DNA from: Halobacillus shinanisalinarum
GTDB lineage: Bacteria > Bacillota > Bacilli > Bacillales > Halobacillaceae
Reading direction: 5' to 3'
Assembly (NCBI RefSeq): GCF_022919835.1
Contig: NZ_CP095074.1
Span: 1,488,001 to 1,552,000, forward strand
DNA length: 64,000 nucleotides
Shown here: positions 1 through 64,000 of the stretch, piece after piece
Layout: every line of letters starts with the position of its first letter
How positions within the stretch are numbered: position 1 is the stretch's first letter
The notes under the pieces: model-generated
Seen by the model: only the letters and a program-made list of their open reading frames with translations
Told to the model about the DNA's origin: nothing
Databases searched by the model: none
Translations under genes and position numbers: made by a program

Positions 1-228
1 CGCGTATTTTTTTGGTTTCCTCCCTCCCCTAGACTCTGCTTCACCACTTTCAAACAATAAGTTATTTTCCAATAGTTCATCAAGTAACCTGGCACATGTA
101 CTAAGCTTCAAACCAGTCTGTTTGGCTATTTCAGCTTTTGTTACAGGTCCTTCTTTTCTTACGTAATTGTAAAGCGCTTTCAAATTACTGCCTTTTTGTG
201 TTGTGGAATTGAGTATTTCTTGTAGCAT
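1..228 (-). CDS. ROK-family transcriptional regulator, N-terminal part cut by window edge
   Basis: An open frame of 76 codons runs from an ATG at 228 off the left edge, preceded by a GGGAG ribosome binding site. The peptide is a winged-helix DNA-binding domain with the segments VTKAEIAKQTGL and STCARLLDELLEN followed by a basic GGRKPKKYA, the usual end of the HTH before the ROK sugar-kinase-like domain in NagC/XylR-type repressors. The effector-binding part lies outside the window, so the ligand cannot be inferred. It is divergent from the exporter gene that starts at 447; the 218-bp spacer is AT-rich and probably carries both promoters. Family assignment rests on the N-terminus only. Confidence 0.6.
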   Translation of the reverse strand, partial: MLQEILNSTTQKGSNLKALYNYVRKEGPVTKAEIAKQTGLKLSTCARLLDELLENNLLFESGEAESRGGRKPKKYA

Positions 229-446
229 GTATTCTCCCTCATTAATTTTTTGATTAGTTGAATTATAAATCTTTAAACCAATTTAGTCAAAAGATTTTTT
301 AAATTTGAAATAAATTCTTTTTTATTTTATTATATAGTGTAAAATGAGATTACTTAATATCATTTTGGTTATAAGTGAGTGGTAGTAAGGATCATTGTCC
401 CCTTCTGCCAACAATACTTCTAATAAAGAAGCAAGGAGGGGATAAG

Positions 447-1235
447 TTGATTATTGCAGGACTCATTTTATTAGGCTTTGCTGCCAGTACGTACGGTACG
501 ATCATAGGAGCAGGCGGCGGATTTTTATTTGTCCCAGTTTTAGTGACCTTTTATGATATTTCCCCACAATCCGCTGCCGCAACAGGTCTGGCCGTTGTTT
601 TTTTAAATGCAGCTGCGGGTTTACCGATGTTTTTAAAACAACGACGTGTTTTGCTTCGAACTGGAACATTACTTGCCATTGGGGCTTTTCCAGGGACATT
701 TATTGGAAGTGAGTTAGTCAAATACAGTCCTGATTGGGTATTTTACTCTTTATTTGCTTGTCTTCTCATTGGCCTCGGTTTATTTCTAAGCTTAAAAAAA
801 CCATCCCAGGAAAAAAACGAGGTAGCAGCTGCCTCAGAAAGTGGCGCGTTACTACCACAAAAACAGAGTGAAGATCGAATAAATCATTGGAAACTGTTAG
901 GAGTTGGAAGCATTCTTGGAGTTGTCTCTTCCTTTTTCGGAATTGGAGGGGGATGGTTGATGGTGCCTATTTTAACTTATGGATTCAGCCTCTCTATCAA
1001 AGCAGCAACCTCTACTTCTATCTTTTCTCTCGCCTTGTATTCGCTTGTTGGCTTGGTTCCTTCCATTGCAGATGGAGCTGTTCAATGGCCGATTGTAGCC
1101 TGGAGCGGGATAGGTGTGCTTATCGGGGCACAAACCGGAGCCATTCTATCGAAAAAAATGAACGGGACAACAATTACTCGGCTACTGACTGTTCTGGTTA
1201 TAGCAATGGGAATCAATATGATTTTCCAAATTTAA
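447..1235 (+). CDS. TauE/SafE-family membrane transporter (sulfite/organosulfonate exporter type)
   Basis: Predicted 262-residue polytopic membrane protein of the TauE/SafE (DUF81) family, members of which move sulfite, sulfonates or related anions across the membrane. The two internal repeats each carry the family glycine signature: GAGGGFLFVPVL near the start and GIGGGWLMVPIL in the second half, separated by a hydrophilic loop around residues 120-150. I place the start at TTG 447 because AAGGAGGGG lies just upstream; a longer in-frame GTG at 375 has no ribosome binding site and would add a polar extension. It is a single gene, divergent from the ROK regulator and convergent with the beta-glucosidase. 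The substrate is unknown. Confidence 0.8.
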   Translation: MIIAGLILLGFAASTYGTIIGAGGGFLFVPVLVTFYDISPQSAAATGLAVVFLNAAAGLPMFLKQRRVLLRTGTLLAIGAFPGTFIGSELVKYSPDWVFYSLFACLLIGLGLFLSLKKPSQEKNEVAAASESGALLPQKQSEDRINHWKLLGVGSILGVVSSFFGIGGGWLMVPILTYGFSLSIKAATSTSIFSLALYSLVGLVPSIADGAVQWPIVAWSGIGVLIGAQTGAILSKKMNGTTITRLLTVLVIAMGINMIFQI

Positions 1236-1250
1236 TAAGCTCCAATAAAA

Positions 1251-1285
1251 GATCCCATACCACCTTGCCCAGGTGGTACGGGATC
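1251..1285 (-). terminator. Hairpin terminator between convergent genes
   Basis: Near-perfect 15-bp stem (GATCCCATACCACCT paired with AGGTGGTACGGGATC, one mismatch, 5-nt loop). On the reverse strand it is followed by TTTTATT, so it ends the beta-glucoside operon; it may also stop the exporter transcript, but there is no T tract on the forward strand. Confidence 0.75.
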
Positions 1286-1291
1286 CTGCTG

Positions 1292-4644
<3,353 letters not shown>

Positions 4645-4671
4645 CACGTTCAACTCCCCTTATAAAATAAA

Positions 4672-4751
4672 AAAACCTGAAAAGAACGCAAATAGACTGA
4701 TGCCTATTCACCGTTCCCCTCAGGTTTTGCCTGCCTTACAGTAACAATCCT
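4672..4751 (-). promoter_or_regulatory. LicT/BglG-type RAT overlapping a terminator, leader of bglP
   Basis: Read on the reverse strand, 4751-4723 gives GGATTGTTACTGTAAGGCAG and continues GCAAAACCT, the ribonucleic antiterminator consensus of the BglG/SacY family. It overlaps the 5' arm of a terminator whose arms are AAAACCTGA (about 4727) and TCAGG followed by a run of T (about 4680-4672). Protein binding to the RAT would prevent terminator folding and allow bglP-bglH expression. Confidence 0.9.
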
Positions 4752-4764
4752 TCAAGAACTCTAT

Positions 4765-5613
4765 TTATTTGGCTTGCTCCCGGACCGAAACCCTATGAAT
4801 ATGAATCATAAAGTACGTCAACTCATCCTTCGTCATTTGCTTTTGATAGCGTTTCTCCATGTAAGCCTGGACCTTTTTCGAACATTCATAAGCCTCGGGA
4901 TACTGCATTTTCACCTGCTCATATAATTCGCCATTTCCGCCATCATCATTCAGTTCACCACGAAGTATTCTGTACGCGAAATAACGGAGATGAGTAATAA
5001 AACGATTGTAATTCATCGACCCCTCATCAAAATCAATCCCATAATGGTATTTAACAATGGATGTTACATCATGGACAATCGCTGTCATCGCCATCGTCTC
5101 TTCCATTCCAGAACTATCTTGCCTGGCATTGAAAAGATGCAAAGCAATCGACGCCGCCTCATCCTCGGGTAAGGACACACCCGTAGTATGCTCAATCATG
5201 TCCAAAGCCTTACGTGCCACCTGATACTCCGCTTTATAAAACTTTTTCACTTCCCACATGAGCGCATTCTTGATAGGCAGACCATTTTTTGACCTCCCAA
5301 CTGCAAAGTGGATATGATCGGATAAAGCTAAATAGAGCGAATCATTCAATGTAGTGTCCAACTCGTTGCTTGCCATATCTGTAATATCTTTAGAAAGCGA
5401 TATAATTTCATATGGAATTTCATCTAGCAGCTCATAAAGTTTGTCCGCAAAGCTTTCAGAAGGCGTGATAAAGGTCTTTTCAATTTTATCCGCATCGATC
5501 TGATCGCCAACCTTCTTCTGAAAAGCAAGCCCCTTTCCCATAACCACCATCTCAGTTTGAGTGGGGTCCTCAGTTAAAGCGACATTATTATTGAAGATTT
5601 TCTTGATTTCCAT
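4765..5613 (-). CDS. licT: BglG/LicT-family transcriptional antiterminator
   Basis: RNA-binding antiterminator of 282 residues. The first ~55 residues form the CAT RNA-binding domain (MEIKKIFNNNVAL, then MVVMGKGLAFQKK). Two PRD regulatory domains follow, with the conserved histidines in ALSDHIHFAV, ASIALHLFNA, RFITHLRYFAYR and MIHIHRV. EI/HPr and the cognate EIIB phosphorylate such histidines to set activity (family knowledge). ATG 5613 matches the usual LicT start; a GTG three codons upstream is a possible alternative. Both its own leader and that of bglP carry RAT sequences, so it probably autoregulates and controls the downstream permease and glucosidase. Confidence 0.92.
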   Translation of the reverse strand: MEIKKIFNNNVALTEDPTQTEMVVMGKGLAFQKKVGDQIDADKIEKTFITPSESFADKLYELLDEIPYEIISLSKDITDMASNELDTTLNDSLYLALSDHIHFAVGRSKNGLPIKNALMWEVKKFYKAEYQVARKALDMIEHTTGVSLPEDEAASIALHLFNARQDSSGMEETMAMTAIVHDVTSIVKYHYGIDFDEGSMNYNRFITHLRYFAYRILRGELNDDGGNGELYEQVKMQYPEAYECSKKVQAYMEKRYQKQMTKDELTYFMIHIHRVSVREQAK

Positions 5614-5642
5614 CCTTATCACTTTTCCTTCAAATAGAAATT

Positions 5643-5730
5643 AAAAAACCTGAATTGGCTAAACTTATAGAGAAGTGTCTCTATGGAAGCTTAATCAATC
5701 CAGGTTTTGCCTGCTTAACAGTAACAATCC
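5643..5730 (-). promoter_or_regulatory. Second RAT/terminator, leader of licT
   Basis: On the reverse strand 5730-5701 reads GGATTGTTACTGTTAAGCAG followed by GCAAAACCTG, a second RAT. It overlaps a terminator with arms AAAACCTG (about 5708-5701) and CAGG plus TTTTTT (5651-5643). The whole operon is therefore antiterminated at its promoter-proximal end, and bglP-bglH a second time. Confidence 0.88.
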
Positions 5731-5744
5731 TTTAATTGGTTTTC

Positions 5745-5773
5745 ATTATATATGATAGCGGTTTCTTTTGCAA
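5745..5773 (-). promoter_or_regulatory. Sigma-A promoter with overlapping cre box for the bgl operon
   Basis: On the reverse strand TTGCAA (5773-5768) and TATAAT (5750-5745) are separated by exactly 17 bp. The spacer contains AGAAACCGCTATCA (5766-5753), a one-mismatch fit to the CcpA cre consensus TGWAANCGNTNWCA. Catabolite repression is therefore expected in addition to substrate-induced antitermination. The promoter lies about 15 bp before the licT RAT. Confidence 0.75.
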
Positions 5774-6072
5774 GGGTGTAATTTTAAAGTTTAACTTATT
5801 TCATACAACTAACCTGGCAAGAAAGGCAACATTATATTGCTTAATTTTATCATTTCACAGGCTAAAAAAGGGGGGGGGGGCAGGGATAAGTCTATCAGTA
5901 TTATTCATACCTTAGCACCTATACCCGCCAGTTTAACATATCCCCCACCTATAATAGAGACGTGAATTCATACTGCAGCGATACAGGAGCATGATTCTTC
6001 TGTTCCATGATGAGACACGGCTCATTTCGTTTGAGAAGCTGACATCGCGTCCGTTGCTTGATTGATAGATTT
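5774..6072. other. Non-coding spacer with an 11-G homopolymer
   Basis: No gene is visible between the bgl promoter and the end of the DnaB-like gene. The one remarkable feature is a run of 11 G at 5870-5880 after a run of A; it is outside any recognisable frame and is a likely site of length error or slippage. Confidence 0.6.
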
Positions 6073-7392
6073 CTACTTCGCATTCGATTGAAGCTGTCCT
6101 GTATGATAGTGATCTATACTAAGACCCTCTCCCCCTCCACCCACAAACTTCCCATACTCCTTCAAAAACCTCAAACTCACACTCCCCACCGGCCCATTCC
6201 GCTGCTTACTTAACAAAATCTCAACCCGACCCCGATCCTCCGAATCCTTATTATAATAGTCATCTCGATATAAAAACCCAATCACATCCGCATCTTGTTC
6301 AATATTTCCTGATTCCCTCAAGTCAGACATAATCGGGCGTTTGTCCTGTCGCTGCTCGACACCTCTCGATAATTGCGATAACAGAATGATCGGCACGTCT
6401 AGCTCCCGGGCAAGTAGCTTGAGTTCTCTCGTCATCGCGCCGACTTCCAGATCGCGACGTTCGTAACGCCCTTTCGCTGTCATGAGCTGTAAGTAATCAA
6501 TAATCACCATATGGTCACGTTCCTTGTCTTCCTGCATCGATTGGCGTATTTTTGCTCGGATGTCATGGACTGTGCGCTCCTGTTCATAAATGTTCAGTGA
6601 CCAGCAGGCGATCTCTCCAATGGCAGTCATCGCCTGTTCATAATTCTCGTCCGAAAAAATCATCGTTTGCCATTTTTGCCCATCGACTTCCGCCTCCATC
6701 GATATTATCCGCTTCAAAAGCGACTTCGTGCCCATTTCCAAGCTAAACAATTGGACTGCCCCTCCGTTCTTGCAATGGTGAGCGGCCATATTCAGGGCAA
6801 AGGCCGTTTTTCCCATCGAAGGACGGGCAGCCACAATGATCAGATCCCCTCGCTGTGTCCCACCTGTCATCTGATCGAGTTCTATGTAGCCTGTCGAAAA
6901 ACCGGTTTGACCATTCTTGGGAGGATCAGTCATGTCATTGGCAATTTCGATCAAGTGATCATACGTGGATGGCAGGCTCTGCTCCATCCCAACACTGCGC
7001 AGATCCTCCAACTGAACCATAAGTTCATCCAATGCTTCATCGCAAGGTTTTTCGGCATACCTCAATGCGACTTCTCTCGTTTTTCGATTTCGATAGGCAT
7101 CCAATACCATCCGTTGATCATGCTTGATCATCGTGGTTGTCGGAACGGAATCGGCCAGTGAGAGCAGGTAACTGACGCCCCCGACCTTCCCTACAAGCTC
7201 CCCCAATTCTGTCGTTACGGATACGATCGTGATCGGTTGATCACTCTCATAAACTTTTTTGATCGCTTGGAAAAGCGTCTGATGATCCGGGCTAGCAAAA
7301 TGTTCAGCCCGTAGGAATATGTCTTTTATCAGAGAACCCTCGAAAAGAATGGTTCCAAGCACGGCCTGTTCGGCTTCACGGTTATGAATCAC
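6073..7392 (-). CDS. Replicative DNA helicase, DnaB family, phage type (G40P-like)
   Basis: Hexameric replicative helicase of 439 residues. The N-terminal DnaB domain starts HNREAEQAVLGTILFEG. The RecA-like ATPase domain has Walker A ARPSMGKTAFALN (about 189-200), Walker B HMVIIDYLQLM (about 295-305), and the conserved LSQLSRGVEQR and MSDLRESGNIEQDADV motifs. The start is a GTG at 7392 that overlaps the upstream gene by 11 nt, indicating translational coupling. Size and order (initiator, loader, helicase) match SPP1 genes 38-39-40, so this is probably a phage-derived helicase and not the host dnaC gene, which normally sits elsewhere. No other phage genes are nearby. Its 3' end (6100-6260) is unusually C-rich in the forward strand. 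Confidence 0.88.
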   Translation of the reverse strand: MIHNREAEQAVLGTILFEGSLIKDIFLRAEHFASPDHQTLFQAIKKVYESDQPITIVSVTTELGELVGKVGGVSYLLSLADSVPTTTMIKHDQRMVLDAYRNRKTREVALRYAEKPCDEALDELMVQLEDLRSVGMEQSLPSTYDHLIEIANDMTDPPKNGQTGFSTGYIELDQMTGGTQRGDLIIVAARPSMGKTAFALNMAAHHCKNGGAVQLFSLEMGTKSLLKRIISMEAEVDGQKWQTMIFSDENYEQAMTAIGEIACWSLNIYEQERTVHDIRAKIRQSMQEDKERDHMVIIDYLQLMTAKGRYERRDLEVGAMTRELKLLARELDVPIILLSQLSRGVEQRQDKRPIMSDLRESGNIEQDADVIGFLYRDDYYNKDSEDRGRVEILLSKQRNGPVGSVSLRFLKEYGKFVGGGGEGLSIDHYHTGQLQSNAK

Positions 7393-7714
7393 GAGACATT
7401 TCCTTTACTAGCTGATGAATCCTCTCACGAAAACGGTGCTTCGTTTCCTCTGACACACTTGCCGCTTCCTTCTCCCATTCACGCATTTTAATCAAGTGCT
7501 TGTTTTCCTCAGGCAAGTACACAGCGATTTCAGCAATTGTCGGGGGAAAAGGATGTCGAACAGCAAATTTCGAAAGTTTGTCCATTACAGCTGAAAAATC
7601 CATTTCCCTAAGCTGAGGAATTAGCATACGCGCAACCCGTTCTGTGATCTCGAACTTGTTCGGGTACAGTTCACTGATGGTTTCCAACACTTCTAATGCT
7701 TCTCCGTGATCCAT
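7382..7714 (-). CDS. Replicative helicase loader/inhibitor, SPP1 G39P family
   Basis: Small protein of 110 residues. Its N-terminal half (ISELYPNKFEITERVARML, then FAVRHPFPPTIAEIAVYL) matches the pattern of phage SPP1 G39P, which binds the G40P helicase and delivers it to the initiator-bound origin; the PPTIAEI motif is characteristic. The C-terminus is charged and probably disordered, as in G39P. The start ATG 7714 has GAGGAGG upstream and overlaps the initiator gene by 22 nt; the end overlaps the helicase start. The tight overlaps support one co-translated replication unit. Confidence 0.75.
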   Translation of the reverse strand: MDHGEALEVLETISELYPNKFEITERVARMLIPQLREMDFSAVMDKLSKFAVRHPFPPTIAEIAVYLPEENKHLIKMREWEKEAASVSEETKHRFRERIHQLVKEMSRDS

Positions 7715-8436
7715 ACGTCTTCCTCCTCCCTCAGCTTGTCAAAAATACTGCGGTTCTCCTCTTTTTTAGACAGACGAGGCGGTCTTTTTCTCGAATCTCG
7801 TTCTACCGCTTTAGCAGCCTGTAACGTCCGCACCCCTCGTTTTTGCCATCGATTCAAAATCCCTTCACAGTACTGGAAAAACAACTTATTTCGGCCAATA
7901 GCCATTTTCATCGCCTCTACAACAAGATCATCCGACATCTCCTTACACCACTGGGTGATCTTCTCAGCAATAAATGGCGTCAACATGCCTATATTTTGTT
8001 CGTAAAAAGCATGTGGACTCCGTGCACCTACCACTACTTCTTTTTGTTTTATTTTGTTTTGTTTAAATAATGGGCTAGCAAGCTGGTCACCTGGGTGGTC
8101 AGGTGACTCGTCAGTAGAGTAGCTAGCAAGGTAGTCGGTTTCCTGGTCGATCATCGACTTTATTGAAACCATTTGATAACTGGGAGCCTGACTCCAATTT
8201 CCTGATTTGTAACGAATAAATCCTTTTTGATCCAATTCTTTTCGTGCAAGTTTGAAGGAACTATCTCTCAATCCAGATTTCCCCCGTAATACCGAAGCAG
8301 GTACGGTAAATTCTTTTTTCCACCCCGTCTTATTGTTGATATACATCAGACTTCCCCACAGGGCAACAGCGGATGAGGAGAGCTGTTTTAGATCAACTTG
8401 ATCATAGAACGCAATGGTTTCCTTTAGATAGTTCAT
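7693..8436 (-). CDS. Phage-type replication initiator (G38P-like position), N-terminal winged helix
   Basis: Protein of 247 residues. The first ~95 residues form a winged-helix module (AVALWGSLMYINNKTGW, then RDSSFKLARKELDQKGFI). A polar linker with many Asp, Ser and Pro residues follows (about 100-130), then a helical C-terminal region (LTPFIAEKITQWCKEM to KRPPRLSKKEENRS). Order and size parallel the SPP1 initiator G38P, but I cannot show sequence homology over the whole length. ATG 8436 has AAGGAGGTG upstream, inside the end of the preceding gene. The DNA for the linker contains direct and inverted repeats (8074-8130) that could be the origin, since SPP1 oriL lies within gene 38. A DnaD-type phage primosome protein is the alternative. 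Confidence 0.65.
   Translation of the reverse strand: MNYLKETIAFYDQVDLKQLSSSAVALWGSLMYINNKTGWKKEFTVPASVLRGKSGLRDSSFKLARKELDQKGFIRYKSGNWSQAPSYQMVSIKSMIDQETDYLASYSTDESPDHPGDQLASPLFKQNKIKQKEVVVGARSPHAFYEQNIGMLTPFIAEKITQWCKEMSDDLVVEAMKMAIGRNKLFFQYCEGILNRWQKRGVRTLQAAKAVERDSRKRPPRLSKKEENRSIFDKLREEEDVWITEKH
8074..8130. repeat. Repeat cluster inside the initiator gene, candidate phage-type origin
   Basis: GCTAGCAAG occurs twice in direct orientation (8074-8082 and 8122-8130). Between them lies a perfect 8-bp inverted repeat GTCACCTG/CAGGTGAC (8086-8093 and 8100-8107). CTGGTC/GTGGTC-like hexamers recur nearby. This part of the gene encodes a low-complexity linker, which leaves the DNA free to carry binding sites. 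The origin role is inferred by analogy with SPP1 oriL. Confidence 0.45.
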
Positions 8437-8437
8437 T

Positions 8438-8734
8438 TTAATTCACCTCCTTTCTTTGCAAGGAGACCATTTGATAGGTGGGGATCTCTTTTGGCTTTCC
8501 TGATTTGTGAATAATGTATCCTTTTTCTTTCAGTTCCTGACGTGCTCGTTTGAACGTAGTCTCTCCTAATCCGGACTTCACACATAATGCCGGGCCGCCC
8601 ACCTTAAATTCTTCCGTCCAACCTGTTTTGGCATTGAGGTTCATCATTGCGAACCACAATGCGATCGCTGAATGAGACAATGGATTTACCTCGGTCTGAT
8701 CATAGAATGCATCAATTTCCTTAACATAGTTCAT
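8438..8734 (-). CDS. Winged-helix protein, paralogue of the initiator N-terminus
   Basis: A 98-residue protein that aligns along its length with the first ~95 residues of the next gene: both begin MNY(L/V)KE..AFYDQ and share ALW, KTGW, the SGL....FK.AR.EL..KG core and a YQMVS end. It therefore looks like a stand-alone copy of the DNA-binding module, from duplication or loss of the C-terminal part. ATG 8734 has TAAGGAGG upstream, and its stop codon sits within the ribosome binding site of the initiator gene. It may bind the same sites as the initiator and act as regulator or competitor (inference). Confidence 0.65.
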   Translation of the reverse strand: MNYVKEIDAFYDQTEVNPLSHSAIALWFAMMNLNAKTGWTEEFKVGGPALCVKSGLGETTFKRARQELKEKGYIIHKSGKPKEIPTYQMVSLQRKEVN

Positions 8735-9205
8735 AAAAAATTCCTCCTTAGAATGTGGCGAAGGGCTTCGCTATCTGAGCTAATCCGAAAATAACCCCCT
8801 TCATGTTCTATAATCGTTCGGGAATCGATCCAGGTGTCAAAAAATCTCAAAAATTTTCAATCACATAAAAAATGCCTGCGTTTCTCCCATGAGAAGGGAA
8901 ACGCAGGCAATACAAATGTATAAAATAGAGAATATAACCAATGACCATGAACTTCGAACAAATCGTTCGAGAAAATCCCTTAAGGATAGTAATAGGGATG
9001 TATTTCAAGCCACCTTTTATCTTCATCTGTTCTTTAAGGGTTGGGTTCAGTTTTAAAACCTCTTTTGAACTTCAAGAAATAGTAGTGACTGCCAAAGTAA
9101 TATAAAGTTACTTAACTACTTATATCCGACACAATATTGGAGAACCCCTATATTTTAAAAGACAAAAAACAGGGAATTCCTATAATTCGAATCCCCCTCA
9201 TTCAT
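8735..9205. other. Non-coding spacer with a hairpin terminator
   Basis: A TTGACA (reverse strand, about 8843-8838) may belong to the promoter of the replication module. A stem of GCCTGCGTTT paired with AAACGCAGGC (8874-8908) is followed on the reverse strand by a T run and would stop leftward transcription entering from 9 kb. A 54-codon forward frame at 8941-9105 lacks a good ribosome binding site and has no recognisable features, so I do not call it. Confidence 0.55.
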
Positions 9206-9373
9206 TTATTGTGCCCGCTCGTCGGCCGTCTCTATTTCTTTTTCAACTTCTTTACTTTTTAAAGGCTGACGCAGTTCATCTTGAAGGCCTTTATACGTCG
9301 AATAACACATAACAAGCAATAACACCGCCAAAGGCACAGCTGTTGCTACAAGTCCCTCTGCCTCGGATATTAA
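9206..9373 (-). pseudogene. C-terminal fragment of a BCCT (betaine/carnitine/choline) transporter
   Basis: The reverse strand encodes about 56 codons ending at a TAA at 9208: a final membrane segment (LVATAVPLAVLLLVMCYS) followed by TYKGLQDELRQPL and a charged tail. The last helix plus (S/T)x(Y/L)K(G/A)L pattern is how OpuD/BetT-type BCCT transporters end. An in-frame stop lies immediately upstream (9374-9376) and no further transporter sequence is found, so this is a truncated relic. The identification rests on a short segment. Confidence 0.5.
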
Positions 9374-9544
9374 TTAATAGAATTCAGGTATAGGATATCC
9401 GCTAGTCTTGGTTATCGGACGTTCAAAAACCATTGATACAACAGCGTTTTACTTCCCCCACCAAATCTAATGTTGATACACGTATCTCGGAGTGACCTTT
9501 AATAGGTACTCTTGGGAAATTCCTCAAATTCGATTATTGATCCT

Positions 9545-9649
9545 TTATTTTTCTTTCAGGGGAGATCCATAGTGATGTAAAATTTGGCCGGCTTTATACA
9601 CATCAAAGATCATGATTGTTGGAAAACGCCCAAAAATATATTCCAACAT
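9545..9649 (-). CDS. Possible small protein, unknown function
   Basis: A 34-codon frame (MLEYIFGRFPTIMIFDVYKA to LKEK) starts at ATG 9649 with GGGAG about 6 nt upstream. I recognise no family. It lies directly downstream of the decayed gerC and could be debris. It is listed because start signal and spacing are good. Confidence 0.25.
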   Translation of the reverse strand: MLEYIFGRFPTIMIFDVYKAGQILHHYGSPLKEK

Positions 9650-9675
9650 ATGACACTCCCTCATTTCAATCAATT

Positions 9676-10130
9676 TTATGTTTTAATGACAGATCCTTCA
9701 CCTCTCACAACAGCATCTATTTGAACAGTAATGGTAGTCTTCTTCTGCTTTTTTCTACTTTTGCAACATTAGCTGGATTCTTATAGTCGATATTTGCAAA
9801 TGACTCAGCTACCTTTCCTTCCGTTTCGATGGTTATGGTAAATTGAATATCATCTTTCCCTTTTACTTTAACATTCGCTTTCGCACGGCTAATTTCATAA
9901 ACCACGGAGGAACCCTTAACATTGACGGTTAACGACCCGCCCTGTACCTATCCCTTAATTGAACATCCACCATTTCGTGGGAAGGACAATGATACACAGC
10001 TGCCCGATCGATCTTAGGTTTGCCTTTTTCAGACATGGATATGACTGGAATGGCTAAAATTCTTCCCACTAACAAATATTAGGAATACAATCGATAAACA
10101 AGCGAAAAACAAATAAAAGATCTTACCCAT
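9676..10130 (-). pseudogene. Decayed Ger(x)C-family spore germination lipoprotein
   Basis: An ATG at 10130 overlaps the gerB stop exactly where gerC normally begins, but the signal-like start (MGKIFYLFFACLSIVFLIF) lacks a clear lipobox and the frame soon ends. Two other frames then give pieces of the GerAC C-terminal region: an AVYHCPSHEMVD segment, and a VVYEISRAKANVKV...FTITIETEGKVAES...IDYKNPANVAKVEK pattern typical of the domain. A last frame reads TTITVQIDAVVRGEGSVIKT. Intact family members are about 370-400 residues, so most of the middle is deleted and several frameshifts are needed. It is a genuine relic, not a single sequencing error. Confidence 0.55.
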
Positions 10131-11229
10131 CCCCTTTAAGCCTCCTCAATTTCGCCACAATTAATAATACTGTTGGGATAAGCATGGATATGCTGATTCC
10201 CACATAACCAAGAATCTCACCTAACTGATTGACGTGCAATCGACCTTGAGGCAGCATACTGATCAGATAAATCATGGGGGCTAAAATAAAAATGAAGGTG
10301 ATTTTTTTTGTATTCTTAAAAAGTGAACTTAGGGCCATAACAGTAATATCAAGATATACAATAGCTGTTGTAAAGAGAGCCATCACCCATATGGTAAAGA
10401 ATACAATTTCCATACGCTCAAAAAAACCACCCGGGACCTCAACCACCTTTGCTAATTCATTGGTAGGATAGGTGAGGTTAGCAGTCACGACATTTGACAG
10501 AACACCAATGGCTGCTAAATAAATAAGTACATATAAGATGATCGGGATGGACATACCGATCATCCCCGCTTTAGATGAATGGTTAGGTTGATTCATTAAG
10601 CTTGTGTAGAATAACAGAACCGCCCAACCCAGAAATGACTGAAAAGTGGTCTTTACCCCTTTCATGTATCCCATCCAATCGGTTTGAAAAAGAGGGAATA
10701 GATGGTTTACATCCATCAAAGGTATGGTCATTAACAGAACAATAATTAAAATACCTATAATGATCGGTAAAAATAACTGATGTAAACGGAATAATGCTGC
10801 CCTCGACCCTGCAACCGCATATATCACCACAACGAGAAAAACTAAGGATAACACTTCTTTGGGTGTCGAAGCGAATAAATATTGTTGAGATACAGTGGCA
10901 ACGAAGCGTATTTCATAGGCAGCAAAAGTAGTAAAATACAATCCTATAAATCCTGTCATGATAAAAGCGATAGGTTTTGAAACAAGTAAGGAACTATAAT
11001 CAAAGAAAGTTTGCTTTGGAAAGCGAGCTGCCAGTGTAGTGGCCACCCAAGTAAAAATGATCGCCAGCATTCCCCCTAAAAGAATGGAGACCCACCCGTC
11101 TGCATTCTTTGTGACTTCTGATAAGGTTCGCGGAAACGAAAGGACACCAGCACCAATCACAACAGAGGGGATAACAAATCCAACTTCATTACCGCCAATC
11201 TCCTCATCTGCGTATTCAAATGACTTCAT
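10123..11229 (-). CDS. GerB-family spore germination permease (GerAB/YndE type)
   Basis: Membrane protein of 368 residues in the APC-like endospore germination permease family, with ten expected helices. It begins GNEVGFVIPSVVIGAGVLSF, the usual first helix with a GxGxL(S/T)(F/L)P motif, and continues with repeated hydrophobic stretches to a short KLRRLKGDG tail. GerB subunits work with GerA and GerC partners in the inner spore membrane as nutrient receptors. No gerA is found upstream and gerC downstream is broken, so this receptor is probably non-functional or its permease works with subunits encoded elsewhere. It is the main evidence that the host forms spores. Confidence 0.8.
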   Translation of the reverse strand: MKSFEYADEEIGGNEVGFVIPSVVIGAGVLSFPRTLSEVTKNADGWVSILLGGMLAIIFTWVATTLAARFPKQTFFDYSSLLVSKPIAFIMTGFIGLYFTTFAAYEIRFVATVSQQYLFASTPKEVLSLVFLVVVIYAVAGSRAALFRLHQLFLPIIIGILIIVLLMTIPLMDVNHLFPLFQTDWMGYMKGVKTTFQSFLGWAVLLFYTSLMNQPNHSSKAGMIGMSIPIILYVLIYLAAIGVLSNVVTANLTYPTNELAKVVEVPGGFFERMEIVFFTIWVMALFTTAIVYLDITVMALSSLFKNTKKITFIFILAPMIYLISMLPQGRLHVNQLGEILGYVGISISMLIPTVLLIVAKLRRLKGDG

Positions 11230-12478
11230 GATTTGTCCTCCTTGTCGATGCTTTTTCGTCCTCTGTCTGCAAGAACCTAGGCCTTCTGTTCATCATAGTG
11301 ACTGGAACACGTAAGACCAGGTCTTTCCAATCCCCCTTAATTGCTGGAGCAAAGGAAGTGGATTAAGGAATCCCATAGCTTTTTAAATGAACAATATGAA
11401 TTACGATCCATCTATATAAATAATCGCGCATGCAGGACCACTTTCATCGAACGTAAAAGTCTTCTTGACTTGAACTCCCCTGATCATTTTGTTTTTTTCC
11501 TTTGGATGATCGAAAAAACATAAGAAACCCCCTCAATAATAGAATTGTTGACCTACTATAGGGGGTTTATACCCAATGCTTTCTATAGCTAAATAAGATG
11601 GCTAAAGCAATATCAGTAGCTAAACATAGAAACCTATTTGTTTAATGAAAGAACTGAAAGGTCAGTCATTTTTTCAAATGGGAAAACAAGAGGCAATAAC
11701 AAGAGCAGTAAAATGCTTAAGTGGAAGTCAAAGTATGTAGTGGTGTTGACTTATACCCTGTACCTTTTTGATCATTGTTCGCTCTTTGATTTAATTATAG
11801 AGGATGGAACAATGCTTATAGGTGAATCAAGGGGGATTTAAAATACCTCCCCCTTCGTTTCCAACATTGATGGCCATTCTAGAAGGTCATCGTGGACTGA
11901 TCCTCGCCAGCGGAAAAAGCACCTCCACCTCATAAAAATCACGTCATCACCCTATAAAACAAATAACCAAATTCTCAATATATCGAATCCACCCCTCAAA
12001 ACCAAACCATCACTTGAACAGACCCTCTTTACCACTCTTTCGGGTGTAGGTACGTAGGTAAGTAAGTTGTAACGAGTCGCGCAATTTAAGGGTACACTTT
12101 TTATAATCAGGCTAATTCTGAATTGATACCGAATCGATTTATTATTCAGCACGCACTGATCACACTAAATATCGTACTTAAAATAAGGATAATTTTGCCG
12201 GTAATCAAATACTCCCTCACTTTAGGTAGATGTTCCAGATTAAGTGAAGAAGTCAATTCCCAGATATCCCCACCTGTTTCGCATTCTTATCATTCATCCA
12301 AAGGAGAAAGCCTCTATTATAGGAACTATAAAAATCTGTTCTTTTGACTGATGTAGTCCATATTTCAATCCGAATCGAGTTTGATTCATTTCGATGCGAA
12401 ATCAATTCTTAATCTTTTTATATATTACTAATTTTCTGATTAATACCCGATTTTATATGTTTAGCATCACTTATTCAC
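11230..12478. other. 1.25-kb stretch without a convincing gene
   Basis: Several 60-75-codon frames exist on both strands, but none has a plausible ribosome binding site plus recognisable sequence. A hairpin AAACCCCCT/AGGGGGTTT (11525-11568) is symmetrical and could act as a terminator in either direction. The rest looks like decayed sequence. Confidence 0.5.
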
Positions 12479-12496
12479 TTGGCACGGAACTTGCAT
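12479..12496 (+). promoter_or_regulatory. Sigma-54 promoter upstream of the amidohydrolase
   Basis: TTGGCACGGAACTTGCAT matches the -24/-12 consensus YTGGCACG-N4-TTGCW at every key position (GG and GC at exact spacing). It lies about 225 bp before the lipoprotein start and overlaps a spurious 60-codon frame. No sigma-54 activator gene is adjacent; the nearest one in the window is at 31.8 kb. Confidence 0.75.
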
Positions 12497-12720
12497 TTAA
12501 AATTAGCGAGGAGAAACATGTGGAGTCTTTAATGTTAGGAGAATTCAGAATTGAGGATGAGAGAATTTTAAACTGAAGGGGGATTTATAGGACTAGTTGA
12601 TCGGTAAAAGGGAGAATCGGGATCCTTATGTTTACATGTAAAATAAGTACTAGGGAGACAGAGAGTAGCAAAGTGAAAACATTAAATTTAATAAGGAACA
12701 TTATGAAGGGAGCGAATGTT

Positions 12721-14545
12721 ATGACTAGTGTCTTACGTTATTCTAAGCTAACATGTTTGATAGCAATCCTTTTGCCAGTTTTACTACTATTAAATGCCTG
12801 TACCCAAGAGTCTGATGTGACTAAGGAAAAGGATACGGAAGTGCCTAAAGAGAAAACCACTGAGTTGTCTGAAGAAAAGGCCACTCTAGTTCTTAAAAAC
12901 GGCAGCGTATATACCATGGAAGAAGACCGTCCCACTGCTGAAGCAGTGGCCATCAGTGATGACGAAATCATCTTTGTTGGCAGCAGCACCGATGTAGAAA
13001 AATATATAAGTGATGACACTCAGGTGATTGATTTGAAGGGGAAGATGGTTTCCCCAGGCTTTATGGATGGGCACACACATCCTCCAGGCCAATGGACTAC
13101 TAAGCTTTTTGAAGTCGACCTTACAAATCTTAAAAGTCATGAAGATTACATTCAGGCTGTTGCTGATTTTAGGAAGGACCACCCTGATGCCAAAATAATT
13201 ACTGGCCGTGGTTGGAAAAATGGGCCGTATGAACAGGCGGATGGTACAAACCCCGGTCCTAAGAAAGAGGATCTGGATGAAGTAGTTTCCGATATTCCAG
13301 TCATTCTTAACTCTATTGATGGCCACTCTGTATGGGTAAATTCCAAAGCACTTGAAATGGCCGGAATAACCGATGAGACACAGGTTGCAAAAGGTGGCAT
13401 GATTGAGCGTAATCCTGACGATTCCCCCGCGGTGTTTTACGTGAAGGGCAACTGATTTACTCGCCGATGTACAGTCTTTATTTGATCTAACTAAGGAGCA
13501 ATATAAAAAGGCTTTCTTGAAATATCAAGAAGAAGCGAATAGCTTTGGTATAACTGGTATCCTGAACATGTCTGGCAGCCCTGAAAACATGAGTATAATG
13601 CAAGAGTTAGAAAAGGAAGGAAAATTGACGATGCGAGTTGCCAACGCCTTCAGATTCAGGCCAGGAACCGATCCAGGTAAAGCAGTTAAAACAGTACTTG
13701 ATGCTCATAAAAAGTACAATTCGGATTGGCTTCAAATTAATACCGCGAAACTATTCGCCGATGGTGTAACTGAAGGCAAAACTGCCCTTTACCTTGAGCC
13801 TTACACTGAGGATGCCGGAATGGGTGAGCACCATCATGGTGAAGCGAATTGGAAAGTTGAAGCATTCAATAAAATGGTTTCGTCGCTAGACAAAGAGGGC
13901 ATACAACTGCATATTCATGCAATTGGTGATGGAGCTGTTAACACGAGTCTCAATGCCTTTGAACATGCCCGTAAAGTTAACGGGGAACGTGATTCACGTC
14001 ATACCATTACCCACATCTCATCTATCCAAGATAGCGATATCACACGCATGGCTGAAATGAATGTCATTGCAAGTTTGCAGCCCTTCTGGTTTTACAAGGA
14101 TCAGTACTATCAATTAGAGAAGGCAATGATCGGTGAGGACCGTGCGCTGGAAATGTATCCAGCCCGGAAACTGTGGGATGCAGGGGTAACTATTGCTAGT
14201 AGCAGTGACTATCCTCCAACTCCTGACTACCGCCCACTTAATGGTATAGAGATCGGAATCACTCGAAATAGTCCTTATCCCGAAGAACAGGAAACTAATA
14301 TGATTCGCAATGGTGCTTATGCGCTTACCGTTGAGGAAATGCTCCAGTCATTCACAAAGAATGTTGCTTATCAATTGTTCCGCGAAGATGATTTGGGCTC
14401 CTTGAAGGTTGGCAAGAAGGCTGACATGGTAATTCTTGATCAAGACATTACCAAATCCGATCCTAAGGACATCTCTGATACTCAGGTGGTCTACACTATT
14501 GTTGACGGGAAGGTCGTTTACAAAGGAAATAACATCAAACATTAA
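12721..14545 (+). pseudogene. Secreted lipoprotein amidohydrolase, YtcJ/amidohydrolase-3 family, with two frameshifts
   Basis: A lipoprotein signal (hydrophobic core ending LLLNAC) and a Thr/Glu/Lys linker precede a metal-dependent amidohydrolase. The first frame has LVLKNGSVYTMEEDRPTA, the metal motif FMDGHTHPPGQW, and GRGWKNGPY. The second frame (from about 13450) has HIHAIGDGAVN, ITHISSIQD, ASSSDYPPTPDYRPL and the final GKKADMVILDQD, all YtcJ-like signatures. Start ATG 12721 has GAAGGGAG upstream. Adding one G at about 13431 and one at 13446-13448 restores a continuous GVLREGATDLLAD junction, so the break is either two nearby deletions or two base-calling errors. A sigma-54 promoter lies upstream. 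The substrate is unknown. Confidence 0.75.
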
Positions 14546-14722
14546 AGTACTGTTTATCCCTAAGTATATTAGGGCATTTAATATACCCTTTCAGTATGTT
14601 ATTAAGAACAAGCCTTTCATTCCATAAATCAAATACAAAGTTTGAACAAGATCGAAGACGGTAATAATAGTATCTATCTTCAAACGATAAGCCACCGTTT
14701 ATTTGTATCTTTCTTGCGATGT

Positions 14723-14806
14723 TTAGGTTCTTATCTCCTGGTTACAAGGGCAGCAATGGCGATCGGTTCTGTTTGTGTAGTCCTCAACTCTTGGGCTCTA
14801 GGATAG
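14723..14806 (+). pseudogene. C-terminal relic of a heavy-metal P-type ATPase
   Basis: A short frame reads LLVTRAAMAIGSVCVVLNSW followed by ALG and stop. This resembles the last helix of P1B ATPases (the AAMA.SSVSVVLN.LRL pattern of CopA/ZntA). Nothing else of the gene remains. The call depends on a single short motif. Confidence 0.4.
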
Positions 14807-14926
14807 AAACTGTTAAGTCATTTATTTGTTTTAAACCTCAACAAACATTCCAAGAAGGCGATTCTAGATTTGATATGGAAGGGAATATCGCGGAGAAATC
14901 CATATTTAAGGTTGGGTTCTCAAATG

Positions 14927-14961
14927 AAATGAGCTTGGGGAGTATCCCCAAGCTCATTTTT
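14927..14961 (+). terminator. Strong symmetrical rho-independent terminator
   Basis: A perfect 15-bp stem, AAATGAGCTTGGGGA paired with TCCCCAAGCTCATTT, with a 3-nt loop and a TTTTT tail. It would end rightward transcription from the amidohydrolase region and, with its A-rich 5' flank, also leftward transcription. Confidence 0.85.
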
Positions 14962-15076
14962 GATTCAGCCTACATTTATCAAAATGTATTATGGTAAGAA
15001 ACCCCCTGACTGTTCTTAACGGGGTGTAAGATAATGGCAGGTCTAATGACTTCATAACACTTTTTCAAATAAGCCT

Positions 15077-15598
15077 TTATTTATCTTGAGGTCGTTGGAT
15101 GAACTGATTTCGATCAAAATCTCTTAAAGATGATTCGGAAGCATTGGGAATAAACTCCTCACTCTTATTATATTTGGAATGATTTTGTATCCCCAATGAT
15201 TTATATCTTATATGAAACTCTTCGTGAAATTCAGGTATCTGTATCTCTTGTTCTGGAGATGACTGTTTCATTCCGGATATCCACGCTTCAAATTTATAAG
15301 TTCCTCTATCAATGATTACACACAGATCCTCAAGGGATTGGGTCAACTCATTTAAACAATCCAATCCGTTTCTTAAGATAATCCCTTTTTCTTTTGCTTT
15401 TTCAATAGAGTGTTCCAACCTATAAGACTCTGTTTGATAATGAAATTCAATAAAGCAACTATTGCGATCCCAATTAAAATTGTAATCTTCAATTTTTAAA
15501 CGCTTAATAACCCTCATAAGCTTTCTTTCACAAATATATTGCTCTTTGTGTGGCATCCATTTGAATAGAGCATTCTTGAATAAACCAATCTTGAACAC
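15077..15598 (-). CDS. Hypothetical protein, possibly of the Bacillus J-domain-like protein family
   Basis: Soluble protein of 173 residues with the start set at GTG 15598, which is about 8 nt from AAGGAAG; a GTG three codons upstream abuts the ribosome binding site. A helical N-terminal half leads to a YRLEHSIEKAKEKGIILRNG block, then LNELTQSLEDLCVIIDRGTY and AWISGMK. I recall a similar HSIEKA...LEDLA..VERG.YDL..WVAGMK pattern from Bacillus proteins annotated as J-domain-containing, but cannot verify this. The last ~50 residues are polar and probably disordered. It has no operon partner. Confidence 0.5.
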   Translation of the reverse strand: MFKIGLFKNALFKWMPHKEQYICERKLMRVIKRLKIEDYNFNWDRNSCFIEFHYQTESYRLEHSIEKAKEKGIILRNGLDCLNELTQSLEDLCVIIDRGTYKFEAWISGMKQSSPEQEIQIPEFHEEFHIRYKSLGIQNHSKYNKSEEFIPNASESSLRDFDRNQFIQRPQDK

Positions 15599-15607
15599 AT
15601 TATTCAC

Positions 15608-16740
15608 CTTCCTTATTTGTGGCTAGTTTTTTATACAGTACCTTTTACTATCGATTTCTACAAAGTAAGCAAAATTCCTGCTGTAATCGTTTTACATTTA
15701 TCGACGTTTTTTTTAATAAACCGGGAATCCGACCTCATTTTTCATCATTTTTTAAGCAAAACCTTGATTTCGTTATTTGGAACAACTACTTTGCCATCCA
15801 AACAACCTCGATTAAAATTACTGAAGCCGATATATCGAAATCGGTGCTAGACGTTCCAGTCTCACCGCCTCCAGGTTTACTTCGACAGCTATATAATGCT
15901 ACTGCCCATACCAAAGTTTCTTATAAAATGGCTTTTTCTTTTTTCCTTATCCTTCCGCCTAATTCGAAGCAGTCTTCGTATGTAATCGTGAAGTCGGCTT
16001 TATCGTAGCCAATACGGCATTCATTTTGACGATTTGTTCGGTTTGCTCCCACGTTGTAAACTTTGATCTTTCTGCATAAATCTATCGGTCCATCGACGGG
16101 GGATCGGGGGAGGTGTACTGTAATTGAATACTTTTAATAAAAAGGAAGAGAAGGATGGATTCTGTTCCTACTCGTGGGCCTTAGCAACCCAACTTAAAAG
16201 TTAAGGATTAATACTTTTGTTATTAGGGAAAAGATAAAACAGACAAATTATTGGAGGCATTCTTTTACACGCATCAACGAGTAACAGAATCCATCGAAAA
16301 TCGCTTCGCCCTAAAAGAAGAAGTACGAGTTCACCCCCTATCCAGCTTATCCATGGGACAATAAGTCTTGGACCGTACAGGTCATTTTTCAGTAGTCTTC
16401 TTCTGTGAGAAAACCAATCCAGTGAAAGAAACAGAAGATTGTTGGTTTTGCTGTTAATCCTACTTTGATGAACTTGACATGAAGCCTCTTTTTGCAGCTT
16501 ATACTTATAAATCGTTATGCTCCCCATACCAAAAGAATTATATTGTAACTTTTTGTAAGATGGTGACTTTATTTGACTAAACTGTCCCACCTTTTCAAAA
16601 AACCAGTATACTGTTATTTGTTGTCTTTTGTTTAACTAAGGTAATTAAATTCATGAGAAAAAATAAATGTAAAAGTAACCGAACCAACTTCATGACATAA
16701 ATGAAGAGCAAAATGTCCACAGACATAATCAGGACATATC
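15608..16740. other. Degenerate stretch, no intact gene
   Basis: Frames of up to 129 codons are present but without start signals. On the reverse strand, pieces such as TTWEQTEQIVKMNAVLATIK (about 16060-15990) and, in another frame, DKADFTITYEDCFELGGRIR look protein-like and may derive from one broken gene that I cannot identify. Confidence 0.4.
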
Positions 16741-16752
16741 TTGAAACAAGAA

Positions 16753-16870
16753 CAAAAGCGCAAGCGCCGCGGTAGACACGACAAGCATAAGACAAGCGGC
16801 GCAGTGGAGTCGTATTTCTCCACGGAGGCGGTTGACTTATGTCTCGAGTGTCTGGGCGCTGGAGCTAGAT
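16753..16870. repeat. GC-rich palindromic intergenic element
   Basis: A GC-rich block in AT-rich surroundings. It has nested inverted repeats: GCGCCGC (16764-16770) with GCGGCGC (16796-16802), GTGGAG with CTCCAC (about 16805-16822), and outer AGCGCC with GGGCGCT (16854-16860). Similar GC-rich dispersed elements are common between Bacillaceae genes (from memory). Only one copy is in this window. Confidence 0.5.
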
Positions 16871-16936
16871 GTGGCTAACTTCATGTAAGCTTATCCACAG
16901 GCAAATATTTTTATAATTTCCTAGACAATAAAAAAA

Positions 16937-16958
16937 CCAAGGTGTTGGGGCACCTTGG
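16937..16958 (-). terminator. Terminator of the small toxin transcript
   Basis: CCAAGGTG-TTGGGG-CACCTTGG with seven T on the reverse strand. It lies 29 bp past the toxin stop codon. On the forward strand no T run follows, so a rightward antisense RNA could read through it. Confidence 0.8.
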
Positions 16959-16986
16959 ATAAAAACAGAATGAGCTTGAAAAGATA

Positions 16987-17064
16987 TTACCGGCCCTTTT
17001 GTTGTAGAAACGCTATCAGCATACCAAAGCTCAACATTATGCTTATCGCTTCAAACGGAGTCAC
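16987..17064 (-). CDS. Putative type I toxin (holin-like, TxpA/BsrG family)
   Basis: A 25-residue peptide: acidic-hydrophobic start (MTPFEAISIMLSFGMLIAF) and basic tail (QQKGR). Start is GTG 17064 with GAGGTG nearby. This matches the (M/V)xxFEAL.LM..FG.L pattern of Firmicutes holin-like toxins (TxpA, BsrG, YonT type), which insert in the membrane and are controlled by an antisense RNA overlapping the 3' end. The transcript is compact: an extended -10 promoter at 17121-17130, a 5' leader with a GTGCAT/ATGCAC hairpin before the ribosome binding site, and a strong terminator. A forward-strand TATAAT at 16912-16917 is suitably placed for a convergent antitoxin RNA. The gene stands alone. Confidence 0.7.
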   Translation of the reverse strand: MTPFEAISIMLSFGMLIAFLQQKGR

Positions 17065-17120
17065 AGTAATCACCTCACTACGAGAGAATTACTCATTCTG
17101 TGCATAGGACATGCACTGTC

Positions 17121-17130
17121 ATTGTAGCAT
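17121..17130 (-). promoter_or_regulatory. Extended -10 promoter of the toxin gene
   Basis: On the reverse strand ATGCTACAAT gives TG-n-TACAAT, an extended -10 element, about 57 bp upstream of the toxin GTG. The -35 region is weak, as often with extended -10 promoters. Confidence 0.55.
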
Positions 17131-17758
17131 ATATTACACATAAATTTCAGAATTTTTCAAATACAGGTAAAAACTACCTAGACCTAAGAAATTATCAATT
17201 GGATTTACAATTTATCCTTAACATCTTTGGGCCTTGAACCCATTTTTAAGGAAAATAAAGGGTTTAGTATGTTGTAATATAACATTATCCTCCATTATAT
17301 ATATTATATCTAATATCCTACTAATATGGATTGGAATAACGATTTTTTCATGTTTAAAAGATTAGAAAAGGAAAACTGATGTGTCGATAAAATGCTTATG
17401 AGCACTGGCCAAAAATAACTTTATTTATTCTTCTATATAGACGGGAAATTATTTCTTTATAGCGTTAGATTCTGACTAATCCTACTAGCTTTCGCAGTTT
17501 TTATTGTTGGAATATTCGCTTCCGTACATGAGCGAACAACTCACTTTCTTGGTATAACATTAATCGTTCCTTTTTGAATCATACCAAAATGCTCCGGGTA
17601 TGCCCCCACCCTACTCTATTAATCGTTAGCTGCCTTACTTCTAAAAGTGCCCTTCACATGTCAATGTTTCCTTCGAAATTCGGCCGTCATCAAGAAAAAG
17701 GAACACCGTCATGGGTACGGCGATATCCTTCCCATGACTTTTGCCCAATCTCCCCCAA
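17131..17758. other. Non-coding spacer with possible debris and a terminator
   Basis: The forward strand at about 17484-17577 reads LLAFAVFIVGIFASVHERTT and ends in a stop, possibly the tail of a lost membrane protein. A GTCATGGG/CCCATGAC stem (17708-17738) may terminate the leftward citE-like transcript, although its T run is 8 nt away. Confidence 0.4.
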
Positions 17759-18598
17759 CTAAGCATCGTACGAACTAACAATTTTCTTTGCTTGCCTTAT
17801 CACAGGATAATCAACCATTTCCCCATCTACTTCAATCGCCGCAATCCCTTTTTCTTCAGCCTCACGGAAGGCATCAATAACGCGCTTGGCTTTCTCGACT
17901 TCTTCTTCTTTCGGAGTAAAAATCTCGCTGGCTAAAGCTATTTGCGCTGGATGAATCAATAGCTTCCCCTGAAATCCTAACCCCTTGGATTGCCTTGCTT
18001 CTCGCAAAAACCCTTCAGAGTTCTTGAAATTTGTATAGACCGTGTCAATTGGAGCTTCTATTCCTGCTACACGAGAAGCAATCACCAGCTGAGACCGTGC
18101 ATACAGCAATTCTTCTCCTGAATCTGTGAGGGCGATATTAGTGTCGAGTGAGAAATCAACGGCACCAAACGCCAAGGCCCCAACTTTTGGGGATGCTGAG
18201 GCAATCTCAGCCGCATTCCACACTCCCTTAGCCGTCTCAATAAGCGGGAGGATCGGTTTATTCATGACACCTTCCTGTTCAAGCAGAGTTTCAAGCCTTG
18301 CAATATCCCCTTTTGTCTCTGCTTTTGGCAGCATCATTCCAATGTTATCGAGTGCGGCAAAAGTACGCACATCTTCTTCAAAATACTCGCTTTCCGTACT
18401 GTTGACTCTGATAAAAGGCCGGGGATGGCATTTCTCTGTTTTCAACTGATGCAAAAGTTTGGCACGGGCGATGTTTTTCTCGGAAAGGGCTACCGCGTCC
18501 TCCAGATCAAAAATGACAGCGTCTGCTTCGGAGCTAAGCCCTTTTTCTATCATTTTATCTGAATGTGCAGGCACAAAAAGATAGGAGCGTTTTTTCAT
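17759..18598 (-). CDS. CitE-like HpcH/HpaI-family acyl-CoA lyase
   Basis: A 279-residue TIM-barrel enzyme of the citrate lyase beta / malyl-CoA lyase superfamily. Motifs: N-terminal RSYLFVPAHSDKMIEKGL, the acidic ADAVIFDLEDAVA (Mg2+ and CoA binding), RPFIRVNSTES, MLPKAETKGDI, and LIETAKGVWNA with the metal-binding Glu. C-terminal GFQGKLLIHPAQI is the CoA-site motif of stand-alone CitE-like lyases. It probably cleaves a 3-hydroxyacyl-CoA (malyl- or citramalyl-CoA) to acetyl-CoA plus glyoxylate or pyruvate. It lies downstream of a CoA-transferase and a hydroxycarboxylate transporter with a CitS/CitT-like system, which suggests that the transferase makes its substrate. No alpha or gamma citrate lyase subunits are present. 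Confidence 0.8.
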   Translation of the reverse strand: MKKRSYLFVPAHSDKMIEKGLSSEADAVIFDLEDAVALSEKNIARAKLLHQLKTEKCHPRPFIRVNSTESEYFEEDVRTFAALDNIGMMLPKAETKGDIARLETLLEQEGVMNKPILPLIETAKGVWNAAEIASASPKVGALAFGAVDFSLDTNIALTDSGEELLYARSQLVIASRVAGIEAPIDTVYTNFKNSEGFLREARQSKGLGFQGKLLIHPAQIALASEIFTPKEEEVEKAKRVIDAFREAEEKGIAAIEVDGEMVDYPVIRQAKKIVSSYDA

Positions 18599-18733
18599 AG
18601 TGAAGCACCACCTTCCTAAGTTGTCTCTTTTCTATATTTTGAGTTAGCTTGGATGCGGGAAAATCTCTTTCCTGATCACCTTTTCGAACGGGGTTCCCTT
18701 CGATAGCTTGCATTGAATGATCGCGGTCCGTAA

Positions 18734-19885
18734 TCATCTAAGTTTCACTTCTTGAGCAAATTCCTTTCGAATCTGTTCTGTATGCTCTCCGACACGCGGG
18801 ATCGGGTTCATCACGGTGTCCAAATCTGAAGAAGTTACAGGCGGGACGAGGGTCTTAATCATGCCTGCCGGTGTATCCACTTCTCTCCAGCGATTCCGTT
18901 CCTTTAATTGCGGATGGTTCATAAATTCCTTCATCGTATTCAACCTTGCATTTGCAATCGTTTCAGCATCCAGTTTTTCAACTAGTTTGTCGGCCGACAT
19001 TTGATCAAACACCTTTGCTATAATTGGCGCCAGTGTCTCCTTGTTCTTTACGCGATTTGCATTCGTGTGAAAAAGCGGGTCGTCTTTGAGTTCCGGCTTT
19101 TCAATTACTCGTTCACAAAACTTCTGCCATTCTCGATCATTCTGTATGCCTAAAAATACTGGCTTACCTTCAGCTGTGTTAAAAGGTCCGTACGGGTAAA
19201 TGGTCGCGTGGCTCGCTCCGGTTCTTTTTGGTTCTTCCCCTCCATAACCGGCATAGTATAGGGGATACCCCATCCATTCTCCTAAGGCTTCCAGCATTGA
19301 AATTTCCAAATGCGTTCCTTTTCCTGACTTCGAACGAGCGATAAGTGCTGTTAATATTCCGCTGTAGGCATACATACCTGCAGCAATATCAGCAATGGAG
19401 ATGCCCGCTTTCGATGGCGTGTCCTCTGTACCCGTGACGGAGACAGCTCCTGCCTCACACTGAATCAACAAATCATACGCTTTTTTATCTCGATAAGAAC
19501 CATTCTCTCCATAGCCAGAAATACTGCACGTGATCAAGTGTGGGAATTTTCCCCTGAGCTCATTGGATCCAAAGCCGAGACGATCGACAGCCCCAGGCGC
19601 TAGATTATGGATGAAAATGTCAGCCTCCTGAAGGATGATCATAATCAACTTTTGGCTCTCTTGTTCTTTCAAATTAAGAGCAAGTGATTCCTTTGATCGA
19701 TTAAGCCATGTGAAATGGCTCGACATTCCTTGCACTGTTTCATCATAATGCCTTGCGAAGTCCCCTACTTCCGGGCGCTCTACTTTAATGACACGAGCCC
19801 CTAAATCAGCAAGCTGCCTTGTAGCAAATGGAGCTGCTACAGCTTGTTCTAACGAGACGACTGTGATTCCTTCTAATGGCAACAT
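18734..19885 (-). CDS. CaiB/BaiF-family (class III) CoA-transferase
   Basis: A 383-residue protein beginning MLPLEGITVVSLEQAVAAPFATRQLADLGARVIKVE (shown in part: VAAPFATRQLADLGA), the standard N-terminus of family III CoA-transferases. The predicted catalytic Asp lies in KAYDLLIQCEAG, and NLAPGAVDRLGFG is a second family motif. Start ATG 19885 lies 8 nt from GGAGGT; a longer frame to 19936 has no ribosome binding site. The enzyme would transfer CoA to the dicarboxylate or hydroxydicarboxylate imported by the next transporter (malate, citramalate or itaconate are possible), feeding the lyase downstream. The 135-bp gap to the lyase has only a 60-codon frame without recognisable features. Confidence 0.82.
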   Translation of the reverse strand: MLPLEGITVVSLEQAVAAPFATRQLADLGARVIKVERPEVGDFARHYDETVQGMSSHFTWLNRSKESLALNLKEQESQKLIMIILQEADIFIHNLAPGAVDRLGFGSNELRGKFPHLITCSISGYGENGSYRDKKAYDLLIQCEAGAVSVTGTEDTPSKAGISIADIAAGMYAYSGILTALIARSKSGKGTHLEISMLEALGEWMGYPLYYAGYGGEEPKRTGASHATIYPYGPFNTAEGKPVFLGIQNDREWQKFCERVIEKPELKDDPLFHTNANRVKNKETLAPIIAKVFDQMSADKLVEKLDAETIANARLNTMKEFMNHPQLKERNRWREVDTPAGMIKTLVPPVTSSDLDTVMNPIPRVGEHTEQIRKEFAQEVKLR

Positions 19886-19955
19886 GAGCATCAACCTCCA
19901 TATTAGTAAGTTGCTTACCTTTGTTATTGGCACCATATGTGCACGATTGTTAAAA

Positions 19956-19996
19956 GAACTAAATCATCCGCCATGGCAGCGCAGATGATTTAGTTC
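19956..19996 (-). terminator. Hairpin downstream of the 2HCT transporter
   Basis: A 13-bp perfect stem GAACTAAATCATC/GATGATTTAGTTC with a 15-nt loop. There is only a weak T tract on either strand. It may attenuate or process the transcript between the transporter and the CoA-transferase. Confidence 0.55.
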
Positions 19997-20092
19997 TCTA
20001 GTCATCTATCTTTTCAAAAAGGCTGCTCCTGACGACTCAAGATGTAAAGAGTCAATCTATCCTTGTGGAGACAGCTCTTACTTCCGTAAAAC

Positions 20093-21421
20093 TTAGTTAA
20101 AAAACGGGATGATTAGCCCAGCTAACAATAAGATGAGGGCACCGCCTAATCGAGAAGAAATTTGAGCGAAAGGCATCAATTCCATTCTTCTTGAAGCAGA
20201 AAGAACAGCGACGTCTCCTGTTCCTCCCATATTTGCCATACACAATCCAGCCGTGATGGCCGCTTCAATCGGGTAGAAACCAACAAGTTTACCAAGCAGA
20301 CCCGCTCCGAGGATCGCCCCAAATATAACACCGAAGACAGTCAGAATATATTGCAGGGTCAAGGCGTCAATGACCGTGTTCAAATCGGTATAAGCGATTC
20401 CGATTCCGAATAACAAGGCGAGTGTCCAGTTATTGGCCACAAATTTATACCATTGGCTCGCCCCTTCAATCACATTATGTGGAATGACATCAGCAATTTT
20501 CGCAACGGCGACAATGATAATCATTAAGGCATAAGGGTGAAGAGGGATGAAGTCTCCGAGTAAAGTCCCGACCGCAAAGAATGAAATAGCAGCTAGTAAA
20601 CCGATCCCCATTTTTTGAATATCATAGGTCTGCTTTTCCTCTTTATATTGAAAACCGTGAATCAGCTGACCATTCCCAGTCAGAGAAGGCACCTTTTTTC
20701 CGAGCAGATTGAGCATGCTTGCGAGTACAATAGCGAACACATTACCTAAGGCAAGAGCAGGAACGAGCATAGAGATATAATAGCTCGGGTCATTTCCCAT
20801 CATTTCTGAATAGATTTGGCTCATCGGAACAGCACCTGCTCCCATGCCTCCCCCCATGATGGGCATCGTGATGACAAGAACGGCATCACGTAAAGAGAAT
20901 CCAACTAGAGATCCTAGTAGACCAGCAATAACCATAGCCCCGATAACCGCACCGAAAATAGGTAAAAAGTAGCGCAGTCCTACTTTCATGAGGATTTGTT
21001 TATTCATTCCAAGGATACTCCCTGTAATCAGTGCAGCAATGTAAAAGTTTAAGAAGCCTCCATCTTTCATAAATGTAGTCATCGTTGTCACCGAAGAATC
21101 CGGCAGCCAACCTGCGTACACCATAAACGCCGCTCCGAAGATGGCAATAATAGCTCCCCCACCCAAAAATGTCTTGACGATCGGTGTATGATCTCCTATC
21201 CATCCGAATAGCTCTCCCAGTACGATCATCACGAGCAAGCTGCCGATCATACCGCCTGGCAGATTCCCTGTGTACAGACTGATCAGTGTAATCGCCGTAA
21301 AAATGGCGAACCATAAAACAGGAATTTCAAATATCGTAAACCCTTTCTTCCTGTCCTGAAATTCTGTGGCTTGTCCGTTTGATTGGTTGTCATAATTCAG
21401 CTCTTGAGCTGTTTGTGACAT
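20093..21421 (-). CDS. 2-hydroxycarboxylate transporter family permease (CitS/MaeN/CimH type)
   Basis: A 442-residue Na+ or H+ symporter of the 2HCT family, which imports citrate, malate or related 2-hydroxy acids. Both family signature loops are present: IMGGGMGAGAVPMSQIY (GGxG-type loop in the first half) and NMGGTGDVAVLSASRRMELM near the C-terminus, containing the substrate-binding Arg. About eleven membrane segments follow a ~25-residue polar N-terminus. A perfect cre match lies 57-71 bp upstream of the start, and genes for a citrate/malate-type two-component system lie just upstream on the same strand, so the gene is likely induced by its substrate and repressed by CcpA. Confidence 0.88.
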   Translation of the reverse strand: MSQTAQELNYDNQSNGQATEFQDRKKGFTIFEIPVLWFAIFTAITLISLYTGNLPGGMIGSLLVMIVLGELFGWIGDHTPIVKTFLGGGAIIAIFGAAFMVYAGWLPDSSVTTMTTFMKDGGFLNFYIAALITGSILGMNKQILMKVGLRYFLPIFGAVIGAMVIAGLLGSLVGFSLRDAVLVITMPIMGGGMGAGAVPMSQIYSEMMGNDPSYYISMLVPALALGNVFAIVLASMLNLLGKKVPSLTGNGQLIHGFQYKEEKQTYDIQKMGIGLLAAISFFAVGTLLGDFIPLHPYALMIIIVAVAKIADVIPHNVIEGASQWYKFVANNWTLALLFGIGIAYTDLNTVIDALTLQYILTVFGVIFGAILGAGLLGKLVGFYPIEAAITAGLCMANMGGTGDVAVLSASRRMELMPFAQISSRLGGALILLLAGLIIPFFN

Positions 21422-21477
21422 CTTAATCCACTCCTTTTCGTTCGTAATAAAAATGAAGGATAAATGCTCAGAGCGTC

Positions 21478-21492
21478 GGTAAACGCTTTCAT
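21478..21492. promoter_or_regulatory. cre box upstream of the 2HCT transporter
   Basis: On the reverse strand ATGAAAGCGTTTACC fits the consensus WTGAAARCGYTTWNN at all defined positions. A TTGTGA-N17-TTAAGA promoter candidate ends just before it, so CcpA would act as a roadblock. Confidence 0.75.
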
Positions 21493-21563
21493 TTTCTTAA
21501 TCCCATCTTAATTAAATTCACAAAACATTCACACATTACGTAACTAATGATGTTATTGTAATT

Positions 21564-21588
21564 AAAAAAAGCAGCCGGTCTGGGCTGC
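21564..21588 (-). terminator. Terminator of the two-component operon
   Basis: GCAGCC/GGCTGC stem directly after the response regulator stop, followed by seven T on the reverse strand. It separates the regulator genes from the transporter. Confidence 0.85.
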
Positions 21589-21589
21589 T

Positions 21590-22303
21590 TTACAGGTAGT
21601 GATCGATTTGATCACGCTTTGTATCATTCAGTTTATATTGGTAGATTGGCCTCCCGACACCATAGGTCAATGTTTCTTCCAAATACCCGATTTCACTAAG
21701 GAATTTCAAGTACTTTCTTACAGAGACCCTTGAGATCTGGGTAGCGTCTGCCATATCATCCGTCGAAAAAAGATCAGGTGCCTTAGAGAGAATAATATGA
21801 TTGATAGTCGCCAATGTATTTTTCGTAAGGCCCTTCGGTAATCCTTCTATCTTCGGTCCCTCGGGCCTGGGACTTGATGTATGGAGCAATCGATCAATTT
21901 CGTGCTGGTTGACTTTGTCTATGTCCGTCAATTTATAATGACTGTTTTTGTATTGAGTCAGCGATTTCTCAAAACGTTCAAACTCAAACGGTTTGATTAA
22001 ATAATCTACGGCACCCAGCCTTAATGATTGCTGAATCTGATGAATGTCAGACGCAGCGGTAATCAATATCACATCGATATCCTGATTTTGTTCACGGATA
22101 CGTTTCAAAAAGTCGATTCCATTCAAACCCGGCAAGTAAACATCCAGCAGCATCAGGTCAATTTTTACTTGGGACATCTGCTCAATGGCCTCGTCCGTAT
22201 TTGCAGCGATTCCACTAAGTGTGAACCCGTCGATTTGCTCGATGTAATTTTTATTCAATTGAGCTACCATCGGGTCATCCTCTACTATTAGAACCTTAAT
22301 CAC
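21590..22303 (-). CDS. Response regulator, CitT/DcuR/MalR family
   Basis: A 237-residue regulator. The receiver domain has acidic residues in LIVEDDPMVAQLN, the phospho-acceptor Asp 54 in LMLLDVYLPGLNG, and a conserved Lys in DYLIKPFEFERF. The C-terminal helix-turn-helix (LFSTDDMADATQISRVSVRKYLKFL) is the type found in citrate/malate regulators. The GTG start overlaps the kinase stop by 4 nt, so the two are co-translated. Targets are probably the promoter of the adjacent 2HCT transporter operon. Confidence 0.9.
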   Translation of the reverse strand: MIKVLIVEDDPMVAQLNKNYIEQIDGFTLSGIAANTDEAIEQMSQVKIDLMLLDVYLPGLNGIDFLKRIREQNQDIDVILITAASDIHQIQQSLRLGAVDYLIKPFEFERFEKSLTQYKNSHYKLTDIDKVNQHEIDRLLHTSSPRPEGPKIEGLPKGLTKNTLATINHIILSKAPDLFSTDDMADATQISRVSVRKYLKFLSEIGYLEETLTYGVGRPIYQYKLNDTKRDQIDHYL

Positions 22304-23907
22304 TCTCGCCCACCTCCTGATTCATACGGGATAATCAACGTAAAGATTGTACCTTTCTCAGGATAGGAATCCATATCGATCGAGCCTTCCCTCTTCTCAA
22401 CACTTTGCTTGGTGAGATAAAGACCGAACCCACGATGATTTCCTTCCTTCGTAGACACTCCCTTTTGAAAAATTTCCTCATGCTTGTCCTCTGCGATTCC
22501 AGTTCCCGTATCCGTCACTATAATGGTCAACAGTTCATCCACATAAGAGAGGCTAACATGGATTTGTTTCTGAGTACTCTCCCATACACTATCAATGGCA
22601 TTATCAATGATGTTCCCAAGTATCGTGATCAGCTCATGAGTCACCTCAAGATCTTTCGGCTGCGGAATCTCGGTTTCACATTCGATCGTCAAAAGTACAT
22701 GGGATTCCCTAGATGCACTCATTTTACCAATCATGAATCCGGCAAGGGCTGGATCCTTTATATCCTGCGTGACACTCCCCACTTCATGAGCTTGATGATT
22801 CACCAACTTACTAATGAAATGGTTTACTTCATCATAATCCTCCATCTTAATTAGCCCGAGTAATACGTGGAGCTGATTCATGAATTCATGAGATTGAGCC
22901 CTTAGTGTATCCGCATACATCTGCACACCCGTCAGTTGTTCCGCCAACTGATTCACTTCCGTTTTATCACGAAAAGTGGCAATCGCGCCAACCACTTGAC
23001 CTTTCACCACTAAGGGAACACGGTTCGTGATGATCGACACGCCATTAATCGTTTGCTCCTCATCCAATTCAGATACTTCTTCTTCTAATACATGCTGCAG
23101 CATCGTACCTGGTAAAAAGTCGTTGATTTTCATTCCCACCGGTTCCTGATCCATCAACCCTGCCTTTTGGAAAATTTGCCGGGCAGACTTGTTGACAAGG
23201 ACAATCGTCGCCTCTTTATCAATCGCTATGATTCCTTCACGAACAGAATGCAGCATTCGATTTCGTTCTTCATGAATACGTGCAATCGCATGGGGTTCAA
23301 GGCCAAACAGACTGTTCTTAATATAATCAGCTAATAGAAACGCTCCAATGATCCCCACCAGCACACCAACAATCGAACCAATGATCACACTTTTATGACC
23401 TTGTTGAATCGAATCCTGGACCGCCTGTAAAGAAATGCCGACAGCGACAGCACCGATTTGATTCTGACTTTGATCATAGATCGGTGTAAAAGCCCTTAAA
23501 GACTTTCCTAACGTACCAGTTGATGAAGAAATATACTCCTCCCCCTGAAGCACACGCCCCTCATCTCCGCCTACAAAGTGTTTCCCAATTCGATCAGGCT
23601 CAGGGTGCGATTGGCGAATCCCATTCATATCCATCACCACAACGAATAAGACATTCGTTTCCTCCTGTATCGTCATGGCATACTCCTGGATCCTATCCTG
23701 ATCCACTTCCCCCTGCAAACCCTTTTTAACAATTTGAGATTGCGCAACCGTACGGGAGACAATCGAAGCCTTCTCCTCTAATTGATTGTGAATATTCTCA
23801 CTCGTCGAGTCTGTAATGAGGAGGTCAGTAAGTAACAAAGACACTAACACAACGAGACAGACCAATAGCATGATGATTGTACTTAACTTAAATCGTGGTT
23901 GGCGCAC
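22300..23907 (-). CDS. Sensor histidine kinase, CitS/DcuS/MalK family
   Basis: A 535-residue membrane sensor: helix 1 at about residues 11-31, an extracytoplasmic Cache/PAS sensor domain (about 35-170) with the ligand-domain pattern RQSHPEPDRIGKHFVGGDE, helix 2 at about 173-194, a cytoplasmic PAS domain (about 215-320), and the phospho-acceptor His 340 in QSHEFMNQLHVLLG. The ATPase domain follows with N-box GNIIDNAIDSV and G-boxes DTGTGIAED and GFGLYLTKQ. This architecture senses citrate, malate, fumarate or similar acids outside the cell. GTG start at 23907 with GAGGTG upstream. The adjacent transporter suggests a 2-hydroxycarboxylate ligand. Confidence 0.9.
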   Translation of the reverse strand: MRQPRFKLSTIIMLLVCLVVLVSLLLTDLLITDSTSENIHNQLEEKASIVSRTVAQSQIVKKGLQGEVDQDRIQEYAMTIQEETNVLFVVVMDMNGIRQSHPEPDRIGKHFVGGDEGRVLQGEEYISSSTGTLGKSLRAFTPIYDQSQNQIGAVAVGISLQAVQDSIQQGHKSVIIGSIVGVLVGIIGAFLLADYIKNSLFGLEPHAIARIHEERNRMLHSVREGIIAIDKEATIVLVNKSARQIFQKAGLMDQEPVGMKINDFLPGTMLQHVLEEEVSELDEEQTINGVSIITNRVPLVVKGQVVGAIATFRDKTEVNQLAEQLTGVQMYADTLRAQSHEFMNQLHVLLGLIKMEDYDEVNHFISKLVNHQAHEVGSVTQDIKDPALAGFMIGKMSASRESHVLLTIECETEIPQPKDLEVTHELITILGNIIDNAIDSVWESTQKQIHVSLSYVDELLTIIVTDTGTGIAEDKHEEIFQKGVSTKEGNHRGFGLYLTKQSVEKREGSIDMDSYPEKGTIFTLIIPYESGGGRE

Positions 23908-24635
23908 TATGTTTCACCTCTGGTTAGAAGTTGATAGGCTATAGGTTAAGAGATTTCATATGTATTTGAGTGCCGATATTGACCGGTTTTCCCAGTACAA
24001 CAATATCTATGTCAAACTTTGATTTTGTTTCTCTCTTTAGAACGTCTTATTTAGGATTTAAATTAAAGTAACGCAAAGCCATAGCAATCACTATTTTACC
24101 GTTTCCATTTTCCTTTCATTGTAGCATAGAACCCTAGAGGGATTGATGGACAAGTACATCTGAAATTTATCATTACATTCTAGCAGAAGATGTGAGAAAT
24201 AAAGTTTTTTTTCATACCCATCGCCCAGTTCTTTACACAATAAAAAAACATCCTCACTTCTTTTTGAGAAGTAAGAACGTTGCCAAGAGCAAAAACAGTT
24301 TTAACGTCCAAGCTGTTAAGTTAGCCCCTGACTAGGTGGAACTAAGTGTTTTTAACATAAAAAGGAAATTTTATAGAAACTCATGGAAAATTTAAGTTAA
24401 TTCCTGTTGATTAATTTTCTCGACTGATATTAGAATATATTGTTGAAGAAGTACAGAGTTATGCAAATACATAGCTCTGTACTTCTTTTTATAGCATAAA
24501 AACTATATTCATAATCTATCTCAAAACAAAAGGTCATGGCAGCCTAAGCGTTTTTTGTCTCATTTTTCAGGACTCGTTCAAGTGATTGCCATCAAGACAT
24601 AGTAGTTCTATTAGCCCTTTTAATGCACTTTCATC
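23908..24635. other. Non-coding spacer with two hairpin terminators
   Basis: The stem at 24251-24277 (11 bp with two G-U pairs, T7 on the reverse strand) could end the leftward hydroxyproline operon. The second hairpin, GAAGTACAGAG/CTCTGTACTTC at 24448-24485, has its T run on the forward strand although no forward gene precedes it. TTGATT-N18-TAGAAT just upstream (about 24409-24438) is a possible promoter of a very short RNA. Confidence 0.5.
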
Positions 24636-26120
24636 CTATTGTAAATTCACCCACACACTCTTCACTTCCATATAATTATCTAGCGCATAATTTCCCATTT
24701 CCCTTCCGATACCAGATTGTTTATAGCCGCCAAATGCAGCAGCCGGGTTTTCCAAGTTGTAATCATTTATCCATACGGTTCCTGCTTTAAGGTCATGAGC
24801 TACTTGATGACCTCTCTTAATATTTTCCGTCCATACGGCCGCAGCTAACCCATATAAACTATCATTTGCCCGTCTGACTGCTTCTTCTGTGGTGTCAAAT
24901 GGAAAAACGGCCACGACTGGTCCGAAGATTTCTTCTCTTACAATGGTCATATCGTCTTCTACATCGGCAAATACGGTCGGCTGAACAAAATATCCTTTAT
25001 CAAATGCGCTTTCCCCGCCTGCAACGAGTCTAGCTCCCTCTTCTTTACCTATTCTGATATAATGTAGTACACGATCAAATTGTTCCTTTGAAACCAGTGG
25101 TCCCATATCTGTTTCTGGATCTAGTCCATTACCTAGCTTCACTTCTTCAGCACGTTTAGCCAATTCATCAACAACTCGATCATAATGCTTACGGTGAACG
25201 AATACTCGGGAACCTGCACTACAATTTTGTCCGTGATTATACATAATTCCGTCAAAAGCACCTTCTATCGCTTTTTCAATATCAGCATCTTCTAAAATAA
25301 TATTGGGAGACTTGCCTCCAAGTTCCAGGGTGACGTGTTTGATAGATTCCGCTGCTTTACGCATAATGGATTTACCTACAGCTGTGGAACCTGTAAAGGC
25401 TAATTTATCAATGTCGCGATGATCTACAATAGCTGCACCTGCTATGTCACCAAATCCAGGTGCAAAATTAACCACTCCATCTGGAAACCCTGCTTCCTTA
25501 AATAGACTAGCTGCATAAAGTAAAGAAAGAGGGGTCTGCTCGGCAGGCTTCAATACAACTGTACACCCAGTAGCTAAGGCTGCACCTAACTTCCAGGAAG
25601 CCATCGACAAGGGAAAGTTCCATGGAATGATCTGGCCGACTACACCGACTGGTTCGTGACGTGTATAGTTTAAATAATCGGGAGAGATAGGTACTGTCTG
25701 GCCAAGAATTTTAGTAGCCCATCCTGCATAATATCGAAAATGTTCTGCAGTCCCATCAATATCGTCTTCCAGGGCAACAGCATAAGGCTTCCCATTATCC
25801 AAGGATTCCAATTGAGCAAGTTCTTCCCTATTTTGCTCAATTAAATCAGCAAGTTTATAAATAAGATGCGAGCGATCAGCTGCGCTTAACTTCGACCATT
25901 CCCCTTCTTCAAATGCTTGTCGAGCTGCTTTTACGGCTTGGTCAACGTCCTCTGCCTGAGCCTCACTCACCTCAGCAAAGACTTCCTCCGTAGCTGGGTT
26001 ATAGACATTAAATGTTTTCCCGCTAATGGAAGGAACAAATTCTCCATTAATATATAACTCCTTTCTTCCCTCCAAGAACGCTCTTACTTTTGGTTTTAAA
26101 GTCGTTTGTGAAGTAATCAT
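24636..26120 (-). CDS. Aldehyde dehydrogenase, probable 2-oxoglutarate semialdehyde dehydrogenase
   Basis: A 494-residue NAD(P)-dependent ALDH with the Rossmann-region PWNFPLSMASWKLG, general base Glu in VTLELGGKSPNI, catalytic Cys in HGQNCSAGSR (about residue 300) and EEIFGPVV. Within this operon it fits the last step of hydroxyproline degradation, oxidation of 2-oxoglutarate semialdehyde (2,5-dioxopentanoate) to 2-oxoglutarate. The family sequence alone would also allow betaine-aldehyde or other substrates. Start ATG 26120 with GGGAGG upstream; 25 bp after the DapA-family gene. It is the last gene of the leftward operon. Confidence 0.85.
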   Translation of the reverse strand: MITSQTTLKPKVRAFLEGRKELYINGEFVPSISGKTFNVYNPATEEVFAEVSEAQAEDVDQAVKAARQAFEEGEWSKLSAADRSHLIYKLADLIEQNREELAQLESLDNGKPYAVALEDDIDGTAEHFRYYAGWATKILGQTVPISPDYLNYTRHEPVGVVGQIIPWNFPLSMASWKLGAALATGCTVVLKPAEQTPLSLLYAASLFKEAGFPDGVVNFAPGFGDIAGAAIVDHRDIDKLAFTGSTAVGKSIMRKAAESIKHVTLELGGKSPNIILEDADIEKAIEGAFDGIMYNHGQNCSAGSRVFVHRKHYDRVVDELAKRAEEVKLGNGLDPETDMGPLVSKEQFDRVLHYIRIGKEEGARLVAGGESAFDKGYFVQPTVFADVEDDMTIVREEIFGPVVAVFPFDTTEEAVRRANDSLYGLAAAVWTENIKRGHQVAHDLKAGTVWINDYNLENPAAAFGGYKQSGIGREMGNYALDNYMEVKSVWVNLQ

Positions 26121-26145
26121 TCAAATTCCTCCCAAGTTATATTTT

Positions 26146-27039
26146 TTACTTTTCAAAGGCAAACATGCTGTTCAAAATTTCTTGTAAAGTGGCATCTTCT
26201 TCTTCTGTTAGTGAAAGTCTTGGCTTACGAGAAGGTCCACCTGCCAACCCTTGCAGATCCATAGCCCGTTTGACAATTTGAACATATTTTCCTGATCCTT
26301 CAAGAAAGTTACATAGCGGAAGGATTCTATCATACAGATCCCATGCTTTCTCGTAGTGACCTTCTTGTACACAATTAAATAAATCTGTTGCTAATTGTGG
26401 CGCAATATTGCCTGCGACTGAAATCCAGCCGGTTGCTCCTACTAAAAGGGATTCCAATACGAGATCGTCTGCACCACAAAAGGTTTGTAAGAAACCTTTC
26501 CCTTGTCTAGTAATATCACGTACTTTACGAATTTCCCCACTGGATTCTTTGATGTGTGTAATATTGTTAACATCACGAGCTACCTTCAAGATCGTGCCCT
26601 GACCAATATCCACTCCTGAAGTAAATGGATTATTATAGATCATGATGGGTAGACTTACAGATTCGGCAACTGTTTTAAAATGTTCATAAATCTCCTCATC
26701 TTTTGGGTGTGCATAATAAGAATTGATCAAAAGCGCTGCATCAGCCCCTGCGTCCTCGGCCTGTTTGGTATAAGTTATAGCATCCGCTGTTGTTTCAGCA
26801 GCCGTACCTACAATCAATGGAATACGCCCATTAACTTGCGCAACTGCTGTTTCAGTAACTTTAAATCTTTCTTCTTGCGTTAAACTAACAAACTCCCCGG
26901 TACTTCCATTCACAACAATGCCCGCTACACCCTGATTAATAAAATGCTCAATATTTTGCTTTAACCCACTAAAATTAATCTCACCATGTTCATTCATCGG
27001 TGTGATAAGAACCGGAAATGCGCCTTTTAGTTGTTTCAT
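26146..27039 (-). CDS. DapA-family lyase, probable 1-pyrroline-4-hydroxy-2-carboxylate deaminase
   Basis: A 297-residue TIM-barrel of the dihydrodipicolinate synthase/N-acetylneuraminate lyase family. The Schiff-base Lys 164 is in ITHIKESSGEI, Tyr 135 in PIMIYNNPF, and the carboxylate-binding loop in VNGSTGEFVSLT. Biosynthetic DapA would sit with lysine genes; here the hydroxyproline epimerase, D-hydroxyproline dehydrogenase and ALDH surround it. The expected reaction is therefore deamination and dehydration of pyrroline hydroxycarboxylate to 2-oxoglutarate semialdehyde plus ammonia. Start ATG 27039 with AAGGAGG. Confidence 0.85.
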   Translation of the reverse strand: MKQLKGAFPVLITPMNEHGEINFSGLKQNIEHFINQGVAGIVVNGSTGEFVSLTQEERFKVTETAVAQVNGRIPLIVGTAAETTADAITYTKQAEDAGADAALLINSYYAHPKDEEIYEHFKTVAESVSLPIMIYNNPFTSGVDIGQGTILKVARDVNNITHIKESSGEIRKVRDITRQGKGFLQTFCGADDLVLESLLVGATGWISVAGNIAPQLATDLFNCVQEGHYEKAWDLYDRILPLCNFLEGSGKYVQIVKRAMDLQGLAGGPSRKPRLSLTEEEDATLQEILNSMFAFEK

Positions 27040-27063
27040 TTTAAAATCCTCCTTGAATTTTAT

Positions 27064-28487
27064 TTAATTGACTACTTCCTTTTTTGTATCTGTTCTGTTG
27101 TCAGATCCATCGGTTGATTTTGTGTACCAAATAAATGTATTGGTAAATCCATAAAGGATGGATAAAATGATAACCAAAAAGTTGAACCACAAGAACGGTA
27201 AATAAGTTAATGTGGATACACCAAGGGTTGCAGCCATAAATACGCCGCCATCAGACCATGGAACCATAGGCGTGGTAACCGTACCTCCGGCCTCAGTATT
27301 TCTAGAAAGTACTCGTCGATCAATGTTCAGACGATCATAATTTTCCTCCGTAATTTTACTTGCGGTAATAATCGACACATACGCCGCTCCACCAAAAAAG
27401 TTCCCAAAAAACCCTGACATAAGTGTTGTGAGTGTTGTCTTTCCTGCATTGTCTGCCCAGGACAACATCGTTAGGCAAATAACTCGTAAAATACCTGTTC
27501 TCTCCATTAGACCACCAACTCCAAGAGCAAATAGAATTAACACAATCACATCCATCATGAAGGTAATACCGCCACGATTTAATAGATTATCGATAAATTC
27601 TACCCCTGACGAAATCTCACCTCCTGTGTACAAAATATTGAAAGCTTCTAATGGACCTGCACTTTGGAATAAGAAAGCCCATACCGAACCTAATAAGGCT
27701 CCAAACAGAATCACGGGTATAGATGGCATTTTCATAGCCAGTAAGATGATGACACAAATGGCTGGGATCAACATATACCACCCGATATTAAAGTACTCGC
27801 TCAATGCCCCATCGTTGATTCCGCTTGGGTTAGATTCCCACTCCCATCAATTAAAAAGAACCCGGTGATCAAAAATAACGTTCCAGCTATGAGGAACGCT
27901 GGTCCACTCACAACTAACATCGACTTGATATGATCAATTAAATTCACTTTAGATAAAGACGCCGTCATAACGGTTGTATCAGATAAAGGCGAGAGTTTAT
28001 CTCCGACGTAACAACCGGAAATCACTGCCCCGGCCACTAAAGCAATCGGAAGTCCGAAGCTTGCTCCAATCCCCATCATGGCTATACCTGCTGTCCCTGC
28101 TGATCCGAATGATGTTCCTGTAGCAATCGAAGTAATGGTACAAATAACGAAGGCAGCTAACAGAAATATACTTGGATGAATGATAGAGAGTCCGTAGTAA
28201 ATAATACTTGGCACAATTCCTCCAGCTATCCACGTTCCAATCAATGCCCCTACAGATATAAGTACCAGTACAGCTTCTAACCCATCGTAGATTCCTTTCA
28301 ACAGCCCATCCTGCATTTCCTTATAGGTGTATCCAATTCGCCATCCTACCAACATGATCATGAACCAAGTCGTTAGTAAGGCTAATTGAATAGGTATACC
28401 AAATTGGACGACAAATAAAAACATGATTAACGTAAATGTGACTAACACAAAAAGGACTTCTGATAATGTAGGCAGCCTTTTATCCAT
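27064..28487 (-). pseudogene. NhaC-family Na+/H+ antiporter-like transporter, one frameshift
   Basis: Two frames, 28487-27801 (N-terminal 228 residues) and 27804-27064 (C-terminal 246 residues), together give one NhaC-family protein of about 475 residues. The first half has GTSFGSAGTAGIAMMG and VGDKLSPLSDTTVM, the second SGFFGNFFGGAAY and TTPMVPWSDGG, the paired signatures of the family. Adding one G in the run at 27837-27839 (coding strand GGG to GGGG) joins them as SGESNPSGINDGALSEYF. The second frame could restart at a TTG overlapping the stop, but two-subunit NhaC proteins are not known to me. Its position in the operon suggests uptake of hydroxyproline or proline, or ion balance. A cre-like site lies just upstream. 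Confidence 0.75.
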
Positions 28488-28520
28488 AGTTCACTCTCCC
28501 CATCTTAATAGTAAGCATCG

Positions 28521-28534
28521 AGAAAACGGTTTCA
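28521..28534. promoter_or_regulatory. cre-like site within the hydroxyproline operon
   Basis: AGAAAACGGTTTCA (reverse complement TGAAACCGTTTTCT) has one mismatch to TGWAANCGNTNWCA. It lies in the 58-bp gap before the transporter gene and may let CcpA limit expression of the distal genes. Confidence 0.4.
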
Positions 28535-28545
28535 TTTTGTCGCCA

Positions 28546-29448
28546 TCATTTTAATAGGAAACCGTTTTTCAATGGATCCTCCTGATCATAGATAAATTGA
28601 TGCACCCCTGTTACAAACCCCTGCGTTTCCACAGAATAGCTTTTATTTGTTCCATCTAGTAAATGTGCCGTTAACTTACTCGCAAAAATACTTTGATTGG
28701 TAAGCTTTGTCCCATTTCTTAACAGTGTAAAAATGGCAAACGTACTGTCCATGCCAGGAGACCGCAGCAGATTTCCATCCTTTTCAAATGTCACAGAACG
28801 AACTTCATTTTCACTAATAGGTTCCATCATGATCATGCCATCAAATAGAAAACGTTTATGACCCATTTTTTCTGTCGTCTGCCTTCCCCACTTCATGATC
28901 GATGATAAATTCTCCATTTTAATGCTAGGGATTAATTCAGGTAAATCAAAAATGAAATAACGTCGCAAATGATCTATTTCTACCGCTCTATAATCTTCCG
29001 TCGTTTCAACAACCCGGCATTCTCCACTCTGTAAGCGAACGTTATGAACCTCTTGATTTTCGTATGTGGCACAAACGGTTTGGATCCCATGGATGGTTTC
29101 AATGTCATAGAGGTTATTTTCCTTTGCTGGCAAGTTTCCTGTTTCCAATAAGGCTGTTATAGATGCAACTAACCCACTATATTTGAATGGAGCCTCATTT
29201 TCTTGGGTGATAAATAACAAACCATAATCAGCTATTTTTGAAGGGATTACCATGCATCCATTTATTCCTCGATGTCCGCGGGGCTCATTTAATAATAATT
29301 CCTTCTCGCGAACAAATTTCTTCTCTAACAAAGCACCATTTAATTCAACACGATCTTCCTTTAAGGTTATTGAAGAGTGTACAATCATTCTGAATGCTTC
29401 TCCCGCAACATGCGTATCAATGGTGGTAAACATTTTCTCAACATTCAC
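28546..29448 (-). CDS. Proline racemase-superfamily paralogue lacking both catalytic cysteines
   Basis: About 300 residues with the proline racemase fold: TTIDTHVAGEAFRM, LNEPRGHRGINGC, and a QGFVTGVHQFIYD end. The active-site positions have changed. Where the neighbour has PMCGHD, this protein has APFKYSGL (Ser for the first Cys); where the neighbour has DRSPCGTG, it has LRSPGMDST (Gly for the second Cys). Known racemases and 4-hydroxyproline epimerases need both Cys, and trans-3-hydroxyproline dehydratases keep one, so a different or non-catalytic role is expected. Start GTG 29448 is 8 nt from AGGAGG; a GTG at 29457 abuts it. The gene begins 18 nt after the epimerase. The frame is intact, arguing against decay. 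Confidence 0.8.
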   Translation of the reverse strand: MNVEKMFTTIDTHVAGEAFRMIVHSSITLKEDRVELNGALLEKKFVREKELLLNEPRGHRGINGCMVIPSKIADYGLLFITQENEAPFKYSGLVASITALLETGNLPAKENNLYDIETIHGIQTVCATYENQEVHNVRLQSGECRVVETTEDYRAVEIDHLRRYFIFDLPELIPSIKMENLSSIMKWGRQTTEKMGHKRFLFDGMIMMEPISENEVRSVTFEKDGNLLRSPGMDSTFAIFTLLRNGTKLTNQSIFASKLTAHLLDGTNKSYSVETQGFVTGVHQFIYDQEDPLKNGFLLK

Positions 29449-29465
29449 TTCATACACCTCCTGCC

Positions 29466-30488
29466 CTAATGACCTTCCATCGGTGGAATCAATAAAAATC
29501 CTTCTCTTAATGGATCTTTGTCGTTATAGAAAAAGCGATGCATCCCCATAACCCAAGCTGAACCCGTCACTTCCGGGATCACCGCTTCATAATTCTCAAT
29601 AGCTGTAACTTCCAAAATCCTAGCTTTAAACAGCGTACCGACGATGCTTTCATAGACAAACCATTCATCTTTTCCTATCTGATTTTTACTAAACATGGCA
29701 GCAAGTTTGGCAGAGGTCCCTGTGCCACACGGCGAACGATCAATGCCACCAGGCGGAACCACAACTGTATTTTTAAGATCTGCTTCAGAATGGCCCGGAT
29801 CGGTAAAAAATTCAATATGTGTAAGCCCTTTAATAAATGGGTGTTCAGGGTGAGCCACTTCTTCTGAAGCATTGATAGCATTTCGAATCGTAATGCCCTG
29901 TTCAACAATAGTTGACGCATTCTCTGTACTCAAATTCAACCCTAGTTTACGGGCATCAATAATTCCGTAAAAGTTACCACCATAAGCAATATCGCATTGG
30001 ACATGGCCCATATTCTCTACAGCGATTTCAATTGTTTTTAGTAGAAAAGAAGGTACATTGGCGAAAGTAACTTCTTTTGCTTTTCCATTTTTAACATTAA
30101 CCTTTACTTTGACCAAACCAGCTGGCGTATCCAAATTAATGGTTGTATAGGGCTCGGTTATTTCAATGAGTCCCGCTTCAACAAGAGCCGTGCAAAAGCC
30201 GATCGTATCATGACCGCACATCGGCAAATAGCCGCCTGTCTCAATATAAATGACACCTATATCTGCCTCAGGATGACAAGGGTTGACCATTAAAGCTCCG
30301 GACATGACATCGTGCCCTCTTGGTTCATTCATCAGGAACTTTCTTATCCAATCATAATGCTCCTTCATGTATAGCATCTTTTCAGACATCGTATCGCCTT
30401 TCAGCACAGGAAGACCGCTTAAAACAGTTCTTGTTGGGTTTCCGCCGGTATGTGTATCAATGGTTGTAAACAGCCGTTGGAAATTCAT
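29466..30488 (-). CDS. 4-hydroxyproline 2-epimerase (proline racemase family)
   Basis: A 340-residue enzyme with both catalytic cysteines: Cys 91 in YLPMCGHDTIGF and Cys 254 in GGIDRSPCGTGTSA. It would convert trans-4-hydroxy-L-proline to cis-4-hydroxy-D-proline by two-base proton transfer. Family members also include proline racemase, but the surrounding deaminase, dehydrogenase subunits and ALDH make hydroxyproline the likely substrate. It immediately follows the oxidoreductase gene and precedes the Cys-less paralogue, to which it is clearly related (TTIDTH, NEPRGH, MHRFFYNDKDPLREGF). Transcription is expected from the sigma-54 promoter at 31708-31725. Confidence 0.9.
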   Translation of the reverse strand: MNFQRLFTTIDTHTGGNPTRTVLSGLPVLKGDTMSEKMLYMKEHYDWIRKFLMNEPRGHDVMSGALMVNPCHPEADIGVIYIETGGYLPMCGHDTIGFCTALVEAGLIEITEPYTTINLDTPAGLVKVKVNVKNGKAKEVTFANVPSFLLKTIEIAVENMGHVQCDIAYGGNFYGIIDARKLGLNLSTENASTIVEQGITIRNAINASEEVAHPEHPFIKGLTHIEFFTDPGHSEADLKNTVVVPPGGIDRSPCGTGTSAKLAAMFSKNQIGKDEWFVYESIVGTLFKARILEVTAIENYEAVIPEVTGSAWVMGMHRFFYNDKDPLREGFLLIPPMEGH

Positions 30489-31670
30489 TCAACTCTTCAC
30501 CCTCTCCTTAAAACGGTCATGACGTAATGGTTCAATCGGTATAGATGGTTCCTTTCCGGATATCATCTCTTCTATCATTTTTCCGGTTATCGCCGCCAAG
30601 CTGATTCCGTCCCCTTCATGACCAGCAGCTACATAGAATCCTGGCACTTCATCAACATGGGAAACGATAGGAAGATGATCTTCTGTCCACGGCCGCAAAC
30701 CAGCGTATGTCCGGATCACAGTCATATCCGCCATTTCAGGGTAAAAACGTACAGCTCTTTTAGCGATATTTCTTGTAACTTCATGACTTACTTTGGTATC
30801 AAATCCATTAAACTCCCTGCTGCTCCCGATTAAGAAATTTTGACTTTCTGTCGGCTCGAATACTAAGGCAACTCCGTATTTCTCCATTTCCGGACCCACT
30901 ACCCGCTCCCCACCAAACTTTGAAATGAGATAACCAAATTCCATGACTTTTCTCAATCCGACTGGCTGTTGTCTAGAAGCGACGATTAGTTGCCCCTTTC
31001 TAGGTTTAATCGGGATATCGACGCCCAGCATTTCACCAATATAGGGAGCCCACACCCCGCATGCATTGACAACCTTATTAGCTGTAAACACTCCATTGGT
31101 TGTTTCGATTACAAATTCATTTGCTGAATCCTTGTACACATTCTTGACTTCTGTATGCGTATGAATTTTCGCCCCATTTTTTTGAGCACTGTAAAACATC
31201 GAATAGGTCAACATATACGGGTTAACCGTTGAATCCGTTTTACACTCCAATCCACCATACAGATCATCAGCAAAATATCTCGATTCATTTCGTAAGTCCG
31301 CGCGGTCAAGCATCCTAAAGTCAAGACCAGCATTTTGCTGCTGTTGCACCCACTTTTGCGCCGCTTCCAATTCACGATCATTTTCACAAACAAGAATACT
31401 GCCCGGATTGCGGTATTCAAATGAGAGGTCAAGTTCTTTACTTAGTTGATGTACTAGTTGTTGGCTTTTTAATGACATTTGACTATCAAAACCAGGATCT
31501 TTATCAATCGCCAAAATATTGCCATCACATTTAGACGACGTTCCGCTTGCCAGCTCTTTTTTTTCAAGAACCGTTATATCCAATCCCGCTTTCGAACAAT
31601 AGTAGGAAATGGCCGCTCCCATTATGCCGCCGCCAATTATGACAACATCTCGGTGGGTTGCATGTTTCAT
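30489..31670 (-). CDS. FAD-dependent oxidoreductase, probable D-hydroxyproline dehydrogenase subunit (HcnC/DAO type)
   Basis: A 393-residue D-amino-acid oxidase/glycine oxidase-fold flavoprotein. FAD-binding GGGIMGAAISYYCSKAG lies at the N-terminus, with VVNACGVWAP in the middle and the terminal TYAGLRPWTEDHLPIV and AAGHEGDGISLA motifs. It is the catalytic type subunit that oxidises cis-4-hydroxy-D-proline to the pyrroline. The other subunits (flavoprotein, HcnA-like ferredoxin, BFD protein) are encoded divergently on the far side of the activator gene. Start ATG 31670 lies after GGAGGAGG. It is the first gene of the leftward operon. Confidence 0.85.
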   Translation of the reverse strand: MKHATHRDVVIIGGGIMGAAISYYCSKAGLDITVLEKKELASGTSSKCDGNILAIDKDPGFDSQMSLKSQQLVHQLSKELDLSFEYRNPGSILVCENDRELEAAQKWVQQQQNAGLDFRMLDRADLRNESRYFADDLYGGLECKTDSTVNPYMLTYSMFYSAQKNGAKIHTHTEVKNVYKDSANEFVIETTNGVFTANKVVNACGVWAPYIGEMLGVDIPIKPRKGQLIVASRQQPVGLRKVMEFGYLISKFGGERVVGPEMEKYGVALVFEPTESQNFLIGSSREFNGFDTKVSHEVTRNIAKRAVRFYPEMADMTVIRTYAGLRPWTEDHLPIVSHVDEVPGFYVAAGHEGDGISLAAITGKMIEEMISGKEPSIPIEPLRHDRFKERVKS

Positions 31671-31707
31671 TAAACCTCCTCCCTTCAAAAAGAATTCATA
31701 AATAATA

Positions 31708-31725
31708 ATGCAAATTCCATGCCAA
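31708..31725 (-). promoter_or_regulatory. Sigma-54 promoter of the leftward hydroxyproline operon
   Basis: On the reverse strand TTGGCATGGAATTTGCAT has the -24 TGGCA and -12 TTGCA elements at standard spacing. It lies about 40 bp upstream of the first gene and faces away from the activator gene at 31832. Confidence 0.85.
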
Positions 31726-31742
31726 CAATAAAAAGAGATAAG

Positions 31743-31767
31743 ATTCAGAATAATATTGAATTCAGAA
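31743..31767. promoter_or_regulatory. Candidate activator binding sites
   Basis: ATTCAGAA occurs twice in direct orientation (31743-31750 and 31760-31767), 17 bp apart, between the sigma-54 promoter and the activator gene. This is a suitable position for an upstream activating sequence; the assignment is inferred. Confidence 0.35.
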
Positions 31768-31831
31768 CACCAATGTGTAAAGATATTTTTAAAGTGTCAA
31801 TATTTTTTTACATCCCAGGAGGTGCTTTTTA

Positions 31832-33553
31832 ATGCTTTCGATTTTTTCAGACTTAAAACAATTTATAAATACAGATGCCCTTGTCCTTAACAAGAAAGAC
31901 TTGACCAAAAAGGAAATGTATCCTCTAGTAAAGGCCAATCATCCTAGAAAAGTTTTTATCATAAACGAAGAAAACATCCACCATATCAGATTTTCCGAAC
32001 AGACCAACCAGTTCTTTCATCTGACATGCTGTGAAGTTTCTGCTAATGAAAAAATTTCTAGTCTTATAGACAGATTAAAAGACTATGAACTACTGATTGT
32101 TAAGGACAAAAAGGGAAATATTCTTGGTTATGTAGATTCCAGCGAGTTATGTATAAAATTATTTACCGCCTATCAGCATCTGCAGGCATACATTTCTACT
32201 ATTCTGGATACAACAGAAGAATCATGCACAGTCATTGACAGTGATGAAAGTGTCATTGGATGGACAAAAGGTGCGGAACAAATCTTCTCCTTCAAACAGG
32301 AAGAAATCGTCGGGAAACCCATTACTGAGTTTTTCCATAACAATCTGTTGGAGATATTAAAAACATTGAAGGACGGTACTTCAGTCCATCATAGACAACA
32401 TAAAGCAAGAGAAAATCAGGTAGTGTTAATTAACTCAAACCCGGTTTACTTTAATGACGCAATTATTGGAGCCGTTGTATCAGAAACCGACATCACGAGC
32501 CAAATCAAATTAAACAAAGAACTGTATCACGCGACGGAAAAGATCTTTCGTTTAGAAAAAGAAGTGAATAAATTAACTTCTACAGAGGATCCTTTTATCA
32601 AAATAAGAGGAAGCAGCACAGCCTTAAAGAAGACCATCAAAAAAATGAAAAAGGCCGCTTCTACGAATACGAATATTCTCATTCACGGGGAAAGCGGTGT
32701 AGGGAAGGAACTTTTCGCAAAGGCTGTACACAATATACGTGAAAGAGAAGAGGCACCGTTTGTAGCCATCAACTGCGGGGCGATACCATCGTCACTTTTT
32801 GAGAGTGAAATCTTTGGGTATGAGAAAGGTGCTTTTTCAGGAGCAGATCAAAAAGGCAAAAAAGGGAAAGCACAACTAGCTAAAGGTGGAACATTATTTT
32901 TAGACGAGATTGGCGAAATGCCACTCGAGATGCAAGTAAAAATATTAAGACTGCTTCAAGAAAAGAGATTTTATCCTGTAGGTGGAACCAAAGAAATAGA
33001 AGTAGACTTTAGAGTAGTCGCAGCAACAAACCGTGATTTAAAAGGACTTATACATGATGGTCAGTTCAGAGAAGACCTGTATTATCGGTTAAATGTCGTA
33101 AGTATAGAAGTTCCCCCACTGAGAAAACGTCCGGAAGATATCATAGAATTAACGCACTACTTCCTTCACGAAATTTCCATAAAGTACAACCGACCCATCC
33201 ATGGAATATCGCAAACCGTGATGCAAGCACTTCTTCGCCATGAATGGTATGGAAACATTAGGGAGCTTAAAAATGTGATCGAACGACTCGTTGTTTTTTC
33301 AGAAGACGGAGAAATAAAAGTGGATGATATACCTTTCGAAACGGCTAAACCACAAGCAGCCATCCCCCATTCCCGGACACTCTCAAGAGACGACGATCGT
33401 TCATTAAGCAAGAGGCTTCAAGAAGTAGAGAAAGAGATCATTCTTAAAGAATTGAAAAAGGTAAACGGAAATAAATTATCGTGTGCCCAAAACCTTCAGA
33501 TTACAAGAGCAACCCTATATAACCGATTAAATAAACTGGATATTAAAACCTGA
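31832..33553 (+). CDS. Sigma-54-dependent transcriptional activator with PAS domain
   Basis: A 573-residue enhancer-binding protein. An N-terminal region of unknown type (about 1-110) is followed by a PAS domain (about 120-225), the AAA+ domain with Walker A GESGVGKE (286-293), the sigma-54 contact loop EKGAFSGA (Ser replacing the usual Thr of GAFTGA), Walker B GGTLFLDEIGEM (352-363) and the arginine-finger FREDLYYRLNV. A Fis-type HTH (NGNKLSCAQNLQITRATLYN) ends the protein. It is flanked by two divergent sigma-54 promoters, both facing away from it, and almost certainly activates both arms of the hydroxyproline locus in response to a pathway compound sensed by the PAS or N-terminal region. 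ATG 31832 follows AGGAGGTG. Confidence 0.93.
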   Translation: MLSIFSDLKQFINTDALVLNKKDLTKKEMYPLVKANHPRKVFIINEENIHHIRFSEQTNQFFHLTCCEVSANEKISSLIDRLKDYELLIVKDKKGNILGYVDSSELCIKLFTAYQHLQAYISTILDTTEESCTVIDSDESVIGWTKGAEQIFSFKQEEIVGKPITEFFHNNLLEILKTLKDGTSVHHRQHKARENQVVLINSNPVYFNDAIIGAVVSETDITSQIKLNKELYHATEKIFRLEKEVNKLTSTEDPFIKIRGSSTALKKTIKKMKKAASTNTNILIHGESGVGKELFAKAVHNIREREEAPFVAINCGAIPSSLFESEIFGYEKGAFSGADQKGKKGKAQLAKGGTLFLDEIGEMPLEMQVKILRLLQEKRFYPVGGTKEIEVDFRVVAATNRDLKGLIHDGQFREDLYYRLNVVSIEVPPLRKRPEDIIELTHYFLHEISIKYNRPIHGISQTVMQALLRHEWYGNIRELKNVIERLVVFSEDGEIKVDDIPFETAKPQAAIPHSRTLSRDDDRSLSKRLQEVEKEIILKELKKVNGNKLSCAQNLQITRATLYNRLNKLDIKT

Positions 33554-33563
33554 TCAAAAATAA

Positions 33564-33581
33564 CTGGCATCATTCTTGCAT
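33564..33581 (+). promoter_or_regulatory. Sigma-54 promoter of the rightward hydroxyproline genes
   Basis: CTGGCATCATTCTTGCAT carries TGGCA (33565-33569) and TTGCA (33576-33580) at the exact -24/-12 spacing, immediately after the activator gene and about 36 bp before the BFD protein start. Confidence 0.85.
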
Positions 33582-33617
33582 CTATAAAAGGTACAATATT
33601 GCTCAGGAGTGATACAG

Positions 33618-33935
33618 TTGACAGAAAACGAAATGATGGTTTGCAGATGTGAAGAAGTTACTTACAAAGATCTCATGGAAACAGCTGCCAAATACAATTG
33701 CTCCGCTAGAGAACTAAAACTTAGAACTAGAGCAGGCATGGGTTACTGCGGTGGCAGAACGTGTCGAAGTATGGTAGACAAGATGGCTTCAAATGCGGAA
33801 AGCCAAAAGCGCACCCAAATCACTTTAAAATATCAACCGCCTATACGTCCGATTCGTTTCGAGGATTTAGGGGGCAAGAAAAATGAACCGTCGCATCTTA
33901 GAACACCCTGTACTCGGAAAATTAAACGAAAATGA
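33618..33935 (+). CDS. BFD-like [2Fe-2S] protein, dehydrogenase accessory subunit
   Basis: Small iron-sulfur protein. The MVCRCEEVTYKDLME start and MGYCGGRTCRSM segment supply the four cysteines (CxC and CxxxxC) of the bacterioferritin-associated ferredoxin fold that occurs in amino-acid and opine dehydrogenase complexes. TTG 33618 is 8 nt from AGGAG; a GTG three codons earlier is too close. The frame runs 53 nt into the next gene. One additional G in the run of five at 33870-33874 would instead end it at a TGA overlapping the next ATG, the usual compact arrangement, so the last ~20 residues (KKNEPSHLRTP...) are probably an artefact of a missing base. Confidence 0.75.
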   Translation: MTENEMMVCRCEEVTYKDLMETAAKYNCSARELKLRTRAGMGYCGGRTCRSMVDKMASNAESQKRTQITLKYQPPIRPIRFEDLGGKKNEPSHLRTPCTRKIKRK

Positions 33936-34219
33936 TGATGTCTCTTTTACCTTCAATCATAAAGCCTATAAAGGTTTGGAAAATGAACCCCTTGCAGCAG
34001 CACTCTTAGCCAACGGGATACGTACCCTTCGATATCATGAAGAAAGCGGCTCCTCACGGGGATTTATTGTAATATCGGTCACTGTTTCGAGTGCAGATTA
34101 ACAGTGAATGGAAAGCAGGGGGTCCGAGCATGCCTCACCCCCTTCAGGAAGGAATGATCGTTAAAAGCGGTGGAAAACTTCCTACCCCTGTCAAAGATTG
34201 GAGTGCTGAACATGAATGA
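33883..34219 (+). pseudogene. HcnA-like (2Fe-2S) ferredoxin subunit, one frameshift
   Basis: The first frame gives MNRRILEHPVLG, VSFTFNHKAYKGLENEPLAA and ALLANGIRTLRYHEESGSS, the start of the small ferredoxin subunit of hydrogen-cyanide-synthase/sarcosine-oxidase-like dehydrogenases. It then stops early. Reading one base later from the G run at 34058-34061 restores IYCNIGHCFECRLTVNGKQG and VRACLTPLQEGM, containing the CxxxxxCxxC and C residues of the [2Fe-2S] site, through to a TGA that overlaps the next start. With one G added the protein is about 112 residues and complete. It is either a real frameshift or a homopolymer error; the latter is favoured because neighbouring genes show the same type of lesion. 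Confidence 0.75.
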
Positions 34220-35435
34220 TGTGATTATTATCGGAGCGGGGCCTGCAGGATTATCAGCAGCCATTACCTGTGCGAACAAGGGATTAGACGTATTGATCAT
34301 TGATGAATACTTAAAGCCAGGTGGAAGGCTGCTTGGACAACTTTATGAAGAACCGGATGGAACATGGTGGAATGGGATCCATGAGTCAGCTAAGTTATAT
34401 GAAGAATCGCTAAATAAAGGTGTGCAATTCCTTATGAACATACCTGTAAACAACATCGAAAGAATCCAGGAAGATTGGGTTATTTATACAGAAGACGCTA
34501 CATTCTATACAAGGCATTTATTATTGGCAACGGGTGCTGCAGAATCACCTGTTCCCGTGACAGGATGGACTTTACCTGGCGTGATGTCCGTTGGGGCCGC
34601 ACAAGTCATGACAAATGTACACCGTGTAAAACCGGGTGAAAAAGGCGTCATTATTGGCGTCAATGTTCTCTCCGCCGCCATTGCTATGGAATTGAAACTT
34701 GCTGGAATTGACGTGGCTTGTCTTACATTGCCAAAGAACAATCAACTAACTGAAGAAGCGGCACAGCCCAGAAATGTCATGGAGTCCCTTCTTCATGTAT
34801 CCCATATGGCACCATCTCCCCTTGTACGTATGGGCAGTAAGTTCATGAAAAATAAATTGATGAAAAAATTAGGGATCACCTTCTACCCTAAAAAAGGAGT
34901 AAAGATGTGGGATATTCCAATCCAGCTTAGAAAAGCAGTTATTAATATATATGGGAATGGTCAAGTAGAAGGAGTAACTCTGGCTACAATTGATACGAAC
35001 GGGGAAGTCTTAAAAGGAAGCGAAGAACATATAGCCTGTGATTTCGTATGCATCGCTGGCGGTCTATATCCTCTAACAGAGTTAGCTGCAGTTGCTGGCT
35101 GTCCATTTTATTTGATTGAAGAATTGGGAGGTTATGTTCCTTTACACAATACACGTATGGAAACGACAGTAAGTGGATTATACGTTGCCGGTAATATTAC
35201 TGGCATTGAAGGCGCAAAGGTTGCTGTAGCTCAAGGGGTTACAGCAGGGTTATCGATAGCGAAGAATTCAGGGGTAAAGGATTTGGAATACGAGGTCAAG
35301 CAGTCCATTCAGTCTATTGAAAGCACGAGAAAAAACGCTTACATTCAATTTCATCCTGACGTGGCGAAGGGGAAAAGGATTTTACAGGAGCAATGGGAAG
35401 AATATAAGGCTTCTGCCGAAAAGTTACCTCTCTAA
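34212..35435 (+). CDS. FAD/NAD(P)-binding oxidoreductase, HcnB-like dehydrogenase subunit
   Basis: A 407-residue flavoprotein with an N-terminal dinucleotide fold (VIIIGAGPAGLSAAIT), a second nucleotide-binding motif around GVIIGVNVLSAAIAMELKLAG, and a C-terminal GLYVAGNITGIEGAKVAVAQG motif. It matches the larger flavin subunit of HcnABC-type D-amino-acid or hydroxyproline dehydrogenases. Start ATG 34212 overlaps the stop of the HcnA-like gene. It presumably forms a membrane-associated complex with the HcnC-like, HcnA-like and BFD proteins and passes electrons to the respiratory chain (inference). Confidence 0.82.
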   Translation: MNDVIIIGAGPAGLSAAITCANKGLDVLIIDEYLKPGGRLLGQLYEEPDGTWWNGIHESAKLYEESLNKGVQFLMNIPVNNIERIQEDWVIYTEDATFYTRHLLLATGAAESPVPVTGWTLPGVMSVGAAQVMTNVHRVKPGEKGVIIGVNVLSAAIAMELKLAGIDVACLTLPKNNQLTEEAAQPRNVMESLLHVSHMAPSPLVRMGSKFMKNKLMKKLGITFYPKKGVKMWDIPIQLRKAVINIYGNGQVEGVTLATIDTNGEVLKGSEEHIACDFVCIAGGLYPLTELAAVAGCPFYLIEELGGYVPLHNTRMETTVSGLYVAGNITGIEGAKVAVAQGVTAGLSIAKNSGVKDLEYEVKQSIQSIESTRKNAYIQFHPDVAKGKRILQEQWEEYKASAEKLPL

Positions 35436-35459
35436 TAATTTCAAATTTATATTAAAACT

Positions 35460-35496
35460 AATAACCAGTGTCAGAATAATTTTGATACTGGTTATT
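35460..35496 (+). terminator. Terminator of the rightward hydroxyproline genes
   Basis: A 14-bp stem AATAACCAGTGTCA/TGATACTGGTTATT with one G-U pair and a 9-nt loop, 25 bp after the flavoprotein stop. Confidence 0.75.
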
Positions 35497-35548
35497 TCAT
35501 GTATCTGTAAATCGTTAAAACTCTTCATAAGTAGCAGGATCTTGATCT

Positions 35549-35770
35549 TTAATTTCTGCCATCCTGGTGGGTCAACTCTGCGATCATACTCATCTCAGAC
35601 TCGTCTAATGAAAAATCAAAAATGGATATATTTTAAATTTAGCGTTCGACAGATGAAGATTTAGGAATTGGGATGGGTTCCAGTTGATAATGCCAACGCA
35701 AAATAATTTGTGAAACCGTCTTATTATGATGGTCGGCCACTCCTTTCAGAAATATTTTAAGATTATCACC
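35549..35770 (-). pseudogene. C-terminal relic of an aldo/keto reductase
   Basis: The reverse strand encodes VADHHNKTVSQIILRWHYQ then PIPIPKSSSVER, followed by two in-frame stops and NISIFDFSLDESEMSMIAEL. This is the familiar cofactor-binding end of aldo/keto reductases (the K.TVAQ..LRW...IPKS pattern). Only the last ~70 codons survive. Confidence 0.7.
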
Positions 35771-36179
35771 TGTGGTTGTGGTTTAAAATCCAAATATTCA
35801 GTACAAACAACAGAATAAAAGGTGAGGCAGTAGATTGAATCGTGTACGTCTTTGTTTTGCCTATCAACATCAAGGAGAGATTGATCTGTAACAGTATATT
35901 AGATAATAAGTTTCTGATGGAAAGTATTCAAAGAGTTCTCATTTTAAACTATCGTAACTGAATCAAAAAAAGATTAAAAAATGACTCATCTTATTAAATA
36001 GAACACCAAGAGGAGAAGTGCAAAGGATCTTACACGTTTAACGTGCCTCCCCTCTTATCTACACTCGCTAAATACTTTTTCGTGATTTGCGCCCGATCGT
36101 ATTCTTGAACAAGGTTTAACACATGATGTCATTTCACATTTTTAACCTATAACATATTTAGTTTGATATCATCGAACCG
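35771..36179. other. Non-coding spacer
   Basis: No gene is visible. A short piece GCGCCCGATCGTATTCTTGA at about 36089-36108 resembles the right half of the dispersed hairpin element described from 37 kb onward. Confidence 0.4.
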
Positions 36180-37133
36180 CTAATTCTTATTATGCATTAA
36201 AAGTCGTAACGTTTCTTCAAGGCCTTTTTGGAAGGGAGTTGCTGGTACGGGGCCGATACGTTTTTCATATTTTTCCCCACTCAAAACAAACCCTTCTTTA
36301 GTGAGGTACATAATTTCAACCACTTCCCTCATAAACGGGTCAAACAACCCAATTAAACGAATAGCACTTTTATTTAAAGGGATGACCATCTTTCGATTTC
36401 CAGTTACCTTACGAGCTATCTGGGTAATTTCATTACCTGATATCAATCCTGCTCCAGGTATATTCCAATTTTCTCCATAAGCATCGTCTTTTTCTGCTAT
36501 ATTTACAATCATCTTAGCTGCATCTGGTAAATATACATATTCCCGTGGTGTTACTAAATTCCCAATAAAAATGGTAACTTTCTGAGAAGCCATCCCTTCC
36601 AAAGTGGGCTGTAAATAGGAATTCTGTGAAGTCACACCATAATAATCCGGCAGCCTTACAATTAATGCTTTTGCATCCTCCCATTTATTACTAAATATTA
36701 ATTTCTCAAATTCTACTCGTAACTCACCTTTTTTCGTGTGTGGCTGTTGTGGATGATTTTCATCGCCCTTTGCAATTTGATGTCCGTAAACATATATACC
36801 ATCTACAATAACAATCTTCTTCCCCAGAATATCTGCTGCTTTCATTACACTTTCTCCAAGCAAATGGAGTTTTTCCTCCATCTCTTGATATTTAACGTTG
36901 GCACATTGGAATATAACATCCGCGTCTCTTGCTGCGTCAACAATAGTTTGGTAATCAAATATATCACCCAGTTTGTATGACAAACGTTGATCAAAATCGT
37001 GCTCCTCCATTAATGTTTTCAATTTATTTTCGGAACGCCCGAAAGCAATGACTTCTATCTGCCTCTCCAGTAATTCTGAAACGATAACCTGACCCGTTCC
37101 ACCGGTTGCCCCTAATACAATCGCAGTTTTCAT
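36180..37133 (-). CDS. NAD-dependent epimerase/dehydratase-like protein (extended SDR)
   Basis: A 317-residue Rossmann-fold protein beginning AIVLGATGGTGQVIVSELL, a GATGGTG nucleotide-binding motif of NAD-dependent epimerase/dehydratases and NmrA-like proteins. A GIYVYGHQ segment holds a possible catalytic Tyr, and PREYVYLPDAAKMIVNIAE is typical of the extended SDR C-terminal half. Substrate unknown. It lies downstream of, and on the same strand as, a TetR regulator; both promoters share TGATCAATCAATAA, so the gene is probably derepressed when that regulator binds a ligand. Confidence 0.78.
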   Translation of the reverse strand: MKTAIVLGATGGTGQVIVSELLERQIEVIAFGRSENKLKTLMEEHDFDQRLSYKLGDIFDYQTIVDAARDADVIFQCANVKYQEMEEKLHLLGESVMKAADILGKKIVIVDGIYVYGHQIAKGDENHPQQPHTKKGELRVEFEKLIFSNKWEDAKALIVRLPDYYGVTSQNSYLQPTLEGMASQKVTIFIGNLVTPREYVYLPDAAKMIVNIAEKDDAYGENWNIPGAGLISGNEITQIARKVTGNRKMVIPLNKSAIRLIGLFDPFMREVVEIMYLTKEGFVLSGEKYEKRIGPVPATPFQKGLEETLRLLMHNKN

Positions 37134-37156
37134 AATCTCATCCCCCTTTTAGTTAG

Positions 37157-37170
37157 TGATCAATCAATAA
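37157..37170. promoter_or_regulatory. Probable TetR operator, upstream of the epimerase-like gene
   Basis: TGATCAATCAATAA; the same 14-mer occurs inverted at 37748-37761 before the tetR gene. Each contains the palindrome core TTGATCAA or a close variant. Confidence 0.6.
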
Positions 37171-37186
37171 ATAAACTTAAGTGAAA

Positions 37187-37210
37187 AAACCGATGATAAT
37201 CCGTCATCGG
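37187..37210 (-). terminator. Hairpin after tetR
   Basis: CCGATGA/TCATCGG stem overlapping the end of tetR, with six T on the reverse strand. It separates tetR from the epimerase-like gene, which then needs its own promoter at about 37140-37180. Confidence 0.75.
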
Positions 37211-37725
37211 CTTTGTTCACCGTCAATAAGCTCAGGTAAATCTATGAAAAAGGAAATATTACAGAGTATCCCCCTTGCCAAAAAGGTCGTGACTTCTCTA
37301 TCCGCATTTGGAATTCCTGCCGATTGAAACCTTTCCAGTGTATAACTTCTAATACGTGACAATCCTTTCCTTATAGATTGTTGTATTGCTTCTTCCGTCA
37401 CTGAAAAACCTATAACCTGTAACGCAATTTCATTAGGATTTGATTCAGACAACTCTTCATATGCGTCAATCATTTTGGTGACCAGATGGTCTTGGCTAGC
37501 CTCTACATTTTCAAAAGTTTGAATGATTCGTTCAAATGCTCTATCTAAAGCTGCGATAAACAACTCTTCTTTTGTTTTAAAGAATTTAAAGACATAAGGT
37601 TGAGATATGCCGGCTTTTTCTGCAATGAGTGCAGTAGTTGTATTATAATAACCTCTTTTCGCAAAAACTTCCAACCCCGCCTCTAGAATATCTTCCTTAC
37701 GATTTCCCTTTTTTGGTCTAACCAT
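37204..37725 (-). CDS. TetR-family transcriptional regulator
   Basis: A 173-residue repressor. The N-terminal HTH has KEDILEAGLEVFAKRGYYN and AEKAGISQPYVFKFFKTKEE; the C-terminal ligand domain is helical. ATG 37725 is preferred to the GTG three codons upstream because AGAGGTG is better spaced. The gene is preceded by the inverted copy of the operator seen before the epimerase-like gene, so it probably autoregulates and controls that neighbour. Confidence 0.88.
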   Translation of the reverse strand: MVRPKKGNRKEDILEAGLEVFAKRGYYNTTTALIAEKAGISQPYVFKFFKTKEELFIAALDRAFERIIQTFENVEASQDHLVTKMIDAYEELSESNPNEIALQVIGFSVTEEAIQQSIRKGLSRIRSYTLERFQSAGIPNADREVTTFLARGILCNISFFIDLPELIDGEQSR

Positions 37726-37747
37726 ACGTAACACCTCTCTCAGTTAA

Positions 37748-37761
37748 TTATTGATTGATCA
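37748..37761. promoter_or_regulatory. Probable TetR operator, upstream of tetR
   Basis: TTATTGATTGATCA, the exact reverse complement of the site at 37157-37170, 23 bp before the tetR start. Confidence 0.6.
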
Positions 37762-37883
37762 ATTACATAATAACCAACTTTAATACCGAATACAAGTGCA
37801 TTGCTTCAAATCTTTTGGGAAGAAGCTTGTACAATGAGAAGTGTTTATGCTCACCCTTTGTGTACGATTTGATGTTCAACAAT

Positions 37884-37960
37884 TTGGCCCTACACATTAA
37901 GAAAAGCGCAATCCTTTGCTCCAGAATTGCGCCCCTTTAATTGAATAAAAATATATCTTG
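37884..37960. repeat. Dispersed hairpin element, copy 1
   Basis: GGCCC (37886) is followed by the stem GCGCAAT..ATTGCGC (37905-37932) and GCGCCCC. The right terminal repeat is poorly conserved. Same family as the complete copies at 45355, 53736 and 56189. Confidence 0.65.
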
Positions 37961-37962
37961 AT

Positions 37963-38064
37963 TTATTCAACTTTACTTGCTAATAAAATGTCTTTGATTT
38001 CGTCAACACTATTTACAATATGTGTAGGGATAGCGTCAGGAAAATGCGCATTTACAACGATAAG
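37963..38064 (-). pseudogene. C-terminal relic of a HAD-superfamily hydrolase
   Basis: A short reverse-strand frame ends PDAIPTHIVNSVDEIKDIL followed by a few residues and a stop. This resembles the tail of PpaX/PhnX-like HAD phosphatases (DAIPT.IV.S..E....L). It directly adjoins element copy 1. Confidence 0.45.
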
Positions 38065-38185
38065 CATTTTGATATAAAGTCTTATAAGACATAATATAGC
38101 CTAATTTCAAATAAAGGAAATATCTTCTTGACAGTCGAATATTAGCCTAGAACCATAATTAACTATTTCGATGAGGAGGATTCTT

Positions 38186-38695
38186 GTGCGTCCACGACCA
38201 TTATCTATTGAAAATCCAGAGTATGATAGGTATGTTAGTCTTGTGCCAGATGGAGATATTGAAGAAATACTTAGTAAGCAACGAACTAAGACCATTACCC
38301 TCTTGAGCAGCATATCAGAGGAGTCAGCAAGGAAGGCGTACGCACCAGGGAAATGGACTTTAAAAGAAGTGATTGGGCATATGGCCGACTCGGAACGTGT
38401 GATGTCGTATCGAATGCTTGCCATTGCACGAAATGAAAGTGCACCACTCCCAGCAATGGATCAGGATCAATACGTTTCTGCGGCAAACTTCAACAAATTA
38501 TCCTGGGAGCAGCTACTAGCTGGTTTAGACACGGTACGCTCCAACACGTTAAGTCTTATTTCAACCATTGATGAGGCAGCGTGGGATCGTAATGGAACTG
38601 TAATGAACAACCCAGTTTCGATAGGTACCTTTGCATATGGCATTGTCGGGCACGAGTTACACCATATGAAAGTGATTAGTGATAAATACTTATAA
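38186..38695 (+). CDS. DinB-family protein
   Basis: A 169-residue four-helix-bundle protein of the DinB/YfiT superfamily, whose members bind a divalent metal through three His residues and include bacillithiol-dependent transferases. Candidate ligands lie in TLKEVIGHMADSERVMSYR and in VGHELHHMKVI at the C-terminus. GTG 38186 is the start because AGGAGG lies 6 nt upstream; the earlier in-frame ATG overlaps this ribosome binding site. Single-gene unit ending at a strong terminator, one of three DinB-fold genes in the region. Confidence 0.82.
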   Translation: MRPRPLSIENPEYDRYVSLVPDGDIEEILSKQRTKTITLLSSISEESARKAYAPGKWTLKEVIGHMADSERVMSYRMLAIARNESAPLPAMDQDQYVSAANFNKLSWEQLLAGLDTVRSNTLSLISTIDEAAWDRNGTVMNNPVSIGTFAYGIVGHELHHMKVISDKYL

Positions 38696-38712
38696 GTCTT
38701 TTTCTATTAATG

Positions 38713-38756
38713 AAAAAACCTAATTTCTCATTTAATGCTGAGAAATTAGGTTTTTT
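38713..38756 (+). terminator. Strong bidirectional terminator
   Basis: AAAAAACCTAATTTCTCA pairs perfectly with TGAGAAATTAGGTTTTTT across an 8-nt loop; U tract on both strands. Confidence 0.92.
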
Positions 38757-38879
38757 AACTTCCTTAACGTTGTAAATCTGCATTTTCCTGACGCTACCCC
38801 TTGTTTTTACTATAGCACCCTTATCTTGACAGACTTGAATTGAGATAATTCTTTTTAGCTGCCTTTAATTTAAGTAATG

Positions 38880-39446
38880 TTAATTTACTTTGGAATAAAT
38901 ACAAGTGTCAGTCAGCTTGCTGCCATCTGCGGATAGAGCCTCATTCCTTAAAGTACCTTCAAATTCAAAGCCAAGCTTTTCCGGTATAAATTGACTTTTA
39001 AAGTTTCTTGATTCACATCTTATTTCAATTCTCTTAAATGCGAGGTGATTTAATCCGAAGTTAGCTAACTCCTTTACTGCTTCTGTCATATATCCATTAC
39101 CGCTATATTTTGTATTAATCCAGTATCCCGTTTCACATTTTGGAATGTCCCAGTCAATACCATGAAGGCTCGTAGTTCCAATAAAGTCCTTGCCGCCACC
39201 TTTATCAAAGATAAGATAGCGAAAACTTTCTCTTTTTAAAAAATTTATATGAGCATTCTTTAACAAAATCTCTGTTTCTTCAACAGTAGGAAGTTCTTGG
39301 AAAAGTGACAACCACGCTTTTAATTCACAAAAGGAATCCCTAATTGCTTGGTGTACAATTTCTTCGTCTCCAGTTTGAAGTGGTGCTCGAAGGATTAACC
39401 TTTCTGTTTCTAATTGTAAAGGAATATCTGATAACAAAGGATTCAT
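38880..39446 (-). CDS. GNAT-family N-acetyltransferase (RimJ/RimL type)
   Basis: A 188-residue acetyltransferase beginning PLQLETERLILRAPLQTGDEE, the standard RimJ-like start, with ETGYWINTKYSGNGYMTEAV as the acetyl-CoA-binding motif A region (Q/RxxGxG/A variant YSGNGY) and IEIRCESRNFKSQFIPEKLGF near the end. It would acetylate an amino group of a ribosomal protein, peptide or small molecule; the substrate is not predictable. ATG 39446 with AGGAGAGGG. Single-gene unit. Confidence 0.85.
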   Translation of the reverse strand: MNPLLSDIPLQLETERLILRAPLQTGDEEIVHQAIRDSFCELKAWLSLFQELPTVEETEILLKNAHINFLKRESFRYLIFDKGGGKDFIGTTSLHGIDWDIPKCETGYWINTKYSGNGYMTEAVKELANFGLNHLAFKRIEIRCESRNFKSQFIPEKLGFEFEGTLRNEALSADGSKLTDTCIYSKVN

Positions 39447-39667
39447 TTGATTTTCCCTCTCCTTGTTTATTTTAAATTAATAATTACCCCTTCCCACTTA
39501 CCGGAATTATATGGAAATAATAAATCAAAATTACTCTTTTCTTCACAGCCGTATGTATATTCTGTATTTATTAATAAAGCATTATATCCAAAGCAATAGG
39601 TTTAGTCAACGACTATTGTTATACAAATAGGTAAGGATTTGAAGTTATCGCCCCCTTTTCCCCCTGT

Positions 39668-39706
39668 TCACACCGCGCGTGCGACTTTCACCGCATACGG
39701 CGTTCC
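39668..39706 (-). ncRNA. Group II intron domain V relic
   Basis: On the reverse strand this reads GCCGTATGCGGTGAAAGTCG then CACGCGCGGTG. That is very close to the 34-nt catalytic domain V of bacterial group II introns (GAGCCGTATGCGGTGAAAG and onward to CACGTACGGTTC). No maturase ORF or other intron domains are present on either side, so this is an isolated 3' remnant. Confidence 0.65.
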
Positions 39707-39736
39707 AACTAATCCAACTCATTATTCCTTTAACCT

Positions 39737-39813
39737 GGCCCTTTTCATAAATAAAGAGCACAATCCTTACTTCAGAATTGCGCCCTTTTCATGAAGACTT
39801 GATTTCAAGATAA
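39737..39813. repeat. Dispersed hairpin element, copy 2
   Basis: GGCCC, then an imperfect GAGCACAAT..ATTGCGCCC hairpin, then the right terminal repeat GAAGACTTGATTTCAAGATA. It directly follows the group II intron relic. Confidence 0.7.
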
Positions 39814-39865
39814 TATTAATAACGATATTTCGATTTTGCCCCCGTTAGTTGAAGAAAGAAGCTAT

Positions 39866-40156
39866 TTATTTTTTGCCTTTCTTCCTTAATGATTGATATG
39901 TTTTTCTCATTCTTGCTAACCCTAAAGTGTAGCCTAATGAAATTAATATCATTACCCCAATAACAACTAAAGACTCTAAAAATGTTCCGTTTGCCATAAT
40001 GCTTATAACAAGTCCGAACCCTATCCCCATAAGAAGACTCGGAATAATTAATGCACCTTTTTTAGCCCCTTTATTTGTAAGGTATCTGGACAAAAATATT
40101 GCAATCGCAATAAATACAATAGTACATGAAACAAAAATTATTGCATCAGTTCTCAA
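39866..40156 (-). CDS. Small three-helix membrane protein, possibly YesK-like
   Basis: A 96-residue protein with three predicted membrane helices (about residues 5-22, 36-56, 62-80) and a very basic C-terminus (RMRKTYQSLRKKGKK). It starts at TTG 40156, 8 nt after GGAGG. Size and topology resemble YesK-type proteins of Bacillus, but I cannot confirm homology. No operon partner. Confidence 0.6.
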   Translation of the reverse strand: MRTDAIIFVSCTIVFIAIAIFLSRYLTNKGAKKGALIIPSLLMGIGFGLVISIMANGTFLESLVVIGVMILISLGYTLGLARMRKTYQSLRKKGKK

Positions 40157-40287
40157 CTAGAAAGCCTCCGTTTACTTATCTGCTTATTAAACTAAACCGC
40201 TTCGTTAGTTTAGGTACATCTCTTTACAAACTCCATCAATTTTAACATCCAAGTACGGAATTACCTATAAATTAGTTATTCTAGAAT

Positions 40288-40362
40288 ATGGCCCTTAAAT
40301 GTAAAAAGGACGCGTTATTCGATAAACGCGCCCTATAACCGAAGACTCGAATTCAAGGTAAT
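40288..40362. repeat. Dispersed hairpin element, copy 3 (variant stem)
   Basis: ATGGCCC, then stem GCGTT..AACGC (in place of GCGCAAT/ATTGCGC), GCGCCC and GAAGACTCGAATTCAAGGTA. The stem sequence differs from copy 2 but remains paired. Confidence 0.7.
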
Positions 40363-40389
40363 CTGAAGTATATCATGCAATATTCTATA

Positions 40390-40707
40390 TTAAACGTTAT
40401 ATCGTTTTGAAAGTTTTTCTTTATGTGCTTGGAACACGTCTTCTAAGGGAATATTATATTTATTCGCAATAATGACTAGATTTCCTAATACATCCCCTAA
40501 TTCTTCCGTTAACTCTTGTTTATTTTTTACATAAGACTCATCCCTTTCGTCTGGACGACCTCTCCCTATCTCAAGGGATCTTATGGCCCTAGCTACCTCT
40601 CCTGTTTCCTCAGCTAAAAAGCCAATCCGTATAAAAATATCTAACTCAGACCACCCTCTGGCTTCATAATATTCTTTAATCCATTGTTGAAATTCGGTAA
40701 CATCCAT
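40390..40707 (-). CDS. MazG-like nucleotide pyrophosphohydrolase
   Basis: A 105-residue all-helical protein with the MazG metal-binding pattern: LAEETGEVARAIR (ExxE) followed by ELTEELGDVLGNLVIIAN (ExxxD). It would hydrolyse non-canonical or excess nucleoside triphosphates to monophosphates. Start ATG 40707 after AAGGAGG. It is divergent from the LOG-family gene, with only 84 bp between starts. Confidence 0.85.
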   Translation of the reverse strand: MDVTEFQQWIKEYYEARGWSELDIFIRIGFLAEETGEVARAIRSLEIGRGRPDERDESYVKNKQELTEELGDVLGNLVIIANKYNIPLEDVFQAHKEKLSKRYNV

Positions 40708-40791
40708 TTTTACTCCTCCTTACATTAGCCATAGTTTACCAAAGGATTCTAAATTTTGTATAATACTCATGATGATTTCAGGAGGGATAAG

Positions 40792-41376
40792 ATGAAAAAA
40801 ATAGCTGTATTCTGTGGATCAAGCCCCGGAGCATCTGATGCTTATATAGAGGGGGCAAAAAAGCTAGGGAAAGAAATGGTTAAAAGAGATATCACTCTCG
40901 TCTATGGCGGTGCAAGCGTAGGCATGATGGGAGCCCTTGCAGATACGATCTTAGAAGAAGGTGGACACGTGATTGGTGTTATGCCTGACTTTCTAGAAAA
41001 AAGAGAAATAGCACATAAAGATCTAACTGAACTTATTGTCGTTGGATCTATGCATGAAAGAAAAACAAAAATGTCAGATCTAGCCGATGGATTTATTGCT
41101 TTACCAGGTGGTCCAGGAACTATGGAGGAGTACTTTGAAATTTTTACTTGGGCGCAATTAGGACTTCACCAAAAGCCATGTGGTCTTTTGAATGTTAATC
41201 GTTATTTTGATCCTCTTTTAGCTTTATTTAAGCATATGACTAAAGAGCAATTTCTAAATGAAAAGTATCTGTCCATAGCTTTATCAGAACCGAACCCATC
41301 TAGTTTGTTAGACCACTTTTATTCCTATGAACCGCCAAAAGTAAAGACTTATATCACTTCTAAAGATGAGACTTAA
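40792..41376 (+). CDS. LOG-family protein (cytokinin riboside 5'-monophosphate phosphoribohydrolase)
   Basis: A 194-residue Rossmann-like enzyme. IAVFCGSSPGASDAY is the family start, LVYGGASVGMMGALAD the nucleotide loop, MHERKTKM and LPGGPGTMEEYFE the LOG motifs. It would release adenine or a modified base from nucleoside 5'-monophosphates. Previously such proteins were annotated as lysine decarboxylase. ATG 40792 with AGGAGGG; an upstream extension to 40756 lacks a ribosome binding site. Ends at a strong terminator. Confidence 0.9.
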   Translation: MKKIAVFCGSSPGASDAYIEGAKKLGKEMVKRDITLVYGGASVGMMGALADTILEEGGHVIGVMPDFLEKREIAHKDLTELIVVGSMHERKTKMSDLADGFIALPGGPGTMEEYFEIFTWAQLGLHQKPCGLLNVNRYFDPLLALFKHMTKEQFLNEKYLSIALSEPNPSSLLDHFYSYEPPKVKTYITSKDET

Positions 41377-41381
41377 CACGA

Positions 41382-41420
41382 AAACACAGACCAAACAAAA
41401 ATTTTGGTCTGTGTTTTTTT
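41382..41420 (+). terminator. Terminator of the LOG gene
   Basis: AAACACAGACCAAA/TTTGGTCTGTGTTT stem with a T-rich tail, immediately after the stop codon. Confidence 0.9.
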
Positions 41421-41454
41421 GAAATAATAACGACAGGGTCTTCTTATTACGTAA

Positions 41455-41490
41455 TCGCGCCCGTTTCTATAATACTCGAATTCAAGATAA
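41455..41490. repeat. Dispersed hairpin element, right-half fragment
   Basis: TCGCGCCCGTTTCTATAATA followed by CTCGAATTCAAGATAA: only the GCGCCC and the right terminal repeat remain. Confidence 0.5.
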
Positions 41491-41666
41491 CTTGAATAAA
41501 TACCATTGAAATAATGATAGACCTCCCTCTACTTCTTCAATTCTTCACTTTATGATTTTTTTGTTTAGGTTCCCCCTTAGATTTTGCAGTAAAACTACCA
41601 AGAAAAAAACAACGTACAGGTACCAAATACCTGTTAATACACGTTAGTTTAAGAATAAAAACTCCT

Positions 41667-43046
41667 CTATAACCACGCTTTTCTTAAAAGTTTTACACCA
41701 AGTTCGATTTCATCATAAGAAAGACCACTAAACCCTAGTTTAATCATAGGTCTATCCGATTGGTTTTTTATGAAATAGATTGAAGTTGGCCGTACTTTAA
41801 CCCCATAAAGGAAAGCCTGCTCGACTAGCCATTCTTCTGAACACTCCAGATTTACCTTAATTAATACGTACAAACCGGACTGTTCGCCAATAATGGATAT
41901 ACTTTGCCCTAAATGTTTTTTTAATAAAGATACAAGGTGTTCCATTTTTCGTTTATAAACAAGGCGCATTCGCTTAATGTGCCGATTCCATTCCCCATTT
42001 TCCATAAATCTAGCCATTGTAAGTTGGCTAAAAAGTGAAGTTGAACTTTCGAAGTTCAGGAACTGATTTTTATAACGATTTAAAAGCTGCTTTGGTAACA
42101 CCATATAGATTAAACGTAGTCCTGGGAGAAAAGACTTTGAGAAATTCCCCAGATATATGACCCTTGTTGAATCAATAGAAGCGAGCGCTGGAAAAGGCCG
42201 TTGTGTATATCGAAACTCACTATCATAATCGTCTTCAATAATGTATCCCTGTACCTTATTTGCCCATTGAATGAGCGTTTGTCGTTGTTGAATAGGCATG
42301 CTTACACCGTATGGACTGTGATGAGAGGGTGTTACATAGATTAAGGCTGAATCCAGTTGGTTAAGTTGCGAAAGGTCTATACCCGCTGCATATACTGGCA
42401 AATATTCAAGCAAAAAGTGATGGAATTTAAAAGCTTCCCTGGCGCCATCGAACCCTGGATCTTCTACGATAATACCTGAGTAATCTTCCTTTAATATATG
42501 GCCTAGATGAATAAGCATTTGTTGTGTACTACTACCTATAATAATGGCATCTGCATCGGTTTTTACCCCACGTGATTGTAGTAAGTATGCGGCAATTTGT
42601 TCACGCAGACTCACCTCTCCAAAAGATTCTCCATACCGAAAGCTCTCAGGTAACGTTAAGACCTGATTCGCTATTCGTCTCCATATTTTTAAGGGAAAAT
42701 GGGATTGATCAACAGCATCTGTCCTAAAATCGACACGAACGGATTCTTTCTTTCTCCCCCTTTTTTTGTTAGGGAGGATTGGTGATTCCTGGTATAAAGA
42801 TGGCTCTAATAAATTGACAAAATAACCTTTTCGTCCTTCTCCGCGTATATAACCCTCCGCTACAAGTTGGTTATATGCCATTAGGGTTGTATTACGACTT
42901 ACTTGAAGAGAATCAGCAAGTTTTCGAATAGAGGGTAGTTGTTCATCAGCTTTCATATTGCCTTGTTCAATAAATGATTTAAACTGCTCGTAGATTTGTT
43001 TGTATTTGGGAGAGCTTTCGTTTAAGGCAAAAAGATAATTCTTCAT
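41667..43046 (-). CDS. MocR/GabR-type PLP-dependent transcriptional regulator
   Basis: A 459-residue fusion of an N-terminal GntR winged helix (LADSLQVSRNTTLMAYNQL, GRKGYFV) and a class I aminotransferase-like domain. The PLP lysine is in YLGNFSKSFLPGLR, with the upstream IIEDDYDSEFRY motif. Such regulators sense amines or pyridoxal derivatives. The gene is divergent from a PaiB-like protein with 130 bp between starts, so that neighbour is its probable target. ATG 43046 with AGGAGGG. Confidence 0.9.
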   Translation of the reverse strand: MKNYLFALNESSPKYKQIYEQFKSFIEQGNMKADEQLPSIRKLADSLQVSRNTTLMAYNQLVAEGYIRGEGRKGYFVNLLEPSLYQESPILPNKKRGRKKESVRVDFRTDAVDQSHFPLKIWRRIANQVLTLPESFRYGESFGEVSLREQIAAYLLQSRGVKTDADAIIIGSSTQQMLIHLGHILKEDYSGIIVEDPGFDGAREAFKFHHFLLEYLPVYAAGIDLSQLNQLDSALIYVTPSHHSPYGVSMPIQQRQTLIQWANKVQGYIIEDDYDSEFRYTQRPFPALASIDSTRVIYLGNFSKSFLPGLRLIYMVLPKQLLNRYKNQFLNFESSTSLFSQLTMARFMENGEWNRHIKRMRLVYKRKMEHLVSLLKKHLGQSISIIGEQSGLYVLIKVNLECSEEWLVEQAFLYGVKVRPTSIYFIKNQSDRPMIKLGFSGLSYDEIELGVKLLRKAWL

Positions 43047-43176
43047 AATTATATCCCTCCTGACATGCTTGATTATTTCATATTGTATCTTTTTAAATGT
43101 CAGTTTATATCATAGTATATTTTTATATGAACGTTAACATTTTTTCAAGCACGAAATTAGATGAGGAGTGATAATA

Positions 43177-43791
43177 ATGTATATTCCAAAGCACTTTGAA
43201 ATCAAAGATGAAAAAGCGATTTATGAGATTATTGAGGAAAACAGCTTCGCTACGCTATTTTCCCAACATCAGGGTCACCCGTATGCGACCCACCTTCCTT
43301 TGATTTTAGATAAAGAAAAAAGATATTTGTACGGTCACTTTGCAAAACCGAATAAGCAGTGGAGAGATATAGAAGAACAGGAGGTACTTGCCGTTTTTCA
43401 GGGGCCGCATTGTTATATCTCGTCTTCCTGGTATGAAACGAATAAAGCCGTTCCGACATGGAATTACGTAGCTGCTCATGTATACGGAAAGGTTGAGATC
43501 ATAGACGGGAGACAAATGATGGATTCCCTTCATCATATGGTATCGAAATATGAAGATCCAAATAGTTCTTATCAATGGGACCACTTGGATGCCCATTTTT
43601 TAGAAGGACAGGCAAAAGGCATTGTTGGGTTCAAAATCGAGATCGATAAAATTGAAGGAAAGGCAAAGTTGAGTCAAAATCATTCCCCTGAACGACTAAA
43701 GCTTGTTATTTCACAACTTGAACAATCCCCAAGTGAAGATGAGAGGGAAATTGCATCTCATATGAAAACAATTCTTAGAAAGAAATCTTGA
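43177..43791 (+). CDS. PaiB-family FMN-binding protein
   Basis: A 204-residue protein of the PaiB/transcriptional repressor-type flavin-binding split-barrel family: [18 protein letters not shown] at the start, [19 protein letters not shown], and [16 protein letters not shown], the conserved NY.AVH.YG pattern. In B. subtilis PaiB is linked to polyamine-related regulation. ATG 43177 is 8 nt after GAGGAG; an upstream GTG is less well placed. Divergent MocR-type regulator probably controls it; a Cys/Met-metabolism PLP enzyme follows 114 bp downstream. Confidence 0.85.
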
Positions 43792-43905
43792 AGGTACTCA
43801 AATGTACTCTTTGATGAACAAAACTTATTAAAATATCTCAATCAAAGCAGACAAAGCTTATGGATAAAAGATCATTTCAAAAATCTTTGAAAGCGAGGAA
43901 TATGT

Positions 43906-45042
43906 ATGCGTTTTGAAACAAAAGCCATTCACTCCGGGCGTTCAATTGACAAATCAACGTCCTCGGTTACCATGCCAATCCATCTCTCTACAACATTCGA
44001 ACGAGCTGCAGATGGTTCATACCCAAATGAATTCGTGTATAGCCGTGAAAGCAATCCCAATCGCCATGCTCTAGAAGACTGCCTCACTTCGCTCGAGGAA
44101 GGGTATGATTGCGTCACTTTCGCATCAGGGATGGCAGCAATCACTTCATTAATCGAGGCACTTCCTGCCGATAAACCACGACGGGTTATTATGCCAAACG
44201 ATATGTATTTTGGTATTCGTTCCCTTCTTTCGGAAACGGATATTGGGTCAAAGTTTGACATTGTGATTGTTGACATGACAAATCTTCATGAGGTTGAGAA
44301 AGCGATAAAAAGCGCACCAACCGGTCTGGTCTGGATCGAAACGCCATCTAATCCACTACTGAAAGTTATTGATTTTGAAGCTGTTACCAAAATTGCACAG
44401 CAGGCCGGGGCATACACCGTTGCTGATAATACGTGGGCCACTCCAGTTCTGCAACGTCCCCTCACTCTTGGAGTTGATTTTTCAATCCATTCCGTGACGA
44501 AATATATTGGGGGACATAGTGATTTAATGATTGGTGCAGTTGTCGCAAGATCAGATAGTCCTATGTTGACTAATCTACGAGCTTGGCAACATTCAAAAGG
44601 TGCGGTGCCTTCCCCTTTCGACTGTTGGCTTGCACTACGGGGCGTACAATCACTTGCCCAACGTATGATGACCCATTGTGCAAATGCATCGGAAATTGCA
44701 GATTTTTTAGATTATCATCCGAATGTCGGAGCCGTTCATTATCCTGGTCTTTCTAACCATCCAGGACATCATATTGCAGCACGGCAGATGAGCTCATTCG
44801 GTAGTATGTTGTCCTTTCAGGTGAAAGGTGGTCAACGTGAAGCGATGGCTGTTGCTGCAAAAGTACAATTGGTTACCCGTGCTACAAGTCTGGGTGGAAC
44901 GCACAGCCTCATAGAGCACCGTGCTTCAGTTGAAGGAAGCACAACGATGGCTCCGCCTAATCTCCTGCGTCTATCAATCGGACTCGAGCATGTGGATGAT
45001 CTAAAGGAAGATTTATCTCAGGCGCTGGAAGAAGTAAAATGA
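43906..45042 (+). CDS. Cys/Met metabolism PLP-dependent enzyme (cystathionine gamma-synthase/lyase family)
   Basis: A 378-residue gamma-family PLP enzyme: ETKAIHSGRSIDKSTSSVTM at the start, YSRESNPNRHALE, FASGMAAI, the PLP lysine in HSVTKYIGGHSDLMIG, and C-terminal SLGGTHSLIEHRAS and LLRLSIGLEH. Family members cleave or form thioethers of cysteine, homocysteine and methionine; the exact reaction is not clear from sequence. It lies behind paiB-like, possibly in the same transcript, and ends at a CAGAGGGG/CCCCTCTG hairpin (45052-45081). Confidence 0.87.
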   Translation: MRFETKAIHSGRSIDKSTSSVTMPIHLSTTFERAADGSYPNEFVYSRESNPNRHALEDCLTSLEEGYDCVTFASGMAAITSLIEALPADKPRRVIMPNDMYFGIRSLLSETDIGSKFDIVIVDMTNLHEVEKAIKSAPTGLVWIETPSNPLLKVIDFEAVTKIAQQAGAYTVADNTWATPVLQRPLTLGVDFSIHSVTKYIGGHSDLMIGAVVARSDSPMLTNLRAWQHSKGAVPSPFDCWLALRGVQSLAQRMMTHCANASEIADFLDYHPNVGAVHYPGLSNHPGHHIAARQMSSFGSMLSFQVKGGQREAMAVAAKVQLVTRATSLGGTHSLIEHRASVEGSTTMAPPNLLRLSIGLEHVDDLKEDLSQALEEVK

Positions 45043-45084
45043 AACTTCAATCAGAGGGGATAATTCTTTCTTCCCCTCTGAATG

Positions 45085-45264
45085 TTAATAGAAGAAGTAT
45101 CCCTCGACTTTTTGCTGTAATTCCTCATTAGGTTCGGTAACTCTTCTACCTAATATGGCCAAAAACCCCAATAGAGCAATGATTCCATCCCCAAAAGCAA
45201 ATACACCAAATATCCCAAGGTCCAAGATGACTACCACTCCTAAAATGTACTTTAATTTACCTAC
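45085..45264 (-). pseudogene. Small membrane protein with missing start
   Basis: A reverse-strand frame of about 60 codons (GKLKYILGVVVILDLGIFG, ALLGFLAILGRRVTEPNEEL) encodes two hydrophobic segments but has no ATG, GTG or TTG with a ribosome binding site. An in-frame TGA lies close upstream, and the dispersed element begins at 45299, so the 5' end may have been lost when the element arrived. Family not recognised. Confidence 0.35.
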
Positions 45265-45298
45265 GAACTGTGAACGGATATCGTTTCAAAATAAGATA

Positions 45299-45460
45299 TT
45301 ATCTCGAAACTGAGTCTTCCACTAAACTGCCCTTATCTGGAATAAATTTCACATTTATCTCGAATTCAAGTCTTCAAGATAATGGCCCGATACATTAATA
45401 AAAGCGCAATTCTTTGCTCCAGAATTGCGCCCTTATCATGAAGACTCAGTTTCAAGATAA
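45299..45460. repeat. Dispersed hairpin element, complete copy plus adjoining half copy
   Basis: The complete copy (45355-45460, 106 bp) has left terminal repeat TTATCTCGAATTCAAGTCTT, then AAGATAATGGCCC, the stem GCGCAATTC/GAATTGCGC (45403-45429), GCGCCC, and right terminal repeat GAAGACTCAGTTTCAAGATA. The termini match inversely at 16 of 21 positions. A second left terminus (45299-45319) precedes it. Positions 45327-45388 are repeated exactly at 53708-53769. Confidence 0.8.
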
Positions 45461-45538
45461 TTTTCCTCAAAGCAATTACCAAACTTCTATTAGCTGGTAT
45501 TATTTCCAGTAGGTAGGTCGTTTCATAAACGATAATCT

Positions 45539-46012
45539 TCAATTGAGTAATAAATTATAATAAAAATGTTCCGCGTCTTTCTCATACCCAATTAATTCAT
45601 ATAAATGTTGTGCCTTGTGATTGTCGCTAGCTGTTTCAAGTGTTAATTCTTTTGCACCTGTTTCTAAGGCGTGTTCCTTTGCTTTTTGCATTAAGCTCTT
45701 AGCTACTCCACTTCGCCTCGCAGATTGATCAACATACAGGTCATTTAATATCAATATTTTTGCTAGATTGACTGATGAAAAGGATGGATAAAGCTGAACA
45801 AATCCTAATGGTCTTACAGAGCTTGCTTGTTTTTCGATTGCTAAAAAAATCACAGATTGTTGATTTTCCATTCTTTCACGAATAAACTTTTTTCCTTCCT
45901 CTAAGTTTGATGGTTGTTCGTAAAAGACCCGATATTTGTCAAAAAGGTCGGCAACTAAATCTATTTGATCTAGGTCTGCTTTCATAAGTACAATGTTTTC
46001 ATCGTTAGTCAT
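45539..46012 (-). CDS. GNAT-family N-acetyltransferase
   Basis: A 157-residue acetyltransferase. The acetyl-CoA-binding region is LYVDQSARRSGVAKSLMQKA (RxxGxA), followed by LTLETASDNHKAQHLYELIG, the typical motif B. Substrate unknown. ATG 46012 after TAGGAGGG. A 22-bp sequence AACTTCTATTAGCTGGTATT (45484 onward) between its stop and the repeat element recurs at 51273, suggesting that the repeat unit extends beyond the hairpin element here. Confidence 0.85.
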   Translation of the reverse strand: MTNDENIVLMKADLDQIDLVADLFDKYRVFYEQPSNLEEGKKFIRERMENQQSVIFLAIEKQASSVRPLGFVQLYPSFSSVNLAKILILNDLYVDQSARRSGVAKSLMQKAKEHALETGAKELTLETASDNHKAQHLYELIGYEKDAEHFYYNLLLN

Positions 46013-46195
46013 ATTATTTTCCCTCCTACTTTATGAAAATCTTAAGCCTTAGTTAGCCAAAACGTCTTTGACCTTCGTAATTATTCGAGATATGCGCCCC
46101 TTTTCTGGAACAACTCCATTTGACATTAAACATGTAATTCTTGATTTTCGTTTTTCCATAGTGGCCTTCATTCTTCGAATCGTTTCCGTACCCCT

Positions 46196-46300
46196 TTATT
46201 TTCTATCTTTAAAAGTAATAAAGACCGCAAAGGAAAATAATAAGAATATAACAATACCAACACCTATCAATACGTTAATAATCAATTCAATAAAAATCAC
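46196..46300 (-). CDS. Possible single-helix small membrane protein
   Basis: A 34-codon frame starting at GTG 46300 (AGGA about 9 nt upstream): one long hydrophobic helix (IELIINVLIGVGIVIFLLFS) and a basic end (TFKDRK). Length and layout fit many uncharacterised Bacillus small membrane proteins. No family identified. Confidence 0.35.
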   Translation of the reverse strand: MIFIELIINVLIGVGIVIFLLFSFAVFITFKDRK

Positions 46301-46407
46301 CCTAACTAATCCTGCTGAAATTATGTAATAATCTCACTCTTTCTTATTTTTTCTTAATAACAATTATTTCAAATTCCTATCAATTGCACAATATGTTACT
46401 CCAGAAT

Positions 46408-46485
46408 ACTGCCATTCATGCAAAAAGCGCAAATCCTTTATTCCTGAAATGCGCCCGTTTGCAGAAGACTCGATGTCAAGATAAA
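46408..46485. repeat. Dispersed hairpin element, copy 5
   Basis: Stem GCGCAAATCC/CCTGAAATGCGC (imperfect), GCGCCC, then GAAGACTCGATGTCAAGATA as right terminal repeat. The left part is degenerate. Confidence 0.65.
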
Positions 46486-46554
46486 TTATCTAAAAATGAT
46501 AATCAAGCTTCTATTAACTTGTAATCAGGAAAAACAGTCAAGCCTCTAGATTCA

Positions 46555-47127
46555 CTATTTGGCATAGTTCAATCCCAAATTATAAGCTCGAGTTAACCAC
46601 TCTTCCATATATCCTGGCTGCTCATTTATGGTTTCATAAAAAAGTTCGAATTGTGAATTCGGTATTCCACAATAATCCGCTAAGCCAACATTGAAATACC
46701 GCATCATCATCTTGTCGTACTGCCTCTTTTCAAAACGTTCGACTGGAGCCCCGGCCAGGCTAAGCCACAACACTTTTTGATGATCAAGCTTTTTAGGTCC
46801 GTAAGCAAATCCCCAGTTCCAAACGCGGTCTATATATCCTTTTAACATAGCCGGCATGCTCCACCACCATAGAGGAAAAACAAAAGCCAACGCATCGTGT
46901 CTTTTCATTCGTTCCATCTCCATCTCGACCTCAGAAGAATATTGTTGATAATCAGCAGACCATTCGGGCTCATCCTCTTCCCAAAGTACAGGGCTGAAAC
47001 TGCTGCGATATAAATCTAATATCTCTGTTTCATGACCTGCATCCTTAAGCCCCTGAATAAAATGTTCCGATACTTTAAAAGTCAAAGAATTTTCTCTTGG
47101 ATGCGTAACAACTGTCAATACGTTCAT
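46555..47127 (-). CDS. Flavodoxin-fold NAD(P)H oxidoreductase (quinone reductase type)
   Basis: A 190-residue protein of the MdaB/YwrO/KefF-type family: THPRENSLTFKVSEHF supplies the FMN phosphate loop, AFVFPLWWWSMPAMLKGYID the flavin-binding loop with the characteristic W-W-S-P-A, and WNWGFAYG follows. It would reduce quinones or electrophiles with NAD(P)H. ATG 47127 with GGAGGAG. An ArsR-family gene lies directly upstream on the same strand, with similar dyads before both genes, so it is probably induced by quinone or thiol stress. Confidence 0.85.
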   Translation of the reverse strand: MNVLTVVTHPRENSLTFKVSEHFIQGLKDAGHETEILDLYRSSFSPVLWEEDEPEWSADYQQYSSEVEMEMERMKRHDALAFVFPLWWWSMPAMLKGYIDRVWNWGFAYGPKKLDHQKVLWLSLAGAPVERFEKRQYDKMMMRYFNVGLADYCGIPNSQFELFYETINEQPGYMEEWLTRAYNLGLNYAK

Positions 47128-47201
47128 TATAATTCTCCTCCCTTTATTATAGCGTTTTTGTTAAATTATTGAAAAATAGACTAAACCAAACAACAAATCT
47201 T

Positions 47202-47223
47202 CATATCGGGATATGACGATATG
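47202..47223. promoter_or_regulatory. Candidate ArsR-family operator
   Basis: CATATCG and CGATATG form a 7-bp inverted repeat with 8-bp spacing, between the oxidoreductase and the regulator gene. CCCGATATG (reverse strand here) recurs at 47578-47586. Confidence 0.5.
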
Positions 47224-47240
47224 AATAGACAAAAAAAGGC

Positions 47241-47555
47241 TTATAGCTCCTCTTTTAAGTATTCGGATACATCCTGAATCATTTTTTCATTTCTTCGGTA
47301 ATAAGTCCATTTCCCTTTGCGTTCAGCTTTCAACAAACCTGCTTTTTGCATCATGGATAAATATTGAGACGTCGTTGATTGTGACAATTGTGCTTTCTTT
47401 TGAATAACACCTACACAGACACCACCTTTCTCATCAATATTTTCTGGACCCTTCCCAGGAGGATTGTCAAAGTGTTTTTTTGGTTCCTTCAACCATCTCA
47501 ATATCTCTAATCTAGTTTCATTGGATAACGCTTTAAAAAAATCAATATGCTCCAT
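47241..47555 (-). CDS. ArsR/SmtB-family transcriptional regulator
   Basis: A 104-residue winged-helix repressor: FFKALSNETRLEILRWLKEP, a loop with a single Cys in KGGVCVGVIQKKAQLSQSTT, and LSMMQKAGLLKAERKGKWTYY. The lone cysteine could be redox- or thiol-responsive; a metal site is not obvious. It is followed on the same strand by the flavodoxin-fold reductase. Ribosome binding site is weak. CCCGATATG-containing sites precede both genes. Confidence 0.85.
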   Translation of the reverse strand: MEHIDFFKALSNETRLEILRWLKEPKKHFDNPPGKGPENIDEKGGVCVGVIQKKAQLSQSTTSQYLSMMQKAGLLKAERKGKWTYYRRNEKMIQDVSEYLKEEL

Positions 47556-47577
47556 ACTGTTATGTTAATCGGTTTTT

Positions 47578-47595
47578 CCCGATATGTCAATATGA
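47578..47595. promoter_or_regulatory. Candidate ArsR-family operator, upstream of its own gene
   Basis: CCCGATATGTCAATATGA, sharing CCCGATATG with the site at 47202-47223; 23 bp before the regulator start. Confidence 0.45.
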
Positions 47596-47616
47596 TAAAT
47601 CATACAAATACGAAAG

Positions 47617-47668
47617 AAGGGCGCTCACCCTTACTCAAAGAAAGCGCCCGATCGTATACTTGAAGACA
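47617..47668. repeat. Dispersed hairpin element, copy 6 (variant stem)
   Basis: Stem GGGCGCT/AGCGCCC with a different loop, followed by GATCGTATACTTGAAGACA. The left terminal repeat is absent. Confidence 0.6.
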
Positions 47669-47854
47669 CTCTTATTTGTGAAAAACAACTTTTAATCGCC
47701 TTAACCGGCATTACAACGCAAGAGATAAGCATAGCACAAGTGTTTTGAATTTCGTTTTAAGAGGTGGTTTTCGTTAAGTTATAAATTTACGAATCTTTCA
47801 CAGGGCATGACGACTCTCCAAATATCTCGATACCAAAAATTTCATCGGCCCTAA

Positions 47855-48415
47855 TCATTTATTTCGAACTACACTCAATGCATCGCCCCAGGCGATGACT
47901 TGATCAATCATGGCATTAGCCGATTCCTCTTGAAAGGCAGCTGGCTTCAACTCGCTGAAATTATCAAAATCGGTGAAGAGCGAAAGTCGAACCTGAGCAC
48001 GCACGTCGGCAACCTCCAATTCGGCCATAATCATCCTAAGATTTTCAACTGCTGTCGTAGCCCCGGCAGCCCCGTATCCGACAAAACCAGCCGATTTATT
48101 GTTCCATTCCTTATACAAGAAATCAATGGCGTTTTTAAGGGCAGGTGACGTTGCGTGATTATACTCTGGCGTGATGAAAATAAAACCATCAAAAGTATCT
48201 ATTTTTTTGGACCAAGCCTTCGTATGCGGCTTCGTGTACTCCCCTGAGGCTGCCCCCTTTGGTTCATCAAGCAGTGGCAAATCGTAGTCTGCAATGTCTA
48301 CGATTTCGAATTCAGCATCACTGCGTTGATTGGCTATCTCGTATACCCAATGGGCAACAGCCTCGCCATTGCGACCCGGACGTGTACTTCCAATAATAAT
48401 TGCTATCATACTCAT
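47855..48415 (-). CDS. NADPH-dependent FMN reductase
   Basis: A 186-residue flavodoxin-like reductase: IIIGSTRPGRNGEAVAHWV is the family FMN-phosphate motif (GSTRxGR), FIFITPEYNHATSPALKNAI the second signature. It reduces FMN, azo dyes, quinones or metal ions with NADPH. ATG 48415 after TAGGAGGAATG. An antibiotic-biosynthesis-monooxygenase-like gene lies 99 bp upstream on the same strand. Confidence 0.9.
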   Translation of the reverse strand: MSMIAIIIGSTRPGRNGEAVAHWVYEIANQRSDAEFEIVDIADYDLPLLDEPKGAASGEYTKPHTKAWSKKIDTFDGFIFITPEYNHATSPALKNAIDFLYKEWNNKSAGFVGYGAAGATTAVENLRMIMAELEVADVRAQVRLSLFTDFDNFSELKPAAFQEESANAMIDQVIAWGDALSVVRNK

Positions 48416-48514
48416 GTTACATTCCTCCTAGTAAAAATATATTGTGGGATCATTAGGGCAACGCCCTCAAAAGTAACTTAACTTAAATATTTAAATAAGG
48501 AGCCTCACACCCCT

Positions 48515-48853
48515 TTATGCGCCTTCGATCACTCGTGCAACTTGAAAGAAATCGACCTTCGTGGTCCTTGCCCCACAGCGCTTAATAACCTCAGCGATTG
48601 TCGCTTTGGCTGCGTCAAAACCAGTTGCCGAAGAACTTCCCATCCAGGCCTCTTTTGACAGCCATTGACCATAGTTCACCACCCGGCGTCCATTATCACT
48701 CGCATGAAAACTTGCGGATACAAATCCAGTAAAATGGGTGAAGTGTTGTTCAACTTGATCGGTAATTTCATCAATCAATACCTGTTGGTATTGTGGTTCA
48801 ACATCGAACTCAACCATTACCGTAAAGAATCGGTTTTCATCTATTGTCGGCAT
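48515..48853 (-). CDS. Antibiotic biosynthesis monooxygenase-like (ABM) domain protein
   Basis: A 112-residue ferredoxin-like alpha/beta protein. FFTVMVEFDVEPQYQQVLID at the start and HFTHFTGFVSASFHASDNGRRVVNYGQWLSKEAW are typical for the ABM fold (shown in part: SASFHASDNGRRVVNYGQW). Such small dimeric proteins act as cofactor-free monooxygenases or in heme/quinone chemistry. It is placed between an MFS transporter gene and an FMN reductase, all leftward. ATG 48853 with GAGGAG. Confidence 0.75.
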   Translation of the reverse strand: MPTIDENRFFTVMVEFDVEPQYQQVLIDEITDQVEQHFTHFTGFVSASFHASDNGRRVVNYGQWLSKEAWMGSSSATGFDAAKATIAEVIKRCGARTTKVDFFQVARVIEGA

Positions 48854-48930
48854 TTTTTACTCCTCCTCAGATCAATTAGATTATTGTTGCTGACACTTAG
48901 TGGCTGTTTCTTACTTATCAATGAATCGTA

Positions 48931-50334
48931 TTATGGACTCTGCTCAGTCTGACCTGGTTTATACGTCATTTTAAAGCGCGTGCTTGTCGCTCTCTGAAAC
49001 TGAAAGTAGTAAAGCAATATAATACTCACAAGCAAAAGAGCAAGGGAGATGTAAATATTACTGTAAACAATCCCGTTCGAAAACAATCTGGCGGGATTCC
49101 AGTTCAAAACAGCCCCCAGGTCAACCACCTTGCCGTATACGGCTCCTGAAACGCTGCCTGCCATAAAGTTCAACAGCGAGAAAATGCCCATGCCAACCCC
49201 AATCTGTTCCTTCGGTAATGTTTGGGAAATCGTGTTCGACAGTGTAATGAGTATGAACGCTGCCCCGGCATCACCGATGGTTAAAAAGACAGCGATGAAA
49301 ATCGGCGAACTTCCCACAAAGGTAGATAATAAAAGAAAGGCGATGAACATTAACGCGGATGACAAGTAGAATAAGAATGGATTTCCTTTCGCATCCGCTA
49401 ATTTTCCGCTTTTTTTCCCGAGAATGGCCGAAATGATGGCGGCTGGAACCATCACTATGCCAATCTGCTGTGGATCCAAATGACTGACATCGGATAACAA
49501 CAACGGACTTAGATAAACGAACGAGAAACTGGTCCCACTGACAAGAAAAGTAATAACTAACCCAAAAGAATAGCGCTTATTTTGGAACAGACGAGCTTTA
49601 ATAAATGGTTCTGCTGCATAGCGAATGCGTATCATGAACAAGACAGACAAAGTCAGGCAGCCGATGGCAAACATCCATCCCCCTCTCGTAACAGACAAAA
49701 GCAATAGCGCTACTGTCCCGGCTAATAGCCCACCGCCAAGCCAATCGACTTTACTTCCTTGCATCTGTTCGTCATCCAAATATTTACGGTAAAACGGCAG
49801 CAGGAATAGCGTTAAAAGAGGGAGGCAGAACAACCATCGCCAATCAGCAATGCTGACAATGAAAGCAGAAACAATCGGACCCAATACTCTTCCAAGCGCC
49901 AACCCGACAGCGACCATCCCCAAAGCGCTACCGCGTCTCGCCGGCGGAAAATGGCGGGCGGGGATGATCATAGCCGTTGCCGGAATGACTGATGCCCCCA
50001 CAGCCTGTAAGATACGGCCAAGAAGCACCATCCAATAGGCTTGAGCGATCAGACCAACTATTGAACCAAGTGAAAAAAAGATCAGTCCGAACGTCAACAA
50101 ATTTTTGAGCTTGCAGGTGTCGGCCAACTTTCCATAGATGACCGCTCCGATTCCATAAATCAGCATATAGGCTGTTGAAACCCAGCTCACTTGGGCAAAA
50201 GAAAGGTCAAGATCCGAAGCGACCTCGGGAAGCACGATATTAAACATCGTTGCACTCATGACGGATAGGACAAGCGTGAACATCAAAATACGCATTAATT
50301 TTTCTCCCGTTTGTTCTTGTACTTCCTGCTCCAT
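48931..50334 (-). CDS. MFS drug-efflux transporter, DHA2 (14-helix) type
   Basis: A 467-residue proton antiporter with about 14 membrane segments. Motif A is IYGKLADTCKLKNLL, motif C-like GLALGRVLGPIVSAFI follows helix 4-5, and VIPATAMIIPARHFPPARRG is typical of the TetK/EmrB/LmrB group. It probably exports a drug or quinone-like toxin. A TetR regulator lies 86 bp upstream on the same strand, and a TetR operator copy lies at 50382-50401 just before this gene, so it is a repressor-controlled efflux unit. Confidence 0.88.
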   Translation of the reverse strand: MEQEVQEQTGEKLMRILMFTLVLSVMSATMFNIVLPEVASDLDLSFAQVSWVSTAYMLIYGIGAVIYGKLADTCKLKNLLTFGLIFFSLGSIVGLIAQAYWMVLLGRILQAVGASVIPATAMIIPARHFPPARRGSALGMVAVGLALGRVLGPIVSAFIVSIADWRWLFCLPLLTLFLLPFYRKYLDDEQMQGSKVDWLGGGLLAGTVALLLLSVTRGGWMFAIGCLTLSVLFMIRIRYAAEPFIKARLFQNKRYSFGLVITFLVSGTSFSFVYLSPLLLSDVSHLDPQQIGIVMVPAAIISAILGKKSGKLADAKGNPFLFYLSSALMFIAFLLLSTFVGSSPIFIAVFLTIGDAGAAFILITLSNTISQTLPKEQIGVGMGIFSLLNFMAGSVSGAVYGKVVDLGAVLNWNPARLFSNGIVYSNIYISLALLLVSIILLYYFQFQRATSTRFKMTYKPGQTEQSP

Positions 50335-50381
50335 TTTTATTTCTCCTTTCAGTTAAGATAGTGGTAACTTCCAAGTTATAT

Positions 50382-50401
50382 ACAGTCACCACTGACTGAC
50401 A
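50382..50401. promoter_or_regulatory. TetR operator before the MFS gene
   Basis: ACAGTCACCACTGACTGACA; matches the reverse complement of the site at 51039-51060 at most positions (TGACAGTCAC...TGACTGACA). Confidence 0.6.
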
Positions 50402-50420
50402 TTATACTTTTAAAAAATAA

Positions 50421-51011
50421 CTAGGGGGTTAAAGCCCTAGTAAAAATCGAAACACTTTCTTCAATAAAGGCTTCGATCGAAAAGGTATTGAGTATTGGAT
50501 CATTGTTTATCCCGCCCATAGCCGCACCATAATTCAAGTACAGAAAGGCAACAGCTTTTCTTTCGGAATCGGTTTGAATAATCTTTCCCTTTTTATACAT
50601 CTCATCGAAATATTCGGTTAAGAATGCTTTTAACTGCTCAGGGTGTTTGTGGGTAGATTCCTGAAAGCCAGGAAGATTCTCACGCTCTCTTCCACTAATT
50701 TGGATCAGTTTTCGATTCTGATACATGATTCGATGGTAGTTTTGACTAATCATCATCAAGTCTGTGTGAAGGTCCCATGTTATTTTCTTGTCAAAGAGAT
50801 CTTTCATCTCTTCCGCATAATGATAACGATGAAAAGCTGATTCTAACAAATTTTGTTTGCTTTTAAAGTGTCTAAACAACGTTTTTTCACTAAATCCAGC
50901 TTTTGTTGCAATTTCTTCAGTCGTTACGCCTTTGTAGCCTCTTTCTGCCATAAGATCTATGGCAGCCGTCATAATTTTATCAGCAGTGTCCTGTTTTTTA
51001 TTAAAATTCAT
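50421..51011 (-). CDS. TetR-family transcriptional regulator of the MFS pump
   Basis: A 196-residue repressor. The HTH spans IMTAAIDLMAERGYKGVTTE and IATKAGFSEKTLFRHFKSKQ. The C-terminal domain is helical with several aromatic residues (HRYHYAEEM, NYHRIMYQN). It precedes the efflux gene and has the same palindromic operator in front of both genes, so it should repress both until a ligand binds. Confidence 0.88.
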   Translation of the reverse strand: MNFNKKQDTADKIMTAAIDLMAERGYKGVTTEEIATKAGFSEKTLFRHFKSKQNLLESAFHRYHYAEEMKDLFDKKITWDLHTDLMMISQNYHRIMYQNRKLIQISGRERENLPGFQESTHKHPEQLKAFLTEYFDEMYKKGKIIQTDSERKAVAFLYLNYGAAMGGINNDPILNTFSIEAFIEESVSIFTRALTP

Positions 51012-51038
51012 TTGAATAACCTCGACCTCTTAAATTAA

Positions 51039-51060
51039 TGTCAGTCATCAGTGACTGTCA
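51039..51060. promoter_or_regulatory. TetR operator before the regulator gene
   Basis: TGTCAGTCATCAGTGACTGT followed by CA: an imperfect palindrome 28 bp upstream of the tetR start, with its counterpart at 50382-50401. Confidence 0.65.
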
Positions 51061-51144
51061 CTAATGTATAATATCATCTTCTTATTGTCAAGTTTAATCT
51101 AAAATTTTTTTGACATGTTCTTTGTTTATCTCTTCTTCAAGAAA

Positions 51145-51216
51145 ATGGCCCTATTCAAAAGGACGCGTTAATCGATAAACGCGCCCTCGTAGCAGAAGAC
51201 TTGGTACCAAGATAAT
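51145..51216. repeat. Dispersed hairpin element, copy 7 (variant stem)
   Basis: ATGGCCC, stem GCGTT/AACGC as in copy 3, GCGCCC, then GAAGACTTGGTACCAAGATA. The 22-bp AACTTCTATTAGCTGGTATT motif follows at 51273. Confidence 0.7.
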
Positions 51217-51301
51217 ATTTAAAAGACAATAATACTGACCTTCTACTATTGCCCTTATATTGAACAAGCAGAGAACTTCTATTAGCTGGTATTATGGAAT
51301 A

Positions 51302-51823
51302 TTAATGTTCTCCCTTATACCATTTACGCAGCTGGTTTATATGGGCTTGATGGTACCTATTATGATCTGAGATGTGCCATATTCCCCAGCGAATGGTTGC
51401 TTGCTTTTCGTTTTCATTTCCAAAAGTGACAACTTTATCTAGATCATTGTCAGTTAGATAAGTACATTCAGATCTAAACATTTCATACACTTTCTCATAA
51501 TCAGATAAAAGTTCTTGTAGAGAGACTCCTTTAACCATTGGAAGTTGATCATTTTCATTTAAAGCTGGTCCATACTTCTCTTCCAAAACACCTGGTAAAG
51601 GTTCATCCTTAATTCTATAAACCCAGTTAAGATCAACATAAGCTAAATGTCTTATCAATTGTCCGGCACTATTAAACTTTCCATCTGTGCCATGATAATC
51701 TAATTCCTCTTGCTCCATCTCTTCAGTAACAGATTTTAATCGTTGAAAATTTTCCTTGACAGTTGAATATAAGATCCCAACAACTGATTCCATATTTGAT
51801 TCACCTTTTAAATCGAATGCCAT
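51302..51823 (-). CDS. DinB-family protein
   Basis: A 173-residue four-helix-bundle protein of the DinB superfamily: AGQLIRHLAYVDLNWVYRI holds the first candidate metal His, and WGIWHISDHNRYHQAHINQL the C-terminal His cluster. ATG 51823 has GGAGGG upstream; the longer frame to 51883 has no ribosome binding site. It is the second of three DinB-fold genes here and shows little similarity to the others beyond the fold pattern. Function unknown; thiol transfer is one possibility. Confidence 0.8.
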   Translation of the reverse strand: MAFDLKGESNMESVVGILYSTVKENFQRLKSVTEEMEQEELDYHGTDGKFNSAGQLIRHLAYVDLNWVYRIKDEPLPGVLEEKYGPALNENDQLPMVKGVSLQELLSDYEKVYEMFRSECTYLTDNDLDKVVTFGNENEKQATIRWGIWHISDHNRYHQAHINQLRKWYKGEH

Positions 51824-51860
51824 TAAAATCCCTCCGATTTGTCGTTTATCCTTATTGGAT

Positions 51861-51890
51861 AAAAGCGCCCGTTTGCTTAACAAAGTATAA
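51861..51890. repeat. Dispersed hairpin element, short fragment
   Basis: AAAGCGCCCGTTTGCTTAAC only; this matches the GCGCCCGTTTGC part of copy 5. Confidence 0.4.
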
Positions 51891-52010
51891 TAAGTGCTTC
51901 GTTAATTCAAGAAATATTTTTTTTATGTTTATGGAAGGAATTTGTTATTAAACCTCGAATTAATATTTAGTATAAGGTGTTAGTACCAGATAATAAGATG
52001 GAGGGATATT

Positions 52011-52328
52011 ATGAATACAGTCAATCATATTGATACGAAATCCATTCAGTGGAAAACAGTAGGTGACGGGGTTGAAATGTTTGTTCTACGTTTTGAACCT
52101 GGCGAAGTACGTACTTTACTACGATTTGCTCCAGGTAAAGGCTATGCTCCTCATCGCCATCCTGACGGTGAGGAAGTTTTCGTACTTGATGGAGTGTATA
52201 AGGATATGGACACTGAATATGGTCCTGGTACTTACTTATACTATCCTCCAAACAGCGAACACTCTCCTATTAGTCCGACTGGATGTACTATATTAGTTAT
52301 GTCTCCAGAACCACCAATAAACTTATAA
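52011..52328 (+). CDS. ChrR-like cupin-domain protein
   Basis: A 105-residue single cupin barrel. Metal-ligand motif 1 is APHRHPDGEEVFVLDG (HxH and E), motif 2 SEHSP. Small cupins with this pattern resemble the metal-binding domain of ChrR anti-sigma factors and stand-alone acetylacetone dioxygenase-like proteins. Reaction unknown. ATG 52011 with GGAGG. Single-gene unit. Confidence 0.82.
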   Translation: MNTVNHIDTKSIQWKTVGDGVEMFVLRFEPGEVRTLLRFAPGKGYAPHRHPDGEEVFVLDGVYKDMDTEYGPGTYLYYPPNSEHSPISPTGCTILVMSPEPPINL

Positions 52329-52395
52329 AACGCATCCAATAATTGAAGATTTGCATTCGAGATATATCGTACTCTAGTTGAAAATTTTTTTTGGC

Positions 52396-52854
52396 TTATA
52401 ACGATTTTTCCATTTTAATATTCTTTTCTATGTATCCTAACTTTTCATATAAATCTCGTGCCAATTGGTTATGGGCAAAGACATGTAGGCCTATATTTTT
52501 CAATCCAAATTCTTTAGCTAAGACTTCAATTTCTTGCATAGCTTTTTTACCATAACCTTTACCTTGGTTTCCTTCCCAAATGTTGATACTATAAATGAAC
52601 CCTTTTTCATCAGTTACTTTCGCGAGCCAAATCATGCCAACTTCTTGGTTTTCATCCCGAATTGTAAATAAGTGGTTGTTTTCCGTGTTCTTTCCTTCTG
52701 GGAGCAACTTTTCATACTCTTCTGTTGCCTTGCTAATTCCCTCTTCCGGCTTCCAATTACCACACTTGATTTGTTCGTCTGCAAAATGTTTAATTGCAAA
52801 ACTTAAAAATGCTTGGAATTCATCTGAATTCATTTCGTCTAACCTCATCGTCAT
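52396..52854 (-). CDS. GNAT-family N-acetyltransferase
   Basis: A 152-residue acetyltransferase with YSINIWEGNQGKGYGKKAMQ as the acetyl-CoA-binding motif (QGKGYG) and IGLHVFAHNQLARDLYEKLG as motif B. The N-terminus carries a helical DEFQAFLSFAIKHFADEQ segment. Substrate unknown. It ends close to the cupin gene (convergent). Confidence 0.85.
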   Translation of the reverse strand: MTMRLDEMNSDEFQAFLSFAIKHFADEQIKCGNWKPEEGISKATEEYEKLLPEGKNTENNHLFTIRDENQEVGMIWLAKVTDEKGFIYSINIWEGNQGKGYGKKAMQEIEVLAKEFGLKNIGLHVFAHNQLARDLYEKLGYIEKNIKMEKSL

Positions 52855-52942
52855 TTTTCTATTTCACCTTCGAATTTTATATAAAAAGCAAGTATTCAAT
52901 CATGTTTGTTTTCATGTGACTTTCTGTTTTAACAGTTAAGAA

Positions 52943-53566
52943 TCAAAAAGTGAGTTTGTTTTCTGTACCTGAGAGTATCCTTTGTATATTTTTCCTATGC
53001 CTGAAAATAACCATAATCGCCATTAGGAAGGCAAATATATTAAAATATACAGAATGCCCAAAAACAGGAATAAACGAAATAGCCACAATACCCAATGTAG
53101 CACATACTGTACCTAAAGAAACATAACGTGTTAAAACGACTATTATCACAAAAAAACCTAGACCTAAAAGGGCTATAAACCAGTCAGCCATAAACACCAC
53201 TGACACCGCTGTAAGAGCTCCCTTACCCCCTTCAAACCGAAAATATACCGGCCAGTTATGCCCTATTACTGCTCCTGCACCTGCCGTTAAAAGGCATAAG
53301 GAATCTTTAGCCTCTCCCGAATAAAAGTTTACATCAAGGAACAACCCAATATAACAAGCAATTACCCCTTTTATTATATCTCCCACGAGAACAAACGTCG
53401 CAGCCGATTTCCCCAGTACCCTCAAAGTATTAGTAAGCCCTGCGCTTTGGCTTCCATGGCTTCTTATGTCTTTACCATATATTTTCCCTACAATCACCGC
53501 TGTATTAAGGCTGCCTAATAAGTAACCCATAGCCAACGCCGCAATAGGCACTAAAATATCAATCAT
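52943..53566 (-). CDS. PlsY-like acyl-phosphate glycerol-3-phosphate acyltransferase
   Basis: A 207-residue membrane protein with about five helices and the three PlsY loops: GSLNTAVIVGKIYGKDIRSHGS (in part: SLNTAVIVGKIYGKDIR), SAGLTNTLRVLGK, and GHNWPVYFRFEGGKGALTA. PlsY transfers acyl groups from acyl-phosphate to glycerol-3-phosphate. An essential plsY normally sits next to parE/parC, so this one in an accessory region is likely an extra paralogue. Motif 1 has T in place of the usual P (SLNTA for SIP.A) and motif 2 SQSAGLTN in place of the usual GSGNxGATN. ATG 53566. Confidence 0.75.
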   Translation of the reverse strand: MIDILVPIAALAMGYLLGSLNTAVIVGKIYGKDIRSHGSQSAGLTNTLRVLGKSAATFVLVGDIIKGVIACYIGLFLDVNFYSGEAKDSLCLLTAGAGAVIGHNWPVYFRFEGGKGALTAVSVVFMADWFIALLGLGFFVIIVVLTRYVSLGTVCATLGIVAISFIPVFGHSVYFNIFAFLMAIMVIFRHRKNIQRILSGTENKLTF

Positions 53567-53679
53567 CACTCTTCTCCCTTTTACAGAATTATGTAATCAA
53601 TAACAACTCTAATAGTAACATAATTTAATGTTTTCAAATTAAAGAGATAATTAAATCGGTATACTACATAAGTTGTCTT

Positions 53680-53842
53680 TTATCTCGAAATCATGTCTTC
53701 AATAAACCTGCCCTTATCTGGAATAAATTTCACATTTATCTCGAATTCAAGTCTTCAAGATAATGGCCCTATTCATGCATAAAAAGCACAAATCCTTTAT
53801 TCCGGAAAGCGCCCTATTCTTCAAGACTCGATATCAAGATAA
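53680..53842. repeat. Dispersed hairpin element, complete copy plus adjoining half copy
   Basis: Complete copy at 53736-53842: left terminus TTATCTCGAATTCAAGTCTT, AAGATAATGGCCC, imperfect stem around AGCACAAATCC/GGAAAGCGC, GCGCCC, right terminus AAGACTCGATATCAAGATAA. As at 45299, a further left terminus (53680-53700) precedes it. The two composite loci share 62 identical bases. Confidence 0.8.
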
Positions 53843-53916
53843 AATAACAAAAGTGTTGTACTTGTTATTGGGAAATCAAACCCCTATTCCCTTCTAAAGG
53901 ATTGTACATCTATTCT

Positions 53917-54879
53917 TTATTTATCACGCAACAAAAAATTGGGTACAACGCGTATGTAAACAAGTTCACTTATTAGCTCTATGATCGTCTGGGTAATAAT
54001 AACAGCTGCAACCACATTCCCTATCTCAGGTAAAGCTAAAGCAAGTGGTAGTACAACTAGCGAATTCCTTGTTGATCCACTAAAAATAAGAGCCCTACCT
54101 GACTTCATTCCTAATTTAAACCATTTTGCTACATATTTAGCTATAAACGGCATAATCACCATAAAAACTATGTATAAAGGAATCACTTTTATAATTTGAT
54201 CTACATAAGTAGGCAATTTAATAATTTGAGAAGCCACGACGATAAAAAGGGTTAATGCCATGAATGGGACAGGTAACCAAGCAGAGCCATCCAATATCTT
54301 TTTTCCGAAAGCCCCCCTCTTCGCTACGATTTGTAATAACAACGCAACCACAAGAGGTATAATAATCAAACCAAAAAACGCTTCAAAAAATGGAGTAGGC
54401 TCCACTATTCCGACAGCGTCTCTACCCATAAACATCCACAAATACAAGGGTAGAAGTAACATTTGCGCCACAAACAAAATGGGAGTAGATGTTAAAACTA
54501 GTTTCTCATCTCCTTTACCTAAGGATGTAAACACAATGACGTAGTCAATACACGGAGTTAATAATACCAAATAAAATCCGATCAGCAGCGTTGGATTCCC
54601 AGGCAAAAATTGAGCTAACAGCCAGACCACAATGGGTACAATGATAAAATTAATCGTTAGTAAGGCTTTAAAGTATTTTGGATCTCCAAATACTTTTTTC
54701 AATGATGTAAATGGAATCTGAGAAAACATACTATACATCAACAAGGCAATAATCATAGAAATGACCGACCCTAAATTTTCGGCATAGCCAGGCATGAGAA
54801 AACCAAATATGGTTGCCATAATCAACATCCCAATATATAGCCACACTTGATTATTTTCAAGTTTCTCTCTAGTAAACAA
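53917..54879 (-). CDS. ACR3/bile-acid symporter-family transporter (arsenite-efflux type)
   Basis: A 320-residue membrane protein with about ten helices. LLTPCIDYVIVFTSLGKGDE contains the Cys-containing motif of helix 4 of ACR3 arsenite permeases, and FSGSTRNSLVVLPLALALP is the conserved second signature (ACR3 family SxRNS). It probably exports arsenite, antimonite or another oxyanion. TTG 54879 is the start, after GGGAGG. The MerR regulator gene lies 18 bp upstream in the same operon. Substrate is inferred from the family; no arsenate reductase or ArsR is adjacent. Confidence 0.82.
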   Translation of the reverse strand: MFTREKLENNQVWLYIGMLIMATIFGFLMPGYAENLGSVISMIIALLMYSMFSQIPFTSLKKVFGDPKYFKALLTINFIIVPIVVWLLAQFLPGNPTLLIGFYLVLLTPCIDYVIVFTSLGKGDEKLVLTSTPILFVAQMLLLPLYLWMFMGRDAVGIVEPTPFFEAFFGLIIIPLVVALLLQIVAKRGAFGKKILDGSAWLPVPFMALTLFIVVASQIIKLPTYVDQIIKVIPLYIVFMVIMPFIAKYVAKWFKLGMKSGRALIFSGSTRNSLVVLPLALALPEIGNVVAAVIITQTIIELISELVYIRVVPNFLLRDK

Positions 54880-54897
54880 CTCGTCACCCCACCTCCC

Positions 54898-55299
54898 TTA
54901 ACTACAGGTACCACTTTCCTGAATTTTATCATAACAATCGGACCATGTTAGACATTTACAGGATAGTCCCTTTTGTAAAATATTGATCATTAAATCCATT
55001 TGTCTCTTCTTTTCCTCTAACTCTGAACGTTTCCATTCCGCCATGCGTTTCCAGTTTTCTGATGGTGGATGTTGGTCACTAAACCCCTCTACTAGCGCAG
55101 CAATCTCCTTATTGTTAAAGCCAACCAATTGGGCTGTTTTAATGAATTTTAATTGATGAACAACATCTGGGATGTAACGCCTTTTACCACTTAAGCGCTC
55201 AGGTTCAGGTAGGACCCCTATAGACTCGTAGTATCTAATAGCTGAAGAGCTAACACCTGATTCTTTTGCAAGCTCCCCAATAGACAGTTTAGATTTCAT
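54898..55299 (-). CDS. MerR-family regulator with C-terminal cysteine cluster
   Basis: A 133-residue regulator. The MerR HTH is SIGELAKESGVSSSAIRYYE with YESIGVLPEPERLSGKRRY. A dimerisation helix follows, and the C-terminus carries four cysteines (LSCKCLTWSDCYDKIQESGTC), suitable for a metal, metalloid or [2Fe-2S] site. Divergent from two small membrane-protein genes; the 20-bp dyad at 55317-55336 lies between -35 and -10 of their promoter, the MerR mode of control. It is followed by the ACR3-like gene. Confidence 0.88.
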   Translation of the reverse strand: MKSKLSIGELAKESGVSSSAIRYYESIGVLPEPERLSGKRRYIPDVVHQLKFIKTAQLVGFNNKEIAALVEGFSDQHPPSENWKRMAEWKRSELEEKKRQMDLMINILQKGLSCKCLTWSDCYDKIQESGTCS

Positions 55300-55313
55300 T
55301 TTTTTATCACCTC

Positions 55314-55341
55314 TTGACTTAAAGTTTACTTTAAGTATTAT
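55314..55341 (+). promoter_or_regulatory. MerR-type promoter/operator
   Basis: TTGACT (55314-55319) and TATTAT (55336-55341). The spacer holds a perfect 9-2-9 dyad ACTTAAAGT-TT-ACTTTAAGT (55317-55336). The dyad centred between the promoter hexamers is the standard MerR binding position. Confidence 0.78.
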
Positions 55342-55371
55342 GCTTTAGCAAAAGAAAAGGGGGAGTTACAT

Positions 55372-55590
55372 TTGAAGAGAACAATAGCAGGCGTAAGTGG
55401 CGCAAGTTTGTGCGTGTTATGTTGTGCGTTTCCTACCATATTTATAGGACTCGCAGGAATGATAGGAATCAGTACTGGATTTTGGAAATGGGGAGTTCTA
55501 CTCCTTTTCTTATCCTTTATTATATTTCTAGTCACAAGCAGGAATAAAAACTGTAAGAGTAATTCAAGTTGTAATTGCTCAAGTTCATGA
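55372..55590 (+). CDS. Small Cys-rich membrane protein, MerT/MerF-like pattern
   Basis: A 72-residue protein with two membrane helices. The first has ASLCVLCCAFPTIFIGLAG, with vicinal cysteines before a Pro as in the first helix of mercury transporters MerT/MerF. The C-terminus is Cys-rich (NCKSNSSCNCSSS). It starts at TTG 55372 after GGGGGAG, directly downstream of the MerR-controlled promoter. It may bind or move a thiophilic metal or metalloid; the family is not certain. Confidence 0.65.
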   Translation: MKRTIAGVSGASLCVLCCAFPTIFIGLAGMIGISTGFWKWGVLLLFLSFIIFLVTSRNKNCKSNSSCNCSSS

Positions 55591-55624
55591 AATACAAAGA
55601 AGAAATCTTAATGGGGGTTGGAAC

Positions 55625-56068
55625 ATGAAAACCAAACGATTATGGAAAGGATTCGGTTGGGGGATTGTAGCAACTTTTGTGATGTCTATAGTGATGATTA
55701 TCGGAAAAGCGACTGGTTTAGCTCCTATGCCGGAGCCAATACCTATTGCTACTGTTAAAAACATCTTTGGAGGAGGGCCCAAGCCACTACTCATCCTGTT
55801 AGGGATCTTTTCCCATTTCTTTTATGGGGGTATATTCGGAGCCTTGCTGACTCAATTGTTTAAGCCCGTAACGATTAAAAAAGGAATCGGGTTAGGCATC
55901 ATTCTATGGTTTGTGATGCAAATCATCCTCCTCCCCTTCATAGGTTGGGGTGTATTTGGAAGTGGAATGACTTTAAAAATTGCTATAGCCACTCTTATTT
56001 TACACCTCATCTACGGTGGGACACTAGGATGGATTACGGATAAACAGTTAACAACATCTATTTCATAA
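55625..56068 (+). CDS. Four-helix membrane protein, YagU/DUF1440- or DUF6789-like
   Basis: A 147-residue membrane protein with four helices: WKGFGWGIVATFVMSIVMII, a FGGGPKPLLILLGIFSHFFYGGIFGAL middle (in part: LLILLGIFSHFFYGG), and LILHLIYGGTLGWITDK. The repeated H..YGG motifs are typical of a family of uncharacterised proteins found with metal-resistance or quinol-linked genes. It is co-transcribed with the Cys-rich protein 34 bp upstream. ATG 55625 after GGGGG. Function unknown. Confidence 0.65.
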   Translation: MKTKRLWKGFGWGIVATFVMSIVMIIGKATGLAPMPEPIPIATVKNIFGGGPKPLLILLGIFSHFFYGGIFGALLTQLFKPVTIKKGIGLGIILWFVMQIILLPFIGWGVFGSGMTLKIAIATLILHLIYGGTLGWITDKQLTTSIS

Positions 56069-56103
56069 TAAGTGTACTTTTATTTTCATAAACAGCTCCT
56101 AAA

Positions 56104-56136
56104 ACAAAAATGGGCACCTGACTCTTACAAGTGCCC
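56104..56136 (-). terminator. Hairpin terminator
   Basis: GGGCAC/GTGCCC stem with 13-nt loop; T-rich tail on the reverse strand. It could end transcripts from either side. Confidence 0.5.
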
Positions 56137-56188
56137 TGCTTCCTACAATCCTTTGAAACAATAGAATCTAATTTTGGAATTTTTAATA

Positions 56189-56297
56189 TTATGAAATCAA
56201 GTCTTCAAGATAATGGCCCTATCGTATAAATGAAAAATAAGCGCTAATCCTTATTAAAGAATAGCGCCCTTTTCAGGAAGACTTGATTTCAAGATAA
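56189..56297. repeat. Dispersed hairpin element, complete copy (variant stem)
   Basis: Left terminus ATGAAATCAAGTCTTC, AAGATAATGGCCC, stem GCGCTA/TAGCGC, GCGCCC, right terminus GAAGACTTGATTTCAAGATA. The inner stem carries paired changes relative to the 45.4-kb copy. Confidence 0.8.
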
Positions 56298-56367
56298 TCC
56301 AATATGTTCTTAACGCAAAAACACCCGTTCGTATTCCGGAATAAGATATCGTCCCTAGGAACTATTT

Positions 56368-56448
56368 CTATCTCTTAAAAAACAGTAAAAGGGATATGAA
56401 CATCAATACAATTCCAGCAATACGATAGATATTTATCGGTGTACTCAT
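56368..56448 (-). CDS. Possible small membrane protein
   Basis: A 26-codon frame (MSTPINIYRIAGIVLMFISL, then LLFFKR) starts at ATG 56448 with GGGAG 7 nt upstream. One hydrophobic helix with a basic end, like many Bacillus small membrane proteins. No family identified. Confidence 0.4.
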   Translation of the reverse strand: MSTPINIYRIAGIVLMFISLLLFFKR

Positions 56449-56557
56449 TTTTTCACTCCCTTCATCAAAACAGGGCTTCTTCAGAACAAAATTCATATCT
56501 TTATGCTATTTCTATTTACTTTCGAAAAGTCCTTCCCCTTATTCCATTGGACCTTTT

Positions 56558-56600
56558 CGCGCAAATCCTCTATTCCGGAAATGCGCCCTATTCCTGTATA
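56558..56600. repeat. Dispersed hairpin element, hairpin-only fragment
   Basis: CGCGCAAATCCTCTATTCCG followed by GAAATGCGCCCTATTC. No terminal repeats are recognisable. Confidence 0.5.
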
Positions 56601-56786
56601 GCTGGCAGACTTTGCTTGGTTTTTAAGCACATAATTCCTGCCCCCTTATGTCCTTGATGCCTAGGCGTTTTAAACAAATGATAAGAAGAAAACAAAAAAA
56701 TAACTGTTTACAATATCGATTCATTAATATATAGTTGATTACACAACTAATCAACCCATCAACGAAATGGGAGGAAGGAGGTTTTT

Positions 56787-57155
56787 GTGAAAGCTGTTTT
56801 TGATGACTCCAGGCCAATCTTCCAGCAAATTTCAGAAATGATTGCTGATGATATTGTTGATGGTGAGTTGCGTGAAGGAGATCAAATTCCCTCAACAACA
56901 GAGATTTCTAAATTTTATCAAGTGAACCGCGCAACGGTGCAAAAAGGCTTATCAATGCTCGTTGATGCAGGTTATGCATATAAACAGCGTGGCGTTGGGA
57001 TGTTTATAGCTAAAGGGGCTAAAAGCCGGTTGCTTGCTGAACGTAAAAAAGATTTTCACCTTCAATATCTCAAACCATTGCTGGAAGAAGCAAAGCGAAT
57101 TCAGATGACGAAAGAGGAAATTATTCGATTTATTGAGGAGGACAACGATGATTGA
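56787..57155 (+). CDS. GntR-family regulator, YtrA type
   Basis: A 122-residue regulator: DDSRPIFQQISEMIADDIVD, the winged helix STTEISKFYQVNRATVQKGL, and a short C-terminal helix (about 75-115) instead of a ligand domain, the YtrA subfamily form. GTG 56787 follows AAGGAGG. It overlaps the ABC ATPase gene by 8 nt, so it is the first gene of a GntR-ATPase-permease operon like B. subtilis ytrABC, and probably represses it unless envelope stress or a peptide antibiotic is sensed (inference from family). Confidence 0.87.
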   Translation: MKAVFDDSRPIFQQISEMIADDIVDGELREGDQIPSTTEISKFYQVNRATVQKGLSMLVDAGYAYKQRGVGMFIAKGAKSRLLAERKKDFHLQYLKPLLEEAKRIQMTKEEIIRFIEEDNDD

Positions 57156-58029
57156 TATTCACAACTTATCGTTTTCATATGGGGATGTAACAGCGCTCGA
57201 AAAGGTTACGTTACAGGAGGACAAACCGATTATTACAGGATTGTGGGGACGTAATGGCTCTGGAAAAACAACGTTGATGAAATTGATTTCCGGACTAGAA
57301 AAACCCAATCAAGGAAAGATTAATGTGAACGGGATCAATCCCTATAACAACAAAGAGGCGATGAATCATGTGACTTTTATGCAAGAAAACCACCCATTTT
57401 CAGACTTATGGGACGTAGAAGATGCCCTTCGTTTTGGTGCATTTTTCAATAAAAACTGGGATCAGAAGTTAGGCGACGAATTAATTGATATGTTTGAATT
57501 ACCAAGGAAAAAGAAAATCAAGCAATTTTCAAAAGGGATGCAGACAATGATTAAGATTACACTTGGGCTAGCCAGTAAATCACCAGTAACGATCATGGAT
57601 GAACCTTCCAACGGCCTAGATGCTCATATGCGTAAGCAGTTTTATGACGTACTGCTCGATAGTTACGAGGAACATCCCCGATTAATTATGCTGTCAACAC
57701 ACCACATTGATGAACTTGAACCACTCTGTGAAAAAATTGCAGTGGTTGATCAGCAAACGATTATTCGGTATGAAGAAATAGAGAAATTGAAGAATTATGG
57801 CGTTCACTTGTCGGGATCAGTAGAGTCAGTGGAATCACTGTTTGGAAATAGCAAGATCATTGACAAACGTAAACTTGGGAAGCAAATGAATGTCATGATT
57901 GATGAGCCTTTCAATGCAGACTGGGAGAGACGGGCAAAAGAGGTTGGAGTTAACATCGAAAAAGCACCACTTCAGGATTATCTCGTTAATCTAACAAAAA
58001 AGGAGGGCAAAAAATATGAACACGCTTAA
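57148..58029 (+). CDS. ABC transporter ATP-binding protein
   Basis: A 293-residue ATPase with Walker A GLWGRNGSGKTTLMKLI, signature QFSKGMQTMIKITLGLA, Walker B VTIMDEPSNGLDA and H-loop STHHIDELE. The C-terminal ~80 residues form an accessory region as in YtrB/BcrA-type exporters. Start ATG 57148 is 7 nt after GAGGAGG, overlapping the regulator gene. It pairs with the permease gene, which overlaps its 3' end by 14 nt. Confidence 0.9.
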   Translation: MIDIHNLSFSYGDVTALEKVTLQEDKPIITGLWGRNGSGKTTLMKLISGLEKPNQGKINVNGINPYNNKEAMNHVTFMQENHPFSDLWDVEDALRFGAFFNKNWDQKLGDELIDMFELPRKKKIKQFSKGMQTMIKITLGLASKSPVTIMDEPSNGLDAHMRKQFYDVLLDSYEEHPRLIMLSTHHIDELEPLCEKIAVVDQQTIIRYEEIEKLKNYGVHLSGSVESVESLFGNSKIIDKRKLGKQMNVMIDEPFNADWERRAKEVGVNIEKAPLQDYLVNLTKKEGKKYEHA

Positions 58030-58720
58030 AGGACCGTTTCTACTCATGTTTAAAGAGATGCGGATGACTTTTTATATCAACTTTGGAATAACGATCGCTT
58101 TAATGGCATTGTATATTTTTTTAAGTTACTCAACTGGTGAGAACGGAAATTTAGGTTCAATCTTCGGCCCTTTTTATGCCGTTTTTCTCATTTATCCATT
58201 TATTCTTTTTCAAGGGTACAAATATATTCTTTCCTTGGGCGGAACGAGAAGACAGTTTATGATGGCAACCTTTGCATCTGTTAGCATCTATATGGTGCTA
58301 AGCGTGCTCATTCTAAATGGATTACATCTATTAAGCCAATTTTTTATCGATCAAGGGCAAATCTTTCATATGGCCGACCTCGTTAACGGCTCTCATCCGC
58401 TATTATATATCTGGATTGATCTATTATGGATGCTTTTTCTCTTTGGCGTTGGGATAATGATTAAAACCATTTGGTTTAACCTCGGCAATGTAAGAACCTT
58501 AATTTGTGGAGCCATATTGTTGATCGTATTAATTACAACATACACTTTTGCTGACCTTAGCCCATTTATAGAATTTGTGATTGTTGATCATCTCTTATTT
58601 GTCCACATTCTTGCAGGGATCGCAGTATTATTCATGCTGCTCTCTTACCTCATCATGAAAAATGGACCATTAGAACGTGGAGATAGGGCTAGATTCATTG
58701 GGAAACAGCAACCTGAATAA
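58016..58720 (+). CDS. ABC transporter permease (ABC-2-like)
   Basis: A 234-residue protein with six predicted membrane helices: FYINFGITIALMALYIFL at the start, FYAVFLIYPFILFQGYKY, MMATFASVSIYMVLSVLIL, and further helices to LFMLLSYLIMKNGPLE. It is the membrane partner of the upstream ATPase; the unit resembles ytr-type exporters or lantibiotic-detoxification transporters. Substrate unknown. It is followed by a strong terminator at 58750. Confidence 0.8.
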   Translation: MNTLKGPFLLMFKEMRMTFYINFGITIALMALYIFLSYSTGENGNLGSIFGPFYAVFLIYPFILFQGYKYILSLGGTRRQFMMATFASVSIYMVLSVLILNGLHLLSQFFIDQGQIFHMADLVNGSHPLLYIWIDLLWMLFLFGVGIMIKTIWFNLGNVRTLICGAILLIVLITTYTFADLSPFIEFVIVDHLLFVHILAGIAVLFMLLSYLIMKNGPLERGDRARFIGKQQPE

Positions 58721-58749
58721 GCGTTTTTAGAGTAATTAGTAGTTATTTG

Positions 58750-58777
58750 AAGGTTACCGAAATTGGTAACCTTTTTT
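58750..58777 (+). terminator. Terminator of the GntR-ABC operon
   Basis: AAGGTTACC/GGTAACCTT stem with six T. Confidence 0.9.
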
Positions 58778-58965
58778 GATTGGAAATAAAAATACGCTTC
58801 TTCATCGAACCTGTCTTAATTTAACAAACAAACAGCTCCTGACCCAGTAGCCGGTGTTCCACAATATGGCCCTTTAGCGAGATAACAAGGTAAACTTTCA
58901 TAGCAGCTTTACCGGTTGTTTAAAACAGTCCCTGCGCCATTTTTTGAACAAGTTTCAGTGATCAT

Positions 58966-59442
58966 CTATCCAAATAGTCCTCTGTCAATGAGATTCGCTG
59001 TAACAGGCTTGCGTCCTATTTCTCGTGACCATACAGATAATTGACCGATGTGGTGGATTTCGTGGGCGATGACATGGCGCATAATTTCCCCGTATTTGAA
59101 GCTGAATGTTTCACCATTGGAATCAGTTTCCGCAAGTTTCAGCTCTTCCATTTCGTCCGTCCAGGATGTCACAAATGATTCTACTTCTCTATGATATTGG
59201 CTTGAAAGAGCCTTCACTTTGGATAAGCTTGCATAGGCTTCAAACGGTGGTTCTTCAGGTTCTGACTTGCCTTGTAGGCCGCAAATCCAACTGTACTCGA
59301 CTTCCACGATGTGAAACAGGGTATATAGAATGCTGCCAATTCCACCTCCCCTTTTTTCCAATAATTCTTCTTCTGGAACCGTTTCACACCATGTAAACCA
59401 GTCAGCTCTGACTTGCCAATTGTATTCAAATAATTTCAGCAT
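58966..59442 (-). CDS. DinB-family protein (YfiT/DUF664-like)
   Basis: A 158-residue DinB-fold protein with LYTLFHIVEVEYSWICGLQG (first His), and MRHVIAHEIHHIGQLSVWS, the HxxHHxGQ-type metal cluster of bacillithiol transferase-like proteins. ATG 59442 follows GGAGGT; the frame open to 59556 lacks a ribosome binding site. This is the third DinB-fold gene in the region. Confidence 0.85.
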   Translation of the reverse strand: MLKLFEYNWQVRADWFTWCETVPEEELLEKRGGGIGSILYTLFHIVEVEYSWICGLQGKSEPEEPPFEAYASLSKVKALSSQYHREVESFVTSWTDEMEELKLAETDSNGETFSFKYGEIMRHVIAHEIHHIGQLSVWSREIGRKPVTANLIDRGLFG

Positions 59443-59562
59443 AACAATGTTACCTCCACCATTCTTTTTAGACAACTTTGACCTTATAATAGGTTCTTTA
59501 ATGAGTCTCTTAAATCCTTTATTTTCTTTTTCATAAAAGAGAACTTGATTATTCAATTGTCT

Positions 59563-59612
59563 GGCCCAATACAGGAAGACGCGTTTTAGAATACGATCGC
59601 GCCCTATAGTTT
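59563..59612. repeat. Dispersed hairpin element, partial copy
   Basis: TGGCCCAATACAGGAAGACG, then a degraded GCG..CGC stem and GCGCCC. The right terminus is missing. Confidence 0.5.
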
Positions 59613-59645
59613 AAGTGTATTTCTTCACAAACTCTATTAGAAATA

Positions 59646-60056
59646 CTATTTATTAATAACAATAGATAGTTTATAGTTTGCATGCTCATTTAAATCTTCC
59701 AAAAATTTATTTAATATTTCATTAGATGGAAATTTGCATTCAAGAAGGTAACAACCATCTCCACTAATTTTATAGTTATTTATAATGTATTGTTCTTGTG
59801 TTTTTATAAATGAGATATAAGGTTGATGATGAATACTTTGTGTAATGATCGTAATAAAGGCATGTACAAAACACCCTAATTTGACTTGGTTAACCTTTAT
59901 CGTATACCCCTCAATCACACCATTGTCTTCTAGTTTGGCTACTCTATCTGAAGCAGCTTGTCCAGTCAAATGGACTTTCTCACCCAATTCTTTCATGGTG
60001 ATACGACTGTTAATGGATAGTTCATCTAGGACACGCATATCTGTGCTATCTAACAT
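59646..60056 (-). CDS. Lrp/AsnC-family transcriptional regulator
   Basis: A 136-residue regulator. The HTH is DMRVLDELSINSRITMKELG with KVHLTGQAASDRVAKLED; the C-terminal RAM ligand domain is of the usual beta-alpha-beta form (KISGDGCYLLECKFPSNEIL). It is divergent from the MBL hydrolase gene with 117 bp between starts, a likely regulatory target. ATG 60056 with AAAGG upstream. Confidence 0.85.
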   Translation of the reverse strand: MLDSTDMRVLDELSINSRITMKELGEKVHLTGQAASDRVAKLEDNGVIEGYTIKVNQVKLGCFVHAFITIITQSIHHQPYISFIKTQEQYIINNYKISGDGCYLLECKFPSNEILNKFLEDLNEHANYKLSIVINK

Positions 60057-60173
60057 TTTTCAAATCCTTTCAGATATCAAGTCGAACGGCAAAAAGACTT
60101 GATTTCATCCATGTATTTCTTCATTGAGGATAATATAAAATAAAATGTAAATGAAAGCAAAGGAGTTATAACC

Positions 60174-60935
60174 ATGAATATACAACAAATTCGCAATGCA
60201 ACTCTGATTGTTAAATATGCGGGGAAAAAATTCTTAATAGATCCATTTTTAGCGGAAAAGGGTACGTACCCTCCTTTTCCGGATTCCGCAAGACAAGATC
60301 AAAATAATCCTTTAGTTAGCTTACCGACTTCCATTGATAATATTATTAATAATGTTGATGCCGTCATTGTTACTCATCTTCATTTAGATCACTGGGATGA
60401 TGTTGCCAAAGAGGTACTTCCAAAAGATATAAAATTGTTTGCCCAAAATGAAGACGATGCTTCAGAAATCCAGAACGGTGGTTTTAAAAACGTGGAAGTT
60501 TTACAAGAAGACACCGTCTTTGAAGATATCCAGTTAATTAAAACAAAAGGCGAACATGGCAGAGGGGAAATACTAAAACTTGCTGGTCTAGTATGTGGAG
60601 TTGTCTTTAAACACTCAAACGAGAAAACTTTATATATAGGTGGAGATACTGTTTGGTATGATGAAGTTCAGAAAGAAATCCAAACACACAAACCAGAAAT
60701 CATTGTAGTAAATGCTGGAGATAATCAATTCCTAGAAGGGGGTTCTCTAGTAATGGGCAAAGATGATGTTTATGAAGTGCATAATGCTGCCCCTAACGCA
60801 AAAATTATTGCTAGTCATATGGAAGCTGTTAATCATTGGACACTATCAAGAGAAGAACTAAAAAACTTTATAATTGAAAAAGGAATCTCCTCTAATATTT
60901 TGGTGCCGGAAGACGGAGAATCATACTCACTTTAA
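60174..60935 (+). CDS. MBL-fold metallo-hydrolase (UlaG/YtkL-like)
   Basis: A 253-residue metallo-beta-lactamase-fold enzyme. The metal motif VIVTHLHLDHWDD is near residue 65; a second region LYIGGDTVWYDEVQ provides the bridging Asp, and IIASHMEAVNHW the last His. Family members hydrolyse phosphodiesters or lactones; substrate unknown. ATG 60174 with AAGGAG. It is divergent from an Lrp-type gene. Confidence 0.85.
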   Translation: MNIQQIRNATLIVKYAGKKFLIDPFLAEKGTYPPFPDSARQDQNNPLVSLPTSIDNIINNVDAVIVTHLHLDHWDDVAKEVLPKDIKLFAQNEDDASEIQNGGFKNVEVLQEDTVFEDIQLIKTKGEHGRGEILKLAGLVCGVVFKHSNEKTLYIGGDTVWYDEVQKEIQTHKPEIIVVNAGDNQFLEGGSLVMGKDDVYEVHNAAPNAKIIASHMEAVNHWTLSREELKNFIIEKGISSNILVPEDGESYSL

Positions 60936-61000
60936 ATGTTAATTAAGTGATTAAACAGAGTTACTACGTGCCTCGTAGTAATATACATTAGGGCTAAACC

Positions 61001-61077
61001 TTTTGCTTCAGATTTGCGCCCGTCGGAATAATATTTTTTAACATTATCTCGAAATCAAGTCTTCAAGATAATGGCCC
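61001..61077. repeat. Dispersed hairpin element, two opposed fragments
   Basis: A right-half piece (GATTTGCGCCCGTCGGAATA, 61011 onward) is followed by a left-terminus copy TTATCTCGAAATCAAGTCTT continuing to AAGATAATGGCCC (61044-61077). Confidence 0.65.
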
Positions 61078-61194
61078 GTTTGTTGAAGATCAACTTTCCC
61101 CAGTGATTTTATTGTCACTCGAATATGTAACTTATATCTCTTAGATCTCCTGATATAGCTTACTTAAATGAGCTTTTAAATGTTGTTCAAACTT

Positions 61195-61466
61195 CTGTAA
61201 CCGTCAGATAACTTTGAACACTTTTTGCTAAATTGAAATGAACACTTTACTGGAAATTAGAACATGTACGAAGTCACTTTACATGGAGCCTCTGCGGGAA
61301 AGATGATGAGCCATGAAGCCAGATGCTACAAGGAATCTGGCTCAGCCGATGTAGGCTATCATGCCCGCCTCTCCAAATAAAGTGCACGTTTCTACTGGAA
61401 ATTAGTGTTCAGTCTTATTCAGCATTTTCAGGTAAGAAAGTGTTCATTTCTACTTAGCGGTTACAG
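61195..61466. mobile_element. 272-bp element with 30-bp terminal inverted repeats (MITE-like)
   Basis: The ends, CTGTAACCG...TGAACACTTT at 61195 and its inverse ending AAAGTGTTCA...CGGTTACAG at 61466, match inversely at 21 of 30 positions. Inside, ACTGGAAATTAG occurs twice as a direct repeat near both ends, and the centre is a GC-rich imperfect palindrome (GGAGCCTCTGCGGG..CCCGCCTCTCC). There is no coding capacity for a transposase. One end overlaps the last codons of the integrase fragment at 61450. Confidence 0.6.
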
Positions 61467-61602
61467 CCTTTAATGTGTTTTCTGCTTTCCCAGTAAAATC
61501 CAGGTATTTAAGGTATTTAATTACTGGATTAATAGGCTCCCCATAAGAATCAATAAGCATATAGCATTCCTTATCTTCAACTTTAATTCCCTTAACTTTC
61601 AT
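61450..61602 (-). pseudogene. N-terminal fragment of a tyrosine recombinase/integrase
   Basis: A 50-codon frame: MKVKGIKVEDKECYMLIDSY, GEPINPVIKYLKYLDFTGKA and ENTLKAVTAK. The P..KYLKYLD..GK..NT...Y layout is the start of the SAM-like core-binding domain in Bacillus phage and transposon tyrosine recombinases (about 350 residues when intact). The frame stops where the 272-bp element begins, so the gene was interrupted or deleted there. The rest of the integrase is not found. Confidence 0.55.
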
Positions 61603-61688
61603 CCAAGCTACCCCCTATTTATAAATTCTTTATTAACGTTGTAAACTATAAATTTATAGTACATTTATATAGCTTATAAAGATACTAA

Positions 61689-61733
61689 AAAGAAGTAGGT
61701 TTTAACGTTGGATACGTTATCACCTACTTCTTA
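61689..61733 (-). terminator. Terminator upstream of the integrase fragment
   Basis: AAGAAGTAGGT/ACCTACTTCTT stem with a 23-nt loop and five T on the reverse strand. It lies 87 bp before the integrase fragment, in its leader region. Confidence 0.7.
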
Positions 61734-61744
61734 TAGTAGTAATT

Positions 61745-61870
61745 AAATTAAGGATAAGGTGTAATACATAGCACTATCCACTGGCAACACCTCCGACCTG
61801 GGAAGTCTCCTAAAAGCGACTAATGACAAGCCAACAGGTGCTACCTAACCCCTCACGTGAAGCTGATCTA
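61745..61870 (-). other. Possible structured leader region before the integrase fragment
   Basis: On the reverse strand TAGCAC is followed about 65 nt later by GTGCTA, and TTGGC by GCCA, enclosing a GC-richer segment with GGAGACTTCC and AGGTCGGAGGTGTT. It is directly followed by the 61.7-kb terminator. The arrangement (folded segment, terminator, gene) is that of an attenuator, but I recognise no known riboswitch class. Upstream, an open frame ending CWLVISRF may be part of another lost gene. Confidence 0.35.
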
Positions 61871-62033
61871 TTGATTTTTTTATCATAACACAGCTTTTCT
61901 TTTACCTCACAAAGGTTGGTGGCTTTACGTCTAGATATTAGAGACTTTGCAATACCCTGATCAATCTTAGCATTTTTCCATGATTCTTCTCCTATTCTGA
62001 AAATTCAGTATTCCTAAAAAAGCTTACTATTCC

Positions 62034-62240
62034 TTATACCAATCCATCTGCTAATGGCAGATCTGAATTGAAATACGTCTCTACGTTTCCTTTTCGGTCT
62101 TCAGAAGCCTCTTTAAAGACATGATTCATCTTATCCATCACTAACAGTTTAGCCTCTGCTTTGGCTTCGTGAAGCTCTTTAGCCTCCTGAACTGTTACTT
62201 GAAGGTCACGCTCTCCGTTAATGATTAGGACGACGATGCT
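62034..62240 (-). pseudogene. C-terminal fragment of an alpha/beta hydrolase
   Basis: The reverse strand reads VLIINGERDLQVTVQEAKEL, LLVMDKMNHVFKEA and ENVETYFNSDLPL-like tail (in fact GNVETYFNSDLPLADGLV). The Asp after G-E-R and the His in MNHV are the last two residues of the hydrolase catalytic triad. No nucleophile Ser region is present; the frame before 62240 is unrelated. Confidence 0.65.
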
Positions 62241-62404
62241 GGAACATCGCCGGTCACAGTAGACCAAATCCATCAAGAGGTGTAATAGTTTATCTTTTAA
62301 ACTTAGAGAAGTGTATGAATGATTATTCTGACTGGCTAACATAATTTAGACAAAAAACCACACAAGCGAAACCACGGCTATTCATGTTAAGGCTAAAATC
62401 AGAT

Positions 62405-63367
62405 TCAGATCTTTCTAACTCCACTACTGCCGATTAGACTGTCCCTTGCTTCAAAATATTCTTTATAAAGTTTGTTTACAAATTCTGCTGTACTCGTAAC
62501 CTCTTTAATAGCACCAACGCCTTGACCACTTCCCCAAATATCCTTCCATGGCTTGGCGGTCTCTTCTCCAAAATTCATCTTGGATGGATCACTTTCAGGA
62601 AGATTGTCAGGATCCAAGCCTGCTGCTCGAATTGATGATTTCAGATAATTTCCATGTACACCCGTGAAAAGATTGCTATAAACAATATCATCAGACGTAC
62701 TGTCAACAATTGCTTGCTTATACTCTTCAGAAGCACGTGCTTCATTCGTTGCAATGAACGGTGAGCCAATATAGGCAAAATCAGCCCCCATCGCTTGGGC
62801 AGCCAAAACTGAATTTCCCGTAGCAATCGATCCGGACAAAGCAAGCGGACCGTCGAACCACTGTCGAATTTCTTGAATGAAAGCAAAAGGGCTCTTCACA
62901 CCAGCATGACCGCCAGCTCCTGCTGAAACTGCAATTAAGCCATCTGCACCTTTGTCGATTGCCTTGTGCGCGAAAGTGTTATTGATTACGTCGTGCAGAA
63001 CAATTCCTCCGTAGCTATGCGCTGTGTCAAATATCTCCTCACGGGCACCTAAGGATGAAATAATAATGGGAACGTTGTACTTTTCACACAATTCCATGTC
63101 TTGTTCTAACCGTTTATTTGACTTGTGAACAATTTGGTTAATAGCAAATGGTGCAGCTGGACGATCTGGATTTTTTGCGTTATAAGCTGCGAGCTCCTCT
63201 GTGATTTCTGCCAACCATTCATCAAGTAAGGAGGCGGGTCTAGCATTCAGTGCAGGCATTGATCCAACGATCCCTGCCTTACATTGCTCTATCACTAGCT
63301 TAGGATTACTAATAATAAACATCGGTGATCCGATTACAGGGATACGCAAATTCTGAAGTATTGACAT
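62405..63367 (-). CDS. Nitronate monooxygenase (2-nitropropane dioxygenase family)
   Basis: A 320-residue FMN-dependent TIM-barrel. IPVIGSPMFIISNPKLV is the N-terminal substrate/FMN region, ADGLIAVSAGAGGHAGVKSP the GxGGHxG loop with the catalytic His, and LALSGSIATGNSVLAAQAMGADFAYIGSPF the phosphate-binding strand (in part: SGSIATGNSVLAAQAMGADF). It would oxidise propionate-3-nitronate or similar nitronates. ATG 63367 with GGAGG upstream. Single-gene unit beside an SDR fragment. Confidence 0.87.
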   Translation of the reverse strand: MSILQNLRIPVIGSPMFIISNPKLVIEQCKAGIVGSMPALNARPASLLDEWLAEITEELAAYNAKNPDRPAAPFAINQIVHKSNKRLEQDMELCEKYNVPIIISSLGAREEIFDTAHSYGGIVLHDVINNTFAHKAIDKGADGLIAVSAGAGGHAGVKSPFAFIQEIRQWFDGPLALSGSIATGNSVLAAQAMGADFAYIGSPFIATNEARASEEYKQAIVDSTSDDIVYSNLFTGVHGNYLKSSIRAAGLDPDNLPESDPSKMNFGEETAKPWKDIWGSGQGVGAIKEVTSTAEFVNKLYKEYFEARDSLIGSSGVRKI

Positions 63368-63480
63368 TCATTGTTCCTCCATTCAAGTAGTTTGTACTCA
63401 TATTATTTGAAAAGAACATGTACTCTCAATTTTAGTAAATGCATGCTGCAGAAACTGTAAAATCATTCATTTTAATTGGT

Positions 63481-63606
63481 TTAATTCGTAATACTTTTTT
63501 GGAAAGCCTTATGATTTGACCCTTCAGCTAGCGCTTTTCCGATGCCACGACTTGCCCCAGTCACCAATGCTACTTTTTCGTCTAAACGAAAACTTACATG
63601 ATTCAC
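63481..63606 (-). pseudogene. N-terminal fragment of a short-chain dehydrogenase/reductase
   Basis: From GTG 63606 (AAGGAG 8 nt upstream) the frame reads NHVSFRLDEKVALVTGASRG and IGKALAEG, an SDR cofactor-binding start (TGxxxGIG). It then switches to an unrelated short tail and a stop after 41 codons. The remaining ~200 residues of an SDR are absent. Confidence 0.6.
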
Positions 63607-63677
63607 GATATCTTCTCCTTTTATAGTCATACGTTTATTTCCCCTCTATAAAGATAGAGTCAAAAATACTTTATCTT

Positions 63678-64000
63678 TTATAGAGAACGCCCATGACCTA
63701 TTTTAATAGGCTTGGGAAATGTAATTCTTTCAGGCAAGTAATAGGACGCACCACTAGCAATAAGAGAAATAAAAGCTGCTAGCCCAAATGCTAATACATG
63801 AGTTCCAAACGTCACATATCCCCATCCACCTATGAATGAACCTATTGCTCCCCCGATCTGATGCCCGAAAAAAGCCCATCCATTCAAAATCCCAAGCAAA
63901 CGAACCCCATATAAATCGCTCAGAATTGCAGAAGACATGGCAATTGACCCTGCCCATACCAATCCTCCGGCAGCTGCCACGAAATAAAGTTGCCAGGGAG
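63678..64000 (-). CDS. MFS transporter, C-terminal part cut by window edge
   Basis: The frame is open from the right edge (PWQLYFVAAAGGLVWAGSIA) to a stop at 63678, giving at least 107 residues. Three to four hydrophobic helices are visible, including GILNGWAFFGHQIGGAIGSF and a WGYVTFGTHVLAFGLAAFIS helix. This is the C-terminal domain of an MFS permease of the monocarboxylate or oxalate/formate antiporter-like group. The N-terminal part lies outside the window. Confidence 0.7.
   Translation of the reverse strand, partial: PWQLYFVAAAGGLVWAGSIAMSSAILSDLYGVRLLGILNGWAFFGHQIGGAIGSFIGGWGYVTFGTHVLAFGLAAFISLIASGASYYLPERITFPKPIKIGHGRSL

Follow-up and report, generated by a model that had tools for sequence, protein, structure and literature searches.

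What are the repeats between the genes in one part of a 64,000-nucleotide stretch of Halobacillus shinanisalinarum DNA (the window), and do they move on their own or help other DNA to move? A sequence-only reading had described at least 12 intergenic copies, confined to 36-61 kb and possibly non-autonomous mobile elements or processed hairpins. The analysis below indicates that they are probably the sites at which gene cassettes recombine in an integron-like system of Bacillales, with a recombinase other than IntI.

The repeat family in the window and in other genomes

An iterated profile search detected 17 elements in the window, every one within positions 37,873-61,101; the family is real, and its confinement holds within the window but fails within the genome, where matches occur genome-wide. 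Fourteen of the 17 carry a GCGCCC core, all on the plus strand, with partial copies at 46,081, 51,848 and 56,548, and three (45,299, 53,680 and 61,044) are hairpin-less and near-palindromic, so that their strand call is ambiguous. Two more GCGCCC sites, at 36,089 and 61,016, were spotted by eye. The hexamer occurs 16 times on the plus and twice on the minus strand between 35 and 62 kb, compared to none and two, respectively, between 1 and 35 kb. Copies are about 65% alike. The three copies called complete (45355-45460, 53736-53842 and 56189-56297) are as described, while the left terminus thought to be shared is present in few copies only; the commoner parts are GCGCCC with its hairpin arm, and GAAGACTYGAWTTCAAGATAA. 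The elements were unmatched when the window was compared with Rfam, the sole match at the gathering threshold being a group II intron end, and no description of the family was found in the literature searched. The features of the window are as follows, with profile scores in bits.

36089..61101, plus: putative cassette array (co-oriented candidate recombination sites and intervening genes)
Array GCGCCC cores, first half: 36089, 37929, 39780, 40328, 41457, 45427, 46094, 46451
Array GCGCCC cores, second half: 47644, 51181, 51865, 53809, 56264, 56583, 59599, 61016
37873..37947, plus: hairpin site without right arm, core 37929 (46 bits)
39731..39813, plus: hairpin site with right arm, core 39780 (66 bits)
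40277..40361, plus: hairpin site, core 40328 (63 bits)
41425..41490, plus: partial hairpin site, core 41457 (41 bits)
45299..45346, strand ambiguous: hairpin-less, attI-like near-palindromic site, core CTGCCC (27 bits)
45355..45460, plus: complete hairpin site with both arms, core 45427 (68 bits)
45423..46466, plus: putative GNAT-gene cassette with GCGCCC at both boundaries (copy comparison)
46081..46112, plus: weak or degenerate site within the GNAT cassette, core 46094 (17 bits)
46400..46484, plus: hairpin site, core 46451 (56 bits)
47608..47666, plus: hairpin site, core 47644 (20 bits)
51134..51215, plus: hairpin site, core 51181 (49 bits)
51848..51882, plus: partial site, core 51865 (18 bits)
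53680..53727, strand ambiguous: hairpin-less attI-like site (profile match)
53736..53842, plus: complete hairpin site with both arms, core 53809 (57 bits)
56186..56297, plus: complete hairpin site, core 56264 (65 bits)
56548..56601, plus: partial site, core 56583 (19 bits)
59550..59615, plus: hairpin site, core 59599 (20 bits)
61016..61101, strand ambiguous: GCGCCC site at 61016, then hairpin-less attI-like site at 61044-61101 (35 bits for the second)
38171..60935, mixed orientation, mostly minus: cargo genes (Pfam)
Cargo 1 (Pfam): DinB (3), GNAT, MazG, LOG-type, FMN_bind_2, Cys/Met PLP enzyme, flavin reductases, ABM
Cargo 2 (Pfam): MFS, TetR, cupin, SBF, MerR, ABC, AsnC, beta-lactamase-fold hydrolase

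The site at 45299..45346 resembles sites adjoining a recombinase gene in relatives, and the 105-base stretch starting at 53,680 is 89% identical to that starting at 45,299.

When profile searches were extended, as had been proposed, to the whole 4.89-Mb genome, which belongs to the genus Halobacillus, and to its relatives, matches were found in clusters along its full length, and similar arrays were found in the relatives. Model R1 gave 133 matches at E≤1 in the own genome (150 of 1,550 candidates scored), a count that includes overlapping opposite-strand matches of palindromic sites; at E≤0.001, matches were present in 22 of 31 genomes, the own genome counted. In 763 kb from five genomes, 301 elements were located, with one main orientation per array and a spacing of 0.3-4 kb. 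Element orientation was consistent with the replichore for 85 of 101 elements in G000, 70 of 73 in G007 and 37 of 48 in G006, the poorer fit of the G006 arrays (11 of 48 elements against the rule) being counted against an integron-like reading. Phages gave no element match, and the recombinase relatives there are at most about 37% identical.

Segment boundaries at GCGCCC and the hairpin

Where different arrays share a nearly identical gene segment, it repeatedly starts and stops at GCGCCC, and homologous cassettes in differing contexts diverge at this hexamer on both sides; the GNAT cassette of the window, for instance, recurs with 99.3% identity at 3.438 Mb in its own genome. Because near-identical segments are bounded by GCGCCC, the comparison of copies indicates site-specific cassette exchange between arrays, and a co-oriented cassette array exchanged at one core site, the feature looked for as a mark of an integron, was found. 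Sixty-five match ends lie within 60 nt of a site (31 left and 34 right); among these, 15 of the 31 left ends fall between -4 and +7, and 15 of the 34 right ends between 0 and +10, some cassettes being common to several matches. On the other side of the account, 97 of 162 scored match ends lie more than 60 nt from any site. The boundaries gather at GCGCCC inside the element, without clustering at its outer ends, and the transferred units span core to core, genes included, which does not fit a MITE in the sense of terminal repeats with target-site duplications that a parent transposase moves. The suspected link to mobility was thus upheld, with the mobile unit being the gene-bearing DNA between two elements rather than the element itself. 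Group II introns and IS110 elements insert at the same core, which was counted for the integron-like reading. Four intron copies are present in G007.

We consider it improbable that these exchanges come from ordinary RecA-dependent recombination, or from template switching, among hairpin repeats that had been dispersed earlier as MITE-like elements, with the recombinase a bystander. The repeats are numerous and have short identical stretches in common, the match ends away from sites would suit such a process, and so would a genome without an intact family recombinase; however, copies just 65% or so alike are short for homologous recombination, the ends gather at one hexamer and not across 106 bp, and each array has a single orientation.

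The consensus of 407 anchored elements has GCGCCC at the crossover and no GTTRRRY. RNAalifold returned no useful consensus fold, one run being without any pair, and a base-paired covariance model was abandoned since the second fold, from a sequence alignment, was unconvincing and without covariation. A partner-swap test of the arms was used in its place: arms covary, with 5.85 of 9 positions paired with their own partner versus 5.36 (standard deviation, 0.05) after swapping, and 0 of 200 swaps reached the own-partner value. Pairing at the foot was found in 239 of 407 elements versus 676 of 2,035 in shuffles, a result entered, like the lack of a useful consensus fold, against the integron-like reading. 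Of the earlier proposals, that of a DNA hairpin is supported.

The 280-residue tyrosine recombinase and the array end

A 280-residue tyrosine recombinase, approximately 26-38% identical to XerC/XerD-type proteins, recurs within or at the end of arrays in several genera. Among the 397 genomes examined from the order, 90 gave matches to it, 78 of these at ≥50% identity and some of them decayed, and all six catalytic residues are invariant in the 34 intact family members (34/34). Elements of at least 12 bits adjoin the gene in 24 of 36 family loci versus 0 of 11 control recombinase loci, some of the controls coming from genomes not shown to carry arrays; 12 of the 36 have no element that reaches 12 bits, and only 12 of 36 have one that reaches 25 bits, which was counted against the integron-like reading. 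From these associations we infer that the enzyme recombines the sites. Against the IntI profile TIGR02249, the family member P0001 scored 103.1, far below the cut-off of 265, and its best profile was NF040815 (XerA/"integron integrase"; 220.4 versus a cut-off of 220). About 39 residues appear to be missing in P0001 between TIGR02249 positions 180 and 233 (profile offsets), which we take to be the place of the I2 domain; the recombinase therefore appears to be without the profile stretch in which I2, a domain specific to IntI, would be expected. A passage of PMC4792948 states that I2 is unknown outside IntI. Support for subfamilies in the recombinase tree is low. In subfamily A the recombinase reads in the same direction as the cassettes; in subfamily B the sites are oriented oppositely relative to the gene, which was counted against the integron-like reading.

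In several relatives, the recombinase at the array end is followed by a conserved site and a promoter-like sequence, likewise conserved, directed into the array. Gene and attI-like site adjoin the array in G045 and G032 and, less cleanly, in G040, with further elements 14 kb beyond the gene, and G009, with the nearest strong element 11 kb away; these two distances were counted against the integron-like reading. A TTG-N17-TGAAATAAT block, evident from sequence, is present in 14 of 25 subfamily-A loci, two of them identical; TTG stands exactly 17 bases before the -10 of TGAAATAAT in 14 of 14 such loci and in one decayed copy. At L053, the leader passes without a break into GGGGCGC followed by a hairpin, the arrangement that an insertion would leave. 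The own genome has no intact recombinase/attI arrangement: the window gave no recombinase match and the genome a 66-residue piece only, and its arrays therefore look orphaned.

Even less probable is that the 280-residue family is common cargo and another enzyme moves the cassettes, be it an IS110 recombinase, XerC/XerD working on hairpins, the machinery of group II introns or a RAYT-type transposase present in single copy. IS110 and intron copies do lie exactly at the core, but they interrupt the sites, as inserts do. G007 has 71 element matches and, in the searches made, no intact family member. The attI-like leader adjoins the 280-residue family. A single RAYT-like gene is present in five Halobacillus-genus genomes searched, but the six RAYT stretches (L127-L132) contain 0 elements, and no RAYT gene turned up in the array-bearing genome G016; with single copies in some genomes away from elements, and none in G016 or G018, RAYT/Y1 was rejected as the driver. 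A phage/ICE-type integrase (L037:5859-6809) and the L044 recombinase trio were also rejected as the cassette enzyme, giving weak or fragment matches elsewhere in arrays.

A reading of the elements as processed RNA hairpins or intrinsic terminators, sharing one orientation because the genes do, is highly improbable: on the strand used by most array genes (251 of 326), a T-rich stretch often follows the hairpin, 229 of 407 elements having the corresponding A-run of ≥4 on their own strand (a count without a control), but a scan of 37.8-57.7 kb gave 16 sites, three overlapping elements, versus 15.7 in shuffles, and exact cassette boundaries and attI-like sites would be left unexplained. The sites may have an additional terminator role beside recombination.

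A proposed cassette system and its relation to known systems

In the integron-like system that we favor, a cassette would consist of one to few genes and one hairpin site, and cassettes are exchanged through a site-specific crossover at GCGCCC, where the hairpin has its foot, as copy comparison indicates. The likely enzyme is the 280-residue recombinase, whose family stands apart from both XerC/XerD and IntI. In several relatives, by sequence association, the array end comprises the recombinase gene and, after it, a terminator-like hairpin, the promoter-like sequence and the attI-like site. By analogy with integrons, the hairpin site may fold single-stranded and recombine with the double-stranded attI-like site, and in one of the two subtypes the promoter-like sequence may drive the cassettes closest to it. 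We lean slightly toward a wider proposal, that Bacillales have an independently assembled integron class of their own, with an Xer-type recombinase without I2, GCGCCC hairpin sites, two polarity subtypes and cassettes crossing genera and plasmids, which may resemble the ancestral state of IntI integrons. If true, this second solution, widespread and built on a different recombinase, would account for much of the flow of accessory genes in Bacillales, would open to testing both the origin of cassettes and integrons and the ability of an Xer-like enzyme that has no I2 to recombine hairpin sites, and would provide a gene-capture platform native to Gram-positive bacteria.

Like REP/RAYT systems, several genomes combine hairpins with a single-copy Y1 transposase; unlike them, the RAYT gene does not adjoin the elements, nor do repeats flank it. 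Bcr1 and other Bacillus repeats are likewise intergenic stem-loops of about 70-170 bp (PMC2267715, Table 3), and the relevant part of that source makes no mention of cassettes, the comparison being one of descriptions. The XerCD-dependent integration of phage CTX (described in part of PMC4792948) also has an Xer-type enzyme acting on a hairpin, an activity that would be shared here; unlike the present system, CTX encodes no recombinase and builds no cassette arrays. Like CALINs, which are attC clusters without a neighboring integrase, the window arrays are sites without an intact recombinase, but by sequence the sites are not attC.

The closest likeness is to integrons, including sedentary chromosomal ones, with their IntI, attI, attC and Pc. 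The attC core motif is RYYYAAC/GTTRRRY, whereas the core here is GCGCCC; the recombinase is not IntI by profile and is without the profile region of the expected I2; in the gene sense, the hairpin stands at the cassette start and not behind the gene; and the subfamily-A recombinase is read in the same direction as the cassettes. Reports of integrons cover many phyla, including Firmicutes (PMC8618304). In common with them, the arrays hold small genes of adaptive type and co-oriented hairpin sites with a crossover at one core, a tyrosine recombinase and an attI-like site lie at the array end, a promoter-like sequence appears to lead into the array, most elements of G000 and G007 have their element strand on the template of the leading strand, and insertions of IS elements and group II introns occur at the sites.

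Distribution of the elements

A profile seeded with nine window copies and then iterated over DNA taken from genomes recognized 17 elements in the window, all within 37.9-61.1 kb and three of them hairpin-less; the GCGCCC core is carried by 14 of the 17, every one on the + strand, and some are partial. Counted alone, the GCGCCC hexamer occurs on the + strand 16 times in 35-62 kb versus 0 times in 1-35 kb. The sequence-only reading had confined the repeats to 36-61 kb, which holds within the window but not in the genome, where the element search model R1 gave at least 133 clustered matches at E ≤ 1 among the 150 of 1,550 candidates scored, a count that includes some second-strand matches of palindromic sites. 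Clusters of matches run along the whole genome, and 22 of 31 genomes (own genome counted) had an element match at E ≤ 0.001 in the first search of relatives. A stricter DNA pattern matched 46 stretches of named genomes, with record titles pointing to genera of Bacillales that include Halobacillus, Thalassobacillus, Virgibacillus, Pontibacillus, Rossellomorea, Cytobacillus, Peribacillus, Lysinibacillus, and Sporosarcina. In addition to arrays, genomes G011 and G016 contain numerous dispersed matches that cover only model positions 45-92 and may represent a different repeat scattered through their genus.

Cassette boundaries, hairpins, and insertions at the sites

A second, 99.3% identical copy of the GNAT-encoding segment 45423-46466 lies at 3.438 Mb in this genome; at the segment's left edge the flanks are unlike until the core and alike from there, and at its right edge they are alike through GCGCCC and then unlike. 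Several between-genome pairs part at the core in the same manner, and others are less clean. After removal of the intron, IS110, and ORF families taken for an IS21-like pair, 85 matches (≥80% identity, ≥250 bp) provided 162 scorable ends, which are not independent because matches share cassettes; 65 were no more than 60 nt from a core, and 97 lay farther away. Of the 65, 31 were left ends, 15 of them at -4 to +7 of the core, and 34 were right ends, 15 of them at 0 to +10; at the level of sequence the boundaries cluster at GCGCCC. Nine right ends sit at -27 to -50, which may reflect use of the GGCCC that precedes the hairpin, on the pattern of the hairpin-less site at 61,044. A cassette of ~0.5 kb is present in three arrays with different neighbors; its left end lies at the core in all three, with the right-end site recognized in only one.

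With DNA folding parameters, 239 of 407 anchored elements had the GCGC foot of the hairpin paired, compared to 676 of 2,035 shuffles, and mean folding energy was -5.1 for elements versus -3.0 for shuffles. In 206 non-redundant elements, the arm paired with its own upstream sequence at 5.85 of 9 positions, compared to 5.36 of 9 (standard deviation, 0.05) upon partner swap, with none of 200 swaps reaching the own-partner value, which shows covariation of the hairpin arms. Neither of two folds computed from alignments yielded a usable consensus structure. By analogy with integrons, the site would take part in recombination as a folded single strand.

Sites are also occupied by a 2.7-kb group II intron encoding a 624-residue reverse transcriptase; the stretches taken contain four near-identical copies from G007 and five from G006, two of the latter inside a duplicated 8.4-kb segment. 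Copies were located as follows:

L053, L054, L055, L056, L060, L061, L063, and L064 (stretches taken from genomes): group II intron copies in hairpin sites.

In 9 of 9 junctions read, the intron 5′ end directly follows GGGC or GGGG of the site. The two IS110 copies with junctions read (L054:14262-15873 and L063:7217-8829) share one orientation and start at the GCGCCC core. IS1111-type elements insert at attC. Group IIC introns have been described at integron attC sites (PMC7923331). Within the window, a group II intron 3′-end remnant (39621-39705, - strand; Rfam RF00029) abuts the 39.7-kb site. Separately, a RAYT-like Y1 transposase gene (L127:2938-3492), single copy in several genomes of the genus, has no array element nearby.

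A tyrosine recombinase family associated with the arrays

When array ORFs were searched with tyrosine recombinases, a 280-residue family was found to recur inside arrays of different genera. Its reference, P0001, is an intact member from Pontibacillus marinus, and matches at E ≤ 1e-55 were obtained in 90 of 397 genomes and 46 of 135 genera of the order. Identity to P0001 is at least 50% in 78 of the 90 genomes, some matches being fragments or containing stops; the remaining 12 have 39-49% matches only, often longer proteins, which may constitute another family. XerC/XerD-type proteins from those genomes show about 26-38% identity. The six residues assigned as catalytic do not vary among the 34 intact members. 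By profile P0001 is not IntI; among proteins of solved structure, XerA and XerD are closest in sequence, and IntI4 ranks lower. A tree separates subfamilies A (P0001 identity of about 72% and above) and B (62-66%) and the Xer rows, with low support (65/88, 56/14, and 60/94) and long branches meeting. Among plasmids, 21 records match the recombinase, 6 of them at 60-80% identity. The plasmid L211 (CP053689.1) is named Arthrobacter citreus NEB 577 and has the same recombinase coordinates as contig G379:C2 of a genome placed in the window's order; that species name looks wrong.

In G045, the recombinase gene comes after a run of fourteen co-oriented elements, with none in the next 14.6 kb to the contig end, and G032 is its mirror image; G040 agrees with this layout, yet further elements start 14 kb beyond the gene, and G009 has its nearest strong element 11 kb from the gene. 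At a threshold of 12 bits, 24 of 36 family loci of ~3.8 kb (two of them, L182 and L183, identical, and two from genomes that trained the profile) contained an element, compared to 0 of 11 control loci, which are weaker, mostly XerC/XerD-type matches, partly from genomes without demonstrated arrays, and amount to 41 kb versus 131 kb of family DNA; at 15, 20, and 25 bits, 20, 16, and 12 of the 36 retained an element. This association, as read from the sequences, suggests that the 280-residue recombinase acts on the GCGCCC sites. The window itself has no recombinase-family match, and a 66-residue piece lies at 4.113 Mb of the same genome, close to the end of another array; the window's arrays would now need a trans-acting enzyme or be inactive. 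In many subfamily-A loci (L184, L187, L188, L190, and others), an element also precedes the recombinase gene by ~115-270 bases, so this gene may be cassette-borne itself.

Downstream of the recombinase stop, 14 of 25 subfamily-A loci (two of the 14 identical) contain TGAAATAAT, a conserved leader, with TTG exactly 17 bases 5′ of the -10 hexamer in 14 of 14 and in a decayed G006 copy. A 20-mer around this motif, picked from the same loci in which it was counted, occurs in 13 of 25 loci at a distance of up to 220 bp, versus 55 matches in 1.53 Mb of array DNA (both strands). The leader might drive cassette expression. It is followed by GGCAGG in at least seven loci (L143-L146, L187, L188, and L197); in L143-L146 the 21-base arms known from the window's elements border this site, which is an element lacking the hairpin. 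The leader of L053, in contrast, continues directly into GGGGCGC and a hairpin, the arrangement that cassette insertion would leave. In subfamily B, most loci have a GCnCCC-GTTAG-like sequence, with variants, after the gene, and the elements are oriented the other way relative to it.

Array cargo and orientation

DNA totaling 763 kb from five genomes yielded 301 elements once overlaps were removed, often 0.3-4 kb apart and with a single main orientation in each array. At the same chromosomal site, with flanks 76% and 90% identical, G007 has 28 elements versus 7 in G000. Of 326 array genes of at least 100 residues, 251 run opposite to the element. Cargo is mixed: from a list of 110 array proteins of the window and G007, 96 were scanned, with mobile-element and some other ORFs omitted, and matched 124 Pfam families, the commonest (GNAT and DinB) with at most 6 members, and PADLOC gave seven profiles with one or two member matches each among array proteins. 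A family of 96-106 residues without a Pfam match occupies seven array positions in G000, G006, and G007 (e.g., L048:17337-17657). The array at 3.43 Mb is adjoined by two or three consecutive tyrosine-recombinase ORFs and a DUF6262 gene (L044:3183-6741), presumably a Tn554-like group.

A literature search of titles and abstract openings, with preprints and most subscription journals outside its scope, found no description of such a system. With replichores assigned from the dnaA position and elements of at least 20 bits counted in the stretches taken, orientation matched the replichore for 85 of 101 elements in G000, 70 of 73 in G007, and 37 of 48 in G006. In PMC8946536, attC bottom strands of sedentary chromosomal integrons are reported to lie predominantly on the leading-strand template; here, the orientation counts place the element strand on the leading-strand template for most elements of G000 and G007.
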